Shown one piece after another: positions 1 through 38,694 of a stretch of DNA of 38,694 bases. The first letter of the stretch is position 1; each line of letters starts with the position of its first letter. The stretch spans positions 1 through 38,694 of the forward strand of contig DYEI01000494.1 in assembly GCA_020725765.1 (NCBI GenBank), in the 5' to 3' direction. Below the pieces are notes generated by a model. It worked only from the letters and a program-made list of their open reading frames with translations. It ran no database searches and had not been told where the DNA came from. Made by a program: the position numbers and the translations under genes. The stretch comes from Anaerolinea sp. GTDB taxonomy: Bacteria > Chloroflexota > Anaerolineae > SpSt-313.

Positions 1-153
1 AGGGGTGGGGGTCCCTCGATGGGCAAGGCCCTCGCCCTGCGAGCGAAGAAGGCTGTCCGCCCTTGAAGGGACGCCACCACGAGGGTGCGGCTGACTCGGG
101 CGCGGATCAGTGCACCGCCTCCGCATCCGGCACAGGGCCGTGTTAAATGGCGA

Positions 154-180
154 TGCCCCTCCGCCCTTCGCGGAGGGGCA
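154..180 (-). terminator. Hairpin downstream of rnpB
   Basis: A perfect 10-bp stem (arms 154-163 and 171-180, 7-nt loop) lies about 16 nt beyond the 3' end of the RNase P RNA on the minus strand. It has no long U-tract: the sequence just after it is mixed, with a short TTT a few bases on. It is best read as the rnpB terminator or a 3' processing/stability hairpin. Bases 1-153 to its left show no recognisable gene. Confidence 0.5.
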
Positions 181-195
181 CCTCATATGGCCCCC

Positions 196-580
196 GAGAG
201 GATCTATAAGCCGAATTCTGTACCGCCGGAGACCGGCGGCGGTGATCATCTCTCTGGGACGACGGTTGCCCGCCGTCTCTAGCGACCTACCCGAAGGCCA
301 GGACGAGCAGCCCTGCGACCGGCGGCTGCCGGTCTCGCCTTCCTACTTGGTCTTGCTCCCGATGGGGTTTGCCTGGCCGGCCCAGTCACCTGGACCGCCG
401 GTGGTCTCTTACACCACCCTTTCACGCTTACCGACGGACCGGATGGCCCGCCGGCGCCCTGCTTTCTGTTGCACTTGCCGTCAGGTCACCCTGCCTGGGC
501 GTTACCCAGCATCGTGCTCTGTGGAGTTCGGACTTTCCTCAGGCGGCATATGCCGCCCGCGATCACCTGACCCTCTCGGA
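196..580 (-). ncRNA. rnpB: RNase P RNA, bacterial type A-like
   Basis: This is the catalytic RNA of RNase P, which trims the 5' leader of tRNA precursors. Read on the minus strand it carries the near-invariant 5' core GAGGAAAGTCCGAACTCC, the conserved internal GTGCAACAGAAAGC and GGTAAGCGTGAAAGGGTGG stretches, and the 3' core ACAGAATTCGGCTTAT. The P1 helix closes exactly: 5' CCGAGAGG pairs with 3' CCTCTCGG, which sets the ends at about 580 and 196 (roughly 385 nt). A consensus promoter sits just upstream on the same strand. A plus-strand reading frame runs through this region into the radical SAM gene but is not real coding here. The end coordinates are good to a few bases. Confidence 0.95.
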
Positions 581-589
581 GCCACCTGG

Positions 590-618
590 AGTCTACCATG
601 CCCGCCCGTAACTGTCAA
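590..618 (-). promoter_or_regulatory. Sigma-70-type promoter of rnpB
   Basis: On the minus strand there is a perfect -35 TTGACA (618-613), a 17-nt spacer and a -10 TAGACT (595-590). The predicted start about 7 nt downstream coincides with the 5' side of the RNase P RNA P1 helix. The promoter is arranged back-to-back with the plus-strand promoter at 624-652, with only 5 bp between the two -35 boxes. Confidence 0.8.
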
Positions 619-623
619 GCTGG

Positions 624-652
624 TTGACATCTGCCCCCACTTCAGCTATTAT
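624..652 (+). promoter_or_regulatory. Sigma-70-type promoter of the radical SAM-yggU operon
   Basis: On the plus strand there is a perfect -35 TTGACA (624-629), a 17-nt spacer and a -10 TATTAT (647-652). The expected start near 659 gives a leader of about 35 nt before the GTG start of the radical SAM gene at 695. Together with the rnpB promoter it forms a compact divergent promoter pair. Confidence 0.8.
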
Positions 653-694
653 CCGGCGAGGCTGGAGGCAGCACTTGGATCGGGAGCGTCAGCA

Positions 695-2266
695 GTGAAG
701 TGGGAGGCAGTGCGCCGGGCACGCGAGATACTGGCGCGCGAGGAAGGCGCCGTAGTCAAGGACTGGGGAGGCAGGCTCCCCATCGCTCTCGTCTACCCGA
801 ACTCTTACTACGTCGGCATGTCCAGCCTCGGCCTCCAGGTGCTGTACCAGCGCCTCAACGCCCGGCCCGACATCGTCGCCGAGCGGGTTTTCTGGGAGCC
901 GGGTCAGCCACCCTCGTCGATCGAGAATCAGCAGCCTCTGGAGCATTTCGCCGCCATCGCAGCCTCCATTTCCTTCGAGCTGGATATCCTCAATCTGATC
1001 GTCATGCTCCGAAGGGCTGGACTCCCGCCGCTCGCTGCCGAGCGCGGCGATGAGGCCCCGCTGGTGCTCGCCGGGGGCCCGGTCCCGACCGCCAACCCCG
1101 AACTGCTGGCACCCCTCGTCGACGCCGCCTTCATTGGAGAGGCAGATGCCGAGTTGGACCGCCTGGCCGGGGTCCTCGTGGAGACCGCAACGCTCCCGCG
1201 CCATGAGCGGCTTCAGGCGCTTAGCACCCTCCCCGGCATCTACGTACCGGACATGAGCCCGCTGCCCGTGCAGCGCATCTGGCTGGCCGATCTGGACTCC
1301 TATCCCACCCACTCGGTCGTGCTGACCCCCGATACCGAGTTCGGGGACATGTACCTGATCGAGGTCTCCCGGGGCTGCCCGCGCGGATGCCGGTTCTGCC
1401 TTGCCGGCCAGATCTATCGGCCGGCAAGGGAGCGGAGCGTCCCGGCACTTGTCGCTCAGGCCGAAGAGGGCCTGCGCCACCGCGGCACCATCGGCCTCGT
1501 TGGCGCAGCTGTGTCCGACTATCGGGAGATCGACAGCCTCCTCGCCCGGCTCCGCGCCATGGAGGCGCGTGTGGCCGTCTCCTCGCTGCGTGTGCGGCCG
1601 CTGCCCGAGTCGCTCCTGCGCGCCCTCGCCGAGAGCGGCTCTCAGACCCTCACGCTGGCCCCCGAGGCCGGTTCCGAGCGACTGCGCCGGGCCATCGCCA
1701 AAGGCGTCCGCAGGGAGGACATCCTCTCCGCTGCCGAGCGCGCAGCCGGGCATGGGTTTCCGCAGCTCAAGCTGTACTTTATGATCGGCTTGCCCGGCGA
1801 GGCCGATGAGGACGTCGCCGCCATCGCCGAGCTGGTGGCCGAGGTACGGAATCGCTTCCGCCGGCGGATCACCGTCCACGTGACGCCCTTTGTGCCCAAA
1901 CCTCACACGCCCTTTGAGCGCCAGCCCATGGCCGACGCGGCTACCCTGAACCGGCGCGGCCAGCTGCTGGCCAAGAGCCTGCGCGGACCGGCTGTCACCC
2001 TGCGCCTCGAGGGGACGGTCTGGGCCCGCGTTCAGGGCGCGCTGGCCCGCGGGGACCGGGCACTCGGCCAGGCGCTGAGCCGCCTGCAGGCACCAACCCT
2101 GGCCGCCTGGCGCCGTGTGCTGCGCAGCGCCGGGCTCGACGAGGAGCGCTACCTGCGCCCCCGCGGAAGCGAGGAGCTGCTTCCGTGGAGCGTGGTCGAC
2201 CAGGGCTGCCGTGTGGCCGCTGGCCCGGAGCCAGCCGAGAGCTATGGGTTCGCGATCGAGAGCTGA
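695..2266 (+). CDS. B12-binding-type radical SAM protein of unknown reaction
   Basis: A 523-residue radical SAM enzyme. The [4Fe-4S] cluster motif CxxxCxxC (C228, C232, C235, in RGCPRGCRFC) is intact. A cobalamin-binding-like Rossmann region precedes it (starting PIALVYPNSYYVGMSSLG, with the GGP-containing loop further on). The layout resembles the TIGR03960-type radical SAM proteins, whose reaction is unknown. In many bacteria these are fused or adjacent to a DUF2344 partner, which is not present here. I chose GTG 695 because GGGAG lies 8 nt upstream and the promoter at 624-652 fits. The open frame extends further upstream, but only through rnpB. The stop is 6 bp before pgeF, so it is probably the first gene of the operon. 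The family call is good; substrate and product are unknown. Confidence 0.85.
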   Translation: MKWEAVRRAREILAREEGAVVKDWGGRLPIALVYPNSYYVGMSSLGLQVLYQRLNARPDIVAERVFWEPGQPPSSIENQQPLEHFAAIAASISFELDILNLIVMLRRAGLPPLAAERGDEAPLVLAGGPVPTANPELLAPLVDAAFIGEADAELDRLAGVLVETATLPRHERLQALSTLPGIYVPDMSPLPVQRIWLADLDSYPTHSVVLTPDTEFGDMYLIEVSRGCPRGCRFCLAGQIYRPARERSVPALVAQAEEGLRHRGTIGLVGAAVSDYREIDSLLARLRAMEARVAVSSLRVRPLPESLLRALAESGSQTLTLAPEAGSERLRRAIAKGVRREDILSAAERAAGHGFPQLKLYFMIGLPGEADEDVAAIAELVAEVRNRFRRRITVHVTPFVPKPHTPFERQPMADAATLNRRGQLLAKSLRGPAVTLRLEGTVWARVQGALARGDRALGQALSRLQAPTLAAWRRVLRSAGLDEERYLRPRGSEELLPWSVVDQGCRVAAGPEPAESYGFAIES

Positions 2267-2272
2267 GCATCC

Positions 2273-3058
2273 ATGACCCTCCTGCGCATCGAGGAATCCG
2301 GCCTCACCTACTACCAGTTCGCAGCGCTGCGTGCCGTCCCAGAGCTGCGCCACGGCCTGTTCACCCGCCTCGGCGGCGTGAGCCAGCCCCCTTATGCCAG
2401 CCTGAACGTCGGCAGCAGCGTCGGGGACGACCCGGCAAGCGTCGCCGAGAACACGCGCCGATGCCTCGCGACGCTCGGCTTTGAGGTCGGGCAGGTGGTG
2501 ACAGCCTTCCAGGTGCACAGCGATACCGTCGCCCGCGTGGACCGCCGGGACGCCGGGCGGGTGATCCCCGCAACCGACGGTCTCGTCACCAACGCGCCCG
2601 GCATCGTTCTCGTCCTGCGCTTCGCCGACTGTGTCCCCATCCTGCTCTACGACGCCGAACACGCTGCGCTAGGCCTCGCCCACGCCGGCTGGCGCGGGAC
2701 GCTCGCGGGCATCGCGACGAAGGTCGTGTTGGCCATGCAGGAGCACTTTGGGAGTTGCCCAGGGCGGCTGTGGGCTGGCATCGGACCGGCCATAGGGCCC
2801 TGCTGCTACGAGGTGAGCACGGACCTCGGTGACGCCTTTGCCCATCGCTTTGGAGAACAGGTGATCGCCAGGGACGAGGGCACCCGGCTGAGTGTCGACC
2901 TGCCCCGGGCAAATGCGCTCGCTCTCGAAGAGGCGGGTCTGCAAGAGATCGAGATCGCCGGCCTTTGCACGGCGTGCCACACGGGCGAGTTCTTCTCCCA
3001 CCGCGCGGAAGGAGGCCGCACGGGGCGGCAGCCGGCCCTGATCGGTCTGACGGGCTGA
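2273..3058 (+). CDS. pgeF: Peptidoglycan editing factor PgeF (YlmD/YfiH, multicopper-oxidase-like fold)
   Basis: A 261-residue protein of the PgeF family, once annotated as laccase-like polyphenol oxidase. The family removes wrongly incorporated amino acids from peptidoglycan precursors in the cytosol and uses a zinc site. The metal-ligand signatures are visible: FQVHSD (His), FADCVP (Cys) and HAGWRG (His), followed by the family's GIGPAIGPCCYEV and the late CTACH segment. The length is normal for the family. It sits 6 bp after the radical SAM gene and 24 bp before yggS, an order commonly seen next to yggS/proC/yggT in Gram-positive and related bacteria, so co-transcription is likely. Confidence 0.93.
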   Translation: MTLLRIEESGLTYYQFAALRAVPELRHGLFTRLGGVSQPPYASLNVGSSVGDDPASVAENTRRCLATLGFEVGQVVTAFQVHSDTVARVDRRDAGRVIPATDGLVTNAPGIVLVLRFADCVPILLYDAEHAALGLAHAGWRGTLAGIATKVVLAMQEHFGSCPGRLWAGIGPAIGPCCYEVSTDLGDAFAHRFGEQVIARDEGTRLSVDLPRANALALEEAGLQEIEIAGLCTACHTGEFFSHRAEGGRTGRQPALIGLTG

Positions 3059-3082
3059 GGGTGACACATCGGGGGACCGGGG

Positions 3083-3832
3083 ATGGACATGGAGCCAGAG
3101 CTCCGGAGCAGGCTTGACGCTGTGCGCGAGAGGGTCGCCGCAGCCGCCCGTCGCGTGGGGCGCGACCCCGCCGGAATCCAGATCGTAGCAGTCAGCAAGA
3201 CGGTTCCCGCCGAGCGCGTGGCGGCCCTTGCCCGTCTGGGCGTGCGACACTTTGGCGAGAACCGCGTCGAGGAGGCGGAGGCCAAGATCCCGGCGGTCCG
3301 CGCGCTGCTGGGGCAGGATCTGGCACGCGACGTCTCCTGGTATCTGGTCGGGCACCTGCAGACCCGCAAGGCGGCCCGGGCCCTTGAGCTGTTCGACGAG
3401 GTCCACTCGGTCGACACGGTGAGGCTGGCGACCCGGCTGGACCGGCTGGCCGCCGCTCGGGGCAGAAGGCTCCCGGTCCTGCTCGAGGTGAACATCTCTG
3501 GCGAAGCCACCAAGTACGGCCTGCCTGCGGGCGGCTGGCCCCATGACCGGGAGCGGACCGAGGAGCTCTACGCTCAGATCGAGGCCATTCTGAGCCTGCC
3601 GCACCTCAGCGTGCGCGGGCTGATGACGGTTGCGCCGCTCGCTGCCAATCCCGAGGCGGTGCGGCCGGTCTTTCGCAGGCTCAGAGAGCTGCGCGACGCC
3701 CTGGTCAGCCGGTGGCCGGGACACGCTTTGCCCGAGCTCTCGATGGGGATGAGCGACGACTATGAGGTCGCTGTCGAGGAAGGCGCGACGATGATCCGGC
3801 TGGGGCGGGCCATCTTTGGCCCGCGAGTGTAA
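3083..3832 (+). CDS. yggS: YggS-family pyridoxal-phosphate homeostasis protein
   Basis: A 249-residue single-domain PLP-binding protein (PLPBP/YggS). The family helps keep free pyridoxal phosphate and amino/keto-acid pools in balance and has no clear catalytic reaction. Visible family marks are the PLP lysine in IVAVSKTVP, the FGENRVEEAE motif, WYLVGHLQTRKA, HSVDTVRLA, LLEVNISGEATKYG, GLMTV and the C-terminal LSMGMSDDYEVAVEEG-T-RLGRAIFG. These are all intact. ATG 3083 is taken as the start; an in-frame ATG two codons later is equally possible. It lies between pgeF and proC, the usual neighbourhood for this gene. Confidence 0.95.
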   Translation: MDMEPELRSRLDAVRERVAAAARRVGRDPAGIQIVAVSKTVPAERVAALARLGVRHFGENRVEEAEAKIPAVRALLGQDLARDVSWYLVGHLQTRKAARALELFDEVHSVDTVRLATRLDRLAAARGRRLPVLLEVNISGEATKYGLPAGGWPHDRERTEELYAQIEAILSLPHLSVRGLMTVAPLAANPEAVRPVFRRLRELRDALVSRWPGHALPELSMGMSDDYEVAVEEGATMIRLGRAIFGPRV

Positions 3833-3859
3833 CGAGGAAAGGAACCAGGACAAGGACAC

Positions 3860-4690
3860 ATGAGCGCATTGGAGGATACCCGTCTCGCCTTCATCGGAGC
3901 CGGCGTCATGGGCGAGGCTATGATCAAGGGGCTGCTGTCGCAGCACCTCGTGCTTCCGGAGATGATCGTCGCCAGCGACCCCCGTCCCGAGCGCGGCGTT
4001 GAGCTCTCAGAGCGGTATGGCATCTCCGCAACCACCGACAACGTCGCAGCGGCACGGGAGGGCCAGGTTGTCGTCCTGTCCATCAAGCCGCAGGTGCTCA
4101 CGCCCGTCCTTGCGCAGCTGCGCGGGCACATCCGCAACGAGGCCCTCGTCCTCTCCATCATCGCGGGGGCCCGCATCGAGACGATCGCCCGCGGGCTGGA
4201 CCACCGCAAGATCGTGCGGGTCATGCCCAACACGCCCGCACAGATCGGTCAGGGCATGTCGGTCTGGATGTGCACCTCAGAGGTCGAGCCGCGCCAGCGC
4301 GAGCAGGCGCAGATGATGCTGCGCGCCCTTGGCGAAGAGATTGCCGTCGACGACGAGGACTATCTCGACATGGCCACCGCCCTCAGTGGCACCGGACCCG
4401 CCTACGTCTTTCTCTTCATGGAGGCCTTGATCGACGCCGGGGTGCACCTCGGCTTCTCGCGCCGCGTGGCTCAGCAGCTTGTGCTCCAGACACTGCAGGG
4501 CTCCGTGGCCTATGCGCGCCAGTCTAACCTGCACCCGGCAGAGTTGCGTAACCAGGTCACCTCGCCGGGCGGCACGTCTGCGGAGGCGCTGTACCAACTG
4601 GAGAAGGGCGGGCTACGCACCGTCCTGTCGCGGGCCATCTGGGCGGCGTACCAAAAGTCCCGCTATCTGGGAGGGCTGAATAACGAATGA
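3860..4690 (+). CDS. proC: Pyrroline-5-carboxylate reductase
   Basis: A 276-residue enzyme that reduces 1-pyrroline-5-carboxylate to proline with NAD(P)H, the last step of proline synthesis. The N-terminal Rossmann motif is present (AFIGAGVMGEAMIKGL), followed by VLSIKPQ, the RVMPNTPAQIGQGM segment and the C-terminal dimer/active-site signature with TALSGTGPAYVFLFMEAL and VTSPGGTSAEAL. The length is typical. Its stop overlaps the start of yggT by 4 nt (ATGA), so translation is probably coupled. Confidence 0.96.
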   Translation: MSALEDTRLAFIGAGVMGEAMIKGLLSQHLVLPEMIVASDPRPERGVELSERYGISATTDNVAAAREGQVVVLSIKPQVLTPVLAQLRGHIRNEALVLSIIAGARIETIARGLDHRKIVRVMPNTPAQIGQGMSVWMCTSEVEPRQREQAQMMLRALGEEIAVDDEDYLDMATALSGTGPAYVFLFMEALIDAGVHLGFSRRVAQQLVLQTLQGSVAYARQSNLHPAELRNQVTSPGGTSAEALYQLEKGGLRTVLSRAIWAAYQKSRYLGGLNNE

Positions 4691-4953
4691 GCTGGCTGTA
4701 TACCTTTATCGACCTCCTGTTCTACGCGCTGAACCTGGCCATCCTGGTCCGGGTGATTGTCTCGTGGCTGAACGTCAGCCCGTATAACCCGCTGATCTCT
4801 TTCATCTACCAGATCACGGACCCGATCATCCTGCCACTGCGGCGCATCATACCACCCCTGGGCATGATCGACATCACACCGATCATCGCCATCTTGCTGC
4901 TGTCGATCATCCGGCAGATACTGCTGACCCTGCTGATGGCGGCGCTGCGCTAG
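4687..4953 (+). CDS. yggT: YggT-family membrane protein
   Basis: An 88-residue integral membrane protein of the YggT family. There are two hydrophobic helices, about residues 5-25 and 58-85, separated by the family signature LNVSPYNPLISFIYQITDPIILPLRRIIPPLG. In Gram-positive bacteria the homologue near ftsZ/sepF (YlmG) is linked to cell division and nucleoid placement; in other bacteria a role in osmotic tolerance has been suggested. It overlaps proC by 4 nt and precedes a DUF167 gene, a widespread conserved order. Confidence 0.92.
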   Translation: MSWLYTFIDLLFYALNLAILVRVIVSWLNVSPYNPLISFIYQITDPIILPLRRIIPPLGMIDITPIIAILLLSIIRQILLTLLMAALR

Positions 4954-5016
4954 GCATCGGTGAAGCGTACGCCGCCACCGGCAGTGCGGCCAACCTCAGA
5001 GGTGCGGGGAACCGGT

Positions 5017-5370
5017 ATGAGGCAAAGGGAGGGTGAAGCACCTGCCTGGATCGTCGGCGAGGATGAGCAGGGGGTCACCATCGCCGTCAGGGTCACCCCC
5101 CGCGCCCGCCGTGCGGAGGTCGTCGGCGAGCACGGGGATGCCCTTCAGATTCGCGTGCCTGCGCCACCGGTCGAAGGCGCTGCCAACGAGGCCCTGATCG
5201 CCTTCCTCGCGGAGGCGCTCGACGTGCGCCGCCGGGATATCACCCTGCTCTCGGGCGAGCGCTCGCGCCGCAAGCTCGTACGCATTCAGGGCCTCGACGG
5301 GAGGACCGTCGAGGCCCGGCTTGGTGGGCGAGAGCCAGGCCAAAGCGGGCGGGGTCGACGCCGACTGTAG
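5017..5370 (+). CDS. yggU: DUF167 (YggU) family protein
   Basis: A 117-residue protein with the DUF167/YggU domain, a small alpha/beta fold whose function is unknown. The signature is clear: VRVTPRARRAEVVG, then LQIRVPAPPVEGAANEALI, and DITLLSGERSRRKLVRI. ATG 5017 is preferred because GGGGA lies 6 nt upstream and the conserved domain starts soon after it. A GTG at 4960 would add 19 residues of low-quality sequence. The C-terminal tail after the domain is short and basic. It is the last gene of the operon. Confidence 0.88.
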   Translation: MRQREGEAPAWIVGEDEQGVTIAVRVTPRARRAEVVGEHGDALQIRVPAPPVEGAANEALIAFLAEALDVRRRDITLLSGERSRRKLVRIQGLDGRTVEARLGGREPGQSGRGRRRL

Positions 5371-5428
5371 ATACTCTGCTGCACAGGCCACGTTGCTTGT
5401 GCGGCAACCCTCCGCCGCCTTCCTGCCT

Positions 5429-5457
5429 CCGCACGCGGGGGCTTGCACCGCGTGCGG
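5429..5457. terminator. Hairpin between convergent genes
   Basis: A perfect 10-bp GC-rich stem (arms 5429-5438 and 5448-5457, 9-nt loop) lies in the 165-bp gap between the 3' ends of yggU (plus) and the small membrane protein gene at 5536 (minus). No U-tract is present on either strand. From its position it is a plausible bidirectional termination or 3'-end-protecting hairpin. Confidence 0.4.
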
Positions 5458-5535
5458 TGCTCTGACACAGCGTACCGACCTCCCGCGACCGCCGCTTCGC
5501 CTCGGAACAGGGCCTCCCCCTCAGACCGCAGCCAT

Positions 5536-6003
5536 TCACGCGCCGCTGAGCCTGCCGTAGAGCCAGCCGCCGAACGCACCGCACACGGCCTGCACTGCCA
5601 GGTCAACCGGCCCACAGAGAAGCCAGGCTGCGACCCCGAAGAGCCCAGCGCCGAGGGTCACCAGGCCCAGGATCAGGCCAAACACCACGTAGTAGAGCGT
5701 CGGCAGCAGCCAGGCAACCAGCCCAGCCACAGCCCCTACCTGTGCCAGCTCCTCGACGCGGTAGCCCGAGCCTACGGCGAAGAATCCCGCCAGCGCTCCG
5801 TTGCCGACGTAGAGCAAGAGCTGAACCGGGTAGCAGAACACTACCGATGCACCACCAGTCAGAGAGTTCACAAGTGCAACGACCAGGAGGAACACCCACA
5901 GGATCACTGCCGAACGGATGCCCGGATGTAGCCGCCCCCAAAAGCTTGTGCTCGCGTAGGAAGAGCGTCGCCATCTTGTGTAGCCGCCGCGCCCTCTGCC
6001 CAT
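5536..6003 (-). CDS. Small four-helix membrane protein, last gene of the tubulin-like cluster
   Basis: A 155-residue membrane protein I do not recognise. A basic, cytosolic-looking N-terminus (about 30 residues, rich in R, G and Y) is followed by a first helix (AVILWVFLLVVALVNSL), then paired hydrophobic segments rich in Gly and Ala. The rest ends in GAFGGWLYGRLSG, a glycine-zipper-like end. ATG 6003 is chosen because AGGAG lies 5 nt upstream; the ATG at 6036 has no ribosome site and would overlap the previous gene. It starts 25 nt after the metallophosphoesterase stop and has the same strand, so it probably belongs to the same operon as a membrane component. Confidence 0.75.
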   Translation of the reverse strand: MGRGRGGYTRWRRSSYASTSFWGRLHPGIRSAVILWVFLLVVALVNSLTGGASVVFCYPVQLLLYVGNGALAGFFAVGSGYRVEELAQVGAVAGLVAWLLPTLYYVVFGLILGLVTLGAGLFGVAAWLLCGPVDLAVQAVCGAFGGWLYGRLSGA

Positions 6004-6028
6004 CTGCTCTCTCCTCTCATGAGCTGGC

Positions 6029-6970
6029 TCAGCCATCCGTGAGCCCGAAGTAGCGGAGCACCCTGAGCTGCGTCGGGGGATCGAGATCGCCTATGTCGCG
6101 ATAGGCTCTTGCCAGCTCTTGCCTCAGCATCTCCCGGTCCAACTCGATCCTTCGGACCTGAAGCGAGAAACCGCGTCGATCACGGATATCCAGCAGCGTG
6201 TATTCCAGACGGTAGCGTTCATCTCGTCCTGCGCGATGGTCGACACCAGCGGATCCGACGCAGGCCAGGTAATCGCCCTCCCCGATGTCCACCCAGTCCC
6301 CAGGGTCAGCATTGACCGGCCGGGGTTCAGACTCGCGCCGTCCTCTATGCCATACGAAGGCGCGATGGCTGTGTCCGCAGAGGATAAGGCAGCGCCTCGG
6401 CCGGCGCCGACCCAGCTGCCCGCGGGCGTAATCCATGTCCATCCGGGCATGATGGGCACCCTCTATCCCTTCGGCAAGATGGTAGCTCCACTCCATATAG
6501 TCCCGAAGCATGCCATGACAGAGCCAGACCGCTGCGCTGCGGTACCCGAGATCGTCACCGGAGAGGAGCCTGCGCGTGTACAGACGTCCGCCAGAGTCCT
6601 TGCGACGGTCCGTGCACTGGTCGCAGAGCCAATCATATTGCTCGGCTGCCCGCAACTGCCGTATCGTGACCGGTATCGTACTCCGGAACAGGGGGTTAAC
6701 GGCTCCATCCAGGGGGACGAGCCCACAGGCGTAGGCTTCGTGGTTGCCCGCCACAAGCTCGGGCTCGCGCATCACGAGACGTGGACACCAACCGCGGATG
6801 CGCTGTATCACCTCCGCCGATCTCGGGAGGGGATCTATGAGGTCCCCCAGGAGCCAGATGCGATCGAAGTGCTCGCGCTTATAGTCGCGGAGCACTCCCC
6901 GGAGGTCCTTTTCGATGGCATCAAGTGCAAGGTGATTGCCATGGATGTCAGAGATGACTGGTACCAGCAC
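6029..6970 (-). CDS. Calcineurin-like metallophosphoesterase
   Basis: A 313-residue protein with all five motifs of the binuclear-metal phosphoesterase superfamily near its N-terminus and middle: SDIHGNH (D-x-H), LLGDLIDPLP (GDxxD), AGNHEAY (GNHE), WLCHG and CGHSHRAF (GHxH). The order and spacing resemble the YfcE/MJ0936-like branch more than the PP1/PP2A branch. It could act on phosphoproteins, nucleotides or phosphodiesters. The C-terminal ~80 residues are a variable tail with beta-strand character. I chose GTG 6970 because it lies 16 nt after the upstream stop, has an AGGAG 10 nt away and begins directly at the first strand; an in-frame ATG at 7033 would overlap the upstream gene by 47 nt. 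Its place behind a kinase-like gene suggests a paired modification role, but this is inference. Confidence 0.85.
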   Translation of the reverse strand: MLVPVISDIHGNHLALDAIEKDLRGVLRDYKREHFDRIWLLGDLIDPLPRSAEVIQRIRGWCPRLVMREPELVAGNHEAYACGLVPLDGAVNPLFRSTIPVTIRQLRAAEQYDWLCDQCTDRRKDSGGRLYTRRLLSGDDLGYRSAAVWLCHGMLRDYMEWSYHLAEGIEGAHHARMDMDYARGQLGRRRPRRCLILCGHSHRAFVWHRGRRESEPRPVNADPGDWVDIGEGDYLACVGSAGVDHRAGRDERYRLEYTLLDIRDRRGFSLQVRRIELDREMLRQELARAYRDIGDLDPPTQLRVLRYFGLTDG

Positions 6971-6986
6971 GAATGCCCCACTCCTC

Positions 6987-9900
6987 TCAGGCGAGGTTTC
7001 TCCGCCGGCTGAGCCAGAGCCACAGGCGCTCACCCCAGGACCGAGGGAGTTCCATGTCGATGATCTCCAGGGCAGCCGGATCCCCCAAATCGAGCTTTTC
7101 CAGTTCCTCGCGGAGCGGTATCAGATATTCCCTCACGGCCGACGCCGGGCGGTCCGGTCTCCGCTCAAACTCGGAAAAGAGCCTCCACTTCCTCTCGATC
7201 TTTCCCAGCAGGTCACTCGCCGCTTGCGCATTCTTGTCGAACGTACTCTTGGCCCTGGCGCACCACGCCTGATCAATCCCTGCCTCGTCGCTGCCCGCCA
7301 GGTACAGCTCTTCCGCGATCTGACGGGCTTGGCTGCTCAGACACCTGGGCCGGTCTTCGATCTCGCCCAGGCTCTGCTCCAGAACTCTGAAAGCCTGCTC
7401 GATGGATTGGCGCATCTCCCTGGGCAGGTCCGGTTCGTCCTCTGCGGCTCCATCGTCTTGCGCCAGCAGCAGGGGGCGCTCGCCAACCAGCCCATATCGC
7501 CGTTGGAGCCGACAAAGAATCCTCTCGATGCGCTCTCTAAGCTCCTGAGGATAGGGAAAGCCGTAGAGGCGGCGCAGCTCCTCCAGGCTTCCCATGGTGG
7601 CGCCCAGCCTATCCTCCAGCGACCTTGTCACGTCGTCGGGCTCAGTCCTCTGTTCCACGCCGCGCCCTACTCGCTCCTTGCGTCGCCGCCACTCCTGCAG
7701 GTTGGGGATGATGTCGTTCTGCACATAGTCCCGCGCCGCCTGCAATCCCTCAACGCGCCTTCCCCTCTCAGTGACGAGCCTTCCCTCCCCTGACCACGAC
7801 CACTCGGCAACTCCCATCGCAAAGCGCCGCGCAAAGCTGTACCGGTCCTCCGGATCCAGCTCAACCATCTTCTGGGCTCCCGCGAGGAAAGCGGGGAGCT
7901 CGCCTTGCTCCCACAGCATCAGGACCTGGCTGTACCCCCCTCGAAGGTGCCCATAGTGCTGGACCTCTCCCTTCCGGGTGACCCGCACCTCTAGGTCTCG
8001 CCACTCTTCTGCAGTACTCGGCCAGGAGGGGAATAACTCCGCCTCATGCACAGACGACCCGAGGTCGCTATCGAGGCGCGCTTGCCACTCACGCCACTCG
8101 GTCAGGCGGATCGTGGAAGCAGGGTTTTGCTGGTTGAACGCGTCCTCAAGCGCTCTCATCTCCCTGATGAAGCGCCTGCAAGTCCTGAAGGCAGACTCTT
8201 CATCGCAATTCAGGTTTCCGCCCTGCCGCGCGCTGTCATAGGCCCTCTGAAGGTCGCAGAGCCTCCTGTGGCAGGCCTCAAGAAGGGCCAGCGCGTCTTG
8301 CAGCCACCTCAGGCCCCCTTGCACTTCCTGAGGAGCGCCCAGAGCCTCGGCGTCCGACAGCAGCCTACGGCACTGCCCTTCAGCCTCCTCGATTTTCACA
8401 CTCTGCTGGCAGGCCCGCTGGTAGGCCGTGAGTTCGGCGAGCCAGACGCCGACGAGCCCCTTTAGCCATCCGGCGATGCGCCTCTCAAGGTCCCCACACC
8501 TTTCCTCCAAACCTGCGATCCATCCATTCCCGAGAGGCCTCATTGCTTCGACAGCCCTGCGCAGGAGGCGAAGCAGGCCAACGGTGTCGATCGTTGGTGC
8601 TTTGGCCTCTTTCTCGATCCGCGCCGCGATTCTGTCGCACATGTCCCTCACATGGCGAGGAAAGGCGCGATGCGACGCCCAATCTAGGCCTCTTGGAAGG
8701 TTCTCCAGCAGGGCAAGGCAATCCCGCACGTGCCCGGTGAGCCAGTCATCGTCGCCCTGCCCCTGCCTCGGGCAATGCGCCTTGTAGGCATCGAGAAGCT
8801 CCTTCATCCTTTCGGTCGTTCGGAGCAGCTCCTCAACACCTGCCAGCGCTTGCTCAAGTCCGTTTCGGCCCTGCCCTGGCGGGTTGGCGGCGAGAGTCTC
8901 CCCAAGCCCATCGAGGTGCATGCGGGCGCGGTCGAACTGCTCGCAGAGAATGCAGAGGCGCACGAGCCGCTGCAGCAGTTCAGAGTCGTGGAGTGAATCG
9001 ACATCCTCACGAAGGAGTTGCTCGATCGCCGCTATGAGCCTCTCTCTCTCCTCGCGCCCGGCAGGTAGTGGAGTATGCAGGGCCGAGAACCTCCGAAGGC
9101 GTAGCTCGGCCGCGCGTACAAGGTTCCGGTCCTTGCTTTCGGTCGCGAGGAGCTGTCCGTCGTCACGGATGTACTCCAGCGCCTCCCCAACATCTTTGGC
9201 CGTCGCCTCATCTTGCGTGTTCAGCCATCTATCGAGGACGATCCGCAGGCGATTCTCCCAGGCGCCAAGCACAAAGAGGTACAACTCGCGCGCCTCGTCG
9301 AGATACCCCTGCTGCTCCTTCAGCACCTGCCGCAGCGACGCCACCGCGCGCTTGAATCGAGGGTTGTCCCCCCGGGGCTCGCCCCCGTTCGCCATCGCAA
9401 GCTCGCGGCGCACCTTCGCGACCACCTCATCGATGGGGCCCTGCTGCGCCTCGAGGCGGTCAAGCTCTGCAAGCGCTTCCTTCGCCCGCTCGCTGACCTC
9501 CGTTTCGACGCACCTCGCAGCAGCCGTGAGGTCACCTCGGGCCTGTGCCCAGGTTGCCCGCTTCTTAACAAGGCTGAGCCCGCGCTGCAACCATGCGCGT
9601 TGCCTCAGGGGCAAGACTCGCGCGTCCCTGGGATCTGCATTCTCAAGCGCCGCGAGGCAGTTGTCAAAGTCCCCCTCATCCTCCAGGTACCGGCTGGCGA
9701 GGCGAAGCTGCTCATCGAGGCCCTCGCGCCGGGCTATCCGGTTGTGCCATTGCTTCAGCGAGCAGTTGTGTTGACGCTCCAACTCTCTCAGCCGATCCTT
9801 GAGCTCCTCGAGATCGGCATCCTCGCGCGTCAGAGCCTGCTCGATCTCCTCGACAGCATTCACGAGGCGCTCTCGGGCTGCAACCGCCTGGCTCAGTTCA

Positions 9901-11159
9901 CCCAGTTTCTGCCTCACAGTCGCCAGTGCGTCGGAATCCACATCCCGCGACCATACCTGGCTCGCATACTGGTCATAGGTCCTCTTGACCTTCTCCCACG
10001 TTACGCGATCCGTGACCTCCTGTATTCGTGTGGCAAGCACGCCCAGGTATGGATCGACCTCGCGCGCGAGGTAGTCAGCCAGCTCGGTCGCCGCCCGCTG
10101 GAGCTCCCTTTCCAGGGCCTCGTACATCTGGCCGCCGGCCTCCAGCCACCTGTCTCTGGCTGCGCGGTACTCATCGTAACGCTCCAGTGGCGTGCGGGCT
10201 CTGGCTGCCCTCTCTTTTGCCTCCTGATGCTCTCTCCAAGCCCGCTCCTGCTCTTCGGCCCGCTGCATCTCCTGCTGCAACTGCCCAAGCAGGTCGCGGA
10301 CCTGGGAAACGGGCTCGGCACGCGTTGTTTCGCGCCATTCGCTATAGTGGCCCATTGCGGCGCTGAGGGCAGCCAGCCGCGTCGTCGGATCGCCGATGGT
10401 GCGGGCAAGTGCGATATCCCTTTCCACCCTGGCCGCGACGTGCCCTAGCCATTCCTCTGCCATGGCCCTGAGGGTTTCGCCCCTCGATAGTGGCCCGTGA
10501 GGTCCGTAGGGTCTGCGCTCGTTCAGTGGCCACTCCTCTTCGCCGAGATTCAGGGTCTCGATGTAGGTCCCCTTCATGTTATCCAGGAAGCGGCTGTACC
10601 GCTCAGACCCCTCCCTGGTGTTCCTCCACTCCACGATTGCGCCCCAGGCCGCGTTGAGCTCCGGATCCTCCTCGATGCGCCTGCGCAAGGCCTCGCCGCG
10701 GGCCTCTGCGTACAGCCTGTCCACGTCATCGGCGAGGGCACCGGTAACGTCCCCACTTTGCACAGCCTTGCGCAACTTCAAGATGCGCTCGCGCTTCGTG
10801 ACGAATGCCTCTTCATCATCGAGTTGCTGCTGCAGTCTTGCCCGCGCGGCCACAGCCTGTGCATGGTCCGGGTCGAGACGAAGGATGCGCTCCAGCAACC
10901 CGATGCGCTTCTTCAGGTTCTCCGGCCCACCGGGGGTCTCAGTGTACTGACTCCACAGCGCGTTCACGCGCTCGTTGATGTTGGCCTGCGCTCTCCGTAG
11001 CTGCTCATCGGCCTCTCTCGCGCCCGGACGGTCGCCCCGGGCCTCGGCTTCCGTGCGCTCCTCCTCCCACCTCCGCCTGACGTCCAACAGCTCCTGGTCT
11101 TTGTCGCTGAGGGCAGCGAATGGCTGCTGCAGACCGTCCCACTGTCCCGCACGGTCCAT
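6987..11159 (-). CDS. 1390-residue helical/coiled-coil protein, candidate scaffold
   Basis: A very large soluble protein that I cannot place in a family. It is almost entirely predicted helix, with very high Glu, Arg, Leu, Ala and Gln, long runs of heptad-like spacing and recurring Trp residues. Stretches near residues 85-120 (IGLLERILRLDPDHAQAVAARAR) look TPR-like, and the rest resembles stacked spectrin-like or TPR-like bundles. There is no signal peptide or membrane helix, but the last ~17 residues (SWGERLWLWLSRRRNLA) form a Trp-rich basic amphipathic end that could touch the membrane. ATG 11159 follows GGGAG. It lies 88 nt after the kinase-like gene and 16 nt before the phosphoesterase start. 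The coding call is safe from length and context; the function is unknown. Confidence 0.85.
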   Translation of the reverse strand: MDRAGQWDGLQQPFAALSDKDQELLDVRRRWEEERTEAEARGDRPGAREADEQLRRAQANINERVNALWSQYTETPGGPENLKKRIGLLERILRLDPDHAQAVAARARLQQQLDDEEAFVTKRERILKLRKAVQSGDVTGALADDVDRLYAEARGEALRRRIEEDPELNAAWGAIVEWRNTREGSERYSRFLDNMKGTYIETLNLGEEEWPLNERRPYGPHGPLSRGETLRAMAEEWLGHVAARVERDIALARTIGDPTTRLAALSAAMGHYSEWRETTRAEPVSQVRDLLGQLQQEMQRAEEQERAWREHQEAKERAARARTPLERYDEYRAARDRWLEAGGQMYEALERELQRAATELADYLAREVDPYLGVLATRIQEVTDRVTWEKVKRTYDQYASQVWSRDVDSDALATVRQKLGELSQAVAARERLVNAVEEIEQALTREDADLEELKDRLRELERQHNCSLKQWHNRIARREGLDEQLRLASRYLEDEGDFDNCLAALENADPRDARVLPLRQRAWLQRGLSLVKKRATWAQARGDLTAAARCVETEVSERAKEALAELDRLEAQQGPIDEVVAKVRRELAMANGGEPRGDNPRFKRAVASLRQVLKEQQGYLDEARELYLFVLGAWENRLRIVLDRWLNTQDEATAKDVGEALEYIRDDGQLLATESKDRNLVRAAELRLRRFSALHTPLPAGREERERLIAAIEQLLREDVDSLHDSELLQRLVRLCILCEQFDRARMHLDGLGETLAANPPGQGRNGLEQALAGVEELLRTTERMKELLDAYKAHCPRQGQGDDDWLTGHVRDCLALLENLPRGLDWASHRAFPRHVRDMCDRIAARIEKEAKAPTIDTVGLLRLLRRAVEAMRPLGNGWIAGLEERCGDLERRIAGWLKGLVGVWLAELTAYQRACQQSVKIEEAEGQCRRLLSDAEALGAPQEVQGGLRWLQDALALLEACHRRLCDLQRAYDSARQGGNLNCDEESAFRTCRRFIREMRALEDAFNQQNPASTIRLTEWREWQARLDSDLGSSVHEAELFPSWPSTAEEWRDLEVRVTRKGEVQHYGHLRGGYSQVLMLWEQGELPAFLAGAQKMVELDPEDRYSFARRFAMGVAEWSWSGEGRLVTERGRRVEGLQAARDYVQNDIIPNLQEWRRRKERVGRGVEQRTEPDDVTRSLEDRLGATMGSLEELRRLYGFPYPQELRERIERILCRLQRRYGLVGERPLLLAQDDGAAEDEPDLPREMRQSIEQAFRVLEQSLGEIEDRPRCLSSQARQIAEELYLAGSDEAGIDQAWCARAKSTFDKNAQAASDLLGKIERKWRLFSEFERRPDRPASAVREYLIPLREELEKLDLGDPAALEIIDMELPRSWGERLWLWLSRRRNLA

Positions 11160-11247
11160 CGCCCGTTCACACTCCCTTTCGTAGCGCCGGCAACGGCCAC
11201 ACTAGGTGTCAACCGCCCGTTCTTGACGAATCCACCCCGGAGGACGC

Positions 11248-14200
11248 TCACCGTGAGGGGGGCAGCCTGAAGTAGAGAACCTCTGCTCCTTCGTGGTACT
11301 CGTACCAGCTTGATCCTGAGAACTGACGCACTCTATCAAGCTCGAGGGCACTGCCCGCCAGCACACCAGCCAGGTTGCCGTCGGGGTAGTAGCTGGCAAC
11401 CCAGGCCGGGGATTGAAGCTCCCCGGCTACCGGAATCCTCGCACGCTCCAGGGGAGGCCAGTCAACCGGCTGGCACTCGAGGCCCGGCGCAAAGCTCTCT
11501 TCCTTGAGTCGGCGTTCGACAGGCTCTGCGCCGCTGCCATCAGGCTTGGGAACACGAAGGCGCAGCTGGCGGTAGTTCCATCCCGTCACAGGAGTGTAGC
11601 GCACTCGCCGGCTCAAGAGCTGCTCCTCCGCTATCTGCAGCAGACCTGCCACAGCTGCAACGCCCTGATCGGACAGACACACCACGCGCGCCGGATCAAG
11701 CGTTGCCACTGCCTGCGCAAGTGGAGTGGCCGTTGGCGCCACAGTCGGCGCGGGTGTGGGTGAGCTCGTCGGGGTTGTACTGGGTGTCGGCACGGGCGTG
11801 ACGGTCGGAGGCGGCGGCGATGGGATGGGAGCCGCGATGCTACCTGTCACCTCCCCAATGCCCCAGCCCTCAGGGGGGAGCCTACGAGGGTAAGAGGGTC
11901 CATCCCCCACAGTCCCTCCGGAATTGCCTGGCAACGGAGAGGCCGTTGCCTCAGCACGCGGCGCAGCGAACGGATCCGTGATCCAGGTCGGCAGAGCGCG
12001 GTAGACGCGCAGGCAGATGAGCATGCCGACCAAAACACCGGCCACAGCGCACGCCAGGCAGATGCTGACATGACGCAGGAACCGGCGCCACCGCTCTTCA
12101 CGGTCCTCTGCCACTATGCGCACACCAGGCCTCGACCCGCCCACCACCGGAAACCTCACCTGCGCCGGGGGCTCACTCGCAGGCCGCCCGGCTTCCGGCC
12201 GGGCAAGGCACTGCGCACGCGCCCGGGCAAGCCATTTCTCGGCCTCCTCCGGCATACCGGGTCGCAGCACGCGCAGTTCCCGAGCCAACTCAAGGCCACT
12301 GTCGAGCAGACCCGCAAGGTCCAGAGAACCGTGGAGCGAGAGGACCTCTTCGCACACCCGGCGGATGCGCTCAAGTCGATCTCGTTTCTGCCGGACCTCC
12401 CGGGCGCTCAACCGCTCATTCCTGGCCCGGGCGAGGAGCTGTTGCGCCTGCGCTCTCAGGTCGTCGGGAAGCGCCGGGACTGAGAGGACCTCCTCAAGAT
12501 CCTTGATGGCAGCCTCATAGTCGGGATTCTCCTGCGCGAGGTTCTCCTTGACGTGTCGCAGGGTGCCATGCAGTCCCTGCGCCCCCCTGGCGCGCTCCAG
12601 GCTTGCCTCAAGGCTCTCTTTGACCCTCTGCAGCAGAGGGTCGTTGCCCAGCTGTGAGTCTTCGAGAAGGAGCCTCAGGTAAGACTCGATAACTTCGGGC
12701 TTGCTCTCTACCGACAGTTCCCGAGACTTGGCCTCCCAGTACCTCTTCCACGCCTCGCGGCTCCGGGCAGCTTCTTTTTCCCAGGCGACCTTCTCGCCTT
12801 CCAGTCGCTCGCGGCGGCGTCTCTGCTCCTTGGCGATGAGATCGCAGCAATCGGGCGCCATCGCTTCGCACCGAACCCGCAACTCGATGAGCCGCTCATC
12901 GTCCAGCAATGGGATGGCTGCCTTGAGCCGCTCCTGTGCCTCCTGCTGCAGACGCCTGGCCAATTGGCTGACTGCGAGCTCCTGCGCACCCTTCGCCATC
13001 GCCAGCCACCGCTCTCCAGTGAGCCGGCCGCACGCCACCAACAGGGTGACCAAGTACTCAGGGTTCGTCTCGTCGGCGGCATCCAGCGCACTCTGCATGG
13101 TGCAGAGCAGCCGCGTCGCCGTGTACAGCCATTGCAGTTCGCGCAGGCGTGCGTCTTCGCCGGCGACGGAGACCAACCCCAGAGCGTCGGCCAGCCTTGG
13201 CGGGCTGGCTCTCAGGAGCGCATCTACGCGGGTCTCGATGGCCCTGGCCACGTCCGTCGGCGAGATCCCGCGATCCAGGGCCCTGACAAAGAGCCGCCTC
13301 GCAGTAGCGACGTCTGGCTGCCGAGTAGCCTGGATCAGCAAGTCGTGCGCCGTGGTGCGCTGCCGCCGAAGCCGCAACTCTTGCAGCAGACTGGCCGGAT
13401 CGCCGAAGCGTTGCCGGAGTGCGCGCGCGTACTGATCATCCAGGCCGGTCAGCGAGAGGGATTGCTCCTGCGCGTGACGGTAACGCTCCTCGGCCTCTGC
13501 CGGCTTCCCTTCGTCCAGCAGGCGTTGGCCGTCTTTCATCGCTTGAGCAAAGTCACACTCGCACAGCAGCGGGCGGAGGTTCCACTCGGGGTGCGCGAGC
13601 TGCAGCCTCTGGAGGACAGGCTCCGCTGAGCTATACTCACCCCGCCCGAAGTCGTCCATGGCCTGCAGCAGCTCGCGCCGCTCCGTATTGGTAGGAGGCG
13701 TTGGGCCGCAGCCCGCCAGCAAGCGCTCCCAGCGCTTGGCAGCCAGCAGGTGTCGGCCTCTCCGGACGAGCTCCTGCGCCTTTATCCGAGCATCATCCCG
13801 CCCAGCCTCAAAGCTCAACCGTACGCCGGCAATGCCCTCACGGTCCTCCAGCCACCCGATCGCCCGCCCCATCGCATCCTTAGAGGCATCTCTCATTCCC
13901 GCCAGAAGGCCGATGCTGTGCACTGCAGCGATTCTCTGCAGCCGGGTTACGTCATCGCCACTCGTGGGGGACCCAAGCCGCCGCACCAGGTCGGCGAAAG
14001 CGTTGGGGTCGGCGGTCGCGTCCCAGGTCTGCTCAAGCCCGGCGTACGCCAGCCTGAGCTCCTCGGCCGTTCGATAGCGATCCTCCTCCAGGGGAGATAG
14101 CGCCTTTGCAAGTACCTCCTGCAAACCGTAGCTCAGCGCCCTCCAGCCGTCGCCGCCTGCCTGCTCCAGTGTATCGCGGTCGAGTGTGCTGTAGCCGCCT

Positions 14201-14859
14201 AGGGTTCTCTCGACAGCCACGCGGAACACAAGCAGGTTCAGCTCTTGCAGGTTTCTCGAGATCAGAGGCTCATCTGCCTCGCCTGCCTCCAGGTGATGCA
14301 GCATGTTCCAGTCCAGCACGACGATGTGACTCTTGCGCCTATCCTGCGGACTCCAGAGCCAGCGGATGCAGTCCTCCTTGAGGTCGGGGTAGGTGCATCG
14401 GAAGACCTCGTGCACCTGCTGCAGCACTTCGCTGAACTGCAGGCCCAGCTTCACGGCTATCCATTCACGCGACATGCCATGCTGCTGGCATACCTCATCG
14501 GTGATGCTGTTCAGGTGCGTCCCCTCGATCATCTCCACCGCGATGCAGGGCCTATCCCCCTGAAGGCGCGCACCGTAGAGTGCGGGAGTATAGCTGCGAG
14601 CCTCGAGGCCTTGCACCCGGCGGTGCTGCCCGATTTCCATCCATTGCTGGAGAATGCGGGCCTCCTCTTGCAGGCGCGGAAGCCAGGCAGGGTCTCTTAG
14701 AAACTTGAGGGCAGCCTTCTGACCGTCGCGAACACGCACGGCAGCGTAGACGTTGACGGCGGACCCGGAACCCAGCCAGCCTGTGACCATGTACTCCTCG
14801 TCCCCGATCCGCTCCACCGATTGCTGCGCACTCTCGAGCCTCTCGGCGCTGTAGCCCAT
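11248..14859 (-). CDS. Membrane-spanning protein-kinase-like protein with helical-repeat middle and outside domain
   Basis: A 1203-residue protein. Residues ~20-290 match a Ser/Thr-kinase fold: glycine loop LGSGSAVNVY (30-38), lysine K52 in AALKF, helix-C glutamate near 65, hinge VEMIEG (108-113), catalytic-loop D159-L-K161 and a DFG-like D183-W-N. The canonical HR before the Asp and the Asn five residues after it (here C164) are missing, so activity is uncertain. Residues ~330-900 are helical and TPR-like. A single membrane helix lies at ~928-951, then a Pro/Thr-rich linker (~1008-1046) and an outside C-terminal domain of ~150 residues. ATG 14859 is chosen because GGAGG lies 8 nt upstream; a TTG at 14877 is an alternative. 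The shape recalls PknB-type receptor kinases with a much enlarged middle. It lies between the tubulin-like and coiled-coil genes. Confidence 0.82.
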   Translation of the reverse strand: MGYSAERLESAQQSVERIGDEEYMVTGWLGSGSAVNVYAAVRVRDGQKAALKFLRDPAWLPRLQEEARILQQWMEIGQHRRVQGLEARSYTPALYGARLQGDRPCIAVEMIEGTHLNSITDEVCQQHGMSREWIAVKLGLQFSEVLQQVHEVFRCTYPDLKEDCIRWLWSPQDRRKSHIVVLDWNMLHHLEAGEADEPLISRNLQELNLLVFRVAVERTLGGYSTLDRDTLEQAGGDGWRALSYGLQEVLAKALSPLEEDRYRTAEELRLAYAGLEQTWDATADPNAFADLVRRLGSPTSGDDVTRLQRIAAVHSIGLLAGMRDASKDAMGRAIGWLEDREGIAGVRLSFEAGRDDARIKAQELVRRGRHLLAAKRWERLLAGCGPTPPTNTERRELLQAMDDFGRGEYSSAEPVLQRLQLAHPEWNLRPLLCECDFAQAMKDGQRLLDEGKPAEAEERYRHAQEQSLSLTGLDDQYARALRQRFGDPASLLQELRLRRQRTTAHDLLIQATRQPDVATARRLFVRALDRGISPTDVARAIETRVDALLRASPPRLADALGLVSVAGEDARLRELQWLYTATRLLCTMQSALDAADETNPEYLVTLLVACGRLTGERWLAMAKGAQELAVSQLARRLQQEAQERLKAAIPLLDDERLIELRVRCEAMAPDCCDLIAKEQRRRRERLEGEKVAWEKEAARSREAWKRYWEAKSRELSVESKPEVIESYLRLLLEDSQLGNDPLLQRVKESLEASLERARGAQGLHGTLRHVKENLAQENPDYEAAIKDLEEVLSVPALPDDLRAQAQQLLARARNERLSAREVRQKRDRLERIRRVCEEVLSLHGSLDLAGLLDSGLELARELRVLRPGMPEEAEKWLARARAQCLARPEAGRPASEPPAQVRFPVVGGSRPGVRIVAEDREERWRRFLRHVSICLACAVAGVLVGMLICLRVYRALPTWITDPFAAPRAEATASPLPGNSGGTVGDGPSYPRRLPPEGWGIGEVTGSIAAPIPSPPPPTVTPVPTPSTTPTSSPTPAPTVAPTATPLAQAVATLDPARVVCLSDQGVAAVAGLLQIAEEQLLSRRVRYTPVTGWNYRQLRLRVPKPDGSGAEPVERRLKEESFAPGLECQPVDWPPLERARIPVAGELQSPAWVASYYPDGNLAGVLAGSALELDRVRQFSGSSWYEYHEGAEVLYFRLPPSR

Positions 14860-14910
14860 CTCGCTGTCCTCCGGCAAACTGGCCCTCTCTCTGACGCCGC
14901 GCCGCTTCTC

Positions 14911-17736
14911 TCACCGACCCTCCCGCTGCTGCCGTACTCGCTCCAGAGCACAGAGATAGAGCCAGTTGCGAAAGCTAGGCCAGAGCAGTCGGTACCGCCC
15001 GTCCCCGTCCCGCTCGGCCCGCTGCTGAACGTCACGAAGACACTTGAGTATGGCGTCCGGGATGTTCGCTTGCTGCCAGCTGCCATCGAGCGCCTGTCGC
15101 AGTTCCTGCAACATTCGCTGCACACTATCCTCACCCTGGAAGGGGCCGCTCCCGAAGCCCTCAGGCGCCCAACTGAACCGCTCCAGGGCATCAAGGAGGT
15201 GCTTTGCAAGCTCTACCTCTACCCCTTTGAACCGCAGGAGCCACCTGTCATTCTCCTCCGGCACCAGGCCGAGAAGGAACGCCTCGGCAAAGAGCTCAGC
15301 ACGATCGCCGGCCTCGAGCCACGTACGGAACTCGGAGTGCAGGATCGGCTCGTAGACCTGTGGGTTGGGTTGCCACGGTTTTCCCCAGCAGGTTGGCAAC
15401 ATCTGCTCCGGTTCTCGGTCGCTCCATACAAGGCTCTCACTCCTGGCCAGGGCAAGGAGATGAGGGAGCTTCTCCTCGATGCGCCGCATAGCCTGCTCAG
15501 GCCGGAAGAGGAGCTCACCAGGCGGGACATGGCCCGCATGCCTCCACACATCCAGGGACTCTACGGGGATGCACTCTACGTAGCTGAGCAACGCCACGGC
15601 GTACGGATCTTGCCAGGTGCGGGCTACAAGGTGATCGGGGTCAGAGATCCCCTGCTGCAGGTCCTGCACCTCCGCCTGCTCCGGTACCCACAGAAACCAG
15701 GATACAGCTACTTCACCAACACTCAGAGCCCGCACGACATCGGGGCGAAAGTCGCTCAGCGGGCTCGCCTCGTCCACCAGCGCCTTGGCCGCATCCTGCT
15801 TCTCCCAGCACCGGCTGATGTTCCAATCGGGCCAATCCAGCACCACACGAGAGTAGTATGCAGCATGTTCCTGCGCCAGCTTCCACAGGCGATGTGCATC
15901 CCCATGAGTAAATCGCTCGAGGCGGGCAAACGACGGCCCTGCGCCGCCATCCGCACGTGCACGGAGCGAGAAGCCACACAGGACCGGCGCACCCTCTCGC
16001 CAGGTCCAACGCCACCGTTTCACGATGGCTTCCGGGTCCACCTCCCCGAGCGCCCGGTCGATCGAGTCAGCGCCCGCACGCTGGAGCGCACGGTCGACCC
16101 CCGGCAGTCCTCGCTGCCAACTCCATATACCTTTGGCAGCCGTGCGCTCGTCCTTGGCCTTCTTGAGCAGTTGCTCGCGCACATTGTGCCATGCGTCAAT
16201 CGATGCCCTCGCCTGCTTCACAGCCCCTAGAGCCCGGCAGTACCAGTTCCGCAGAGGCTCAAGCTCCGCCTCCGGGAGTTGTGCGTAAGGTACAGGCCAC
16301 CCGGCTCTCCCCTCCGAGGGCCTGCGCCGCGGCGCCATCAGTATCCTCTGCGTCGCCTCCAGCCGCCGGCTCACCTGGTCAAGCAACGCTACCGCCCGTC
16401 CCAGGGCATTGCACGGGCTCTCACCTCCCTCAAAGAGCCTGTTGAGCGCATTCTCAAGGGCCACCTCAAAGACATTGCCACTGCGCTCCACCAACCGTCT
16501 GATGTCCCCCCGTTGAAACACGTACTGGTCGCCAGCGACTCGCCCGGCCTCCTCCTCGCTCAACGCGATGTCGAGGATGCGGTGCCATGCGTTCCCGCGC
16601 ACGTACCGATCCAGGTCGACACCCTGCGGAGGGCGGGCGTCCAGGATCCCGTCCGGACCAAAGAAGCCGACCAGCAGGCCAGCCCGGTACAGGTCCTGCG
16701 CCTCGTAGACCGGAAGCCGCCAATACTCGCAGCCAACAGCCGCGAGGAGGTAGCGGTGCTCGACTGCCTGGCGTTCCGTCCTGTTCTGCGCTGCACGGCC
16801 ACGCCTCTCCTGATAGGCCTCGAAAGGTCCGGCGAGCACGCAGGTGATAAAGTCGGCAGCCCTGCCCACGGCGCTGGTCCGCGGGTCGTTGCTGGGGAGT
16901 TCCACCTGGCCTCGGGGCTCGGGCAGAGCCGCAATCGCCGGGTGGATCACGTTGGCGACGGCAACCTGGCTATCTGTCACGGCATCCTTTTGCGGCCCGT
17001 AGAGGCTCCGCCACCGGCCCCCATGGAGGCCCAGGCGCGTCAGCTCCAGGAGCGTCGCTGCCTCACGCAACTCCTCCTGCACACCTGCCCCCTGACTGGT
17101 AGCCGTGCCGAGCAAGAGCAAGGTCTGATGTGCTGGTTTCACCACTCGGGCGATCAGCCGCGGCAGGTCCCCGGCCATGCCCGATGCCTCATCGCCGGCC
17201 GGGATGGCAACGTATGTGTCAGGCTCCTTAAGACCCTTTGTCCGTTCTTGCAGCCTGATGCGGAGGCGAGAGTTAGCCCCGTCCTCACCCCAGTCCCTGT
17301 GCAGGATGGCGCGCGCCCGAGCTCGCCCGGGGCGCTGCCAGTCGCCCTCGTCGAAGCCGATCCCCCTGCAGTGGTACTCGCCCTCCTCCGGGCGATCCAC
17401 CCTCAGCACGAGCTTTTCCGCCTCGCTCAAGCAGTACGCATCGGGGAGGTCACGAGGGTATTGCGCCGGGCGCCGGTCCGGGGCCTCGAAATCCAGCCAG
17501 AGCAGCCTGAGCTGCTCGGGCACCCTGCCAAAGCGTGACACGAGGTTGGCCTTGACCAGGGTCAGGAGCTGCAAGCCCGCTTGGCCCACCCCAACGATCA
17601 GCGCCGGGCGGCACTGTTCAGGCACGCCTCGACGTCGATGAGGATATCCCCCGTCATCAACTGCGAGTTGCCGTGGCAAGTCAACCGGGTCCGGCTCGCA
17701 CGCTGCCAGGTTCGCCCCGGGATCGAAGGGCTCCAT
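14911..17736 (-). CDS. Tubulin-like protein B with degenerate GTP signature
   Basis: A 941-residue protein that appears paralogous to the upstream tubulin-like protein. The nucleotide-fold start is present (ALIVGVGQAGLQLL, GVGQAG at 49-54, compare GIGGTG in the paralogue). A matching RARAILHRDWG segment corresponds to VGRAALYHDLDG there. Where the tubulin/FtsZ T4 signature GGTGAG is expected it has LLLLGTATSQGAG (210-218), so GTP binding may be altered. The large C-terminal part is mostly helical with no family I recognise. ATG 17736 is preferred (AGAGGTG 8 nt upstream); ATG 17760 with GGAGG close by is an alternative. It lies 51 nt before the kinase-like gene. Membership of the Tubulin_2 (PF13809)-like family is inferred from the paralogue. 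Confidence 0.75.
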   Translation of the reverse strand: MEPFDPGANLAACEPDPVDLPRQLAVDDGGYPHRRRGVPEQCRPALIVGVGQAGLQLLTLVKANLVSRFGRVPEQLRLLWLDFEAPDRRPAQYPRDLPDAYCLSEAEKLVLRVDRPEEGEYHCRGIGFDEGDWQRPGRARARAILHRDWGEDGANSRLRIRLQERTKGLKEPDTYVAIPAGDEASGMAGDLPRLIARVVKPAHQTLLLLGTATSQGAGVQEELREAATLLELTRLGLHGGRWRSLYGPQKDAVTDSQVAVANVIHPAIAALPEPRGQVELPSNDPRTSAVGRAADFITCVLAGPFEAYQERRGRAAQNRTERQAVEHRYLLAAVGCEYWRLPVYEAQDLYRAGLLVGFFGPDGILDARPPQGVDLDRYVRGNAWHRILDIALSEEEAGRVAGDQYVFQRGDIRRLVERSGNVFEVALENALNRLFEGGESPCNALGRAVALLDQVSRRLEATQRILMAPRRRPSEGRAGWPVPYAQLPEAELEPLRNWYCRALGAVKQARASIDAWHNVREQLLKKAKDERTAAKGIWSWQRGLPGVDRALQRAGADSIDRALGEVDPEAIVKRWRWTWREGAPVLCGFSLRARADGGAGPSFARLERFTHGDAHRLWKLAQEHAAYYSRVVLDWPDWNISRCWEKQDAAKALVDEASPLSDFRPDVVRALSVGEVAVSWFLWVPEQAEVQDLQQGISDPDHLVARTWQDPYAVALLSYVECIPVESLDVWRHAGHVPPGELLFRPEQAMRRIEEKLPHLLALARSESLVWSDREPEQMLPTCWGKPWQPNPQVYEPILHSEFRTWLEAGDRAELFAEAFLLGLVPEENDRWLLRFKGVEVELAKHLLDALERFSWAPEGFGSGPFQGEDSVQRMLQELRQALDGSWQQANIPDAILKCLRDVQQRAERDGDGRYRLLWPSFRNWLYLCALERVRQQREGR

Positions 17737-17887
17737 TGGCACATCACCTCTCCTCAACATCACGCCTCCCACCGGCCGCGGCTACCGATGCCAAGGGACA
17801 CAGCGCCGTCGCCCGCCGCAACCGAGGCGGCCATGTTGCCACTTCAGTGCCATTCGTCGCTCGTGCGATCGACGACCTGCAGGGCAG

Positions 17888-17925
17888 GCCGGGTGACCGG
17901 CGCCAGGCGCGACCGGTCACCCGGC
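17888..17925 (-). promoter_or_regulatory. Intercistronic 13-bp hairpin between the two tubulin-like genes
   Basis: A perfect 13-bp inverted repeat (arms 17888-17900 and 17913-17925, 12-nt loop) begins 11 nt after the stop of tubulin-like gene A in the direction of transcription. There is no U-tract after it, so it is unlikely to be a full intrinsic terminator. It could slow or partly end transcription, or protect the upstream mRNA after processing, giving more of protein A than of the downstream products. The rest of this gap shows no gene. Confidence 0.6.
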
Positions 17926-17936
17926 GACCGCGCTGA

Positions 17937-20900
17937 TCAGACGCGTGGGTCCCGGCCCCTCAGCAACTCCGCCAGTCTGGCTCTGTAGAGTTCCCGTTCT
18001 TTGCTCTCATCCCCCAGTCCCAGGTCGATGCGCCGATTGGCACAGTCCTTCGCCAGCAGCACTGCACTGATCCAGAACAGGCCTCTGCACACTTCGTCGC
18101 CACCATCCAGGATGCCCCGGACACGCCAGGAGGAGAACGGCTCTGCGCTCCCATTGACTAACGCATCGAGGACGCGCTCGGCCACTTCCTGAGAGTTCCG
18201 CAGGTAGTAGTCCAGGACGCGTTGCAGGGACTGATAGTCGACAGACTCTCCCCTTTCGAGCACCTGGTTCCCAGCCGCGTCCAGGCTTACGTGTATCCCC
18301 CTGTTCACAAAGTTGGTCAACGCCTGCACCCAGAGGTCGAAATCGTTCCCCGCGCTCCTTGCAGCAACGGGGAAGGGCGCCCCTGGGACCTGCAGGGCAG
18401 GGTGCGGCGCCCCCTCTGCCATCACCGGCACTCTGACGCGCAGTACCCTGCCTCCCGGCTCAAGGTTTTCCACTTTGACGAGGTCGAACAAGCAAGCCCA
18501 GAAGAACCAGGTAGCCTTTGCGGTATCCTCCAGACAAGCCACTACGCGGGGATGAAGCTCATCTACCGCCTGAGCACCAAGCACCTGACGGAGGTACAGC
18601 TCGAGCTCGACTGCGTGCTGCTCGGCTGGCAGGACGTGCATGAGCCGGGCAGCAAACTGCGGATTGTGCTGAACGGCCCATGTCTCGAAGACGTCCCGGT
18701 AGCTATCGGCCATTCCCTGGCGCGAGGCAACCTGTCTCGCCGTGAACCCCCGGAACACCTGCAGATAGGTCAAAGAGTATGGGTCGCTCGAGCCTGCAAG
18801 GCGAGTGTTCAGCGCACCAAACCTGGGCTCGCCCTGAAGCCGGTTCACGACCCCAGCGATGTATCGCTCCTCAGCGTTATTATCCACTGCAACACTGAGC
18901 CACTGCTGCATCGCCCGCACTCCACCCCGCACATGGAGCATCGGATCCCCTTTCTGCAAGAGCCGCTGGCCCAAGGCTGCCGGGTCGGCGAACTCTTGCT
19001 GAAGAACGGGCATGATCCGGTGCCTCTGTCTGAGATCACCCAGGGCGCCCTCAGAGAAGCGCGCCAGCGATTGCAGGTTCTCCTCGGCCTGGCGTCCGCC
19101 GCCCCCAACGGACAGATCCTGATCCGCTTCCCCGGGAACGAGCGATCGGAGCCGTAGCTGCACCATGAGCCCGGCCTCAATGTTCGCCGGAGCAGCTACG
19201 GTCCAGGTCACCTTCTCAAGGACCCGATTCAGCAACTGGTCGTCCGGCTGCTGAGCCGGCGGGATACGTGCGTGCTGTACCTCCGGCGCGCGGTTCGTAA
19301 TCAAGCCCACTCCCAACCGCTGGTACTCGTCCTCTACGCCCTCATAGAGCCCCCGAAGCCTCAAGGCCGGGTCACCTGTCAGGGCACGCTGCCATGCTTC
19401 CATGTTCAGGACGGTGTTGTGGACGAGCTCCTGCATCTGCTTTGCGGCCCTGTCCATGGCCCCCAGCAGCAGCTCCTCCTTCCGCACCTGCACCCACCAG
19501 TCAACAGCGTCAATGTACCTGTCCTGCGCCTTCATCGCCTTCGAAGGGATGCCCAGAGGTGCCCAGCCAAGTAGGGGCATCTTCCGATTCTTCGCTTTCT
19601 CATATTCCTCTCTGGCACGTTCACGCTCGGTTCGCGCCTCTTCCTCCAGCGGCCTCCCTGTCCCTCCGGAGCTAGGCCTGCGTCTCTCCTCGCGGATCCA
19701 GCCGAGGAACTCGATGTAGCTCTGGAGGTCGCGCTCGAGCTTCCGGAGGAAGTCGAGGGCATATCCGGGCTTGCCCTTCCGCGCCCGTACAAAGTCGGTC
19801 GCATCATCGCCCATCAGCAGCCTGTTGAGCTTGAGGCGCAAGGCCTGTGCAAACAGCCTGACCTGATCCTCGCGCACCGCTTCGAGCGCCTTTCCGTAGC
19901 GCCCTGGAACCGGCTGGCCCCCCGAAGTGACCCCGCCCCCGTAGACTTCATGGAGCTTTTCCTCGAGCGCGCGCACTTTCCTGTCGTACCACTCGTCAGG
20001 ATGGAACTCGCCCTTCCCTCGCGAACTGGGCCTGCTGAGCACAGGATCCTGCTCGCCAGTGTCTTGTTGGAACGTCTCTACATCACCCTGGCGGCCACGG
20101 TCCACAAAGCGCGTCTGCAGCTCCGTGAATCCTTCCTCCCCGCGCTCTCCCATGAACGCCTTGCGAACCTCGTCCTTCTGCTCTGCCAGCCAACTGTAGC
20201 ACACAGCGCCGATATCATGCACGAACCCGGTGACAGGGGCTTCCTCGTTGCCATAGCTCTCGCGATCGGAAGCCAAAAAGCGCTGCGCCTCCTGGCTGCC
20301 CGGTATGCCAACTCCGCCCCCCGGCGCCTCTTCATTCTGGTCCGGCGCCCACTCAAAGTATTGCATCGGGGTACCAGCGCCCAGGTCTACCGTTTGCGCC
20401 CTGGGTGCGCCGACAACCTCCAGCCATTTACGGCTGAGTTCCTTGCTGGAGCCTCTTACAGCCTGGAGGACCACTGAACGCTCCGTCCACACTCCAATGG
20501 CCGAGTACAACGGCTCCGCCTCGCCCGTCTGCAGAGCGCGGTCGTTGACGGCCAGCGTTGTAATCGACTCGGGATTCTGCCCTTCTTGCCGGACACGACC
20601 ATCGATGAGGAGGAAGATGAACTGCGCTGCGGCGGGGAAGGCGTGCTCCTCTGGCCTGCCCGCCGGGACCATGGGTGCGCCATTCTGCCAGCGCTTTCCA
20701 CCCACCAGATACAGGCCCTCGACGATCGGTTCAGAGAGCCGATAGGGTTGGCCATGCGGAAAGGAAAACTCGTACGGGAACACGGCTTGCCCCGTGAGGC
20801 GCATACGGCCGAACTCGCGCCACGTCGCATAGGCACGCGCAAGCACGTCCTTCGTCTGGGCATCCTGCTTCTCGCCCCAGGCCTCGGGCAGCACCAGGAG

Positions 20901-21464
20901 GCCCCACAGCCTCATGGGAAAACCAAACGTATGTAACAGAACCGCCATGTCCGTCACCATGCCCGCCCCGGTGCCACCGACAAGCGAGCTGACCAGTATG
21001 ACCTGCAGGGCCTCGCCCTGGGCCGCTGCCTCGTGGATATCGTTCAGAGCCTGGTAGAGCGCCCCTCGCACACGGGAGTTGGCGAGACCATCCAGGTCGT
21101 GATAGAGCGCCGCCCGCCCGACCGGACGGTGCCTGGCTGCCCCATCGGCGAACGGCTGATCACCAAAAGCTCTGATGTAGTCGTCCTTGGGGAACCACGG
21201 GCAGACCTCCTGGCGCAGGGCAGATACACGGCCGCCCGCGGCGACGTGCACGTATTCCTCTGCGTCCAGGCGGATCCGGCTGAAGTAGTCCATCTCATCG
21301 GCTGCCCCATGAGGTTCCTGCCCGAGCGCATGCAGGTCGAACCCCAGCAGCCTGACGCCTTCGGGAACCCTCCCGTTGGCGTTGATCAGAGCCCGCTTCA
21401 CGTCCGCGACGATCTCCTGCCCGGTGCCGCCGATGCCAACCACGAGCGTGGGCCGGATCTCCAT
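17937..21464 (-). CDS. Tubulin-like protein A (Tubulin_2/FtsZ-like superfamily)
   Basis: A 1175-residue protein with a tubulin/FtsZ-type GTPase core at its N-terminus. Residues 6-16 read TLVVGIGGTGQ, the first glycine loop. A VGRAALYHDLDG segment follows, and then the tubulin signature GGTGAGM at 163-169 within VSSLVGGTGAGMVTDMA, which binds GTP phosphates in FtsZ and tubulin. The remaining ~800 residues are large, mixed helical and unlike classical FtsZ (about 350-400 residues in total). This fits the long bacterial tubulin-like family, Tubulin_2 (PF13809), which tends to occur beside VWA proteins. ATG 21464 has a perfect GGAGG at 6 nt; the open frame runs on to 22046 but would overlap the VWA gene. 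It is 116 nt downstream of the VWA gene. Polymerisation is inferred, not shown. Confidence 0.88.
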   Translation of the reverse strand: MEIRPTLVVGIGGTGQEIVADVKRALINANGRVPEGVRLLGFDLHALGQEPHGAADEMDYFSRIRLDAEEYVHVAAGGRVSALRQEVCPWFPKDDYIRAFGDQPFADGAARHRPVGRAALYHDLDGLANSRVRGALYQALNDIHEAAAQGEALQVILVSSLVGGTGAGMVTDMAVLLHTFGFPMRLWGLLVLPEAWGEKQDAQTKDVLARAYATWREFGRMRLTGQAVFPYEFSFPHGQPYRLSEPIVEGLYLVGGKRWQNGAPMVPAGRPEEHAFPAAAQFIFLLIDGRVRQEGQNPESITTLAVNDRALQTGEAEPLYSAIGVWTERSVVLQAVRGSSKELSRKWLEVVGAPRAQTVDLGAGTPMQYFEWAPDQNEEAPGGGVGIPGSQEAQRFLASDRESYGNEEAPVTGFVHDIGAVCYSWLAEQKDEVRKAFMGERGEEGFTELQTRFVDRGRQGDVETFQQDTGEQDPVLSRPSSRGKGEFHPDEWYDRKVRALEEKLHEVYGGGVTSGGQPVPGRYGKALEAVREDQVRLFAQALRLKLNRLLMGDDATDFVRARKGKPGYALDFLRKLERDLQSYIEFLGWIREERRRPSSGGTGRPLEEEARTERERAREEYEKAKNRKMPLLGWAPLGIPSKAMKAQDRYIDAVDWWVQVRKEELLLGAMDRAAKQMQELVHNTVLNMEAWQRALTGDPALRLRGLYEGVEDEYQRLGVGLITNRAPEVQHARIPPAQQPDDQLLNRVLEKVTWTVAAPANIEAGLMVQLRLRSLVPGEADQDLSVGGGGRQAEENLQSLARFSEGALGDLRQRHRIMPVLQQEFADPAALGQRLLQKGDPMLHVRGGVRAMQQWLSVAVDNNAEERYIAGVVNRLQGEPRFGALNTRLAGSSDPYSLTYLQVFRGFTARQVASRQGMADSYRDVFETWAVQHNPQFAARLMHVLPAEQHAVELELYLRQVLGAQAVDELHPRVVACLEDTAKATWFFWACLFDLVKVENLEPGGRVLRVRVPVMAEGAPHPALQVPGAPFPVAARSAGNDFDLWVQALTNFVNRGIHVSLDAAGNQVLERGESVDYQSLQRVLDYYLRNSQEVAERVLDALVNGSAEPFSSWRVRGILDGGDEVCRGLFWISAVLLAKDCANRRIDLGLGDESKERELYRARLAELLRGRDPRV

Positions 21465-21580
21465 CTTGTTCCTCCTATGCTCACGTAAACCGGTCGCTGC
21501 ACTCTGCCGCGACCCGAGCCTTGCAGGGCACAGCTCAGACGCCCCGCTGCGACGGCTAGTCCGGGGAGCAGCATGCCTGC

Positions 21581-24500
21581 CTAGCGTCGGCGCCCGCTCG
21601 GAGGCACATCGGTCCGCCCACCAGGCGCGGGCGGCTGATACGTTATGCGCACTTTTCGGCCAGCCACCAACATTTCCCGCGACCTGCCCCCGAGGTCCTT
21701 CTCCTCGAACGCTTTTCGGAAGCGAACCTTCAGCCTGATATGTCCCTCCCCCAGGCTGGTGATCTTGAGCTCGCGCATGCCATACTGTGCCGGCCAGCCG
21801 TGTAGCCTGACCGTATGCCACCTTCTTCTGTAGTTGATGGGAACCTCTAGACGCCGCGCCGGATCGGCCGCGTCCGTCAGCGATAGAGTGCCACCCATTC
21901 GGCCCGTCCTGCTGATCAGCTCGCGGCCCAGGGCGTACAGCAGGCCTGCCCCCAGCGCTAGCGGCGCGATCCAGCCCAAAGCGATCGTGGCTGCCGTGTG
22001 CACGGGGTTGACGCGCAGCTCGACCTCCACCGAACTGCCGGTGCACGTCGCTCCAACCACATGGGGCCTGCTCAGATGCTGGGAGGCACCCTCCTTCCAG
22101 TAGACCCTCAGCATGTAACGCCCGCTAGGATGAGGGGCAGGCATGGTGCCTACCACAACGGAGGGGTCCTCGGGGTCGACCGCAAGCTCGACCTTGTGAC
22201 CATATTCCTCCTTTCCCGGCCCTATCAGGCTGACCGCATAGCTATCCTGTAGACGAGCGCCGGGCCGCAGGAAACCCGCACCGGCACTGGATGCCGGCGT
22301 GCCGGCTCGGGGCATTGTCTCAACCCTGAAGCGGAACGTGACGGGGCGCGCCGGCGGTCCTGCGCGTAGCCAGGCGTTCCGAAGCGATGGAAACGAGCTG
22401 TGTTCGAGCGTCGCCCCGTTCTGCGGCGACTCAATGCGCAGGCAGAGCGGTATGGTCTCGGCCGCCTCGACCGTCCACTCACAAGGGGCGAAGGCATCGA
22501 GCAGAGCTCCCTCGGGACTGCTGACCGTGCCTGCGACATGGATCCGCCACAGACCGGGCTGATCGAACACAAAGGCCTGCTCGAATCTGCCTGCTCGAAC
22601 CATACGGATTCCGCTCAGCGGCCTCCTATCGCCGTTTGGTGCAACGGCAAAGGACTGACCAAAGTCGATCGGGAAGGACGGGTCGGGGACGAATGGCCGC
22701 CCCGAGACGAGCAGGTCAAAGCCGATCGCCGACTGAGTGTCCGCATCGACGCCCTCTGTACTGCGAGGAGCCTGGTTAGCGCATTCGAGAGTTGAGAACA
22801 GTGAAGCAACATCCTGCTCCGCTCGGCACAGCACCTCCTCTCTGCCCTCCCTCCTCACGGAGGCCTCGGCAATCAATCTGTCCGGCGCAACAGCGCCGCT
22901 AGCCACAAATAGCGTGTGCTCGTACCGGCCATCCTCGGTTCGGGTCATCTCGGCCGGCTGGCGGCCCTCGGCGGTAGTGAGGGTCACCCTCACACCCTGC
23001 TCGGGTGGGATGCTTACCTGATTGCCGTTGGGCCCGACGAGTTCGAAGCGGAAGGTGACTCGGCGGAACGGTTGGCATTCCCCATCCTTGCAAGCCGGAT
23101 CAAGCAGCCGGCCCGATGGTCGTCCCACTGGGATCGTGTAGGTCGTTGGCGAGATCAGCACGAACTCTTCGCCACTGCACCCTCGCGCCGAGGCTGCAAG
23201 GCGGAGGGTGTATGGGCCCTCCTCCTGGAAGGAGAGCTTCTCTTGTGAGATGTACACCCCATTGCCCGCAGGGGAGAAGTGCAGCTCTGTCGGCGACGAT
23301 GCGCTCGGCGACAGCATCGACGCCTCCAGCGCCAATGGGAATCCCGGCGACTCCGCCAGGGGATTGCCCTGGTAGTCGTTCAGCGCGACGCGTACAAAGG
23401 TCTCGGACAGCAGGGTCTGCGGGCCTGCTGGCGAGAGGACCGCAGGCTTGCCGAAGACAGGGTCGAAGCGCACCTGCACCCTCGTCCCGGGCCTGGTGGC
23501 ATAGTGCCACTGGCCCGGAGCCGGTCGCCGCACCTCGAGGCGCCTGATCCCGGTGCCGAGCTCTTTGTACAAGATGACATCAGGGTCATTCGGATGCACC
23601 CGGGAGCCATCCGATCTGGTGAAGACGACATCATCCGGCTCACGGAGCGGAGTGAGGCCAAATACCGAGAAGGCAGCTTCCGCTACGTACGGAGGCACGC
23701 AAAAATCTTCCGGTATCACGAGTCCGGGATCGTAGATCGTGCCCAGGATCTCGCTAAAGACCGGGGCGATCTGCTGAGCAGAGGAGACAAGCCGCCAGTG
23801 ATCTGAGCCCACAATGCGCTGCCAGGCACCGCTGGATGCTGGCGCGTGCCTGCCCAGAAACACGACCCACAGATGGTAACCATCGGTCGCCCGAGGCGCC
23901 GACGCACGGGGGAACCTGGCCGCCACCTCGCCGGCCAGCACTCCCATATAGGCGGGCATGAACTGCGGGTTGAGCTTTGTCCTCTCGTCGTCCAGCCAGT
24001 ACGTTACCGGACCAGCGTCGGTCGCAACCCTGGCGACCATCGGGTCGCCGTCAGTGAGGACGATGATAGCCCTGGTCCGAGGTCGCCTATCTTCCAGGGG
24101 GGCCCCAAATGCAGCAGCTGCTTTGGAGAAAGCCGCCCGGAAGTCTGTGTCGCCCAGGTTTTCCCTTCTCAGAGCCTCGGAAATGCTCCTCTCCACAGCC
24201 TCGCGTTGATCAAGATCGGCTGTCCTCAGGGAGGTCAGTGGCACATCGGTTCTGGTATTGGCCGAAGAGCCGAAGGTGACCACACCCAGGCGGTGCTCGC
24301 GCCCGGGCCACTCGAACAGGTTGTCATAGGTCAACTGGCTGACCAGGTACCGCACCGCCTCGAAGCGCAACCCCTCCGGATCGCTGCCCCCTCCTTCTCT
24401 GACAATATCGAGCTTTTCGTTGTACTCATGGAACATGCTGCCCGAGTTGTCCACGAGCACCATGATGTCTATTCCGCCGAGGGGGTCCTCGGTGGTAACC

Positions 24501-24610
24501 GAGGTCACGACCGGCTCCTGGGCTCGAGCACGAGTGACGATGACGCTCGGAGCCACCAGCGCAAGCAGGATGGCCACACCGGAGACGATGAAGCGCCAAC
24601 GTGAGAGCAT
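21581..24610 (-). CDS. Exported VWA-domain protein with C-terminal membrane anchor and cytosolic tail
   Basis: A 1009-residue type I membrane protein. A signal peptide (residues 1-30, cleavage after ARA) precedes a von Willebrand A domain with a complete MIDAS metal site: D54-N-S-G-S58, the Thr in NLGDTDF and the Asp in VLTDGD. Residues ~300-860 look like several beta-rich, Ig-like modules, with paired Cys residues that could form disulphides outside the cell. A membrane helix lies at ~873-898 (ALGWIAPLALGAGLLYAL), followed by a ~110-residue basic tail on the cytosolic side that is itself beta-rich. The start is preceded by AAGGTGA. It is the first gene of the minus-strand cluster; VWA proteins beside tubulin-like proteins are a known association. 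Ligand and partner are unknown. Confidence 0.88.
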   Translation of the reverse strand: MLSRWRFIVSGVAILLALVAPSVIVTRARAQEPVVTSVTTEDPLGGIDIMVLVDNSGSMFHEYNEKLDIVREGGGSDPEGLRFEAVRYLVSQLTYDNLFEWPGREHRLGVVTFGSSANTRTDVPLTSLRTADLDQREAVERSISEALRRENLGDTDFRAAFSKAAAAFGAPLEDRRPRTRAIIVLTDGDPMVARVATDAGPVTYWLDDERTKLNPQFMPAYMGVLAGEVAARFPRASAPRATDGYHLWVVFLGRHAPASSGAWQRIVGSDHWRLVSSAQQIAPVFSEILGTIYDPGLVIPEDFCVPPYVAEAAFSVFGLTPLREPDDVVFTRSDGSRVHPNDPDVILYKELGTGIRRLEVRRPAPGQWHYATRPGTRVQVRFDPVFGKPAVLSPAGPQTLLSETFVRVALNDYQGNPLAESPGFPLALEASMLSPSASSPTELHFSPAGNGVYISQEKLSFQEEGPYTLRLAASARGCSGEEFVLISPTTYTIPVGRPSGRLLDPACKDGECQPFRRVTFRFELVGPNGNQVSIPPEQGVRVTLTTAEGRQPAEMTRTEDGRYEHTLFVASGAVAPDRLIAEASVRREGREEVLCRAEQDVASLFSTLECANQAPRSTEGVDADTQSAIGFDLLVSGRPFVPDPSFPIDFGQSFAVAPNGDRRPLSGIRMVRAGRFEQAFVFDQPGLWRIHVAGTVSSPEGALLDAFAPCEWTVEAAETIPLCLRIESPQNGATLEHSSFPSLRNAWLRAGPPARPVTFRFRVETMPRAGTPASSAGAGFLRPGARLQDSYAVSLIGPGKEEYGHKVELAVDPEDPSVVVGTMPAPHPSGRYMLRVYWKEGASQHLSRPHVVGATCTGSSVEVELRVNPVHTAATIALGWIAPLALGAGLLYALGRELISRTGRMGGTLSLTDAADPARRLEVPINYRRRWHTVRLHGWPAQYGMRELKITSLGEGHIRLKVRFRKAFEEKDLGGRSREMLVAGRKVRITYQPPAPGGRTDVPPSGRRR

Positions 24611-25109
24611 GGTTCACCTTCCTTGCTTCCTGCGGGGACGCGGACTCACGACTTGGAGAGGCAGCACTCGGGTGTGGATGATACTTCTGCCAGGCAATGG
24701 GATGGTCGCGGCACTGCTACCGGCAAGGGGCAGCGCGCAAACCAACGAGGAGACGTGCCCGGAGAAGCGAGCTCGGCCGCGGGGCGTCGGTCGGTGGATG
24801 ATGGCGCAGGAATGAGCCAGCACTCGAACAGTCCCTACGAGCCCACTCGTAGACCGGGTGGCGGACCTTGGCCAACCCCGTTGAGGCGTCCAGATGGTCA
24901 CGCAGCACTGGAGTGTGAGCCGGCCCCGACCGCCCGCAGTGAGGAGCGTGCGATGCGCGCTTGTCATGCATTCCCCTACGAGTACAATGTCCTGCCCGGG
25001 GCGGGCAAAGCTGTTCGCGTGTCAGCTACTCGGGCGGCCTGCTGGAGCGCCCCACTGACACCCCGCCGACGCACGGCTGGCTGGCGAGAGATGCGCGCCA
25101 CTCGCGCAC
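24611..25109. other. Gene-free leader region upstream of the VWA gene
   Basis: This ~500-bp stretch lies between the VWA gene start and the terminator at 25110-25138. A plus-strand open frame covers it and the next 450 bp, but its product is an arginine- and proline-rich, low-complexity string with no domain, so I do not call it. I could not find a convincing promoter for the minus-strand cluster here; candidate -10 boxes lack a matching -35. The operon may start here from a non-consensus promoter, or from readthrough of the transcript beginning near 25565. Confidence 0.5.
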
Positions 25110-25138
25110 AAAAAACCGCGCCAGGTAGAGACCTGACG
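25110..25138 (-). terminator. Intrinsic terminator of the candidate small transcript
   Basis: Read on the minus strand, an 8-bp stem (arms 25138-25131 and 25126-25119, one G-U pair, CTCT loop) is followed after three bases by six T residues (25115-25110). This is the stem-plus-U-run form of an intrinsic terminator. It lies about 455 nt downstream of the predicted start at 25565 and upstream of the VWA gene, so it would separate the two transcription units. Confidence 0.65.
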
Positions 25139-25565
25139 AGGCTCAGTCCTTCTCCGTCTATTCGACCAGCACGGTCATCGGTGGCTTGGCGCGGTCACAG
25201 CCTGGTCCCTCTGCCACCGACGCGCCGCTGGTCCTCGACGACAAGCCCTCCCCGCCGAGGACACAACGCTGCTGGACGAGGCCCGCACAGCTGCACATAC
25301 AAGGGGAATGTACGTGCAAAGCTACCAACTCGCTGGTCAACCCGAACACACAATGGCAGAAACGCTCCTGATGCTCCTGCCACAGCCACACCAGCAACCG
25401 TCAAGGGCTCGGTGTGCGGGTCATCGCTGCCCGACGTGGCGCTCGAGAGGACCTTCGCCGACTCCAGTACTTTGCCATCTCAGCCAAGAGCCCTCGCGGC
25501 GACGGCGCAGTGGCGGCAAGCCAGAGTTCTAGCCTGCTCTTCGGCCAATCGTGGTGCTTAGCATC
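25110..25565 (-). ncRNA. Candidate small RNA or leader transcript of unknown function
   Basis: About 455 nt bounded by a consensus promoter and an intrinsic terminator, both on the minus strand. I found no reading frame with a start codon and ribosome site. The longest open stretch on this strand (in the frame reading VLESAKVLSSATSGSDD, continuing to a stop at about 25195) has no ATG, and its upstream stop follows closely. It does not match RNase P, tmRNA, SRP or 6S RNA as far as I can see. It could be a regulatory RNA, a decayed gene, or an attenuated leader of the tubulin-like cluster, which starts some 500 nt further on in the same direction. Confidence 0.35.
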
Positions 25566-25571
25566 ATGCGT

Positions 25572-25600
25572 ATTATACTAGGTTCCGGCGACGTTGTAAA
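25572..25600 (-). promoter_or_regulatory. Strong sigma-70-type promoter, minus strand
   Basis: On the minus strand there is a -35 TTTACA (25600-25595), a 17-nt spacer and a perfect -10 TATAAT (25577-25572). The predicted start is about 25565. It is among the best-matching promoters in the window yet has no gene directly behind it, which is why the stretch to 25110 is listed as a candidate RNA. Confidence 0.75.
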
Positions 25601-25679
25601 GTTCGCATGAGCCGGTGAGCCGGCAGTAGGTTTCGTATCTCTCCGGGGCCTGGCGAGCTGGGGATCGGTAACTGCTCCG

Positions 25680-25711
25680 GCCGGCACCAGAGCCTGGCAG
25701 GCTCTGCCGGC
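25680..25711 (-). terminator. Hairpin downstream of the GT9 gene
   Basis: An inverted repeat of GCCGGC (25680-25685 and 25706-25711) encloses AGAGCCT/AGGCTCT (25689-25695 and 25699-25705), with a 3-nt bulge on one side and a GGC loop. It lies 74 bp past the stop of the GT9 gene on the minus strand and upstream of the promoter at 25572-25600. There is no U-tract. It probably ends or protects the GT9 transcript. Confidence 0.4.
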
Positions 25712-25784
25712 TCACAGGCTCCGCGCCCGCCCGGCAGGGGACGATCACTTGCGTCGGTGTGCCGGGACTATGGGTTCGCCATCG

Positions 25785-26846
25785 TCAGGAAGACTCGTTG
25801 CCCACCAGGTCCTCCACATGCCACAGCACCTCATCGACCGATGCCCCGGCCACCCACGACGCGGCGCACGCACACCGCCCCTCGGCCCCGCAGGAGGGGC
25901 AGCGCAGCGTCCAGGAGAGCACCGGCCGAAAGCGCTCCCGCCTGAACGGCCCTGCCGTGATCAGGTTACCGCACCAGAAGATAACGACGCTGGGCCGGTT
26001 GAGGGCATAGGCCATGTGCGCCGGGCCGGTGTCGTTGCACACGACCAGGGAGGCGCCCCTCACCAGGGCGGCCATCGCCCCGAGGTCCAGCCGCCCTGTC
26101 AGGTCGACCACGGGCACCGCGGACTCTGCCAGCACCCGCGCCGTAGCTTCCCGCTCGGACTCCCTCCCAGTGACCACCACGGTGTAGCCGGCCCGGCGAT
26201 GGATGTGCTCCGCCACCCGGGCAAAGTGCTCGGGCGGCCAGCGCCGCCGGGGATCTCCCGCCCCGGGGTGCAGGATGGCATAGCGCTTCCCCTCCGGTCG
26301 CCACGCCCTGGCCAGACTGCGCTCATCATCCGGCAGGATGGGCAGGTCCGTTTCCAGCCCATCCCAGGGCACTCCGAGCAGGCTCACCAGCTCCAGGTAG
26401 CGTATGATCTCATGCTGGTAGTAGCAGTAACGCAGGTTCCACTCCAGCGGCGGAGCCCCGGTCGAGGTCAGGCCCAGGGTGTGCCGGGCACCCAGTTGCG
26501 CCACAAAGGGGTTCGAGTCGGCTCCGCCGCCGTGCATCTGGATCGCCAGGTCGTATTGCTCGGCGCGGAGGCGGGCAAAGAACGCCCCTGCCGTCTCGCG
26601 CGGGGGCGGGTCGTCGGGGCCCGGCTCGTGGATCCTCGGGAACGGCGGGATCGCCTCCACCCGGTGCAGATAGGGATAGCGCCCGGCGATAAAGCTGCAC
26701 AGCCAGGGGTGCGTCAGGTAGGTGATCTCGGCCTCGGGAAACGCCTTGCCGAGGGCTCTGAGGGCCGGCGTGGCCAGCAAAAAGTCGCCCAGGCCGTTCG
26801 CGCGCAGCACGGCAATCTTGCGCAGCGGATGCTCTCGTTTCTCCAT
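25785..26846 (-). CDS. Glycosyltransferase family 9 (heptosyltransferase-like)
   Basis: A 353-residue GT-B-fold enzyme of family GT9, whose best-known members add heptose to lipopolysaccharide from ADP-heptose. The N-terminal KIAVLRANGLGDFLLATPALRALG is the family start (the usual motif is RxDxxGDxxxxxP). The C-terminal half has AILHPGAGDPRRRWPPEHFARV, then VVDLTGRLDLGAMAALVRGASLVVCNDTGPAHMAYALNRPSV, the nucleotide-sugar site. A Cys cluster (CPSCGAEGRCAC) near the end is common in this family. A Gram-negative-type LPS is doubtful in Chloroflexota, so the substrate may be another cell-surface glycan. ATG 26846 has GGGGAG upstream. Confidence 0.88.
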   Translation of the reverse strand: MEKREHPLRKIAVLRANGLGDFLLATPALRALGKAFPEAEITYLTHPWLCSFIAGRYPYLHRVEAIPPFPRIHEPGPDDPPPRETAGAFFARLRAEQYDLAIQMHGGGADSNPFVAQLGARHTLGLTSTGAPPLEWNLRYCYYQHEIIRYLELVSLLGVPWDGLETDLPILPDDERSLARAWRPEGKRYAILHPGAGDPRRRWPPEHFARVAEHIHRRAGYTVVVTGRESEREATARVLAESAVPVVDLTGRLDLGAMAALVRGASLVVCNDTGPAHMAYALNRPSVVIFWCGNLITAGPFRRERFRPVLSWTLRCPSCGAEGRCACAASWVAGASVDEVLWHVEDLVGNESS

Positions 26847-27073
26847 GGTGCTCCCCGGTGGATCGGTCTGCTATGGTCGCGGCAGAGAGCATGATTTGTA
26901 CCACCTTCTCTTGCCGATCTGGAAAGCTCGCTGCGGACGTCCAACGCCGCAGCCTCCCCACTCTGCGCCCTGTGCGGATGGCGAGCCAGCCCGCGGCACG
27001 GTGTTTGCTCGCTGGTACCCAGAGGTCCCTGCGCCGCGCGGGGGCCGACCTCTGCCGTCGAGGAGGAAGTGTT

Positions 27074-27313
27074 ATGCACATCCCACACGATGACGTCGTG
27101 CAGCTCTTCAATGAGAACAAGCAAAAGACCTGGTCGTCGCTGCATAGCATCCTGCAGCAGCACAAGGGCAAAGCGGAGGGGATCGAGGATAGCATCATCG
27201 ACACGCTGCTCATCGTGACCCGACGCCTCGAGCAGATGAACGAGCCCTACCCGGGCTCGCCGGATCAGATGCAGCGGGTCTTTGAGAACGAGCTATCCAA
27301 GGTCACAGCCTGA
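27074..27313 (+). CDS. Small helical protein, paralogue 1 of 3
   Basis: A 79-residue protein of unknown function, first of three tandem related genes. The shared pattern is V..LF.EN..KTW..L...L..HK.GKAEGI...IID.LL..TRRLE.MNE.YP.S.....F...L.KV.A. It appears to be all-helical and soluble, with no Cys, signal peptide or membrane segment. The start has a strong AGGAGGAA at about 5 nt. Conservation across the three copies, with the same length, is the main reason for calling the gene; the opposite-strand frames do not share it. I do not recognise the family. It is divergent from the GT9 gene across a 227-bp gap in which I found no clear promoter. Confidence 0.8.
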   Translation: MHIPHDDVVQLFNENKQKTWSSLHSILQQHKGKAEGIEDSIIDTLLIVTRRLEQMNEPYPGSPDQMQRVFENELSKVTA

Positions 27314-27339
27314 TCCATCACACGGCTTGGGGAGGGGCG

Positions 27340-27585
27340 ATGGCCGAGATCCCTGCCGACACCGTCCGGCGGCTCTTTGACGAGACCGGGCACAAGACCT
27401 GGCCCGGCTTTCGCGCCGCGCTCATGCGCTACAAGGAAGGGAAAGCCCAGGGCATTCCGCCGGCCGTGATCGACGAGCTGCTCGAGTTCACCACCCGCAT
27501 GGAGCGCATGAACGAGACCTTTCCCATCTCTGCCGAGCAGCTCGTGCACGCCCTCGAGCGCAGGCACGAGAAAGTGATAGCCTAG
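27340..27585 (+). CDS. Small helical protein, paralogue 2 of 3
   Basis: An 81-residue relative of the preceding gene, aligning along its whole length (for example VRRLFDETGHKTW against VVQLFNENKQKTW, and MNETFPISAEQL against MNEPYPGSPDQM). The start is preceded by GGGGAGG. It lies 26 nt after paralogue 1 and 8 nt before paralogue 3, so the three are very likely one operon. No function is known to me. A small multi-subunit complex or dose effect would fit three similar copies, but that is a guess. Confidence 0.82.
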   Translation: MAEIPADTVRRLFDETGHKTWPGFRAALMRYKEGKAQGIPPAVIDELLEFTTRMERMNETFPISAEQLVHALERRHEKVIA

Positions 27586-27593
27586 AGGCACCT

Positions 27594-27836
27594 ATGGCTC
27601 ATCTGCCGGTTGGCGAAGCAGAGCGGCTCTACGCGGAGAACCAGGAGCGGAGCTGGCAGGGCCTGTACCGGGTTCTCGAGCACCGCCGAAAGAGGCCCGA
27701 GGGTCTGCCGGAGAGCCTCATCGAGGCGCTGCTGCCGATCGTGCGGCGCCTGGCCGCATCGACGTACCCCTACCCCGAGTCTGCGCGCGGGCTGGCCAAC
27801 GAGCTGAACGGCATACTGGCCAAGGTCTACATATAG
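27594..27836 (+). CDS. Small helical protein, paralogue 3 of 3
   Basis: An 80-residue protein and the most diverged of the three. It keeps AERLYAENQERSWQGL (against the LF.EN..KTW motif), GLPESLIEALLPIVRRL, the YPYPES segment and the ending L.KVY. It lacks the MNE triplet of the other two. It is followed 91 bp on by a strong terminator, which marks the end of the operon. Confidence 0.8.
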   Translation: MAHLPVGEAERLYAENQERSWQGLYRVLEHRRKRPEGLPESLIEALLPIVRRLAASTYPYPESARGLANELNGILAKVYI

Positions 27837-27927
27837 GCTCCGTGACTGCACGCTGCCATCGGCGGTTCGCCGCGGCGCGGGTGCTGATGGCGGCTGCATC
27901 TACAGCTCAACGGCAGGCGCCAAACCC

Positions 27928-27962
27928 GCACCCCGGCCTGTGCGTCAGGCCGGGGTGCTTTG
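27928..27962 (+). terminator. Intrinsic terminator of the three-paralogue operon
   Basis: A perfect 12-bp stem (arms 27928-27939 and 27947-27958, 7-nt loop) is directly followed by TTTGCT. This is a strong GC-rich terminator form, placed 91 bp after the stop of paralogue 3 and before the GT4 gene. Confidence 0.75.
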
Positions 27963-28121
27963 CTACATGCCGAGGGCATGTCCGCCATCTCGCGTCGACC
28001 CGGGGCGGCGGCACTCCATGGCGCCGGTCCCTTCCCTGCCCCGCCAGGGCATACTCTGGCACCATTCTTGCCGTCGTTGCGTCCTCAGGCACTGCGCGAG
28101 GACTGGGAGGGAGCATCTCGC

Positions 28122-29189
28122 TTGAGCCGCGGGTCCGAGGCGCTTCGCGTTGCTGTGGTCTCCACGCCCCACATCAAGACTCCGCCCGAGGGCTATGGCG
28201 GGTGCGAGGCGGTTGCTGGCGGCCTCGTCGAGGAGCTGGTGCGCCGTGGGCACGAGGTCACGCTCTTTGCCACCAACGACTCGCACACCTCTGCCACCCT
28301 GCAGTGGTTCGCTTCTGCGCTGCCTCGCGGCCCCTACGGCCACCAGGGCTACCGTGAGATCATCCACCTCGCCCACGCCCTCGGCCACGGCCGCTACGAT
28401 CTGGTCCTGAACCACTGCGTGCAGGCGGTGCCGATTCTTGAGGTGTACCGCGAGGCACCGGCACTAACGACGTTGCATTACCGCCCGCAGATTCTCGCCG
28501 ACTTTCCGCATCTCAGCTATGTTGCGGTGAGCCGCCGTCAGGCAGCCCTCTGTCGCGAGGCCGGCCTGAACGTCCTGGGCGTGGTCTACAACGGGATCGA
28601 TCCCACTCCCTATCGTGTGGTACCGGAGAAAGAGGACTATCTCCTGTGGATCGGACGCTTTCACTTCAACAAGGGTCCAGACCTCGCCATCGAGGTCGCC
28701 GAGCGTCTCGGTGCGCGGCTTCTGCTGGCCGCGCCCCCGCCGCCCGAGGATCAGGAACAGTTCTTTGCCACGCGGGTCAGGCCGCGCCTGCGCGGGCGCA
28801 TCGAGTGGATAGGCGGCGTCGAGGGCGAGGCCAAGTACCGCCTGTTTGAGAGGGCACGGTGCACCCTGTGCCCCGTGCGCTGGGAGGAGCCCTTTGGCCT
28901 GGTCATGATCGAGAGCATGGCCTCTGGCACGCCGGTCGTCGCTTTCCGACGAGGCTCCATCCCCGAGATCGTCGTCGACGGCGTGACCGGCTTCATTGTC
29001 GACGACGTCGAGGGCATGGCCGCAGCTATCGAGCGGATAGGAGCCATCAACCCCCAGGCCTGCCGGCAGCGGGTCGAGCAGTGCTTTACCACACGGACCA
29101 TGACCGACGGCTACCTGAAGCTCGCCGCCTCCCTCAGCCCGTCCATCGCGCACGCCCTCTCCGCCGAACGCACGCCCTCATGGCCCTGA
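28122..29189 (+). CDS. Glycosyltransferase family 4
   Basis: A 355-residue GT-B retaining glycosyltransferase. The N-terminus carries the acceptor-side motif (VAVVSTPHIKTPPEGYGGCEAVAGGLVEEL) common in GT4 enzymes such as those annotated for mannose or glucose transfer. The C-terminal half has DYLLWIGRFHFNKGPDLAIEVAERL, and then the E-x7-E signature in EEPFGLVMIESMASGTPVVAF with GSIPEIV, which binds the nucleotide sugar. The start is uncertain: TTG 28122 with GGAGGGAG 8 nt upstream places the start 8 residues before the fold. The open frame reaches back to 27960 but has no ribosome site and would overlap the terminator. The sugar and acceptor are unknown. Confidence 0.88.
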   Translation: MSRGSEALRVAVVSTPHIKTPPEGYGGCEAVAGGLVEELVRRGHEVTLFATNDSHTSATLQWFASALPRGPYGHQGYREIIHLAHALGHGRYDLVLNHCVQAVPILEVYREAPALTTLHYRPQILADFPHLSYVAVSRRQAALCREAGLNVLGVVYNGIDPTPYRVVPEKEDYLLWIGRFHFNKGPDLAIEVAERLGARLLLAAPPPPEDQEQFFATRVRPRLRGRIEWIGGVEGEAKYRLFERARCTLCPVRWEEPFGLVMIESMASGTPVVAFRRGSIPEIVVDGVTGFIVDDVEGMAAAIERIGAINPQACRQRVEQCFTTRTMTDGYLKLAASLSPSIAHALSAERTPSWP

Positions 29190-29297
29190 GCACCTCGTCG
29201 CTCACCGCCATCCGGCAGGCGCGCCCCGGGCGTAACCAGTGGCCTCCACGGCCGCCAAGAAGCCGAAATCGGACAGGCTCCGGCGGCCAGCGCCGGG

Positions 29298-31943
29298 TCA
29301 GGCGGGCCGCCTCCCGGTCAGATAGCTGCTCACCCGGTCGATCAGCCGCTCAAGCTGGCCCGCTTCCTCCAGTTCGGCCAACAGCTCGCGGATGTGTCCC
29401 TCGCGCGCTGTCACCCCCAGCCGCCCCCAGCGCCTTCCCAGCGGCACACAGACCTGGTGCATGCCCTCCGGGTCCTCCAGAAAGGCGTAGCGGAGCACCC
29501 GCACGAGGGCTGACCTCGCCAGGTCACCGGCCTCCCGGTACCGGCTGGAGGCCTCATCGAGGCGTCTGAGGTACGCCGAAACCGTGCCATGCGGAGCAGG
29601 ACTGCGCAACAGCCCCTCCGCCTGCCTCCAGGCGCGGGTCGAGCGCTCCCACTCCTCATCGACCACCCTCGGATGCGGCGAGGCGAGCAGCCGGGGCAGG
29701 CTCTCCCGCAGCCGCAGCACCGTTCGGCGCTCCCGTGCCACAGCAAGCTCGGCCTGCCGCACCCTCTCGCGCTCCTCCCGGAACTGTGCCTCAGCGCGCG
29801 CCATCTGCTCCGCGAACTCTTCCGCGCTCTGCCTCAGGCTGAGGATTTGCGCGACCCTCGCCGGCGGGCGACGCACCGCCTGTACGAGCATCTCCCAGCG
29901 CTCGGCCAGCGGGCGGCAATCGATCTCGGTCAGCGGAGTGGCCTTGCTCAGGCGCTGGCTCAGCGGCTCCCAGCATTCCCACAGCTCTGCTGCGCGCCGC
30001 TTGAGCACGGCCCGCTGCGCATCGAGTATCCGCTCATAGCTCAGCCTGTGCATGGCGAGCAGCTCTCGTATCCGGCGTATCCCCTGATCGCGCAGCCGGC
30101 GCAGGTCATGGCTGGCTGCTGCGCGAGCTTGCTCGGAGAGGTCACGGTAGGTTGCCATGATCTCTCTCCCGAGGGCACGGACCTCTGCCGCCTCCTCGAG
30201 GTCGTGGGGCAACTCGCGGTCCGCCGCCTCCACCTCCTGCAGCTCGGTTACGAGGGCTGCCACGCCTTCCTGCACCTCTCGCTCGGCCGCCTGAGCCGCG
30301 ACCAGCGCCGCGATCACCTGCTGACCCTCACGCAGGAGCTCCTGCCACCGTCGCCCGAGGGCCTCACATCGCTGGACCAGCTCTGCCCCCCCGGACTGCC
30401 TGACCTGCCCATTCGCCAGGAGCTGACGGAGCTCCGAGGCCGCGGCCACGATCTGTGCGCGCTCCTGCGCATACCGCTCAAACCACCCTGGCTCGATCTG
30501 TGACCAGTTCGCCCTGTTGTAACTCTGCAGTGCAGTCCATGCGGCGCACATGCGTTCGTGCGGCTCGTCCAGGGCTTCCAGCCGCCTCAGGACGTCCTGA
30601 ACCCTGCTCCATTGCATTCGCCAGGACCGCAGCTCTCCCAGGGCCTCCTCGTGCTCGCGCAGGCAGCCTCGGGCCAGAGTCTCCACCTCCCCGAGGAGGA
30701 AGACGGCCCGGCTAATATCCGCGTCTCGGGCCCCTTCGGTCGCCCGCTGCCACAGCTCCTCGATCTGTCGGCACCGCTCCTCTGCACGCTCGACCGCCGC
30801 CGCCGACAGGTCGAGCACCGACGGACACTCGGCCTGCACCTGCGCGAGCTGCCCGCGGAGGCTCTCGACTCCTTCCCGGCACCGCGTAACCGCCCGTCCG
30901 GCGCACTGATCTGCCTCGACGAGCCGGGCCACCTGGCGCATGAGCGAGCGGGCCCGAGCCACGAGCGCCCACGCCTGGTTGGATACCTCGAGGTATGCGG
31001 CTGTGTCGTGCCCATCATAGCGAGCGCGCAGCGCCTCACGCCCCGCCCTCAGGTCCCGCAGCGCCGCGTCCAGGGCCTCGGCCAGAGGAGGTCTGAGCTG
31101 CGCCAGACCTGCCTCGACCTCGCGCTGCGCAGCATCGAGCCTGTCCAACGCCCGGAGCGCCCGGTCGTGCATCCCGGCAACACGCCCTGCCTGGGCGTAC
31201 AGGTCTGCAATCCGCCCCAAGAGCTGTGGCCGCATAGCCTCTGCCTCAACGACTGCCTCGACAGCCTCCGAACCTCCTCCTGCGAGGCGGCCGGCCCACT
31301 CCAGCGCCGCTGCTCTCACGCTCTCGGCCTCTGCAAGGAGCGGGTGCAGCCCTTCCGTCCCTCGCTCTTGCTCGGCGGCGATCTCCTCCATCAGCGCTTC
31401 CGCGAGGGCTTCCAGATCGATGTACTGCTCGCGCACCTCCAGAGGCCTCCGGGCGAGGCGCTTCAACACGGCCTCGAGCTCGTCGAGGAGCTGTTCCGCC
31501 CGGTCAAGGTCCTCCTGCAGGCCACCGGCAAAGGCCAACTCAACCCGCACCCTCACAAGGTCACGCCGGTAGCGCCCGGTCACCAACGCCCGCAGAGAGA
31601 GCGGCGGCAAAGGTCCAGGCTCAATGGGGCGCACCTGTGTGCGGATGGCCTCGAGGAGCGCGCGGAGATCCGAGGAGAGGGCAAGCGACCGCTCATCGTC
31701 GGCCGCATAGGGCTGCGGGCGTACTCTGCCGGGCAGGCGCGGCTCGAGGGAATCCAGGCGTCGCCGCACGACGTCAAGCCGCCGGTACAGCTCCCGCTGG
31801 CTGGCGCGCAGGTCCCGCAGCCGGCGGCACCCCCTGCAGAGCAGGCGATAGCTGCGGACCTGATAGAGAGCATAGCCGAGGACGACGACCGTTGCCAACA
31901 CCAGGGCTCCGGTCGCCGGTGAGACGAGTGCCGGCGACGCCAT
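29298..31943 (-). CDS. Single-helix membrane protein with long coiled coil (EzrA-like layout)
   Basis: An 881-residue protein with one N-terminal membrane helix (about residues 10-30, ALVLATVVVLGYALYQV) followed by ~850 residues of charged helical sequence with many Leu, Arg, Glu and Ala heptads. The topology (short outside N-terminus, one helix, long cytosolic coiled coil) and size resemble EzrA, the spectrin-like FtsZ regulator of Firmicutes, although length (EzrA is ~560) and sequence identity are not established. There are Cys residues just after the helix (CRGCRRL). ATG 31943 has GGGGGAAGGG upstream. It is a separate minus-strand unit, 4.7 kb upstream of the tubulin-like cluster, and converges with the GT4 gene. 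I call it coding on length and composition; function is inference. Confidence 0.8.
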   Translation of the reverse strand: MASPALVSPATGALVLATVVVLGYALYQVRSYRLLCRGCRRLRDLRASQRELYRRLDVVRRRLDSLEPRLPGRVRPQPYAADDERSLALSSDLRALLEAIRTQVRPIEPGPLPPLSLRALVTGRYRRDLVRVRVELAFAGGLQEDLDRAEQLLDELEAVLKRLARRPLEVREQYIDLEALAEALMEEIAAEQERGTEGLHPLLAEAESVRAAALEWAGRLAGGGSEAVEAVVEAEAMRPQLLGRIADLYAQAGRVAGMHDRALRALDRLDAAQREVEAGLAQLRPPLAEALDAALRDLRAGREALRARYDGHDTAAYLEVSNQAWALVARARSLMRQVARLVEADQCAGRAVTRCREGVESLRGQLAQVQAECPSVLDLSAAAVERAEERCRQIEELWQRATEGARDADISRAVFLLGEVETLARGCLREHEEALGELRSWRMQWSRVQDVLRRLEALDEPHERMCAAWTALQSYNRANWSQIEPGWFERYAQERAQIVAAASELRQLLANGQVRQSGGAELVQRCEALGRRWQELLREGQQVIAALVAAQAAEREVQEGVAALVTELQEVEAADRELPHDLEEAAEVRALGREIMATYRDLSEQARAAASHDLRRLRDQGIRRIRELLAMHRLSYERILDAQRAVLKRRAAELWECWEPLSQRLSKATPLTEIDCRPLAERWEMLVQAVRRPPARVAQILSLRQSAEEFAEQMARAEAQFREERERVRQAELAVARERRTVLRLRESLPRLLASPHPRVVDEEWERSTRAWRQAEGLLRSPAPHGTVSAYLRRLDEASSRYREAGDLARSALVRVLRYAFLEDPEGMHQVCVPLGRRWGRLGVTAREGHIRELLAELEEAGQLERLIDRVSSYLTGRRPA

Positions 31944-31995
31944 CCGCCCTTCCCCCTGAACCGAGCCAGAATCGCGGCACCCCGGAACCTACGCT

Positions 31996-32001
31996 AGTAT
32001 A
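31996..32001 (-). promoter_or_regulatory. Candidate -10 box for the coiled-coil gene
   Basis: TATACT on the minus strand (32001-31996) lies about 53 nt upstream of ATG 31943. No good -35 is found at 16-18 nt. The 317-bp gap between 31943 and 32261 otherwise holds the plus-strand promoter at 32150-32178 and the DUF4013 ribosome site. Confidence 0.35.
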
Positions 32002-32149
32002 CCGCAGAATCGGTGAGCACGCCATGCGATGGGCACTTGCGGTCAGCCGGGCGCGACAGGACGCCTATCTGTGACAGAGGGCGCCACCCCCCTCGCCTCT
32101 CGCCCTACCCCTGGCCGAGCCCTTCTGCATCCTCATCTTCAAAGCTGCA

Positions 32150-32178
32150 TTGATTTTGTCAACCATCTCTGCTATAAT
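32150..32178 (+). promoter_or_regulatory. Promoter of the DUF4013 gene
   Basis: On the plus strand there is a -35 TTGATT (32150-32155), a 17-nt spacer and a perfect -10 TATAAT (32173-32178). The expected start near 32185 gives a leader of about 75 nt before GTG 32261. Confidence 0.75.
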
Positions 32179-32260
32179 CCTGGCCGCCTGCGCGCCGGTC
32201 GGCCCTCCGACTGAGGCACGCGCTCTTACCAATCGGCAACAATCGCACAAGGAGGCGGCC

Positions 32261-32905
32261 GTGGACGTCGGCAGAGCATACGGCTACGTCTTTGACGATG
32301 AGAACTGGATCGTCAAGGTGCTCATCGGCGGCCTGCTCAATCTGATCCCGATCGTCAGCCTGGTCACCACCGGATATGCACTACGGGCGCTGAGGAACGT
32401 CGCAGATGGACGGGAGCTCCCATTGCCGGAGTGGAGCGACTTTGGCGACTATTTCGTGCGGGGGCTCCTGGTAGCGCTGGCCGCTCTCATCTACGGCATC
32501 CCCCTCGGCCTGCTCATCATTCTCTCGCTCGGGTTCTTCGGCCTCAACGGCGACCGCGGCGCCGGGCCTCTCGCCATATGCGGCACAGGGCTCGTCTGCC
32601 TGGCCTCGGTGTACTTTCTGCTGCTCCTGCTGTGGTTCCCGGCGGCGGTTGCCAGGTATGCCCTCGCCGGGGACTTTGGCGCGTTCTTCCGTTTCGACGA
32701 GATCGGACGCTTTATCACGGGGGACGCAGGCGCCTACATCGTTGCCTTGCTCGCTGCCCTGCTTGCATCGATCATTGCCAGCATCGTCGGCGGCATCCTG
32801 TGCGGAGTCGGCGTAGCCTTTGCCAGCTTCTGGGCGGGGCTGGTCTTCGCTCACCTCTTTGGGCAGGTTGCCCGGGCCTCGGCTGGGCCGGCGCCGACGG
32901 GCTAG
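32261..32905 (+). CDS. DUF4013 membrane protein
   Basis: A 214-residue multi-helix membrane protein resembling the DUF4013 family, whose function is unknown. A short conserved N-terminus (YGYVFDDENWIVKVLIGGLLNLIP) leads into the first helix. A GYALRALRNVADGRELPLPEW segment follows, then a hydrophobic pair (about residues 70-95 and 110-135) and a long C-terminal hydrophobic region rich in Gly and Ala. GTG 32261 is chosen because AAGGAGG lies 5 nt upstream and the conserved part begins right after it; the open frame extends to 32150, but that part is the promoter. It precedes the mevalonate operon but probably has its own transcript. Confidence 0.85.
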   Translation: MDVGRAYGYVFDDENWIVKVLIGGLLNLIPIVSLVTTGYALRALRNVADGRELPLPEWSDFGDYFVRGLLVALAALIYGIPLGLLIILSLGFFGLNGDRGAGPLAICGTGLVCLASVYFLLLLLWFPAAVARYALAGDFGAFFRFDEIGRFITGDAGAYIVALLAALLASIIASIVGGILCGVGVAFASFWAGLVFAHLFGQVARASAGPAPTG

Positions 32906-32970
32906 GCGTCCCGCTCGCGCGCTTTCGCAAGAATCCAGGCAGCCGTTGATAGCTTTTGACAGTACGAGTG

Positions 32971-32979
32971 TGCTATACT
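32971..32979 (+). promoter_or_regulatory. Extended -10 promoter before HMG-CoA reductase
   Basis: The sequence TGCTATACT (32971-32979) has an extended -10 form, TG at 32971-32972 then TATACT at 32974-32979. A TTGACA at 32956-32961 is only 12 nt away, too close to act as the -35. Predicted start about 32986, giving a ~73-nt leader before GTG 33059 that contains the hairpin at 33013-33038. Confidence 0.5.
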
Positions 32980-33012
32980 GGCGACGACAGTTGTTTCGTT
33001 GCCGGCCACCCT

Positions 33013-33042
33013 GGCCAACAACGGGCACGTTGTTGGCCTTTT
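33013..33042 (+). terminator. Terminator or attenuator in the mevalonate operon leader
   Basis: A perfect 10-bp stem (arms 33013-33022 and 33029-33038, 6-nt loop) is directly followed by TTTT then CCTT. It sits between the extended -10 promoter and the start of the reductase gene, 17 nt from the GTG. It can end DUF4013 transcripts (stop at 32905), act as an attenuator for the operon, or both. A stretch GTTGTT at 32990-32995 can pair with AACAAC of the 5' arm, an alternative fold that would open the hairpin. Confidence 0.6.
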
Positions 33043-33058
33043 CCTTGAGAGGAGACCT

Positions 33059-34360
33059 GTGCAGGAGCACCACGGTACTTCCCGCATACCCGGCTTCTAT
33101 GAGATGTCCGCTGAGGAGCGGCTTGCCGTAGCGCGCGCCTTCGCGGACCTCTCCCCCGCGGAGACAGCCGCGCTGCAGGGCCCGGAGGGCCTTTCACTGC
33201 CCCAGGCCGAGCAGATGGTCGAGAATGTCGTCGGTGTGTTCGGGCTGCCGCTGGGGATCGCGACCAACTTTGCCATCAACGGTCGCGACTACCTCATCCC
33301 GATGGCCGTCGAAGAGCCGTCGGTCATCGCAGGGGCCAGCTATGCCGCGCGCCTCGCCCGGGAGGGCGGAGGCTTTAGGGCCGAGAGCGATCCCCCGCTC
33401 ATGATCGGCCAGCTACAGGTGCTCGGCGTATCGGACCTCGACGGGGCGCGGGACCGGATCCTGTCAGCGAGAGATGACATCCTCCGCCGGGCAGGTGAGC
33501 CGGATCCGCTGCTCAGGCAGCTCGGCGGCGGCCCCCGGGATATCGAGGTGAGGCTCGTCGGCGATACGCCCGTTGGCCCCATGATCGTGGTGCACATCCT
33601 CTTTGACGTGCGGGACGTCATGGGCGCCAACGTCGTCAATACCGCCCTCGAGGCCGTCGCACCGCTGGTCGCCGAGGTCGCTGGAGGCCGGGTGAACCTG
33701 CGCATCCTCTCGAACCTGGCGGACCGCCGGGTCGCTCGCGCCACGACTCGCATCCCCGTCGAGGCACTTGGCCACGAGGAGTATGGCGGGCTGGAGACAG
33801 CGCGCGGCATCGTCGAGGCCTGGGCCATGGCCGAGGTCGACCCGTACCGGGCTGCGACCCACAACAAGGGCATCATGAACGGCATCGATGCGGTCGCCAT
33901 TGCCACCGGCAACGACTGGCGCGCCATTGAGGCTGGAGCCCACGCCTATGCGGCGCGGTCCGGGCGCTACACCTCGCTCTCGACTTGGAGCCTGGAGGGT
34001 GAGGCCTATCTCGTCGGCAGCCTGTCGCTGCCCCTGGCCGTTGGCACAGTCGGGGGCGCGACGCGTGTGCATCCCGCTGCCCGCGCTGCGCTCAAGCTCC
34101 TGGGCGTCAAGAGCGCGGCAGAGCTGGCACAGGTAATGGCGGCGGTCGGCCTGGCGCAGAACCTGGCCGCCCTCCGCGCCCTCGCCGCCGAGGGCATTCA
34201 GCGCGGCCACATGGCGCTCCACGCCCGGCAGGTCGCCATGGCGGCGGGAGCTACGGGTGACCTCATTACCCGCGTTGCGGAACGTCTGGTGCGCGAGCGA
34301 GCCGTGCGCCTCGATCGCGCTCAAGAGGTGTTGAGAGAGCTGGAGCAAGGTAGACCATGA
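33059..34360 (+). CDS. mvaA: Hydroxymethylglutaryl-CoA reductase, class II type
   Basis: A 433-residue enzyme that interconverts HMG-CoA and mevalonate with NAD(P)H, the committed step of the mevalonate route. Class II features are clear: [15 protein letters not shown] start, [17 protein letters not shown] with the dimerisation signature, [11 protein letters not shown] with the catalytic Glu, [26 protein letters not shown] with the active Lys, and the His-containing [10 protein letters not shown] near the C-terminus. GTG 33059 is chosen because it follows AGGAG by about 4 nt and gives the normal class II start; the open frame reaches back to 32999 over the attenuator hairpin. Four-nt overlap with the next gene suggests coupled translation. 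Confidence 0.94.
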
Positions 34361-35409
34361 TCATGCGACCCAGCCGGGAGGTAGGGATCGTAGGCTACGG
34401 CGCCTATGTGCCCCGGTATCGCCTGCCGGCGGAAGAGGTTGGGCGCATCTGGGGAGGCGGCCAGGCCGGCTACCCGGTGCGCGAAAAGTCGGTACCCGGC
34501 CTGGACGAGGATACCACCACCATGGCCATCGAGGCGGCCCGCAACGCCCTGCGTCGCGCCGGCATCGCGGCAGACGAGTTGCGCGCCGTCTGGGTCGGGA
34601 CAGAGTCCAAGACCTACGCCGTCAAGCCCACCGGCACCATCGTCGCCGAGGCGCTCGGAGCCACACCCCACACACAGGCGGCAGACTGGGAGTTTGCCTG
34701 CAAGGCAGGCACCGAGGCACTGCAGGCGGCCATCGGCCTTGTTGGCTCGGAGATGGTCCGCTACGCCTTGATTGCCGGTGTCGACGCCGCGCAGGGCCGG
34801 CCCGGCGATGCCCTCGAGTTCACCGCCGGCGCCGGTGGTGCGGCCTATATCCTCGGCCCGCGAGAGGAGAGCCTGGCCTACTGCGAGGGGTCGCTCTCTT
34901 ATGTCACCGACACGCCCGACTTTTTCCGGCGGGCACATGAGCGCTACCCCAGCCACGGCGGGCGGTTCACGGGCGAGCCGGCCTACTTCAGGCACATCGA
35001 GCGTGCTGCCACGCAACTCATGCAGGAGCTCGGTCGCAAGCCTGCTGACTATGCCACCTGCGTCCTGCACCAGCCGAACAGCAAGTTCCCGGCCCGCGCG
35101 GGAAAGGCCCTGGGCTTCACCGCCGAGCAGCTGGCCGCCGGCATGCTCGTCTCCGATATCGGCAACTGCTACGCCGGCTCCTCGCTGATCGGCCTGAGCG
35201 CGGCCCTCGACCGGGCGCGCCCGGGGGACCGCATCCTCCTCGTCTCCTTCGGCTCAGGGGCCGGCAGCGACGCCTTTTCCTTTGTTGTCACGGAGGCGAT
35301 CGAGGAGCGCCGTAACCGCGCACCGCTGACTTGGGACTATGTCAGGCGGCGGCATCCGATAGATTACGGCACTTACGTCCGCTACCGCCAGAAGCTGAGG
35401 ATGCACTGA
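34357..35409 (+). CDS. Hydroxymethylglutaryl-CoA synthase, archaeal type
   Basis: A 350-residue thiolase-fold enzyme that condenses acetyl-CoA and acetoacetyl-CoA to HMG-CoA. It resembles archaeal HMG-CoA synthase more than bacterial Mva[15 protein letters not shown] start, [12 protein letters not shown], the [11 protein letters not shown] segment with the catalytic Cys, [10 protein letters not shown] with the catalytic His, [19 protein letters not shown] and the [10 protein letters not shown]-like signature. It overlaps the reductase by 4 nt and lies 15 nt before the thiolase. In archaea this enzyme works in one complex with the thiolase and a DUF35 protein, both encoded next to it here. Confidence 0.93.
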
Positions 35410-35424
35410 GGAGGCAGGCGGGCC

Positions 35425-36582
35425 ATGCGCGACGTAAGCATCATCGGCATCGGACAGATCGAGGTCGGCGAGCACTGGGACGTCTCGCTGCGCGACCTTG
35501 GGGCACGCGCCCTGCTGGCCGCGCTGGCCGACGCGGGCATCGACCGGCCCGACGCGCTCTATGTCGGCAACATGCTATCCGGCACACTGGGCTCGCAGGA
35601 GCAACTGGCCACCCTGATCGCCGACTGGAGCGGCCTCCGCGGCATCGAGGCCCTCAAGGTCGAGGCCGCCTGTGCCTCGGGCGCCGCAGCGCTGCGGGTT
35701 GGGGTGATGGCGGTCGCCGGCGGGACCCACGACATCGTGGCCGTGCTCGGCGTCGAGAAGATGACCGACATGGACGGCGAGGAGGCCACCGCCGCCCTGA
35801 TGACCGCCGCGGACGCCGAGTACGAGGGCATCCATGGGACGTCCTTCATCTCCCTCAACGCGTTGCTCATGCGCCGGTACATGGAGGAGATGGGCGTGCC
35901 GCAGGAGGCGTTCGCGGGTTTTCCCATTAACGCTCACGCCAACGCCGTCAACAACCCAAACGCCATGTTCCGGCAGGCGCTCAGCCGCGACACATACACC
36001 CGAGCGCCCATGATTGCCGACCCCATCAACCTGTTCGACTCGGCCCCGATCTGCGACGGCGCCGCGGCGGTCATCCTGTGCCCTGCTGATCGCGCGCGCG
36101 AGTTCTCAAGCCGGCCCGTGCGCATCGCCGCCTCGGCTGTCGCCACCGACTCGGTCGCCCTGCATGATCGCCGGGACCCGCTCTTTCTCTCGGCGGTCCA
36201 CGCCTCAGCAAGCAAGGCCTACCGGCAGGCCGGCATTGGGCCCGAGGAGATTGACCTTTTCGAGTTGCACGACGCCTTCTCCATCATTGCGGCACTCTCG
36301 CTCGAAGCCTGTGGATTCGCCCCGCGTGGCCAGGGCACACGCCTTGCCGCCGACGGTGAGATCGGCCCTCGCGGCCGGATGCCCATCTGTACCATGGGGG
36401 GCCTCAAGGCGCGCGGACATCCCGTCGGCGCGACAGGCATCTACCAGGTCGTCGAGGCGACGCTGCAGCTGCGCGGGCTCGCCGGGGCCAACCAGGTCCC
36501 CGGCGCCCGCTGGGCAATGACCCAGAATATCGGCGGCGTCGGCGGCACCGCGATCACGCACATTCTGGAGGGTCAGGGATAG
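35425..36582 (+). CDS. Acetyl-CoA acetyltransferase (archaeal-type thiolase)
   Basis: A 385-residue thiolase that condenses two acetyl-CoA to acetoacetyl-CoA, the first step of the pathway. The acyl-carrying Cys lies in EAACASGAAALRVG. The active His is in LFELHDAFSI, and GGLKARGHPVGATG is the family motif with its His. As in archaeal DUF35-linked thiolases, the C-terminal Cys motif of classical thiolases (CxG) is replaced by NIGGVGGTAI, so the second catalytic Cys is missing at that site. AGGAGG upstream supports ATG 35425. Confidence 0.92.
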   Translation: MRDVSIIGIGQIEVGEHWDVSLRDLGARALLAALADAGIDRPDALYVGNMLSGTLGSQEQLATLIADWSGLRGIEALKVEAACASGAAALRVGVMAVAGGTHDIVAVLGVEKMTDMDGEEATAALMTAADAEYEGIHGTSFISLNALLMRRYMEEMGVPQEAFAGFPINAHANAVNNPNAMFRQALSRDTYTRAPMIADPINLFDSAPICDGAAAVILCPADRAREFSSRPVRIAASAVATDSVALHDRRDPLFLSAVHASASKAYRQAGIGPEEIDLFELHDAFSIIAALSLEACGFAPRGQGTRLAADGEIGPRGRMPICTMGGLKARGHPVGATGIYQVVEATLQLRGLAGANQVPGARWAMTQNIGGVGGTAITHILEGQG

Positions 36583-36668
36583 CCTGTCGGCACGTCCTGC
36601 CGTCGGGCAGCGGGTCAACTGAAGGTCCGGGTCTCCCAGTCCCGGTAAGGAGCCCCTGAGGAGGAAAT

Positions 36669-37094
36669 ATGCGTCTGGCACCACACTGGAGGGTGAGAGC
36701 ACAACGGCTGCAGCTCCGCGGCGAGGTCTGTCAGTGCTGCGGCGAGCGGCTTTTCCCGCCGCGGGATGTGTGCCCCGCCTGCCACCAGCCTGCGGACAAA
36801 CCCTTCGCCTTCTGTGGCGAAGGGACGGTGTACTCGTTCTCCACCGTATACGAGGCGCCCAAAGGCTATGAGCGCTTTGGGCCCTACACCATCGCCCTCG
36901 TGCGCCTCAAGGAGGGCCCGCTCGTCACAGCCCAGTTGACCGACATCGACCCCGCCGATGTCCGCATCGGCCTGCCTGTCGAGATGGTCACGCGCGTGCT
37001 CCGCGAAGAGGGGGAGGATGGGATGGTGATCTACGGCTACAAGTTCCGTCCGGTCCTGGAGCGCGAGGCAGCGCGTGAGGAGGCCCGGGCGTAG
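36669..37094 (+). CDS. DUF35 zinc-ribbon/OB-fold protein (thiolase-synthase scaffold)
   Basis: A 141-residue protein with a Zn ribbon (C-x2-C in CQCCGERLF, C-x2-C in VCPACHQPA) followed by an OB-fold (GTVYSFSTVYEAPKGYERFGPYTIALVRL ... VTAQLTDIDPADVRIGLPVEMV). The archaeal homologue holds the thiolase and HMG-CoA synthase together and shares one CoA site, so acetoacetyl-CoA is passed on directly (Vögeli et al. 2018). The gene lies 86 nt after the thiolase with GAGGAGG at the start. Fit with the three preceding genes makes that role likely here. Confidence 0.9.
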   Translation: MRLAPHWRVRAQRLQLRGEVCQCCGERLFPPRDVCPACHQPADKPFAFCGEGTVYSFSTVYEAPKGYERFGPYTIALVRLKEGPLVTAQLTDIDPADVRIGLPVEMVTRVLREEGEDGMVIYGYKFRPVLEREAAREEARA

Positions 37095-37123
37095 CACCGG
37101 GATGGGCCTCTACGGAGCGGTCA

Positions 37124-37148
37124 CGGTCCGGCAATGCCCGCCGGACCG
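37124..37148 (+). terminator. Hairpin downstream of the DUF35 gene
   Basis: A perfect 9-bp stem (arms 37124-37132 and 37140-37148, 7-nt loop) begins 30 bp past the DUF35 stop and before the LysE-family gene. No U-tract follows. It is a candidate end of the mevalonate operon transcript. Confidence 0.4.
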
Positions 37149-37203
37149 CACGTTCGCCGGCGAGGGGGCTGGCCGACACGGTCGCTCGCACTGAAGGTGA
37201 GCC

Positions 37204-37854
37204 ATGGCCCTCCTTGCCATTCTCGTCTCCGCATGGATCGTGGGCTTCTCTGGGGCAGCCGCGCCGGGTCCTATCTCGACCCTTGTGGTCGGCCATGCGG
37301 CACGCCGGGGCTTCTGGGTTGGTCCTGCAGTCACTGCCGGGCACGCGATCGCCGAGCTGGCCATCGTCGTCGCCCTCACGCTGGGCCTCCGGGACCTGCT
37401 GGCCGGCTCGCATCTGGCGACGGCGATCGCTCTGGCAGGAGGTGCTTTCCTCATCTGGATGGGAGCGACGACCCTGCGAGACGCGGCACGCTACCACCCC
37501 CTCGCCCCTCAGGCCGGCCATGTGGCTGGCCGCGGGGCCTGGGTGGCGCTTGGCTGGGCAGGGCTCGGTGCAAGCCTCTCGAATCCCTACTGGTTCCTGT
37601 GGTGGGTCACGGTCGGAGCGGGATATGTAATGCTCTCCCTTGAGCAGGGCACGGCGGGCGTCGTCGCCTTCTACGCCGGGCACATCCTCTCGGACCTGAG
37701 CTGGAACAGCCTGCTTTCCCTCGCGGCAGGCTCTGGCGGCCGGCACCTGCCCCTGCGGGCCCTACGGCTGTTCCTCGGGGCGACCGGCGTCTTCCTGATG
37801 GGTCTCGGCATCTACTTCGCCGCCTCGGGCCTGCGCATGCTCAGGGGAGGATGA
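37204..37854 (+). CDS. LysE-family exporter
   Basis: A 216-residue membrane protein of the LysE/RhtB family, which export amino acids or related small molecules. The N-terminal GFSGAAAPGPISTLVVGHAARRGFWVG matches the family signature (xxPGP, then a Gly near the next helix). About six hydrophobic helices are visible, including LAIVVALTLGLRDLLAG, IALAGGAFLIWMGATTL and the WLW-containing LSNPYWFLWWVTVG, also a family mark. AAGGTGA precedes ATG 37204. The substrate is unknown. It may be in its own unit after the hairpin at 37124. Confidence 0.85.
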   Translation: MALLAILVSAWIVGFSGAAAPGPISTLVVGHAARRGFWVGPAVTAGHAIAELAIVVALTLGLRDLLAGSHLATAIALAGGAFLIWMGATTLRDAARYHPLAPQAGHVAGRGAWVALGWAGLGASLSNPYWFLWWVTVGAGYVMLSLEQGTAGVVAFYAGHILSDLSWNSLLSLAAGSGGRHLPLRALRLFLGATGVFLMGLGIYFAASGLRMLRGG

Positions 37855-37900
37855 GCGCCGCCCTGTGTGACCCCTCGGGCACGGCAGGCTCCCCCGCCTC

Positions 37901-38281
37901 CTAGCGGCTGTGACGCTCCACGCTCATTTCGGCCAGCCGGGCACCGTTCAGAGCGCCGAGCACGGCGACTACGATCATCATCAGCCCCATCACGGGATTC
38001 GCCAGCACCGCCCAGATGATGACGAGCAGCGCGCCGGGCAGCGTGTACAGCCCGTAGCTTATGTACCGCTCGCGCTCCATGCGCCCGCATATAAAGGCCA
38101 CGAGCGCAGTGCCAAAGAAAGGCCCGAGAATCAGCACCAGCTGGCTCAGCGGGTTCCCTTCGGCGGCCAGAGCACTCCCTGCAAGCGCGATAATGAACTG
38201 CAGGATCAGGTTAAGCCCGTTCCCGGAGGCCACGATCCAGAGATTCAGCCCGCCGAACTCGAACATCCTGTTAAAGCTCAT
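37901..38281 (-). CDS. Small four-helix membrane protein of unknown function
   Basis: A 126-residue protein with about four hydrophobic segments (GNGLNLILQFIIALAG, LVLILGPFFGTALVAFI, GLYTLPGALLVIIWAVLA, VMGLMMIVVAVLGAL) and a short charged C-terminus. I do not recognise the family. GGGAG lies upstream of the ATG at 10 nt. It converges on the LysE gene with a 46-bp gap and may be transcribed from the promoter at 38329-38357. Confidence 0.75.
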   Translation of the reverse strand: MSFNRMFEFGGLNLWIVASGNGLNLILQFIIALAGSALAAEGNPLSQLVLILGPFFGTALVAFICGRMERERYISYGLYTLPGALLVIIWAVLANPVMGLMMIVVAVLGALNGARLAEMSVERHSR

Positions 38282-38328
38282 CGCACCAGCACTCCCATCT
38301 CGAAACCGCGTGGCTCGCTATGGAAGCT

Positions 38329-38357
38329 ATTCTACCCGGTTCGCCCAAACCCGTCTA
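38329..38357 (-). promoter_or_regulatory. Weak promoter candidate for the small membrane protein
   Basis: On the minus strand there is TAGACG (38357-38352), a 17-nt spacer and TAGAAT (38334-38329). The -10 matches five of six bases and the -35 four of six. It lies about 48 nt upstream of ATG 38281. Confidence 0.35.
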
Positions 38358-38651
38358 CTCTGCCTCTGCCATGGGGTATATCCCACAATCGTCGGTGCAT
38401 TTCGGGGCTGAGTGGTGCGTGTGGGTTCCACAGTTGGGCCACACCGGTCCCGCTGCCAGGTAGCCACGTATCTGCCGCCCGCGGCAGTAAGGGCCCACCG
38501 GCAGATGGGCCATGTCCACCCATGAGGAAGGTCAGCGCCTGCCCAGCACCCGTGGAGTTTGGCCTTTTGAGGTCCTCGCCCCTCACTATTACCTCCATCG
38601 CCCGTCGGCAGTCGTGTGGCGCGCCTAGTGCTGTAATGCCCCCACCCCTGA
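38358..38651. other. Gene-free stretch at the right end
   Basis: No gene is called here. A minus-strand open frame (38332-38598) has GGAGGT 4 nt before a GTG at about 38586, but its product is Gly/Pro-rich, has no domain, and overlaps the promoter candidate. A short hairpin CTGCCGC/GCGGCAG lies near 38470-38490. Otherwise nothing recognisable. Confidence 0.4.
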
Positions 38652-38694
38652 CCCCTCCCCCAGGCGGGCACGTCGTGCCCGCCTGGGGGAGGGG
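38652..38694. repeat. Perfect 20-bp inverted repeat at the window edge
   Basis: Arms 38652-38671 and 38675-38694 are perfect reverse complements with a 3-nt loop. The repeat runs to the last base, so its true end may lie outside. A related C-rich string (CCCCCACCCCT) lies just before it at 38640-38650, and its reverse complement is found at bases 1-12. It may be a dispersed repeat at which the sequence was cut or assembly stopped. Confidence 0.7.

Follow-up and report, generated by a model that had tools for sequence, protein, structure and literature searches.

The seven minus-strand genes at 24610-5536 almost certainly form one functional unit, and the reading that we favor, at a probability of roughly 50%, is that they encode an accessory tubulin machine anchored in the cell envelope, which would act through an envelope-linked polymer. 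The window, by which we mean the whole stretch of DNA analyzed, is one complete contig (C479) of 38,694 bp with 66% GC, from a genome of 4.6 Mb in 570 contigs. Its relevant features are as follows.

21581..24610, minus strand: VWA protein (V), 1009 aa; Pfam VWA_2 at E 5.8e-9
17937..21464, minus strand: TubA, 1175 aa; Tubulin_2 (PF13809) at 80 bits
14911..17760, minus strand: TubB, 949 aa; assigned by profiles, full-length alignment, tree and model
11248..14859, minus strand: kinase-like protein (K), 1203 aa; Pkinase at E 9e-5
6987..11159, minus strand: giant protein (C), 1390 aa; without family, placed by position
6029..6970, minus strand: metallophosphoesterase (M), 313 aa; Pfam Metallophos at E 2.5e-6
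5536..6036 (or start 6003), minus strand: small multi-TM protein (S), 155-166 aa; placed by position and type
25572..25600, minus strand: promoter-like site TTTACA-17-TATAAT, 11 of 12 consensus bases; a consensus match alone

Gene layout and conservation of the neighborhood

The sequence-only reading had described a same-strand set of seven genes with mostly short gaps, and this layout was confirmed with two starts corrected. From V to M, the intergenic gaps are 116, 176, 51, 88 and 16 bp, and M and S overlap, the start of S lying inside M or just past its end (6036 or 6003). No terminator-like sites were found within the gaps of the cluster, and all seven ORFs show the codon-position GC signature of the host's 66% GC genome. 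For TubA, the start of a mechanically called ORF (22046, inside the V gene) was rejected in favor of the ATG at 21464, which lies behind an AGGAGG and is the likely start. The promoter-like site, about 1 kb upstream of V, is a possible promoter for a leader or a small RNA; the leader upstream of V gave no match in Rfam.

A first genome-wide scan with the window TubA alone gave no matches, and an alignment of five TubA sequences succeeded. The TubA searches yielded 80 named loci, mostly in Chloroflexota and many labelled Anaerolineae. Among 298 sampled genomes of the class, TubA relatives at E <= 1e-15 were present in 55 and full-length TubA (a match over at least 900 profile positions) in 10, and this rarity indicates that the system serves no basic cell function.

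When the genes of these loci were called by a custom script and compared by iterated profiles, the same gene set was found in three orders, in Chloroflexota and two other lineages. First, the window order (V-TubA-TubB-K-giant-M-S) is identical in GWater (JACRLB010000016) and SulCav (DYJM01000026). It also runs from TubA onward in C630D37 (JAGHYK010000023), whose contig begins in TubA. AS27 (JAAZOQ010000195), whose contig begins near the end of V, has it with a single additional gene, and it extends as far as M in CHL1 (JAHDWK010000031), where TubB is fused, and in the frameshifted assembly of SSC4 (CP059258). Second, the order giant-M-V-A-TubB(fused)-K occurs in G009, G014, Bin103, DTUCFX11, G311 and G136, in SM1_1_0 and bin10092 as far as their contigs extend, and without V in G002; some of these loci have extra genes or split giants. 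Third, the complete genome of Sulfidibacter corallicola (NZ_CP071793) holds most of the set as A-K-TM protein-giant-M-TubB, and Aminicenantes (WVZO01000550) has V-A-K-TM protein-giant-M-TubB(fused). Parts are missing in UBA6055, LaPl0303, UBA1466, N1Bin185, MAG66 and Chloroheliaceae, some of them at contig ends. The genes flanking the cluster in the window have no relatives at the other loci.

Since the order recurs in distant genomes, it reflects more than chance. The neighborhood search that the sequence-only reading had proposed thus found V, TubA, TubB, K and M staying together in related genomes; for the giant gene, it found co-location across the other loci, with the window copy left unplaced by sequence. 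Between GWater and SulCav, TubA is 72% identical whereas V, TubB, K, the giant, M and S are 42, 36, 42, 40, 47 and 41% identical, respectively, which marks TubA as the slowly evolving core.

The tubulin pair and its proposed link to the envelope

The core of the cluster (an FtsZl1 tubulin, a vWA protein and a kinase) has been known since 2010, when FtsZl1 was described with vWA and kinase neighbors and a role in membrane remodelling was proposed (Makarova and Koonin 2010, PMC2875224). In that description, FtsZl1 has an FtsZ-like N-terminus, a long helical middle and a helical C-terminus, and it is surrounded by many membrane proteins. Some filament elements escaped identification by the authors, and one referee raised the objections that proteins outside would not be met by a tubulin in the cytosol and that filament elements seem to be missing (PMC2875224). 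A 2023 study of FtsZ/tubulin families set such proteins aside as divergent (PMC9871819). Full-text literature searches, which leave out subscription papers, returned no later functional study of FtsZl1, and among the papers found, none shows filament formation by an FtsZl1 protein.

TubA scores 80.1 bits against PF13809 (Tubulin_2), for which the curated cut-off is 27, and its nucleotide loops are intact (T1 GIGGTG, T4 GGTGAGM). It carries a long helical insert and a C-terminal part. In the AF2 model (pLDDT 78, pTM 0.71), a Rossmann-like N-terminus, a mid-protein helix at 642-696 and a mixed and helical end are seen, and the FtsZl1 architecture, with its long coiled-coil middle, is present. 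A profile search of the PDB with TubA returned chance-level matches only. With foldseek, the model aligned over about 330-345 columns with FtsZ/CetZ chains some 300-330 residues long; the best E-value is 1.9e-5, the TM by target is about 0.4-0.5 and the rmsd is large. The model also matched TubZ. Because the aligned chains are nearly full-length, the filament elements left unassigned in 2010 appear to be present in TubA, which is suggestive given the large rmsd and bears on the objection that such elements are missing.

TubB had no Pfam match and did not reach the Tubulin_2 family score, and profiles seeded from TubA or from TubB joined it to the tubulin family. The 50 best PDB matches of its model (pLDDT 65, pTM 0.67) were all tubulin, FtsZ or TubZ, with weak E-values (best 5e-3). 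The two tubulin-superfamily proteins of the sequence-only reading were thus both recovered, TubA by PF13809 and TubB by profiles and model matches. TubB aligns with TubA over its full length and has a degenerate T4 loop; GGT(G/C)(A/S)G is kept in all TubA copies and lost from TubB copies. When 25 TubA and 19 TubB sequences were placed in one tree, a single branch with support 82 split the two (1 change versus 14.6 in shuffles). Judged from these comparisons, TubB is an ancient, diverged paralogue of TubA and not a standard PF13809 member, and it is predicted to be a pseudo-GTPase. In the same tree, the window TubA grouped with the loci having its gene order (support 99) and the TubA phylogeny tracked gene order, with long branches on many rows and fine branching unsure. 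Neither TubA nor TubB matched the FtsZ_C or Tubulin_C family. The sole FtsZ_C (PF12327) match in the window genome is an ordinary FtsZ on another contig (C128), so division is already served.

V lies immediately upstream of TubA in the window and at most loci. As had been claimed, it is an outside-facing VWA protein with a cytosolic tail: besides the VWA_2 match, it has a signal peptide, an intact MIDAS (DNSGS) and a single TM helix near residue 876, followed by a predicted cytosolic tail of 115 aa. This layout is common to 18 full-length homologues, with tails of 97-152 residues, and the MIDAS is intact in almost all V copies.

The window TubB is a separate, unfused protein. In many relatives, the sequence layout makes TubB the cytosolic end of a larger protein that crosses the membrane and has its ectodomain outside. 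For example, G009 and G014 each encode a single polypeptide of some 2,100 residues with CAP, VWA and PD40 propeller domains, followed by a TM (at about 1058 or 1094) and by Tubulin_2, which starts at about 1122 or 1153 (Pfam E 7.5e-27 and 1.2e-31). Bin103, DTUCFX11, G002, G311, SM1_1_0, G136 and UBA6055 have comparable ectodomain-TM-tubulin proteins, and the ectodomain of the fusion is shorter in CHL1, Chloroheliaceae and Aminicenantes. The N-terminal signal and the TM just ahead of the tubulin imply an orientation with the ectodomain out and the tubulin in. These fusions put the outside and cytosolic sides on one polypeptide, which bears on the no-contact objection of 2010, and they strengthen the earlier proposal of an envelope-to-cytosol link, for which the cluster layout itself spans the membrane. 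A simple scan also flagged further hydrophobic stretches within the fusion ectodomain, and the topology is one that we infer.

The same architecture can be read differently. As the referee of the 2010 paper suggested (PMC2875224), the tubulin-fold proteins may never form filaments and may instead act as nucleotide-controlled switches or adaptors in a transmembrane signalling or transport complex. The receptor-like architecture of V, fused TubB and K would suit such a complex, as would a phosphoesterase resembling nucleotide hydrolases and the incomplete set of filament elements identified by the 2010 authors. Against it stand the alignment of the TubA model with nearly full-length FtsZ/CetZ and the fact that characterized members of the superfamily form filaments, as far as known to the 2010 authors (PMC2875224). 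We consider this alternative doubtful.

Kinase-like protein, phosphoesterase, giant and small proteins

K has an N-terminal divergent protein kinase domain, a helical region and a TM near 931, followed by a Pro/Thr-rich linker and a small outside domain. The membrane-spanning kinase-like protein of the sequence-only reading was found in this form, with a Pkinase match (E 9e-5) that is under the Pfam curated cut-off. The K family of 20 proteins has family-wide kinase motifs, and the best pairwise partner of the window K is the CHL1 copy (E 4.8e-20). In the window copy, the N-lobe Lys and the catalytic Asp (Asp-x-Lys) are kept, the catalytic-loop Asn is replaced, and DFG has become DWN. The TM is present in several loci and absent in about half, and one locus has a Golvesin-type outside domain on K.

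In PADLOC, K weakly matched the defence kinases PD-T4-6 and mad6, with partial matches over the kinase domain. These matches, together with the accessory, patchy distribution and a relative whose giant is fused to NERD and to an ordinary protein kinase domain, could point to a biological conflict system, anti-phage or anti-competitor, in which the sensor and effector roles would fall to the kinase, the scaffold and the tubulins. However, they concern generic kinase domains, no PADLOC model matched V, TubA, TubB or M, and the giant gave weak coiled-coil matches. The window set is also without a nuclease, toxin or other effector, and no defence genes are seen as neighbors within the window. Filing the cluster as a defence system was not adopted, and we regard this explanation as improbable.

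M, claimed earlier as a metallophosphoesterase on the letters alone, is one, with a Pfam Metallophos match and intact metal-ligand motifs (motif alignment, n=17). It lacks the PPP protein-phosphatase signature GDxVDRG, having GDLIDPL in the window and GDxVGYG as the family consensus. Its profile matched 3rqz (E 7e-52) and 3qfm over the whole length, as well as Ap4A hydrolases and YfcE; M is about 50 residues larger than the 3rqz/3qfm/YfcE kind and, unlike them, is encoded alongside tubulins. In these features, M resembles nucleotide hydrolases more closely than protein phosphatases, and the idea of a kinase/phosphatase pair acting on protein is weakened by such relatives. With the kinase domain divergent as well, a kinase/phosphatase switch is unsupported or unproven. 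Of the signal-controlled cytoskeleton proposed from the letters, one co-inherited, membrane-spanning unit is supported, and filaments and signal control are conjectural.

The giant protein, with 1390 aa, for which a coiled-coil protein had been proposed, is probably all-helical, and it shares position and size class with a family of giant TPR/coiled-coil proteins at other loci. No family and no sequence tie to those giants was found: single-sequence searches returned no homologue in 60 relatives or in 18 system-carrying genomes, and HH probabilities against the other giants (0.4-1.6) were no better than those obtained with its reversed sequence. Profiles unite the other giants in one family (GWater group versus G009 group, probability 99.7; CHL1, 96), and the split-giant parts of G002, G311 and G136 gave probabilities of 62-97. 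Although CHL1 and GWater belong to this family, their giants reach E = 1 in pairwise comparison, so the failed search does not disprove kinship. Loss of the giant signal is also to be expected, since the window TubA is just about 25-28% identical to others. S, the small multi-TM protein claimed at the cluster end, was confirmed, and GWater, SulCav, C630D37 and AS27 have a protein of the same type at the same place with weak sequence relation. For the window giant and S, conservation is thus one of position and type and has no demonstrable counterpart in sequence.

These data also bear on whether the unit is V-TubA-TubB-K alone, with the window giant, phosphoesterase and small protein as unrelated neighbors. 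The giant without a detectable homologue would fit this, and so would UBA6055, which has V-A-B with neither giant nor phosphoesterase nearby, and the presence of the M family in 247 of the 298 class genomes, which is so unspecific to the system that its profile is unusable as an independent seed. The window M is 17-25% identical to M at other loci. In contrast, the giant and phosphoesterase adjoin each other near tubulin genes in three gene orders, the other giants are one family, and the window genome encodes another member of the phosphoesterase family elsewhere. A four-gene unit is accordingly very improbable.

Relation to known systems and proposed mechanism

Like the FtsZl1/vWA operons, the cluster places FtsZl1 beside vWA and protein kinase genes. 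It differs from them in its further conserved members (a second, degenerate tubulin, the giant helical protein, M and S) and in having relatives that fuse the ectodomain with tubulin. P-loop GTPase and OmpA-type genes are frequent, not universal, in those operons (PMC2875224), and Pfam scans of the seven proteins and of flanking ones recovered neither. We found no earlier description of a TubA with its GTP loop kept beside a TubB that has lost it, of TubB as the inner end of a CAP/VWA/propeller membrane protein, of the giant protein and phosphoesterase as unit members, or of a TubA model matching nearly full-length FtsZ/CetZ. Some of the cluster genes could be included in the unnamed neighbor families of the 2010 paper.

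Integrins have a MIDAS-type VWA outside, a TM helix and a cytosolic part facing a cytoskeletal protein. The cluster may be likened to them in layout only, with both sides on one polypeptide in relatives; there is no sequence relation past the VWA domain, and the cluster is tubulin-like whereas integrins are actin-linked.

In the envelope-anchored machine that we favor, TubA would bind GTP and polymerize, and TubB would co-assemble with it as a pseudo-GTPase partner. V would show its metal-dependent VWA outside and contact the tubulins through its cytosolic tail. The timing of polymer formation and polymer attachment may be set by K, the giant scaffold and the phosphoesterase, with M probably cleaving a nucleotide or phosphodiester. 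The likely role, rather than cell division, is to organize or brace the envelope at sites of contact between the surface and a ligand, a neighbor or matrix. Counting against this reading are the large rmsd of the TubA matches, the nucleotide chemistry to which M points, the TM-less K of about half of the loci and the rarity of the system. More tentatively, the system may be an outside-in transmembrane cytoskeleton, in which the VWA, CAP or propeller binds a surface ligand that nucleates or caps TubA and TubB polymers locally, TubB being, or being tied to, the inner end of the receptor, under the control of K and the phosphoesterase.

By model comparison, TubA and TubB appear to share the tubulin-superfamily fold of FtsZ, TubZ and CetZ, and their pairing recalls BtubA/BtubB and alpha/beta tubulin. 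Unlike FtsZ, TubZ, CetZ and BtubAB, they are far larger (949-1175 aa), have long inserts and are tied to membrane proteins, and the T4 loop of the partner TubB is ruined. The active/degenerate tubulin pair is a testable parallel to the known paired tubulins.

Variants of the cluster and a putative sister system in relatives

Several Anaerolineae (L025, L026, L027, L029 and L030, stretches of relatives' genomes) carry a shorter TubA type of about 825-945 aa, which is preceded by a protein of about 1050-1090 aa with a C-terminal TM segment and followed by a protein with two TM stretches, and we regard these loci as a putative sister system. The gene set and its giant protein also vary among relatives. 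In one relative, the TPR-like part of the giant protein is preceded by a NERD domain at the N-terminus and by a protein kinase domain of the ordinary type (E 3e-48):

L148 14999-19901, running on into L149: giant protein with NERD and protein kinase domains

In UBA6055 (L156 and L157), which has a partial locus, three VWA-type and four tubulin-type genes lie within one 30 kb stretch, and this set is a local expansion. The cluster was also present in a MAG named Acidithiobacillus ferrivorans (L044 / L150), where TubA is ~70% identical to the Chloroflexota copies, and this occurrence reflects either a mis-binned contig or a recent transfer.

Region upstream of the VWA gene

The region preceding the VWA gene contains a strong sigma-70-like promoter, followed ~430 nt on by an intrinsic-terminator-like site:

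25600-25119, minus: promoter (TTTACA-17-TATAAT) and terminator-like site

A search of the region against Rfam gave no match. The stretch could encode a small RNA or act as an attenuated leader of the cluster.

Other genes of the window

Four further features were annotated in the window:

29298-31943, minus: protein of 881 aa with a TM helix at its N-terminus; its long cytosolic part is helical and coiled-coil-like
26873-27836, plus: three short ORFs in tandem
32999-36582, plus: consecutive HMG-CoA reductase, HMG-CoA synthase-like and thiolase genes
191-578, minus: gene for RNase P RNA, bacterial class A (Rfam RF00010, E 1e-98)

The 881-aa protein resembles EzrA in layout only; a Pfam scan gave no match, and no relative of it was found in the other loci. 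The tandem ORFs are mutually similar (phmmer E 1e-8 to 1e-16) and represent a small local gene duplication, and the genes at 32999-36582 form a mevalonate pathway cluster. The mechanically called start of the radical SAM ORF (110-2266) is overlapped in antisense by the RNase P RNA gene, so the true start of this ORF is probably further in.
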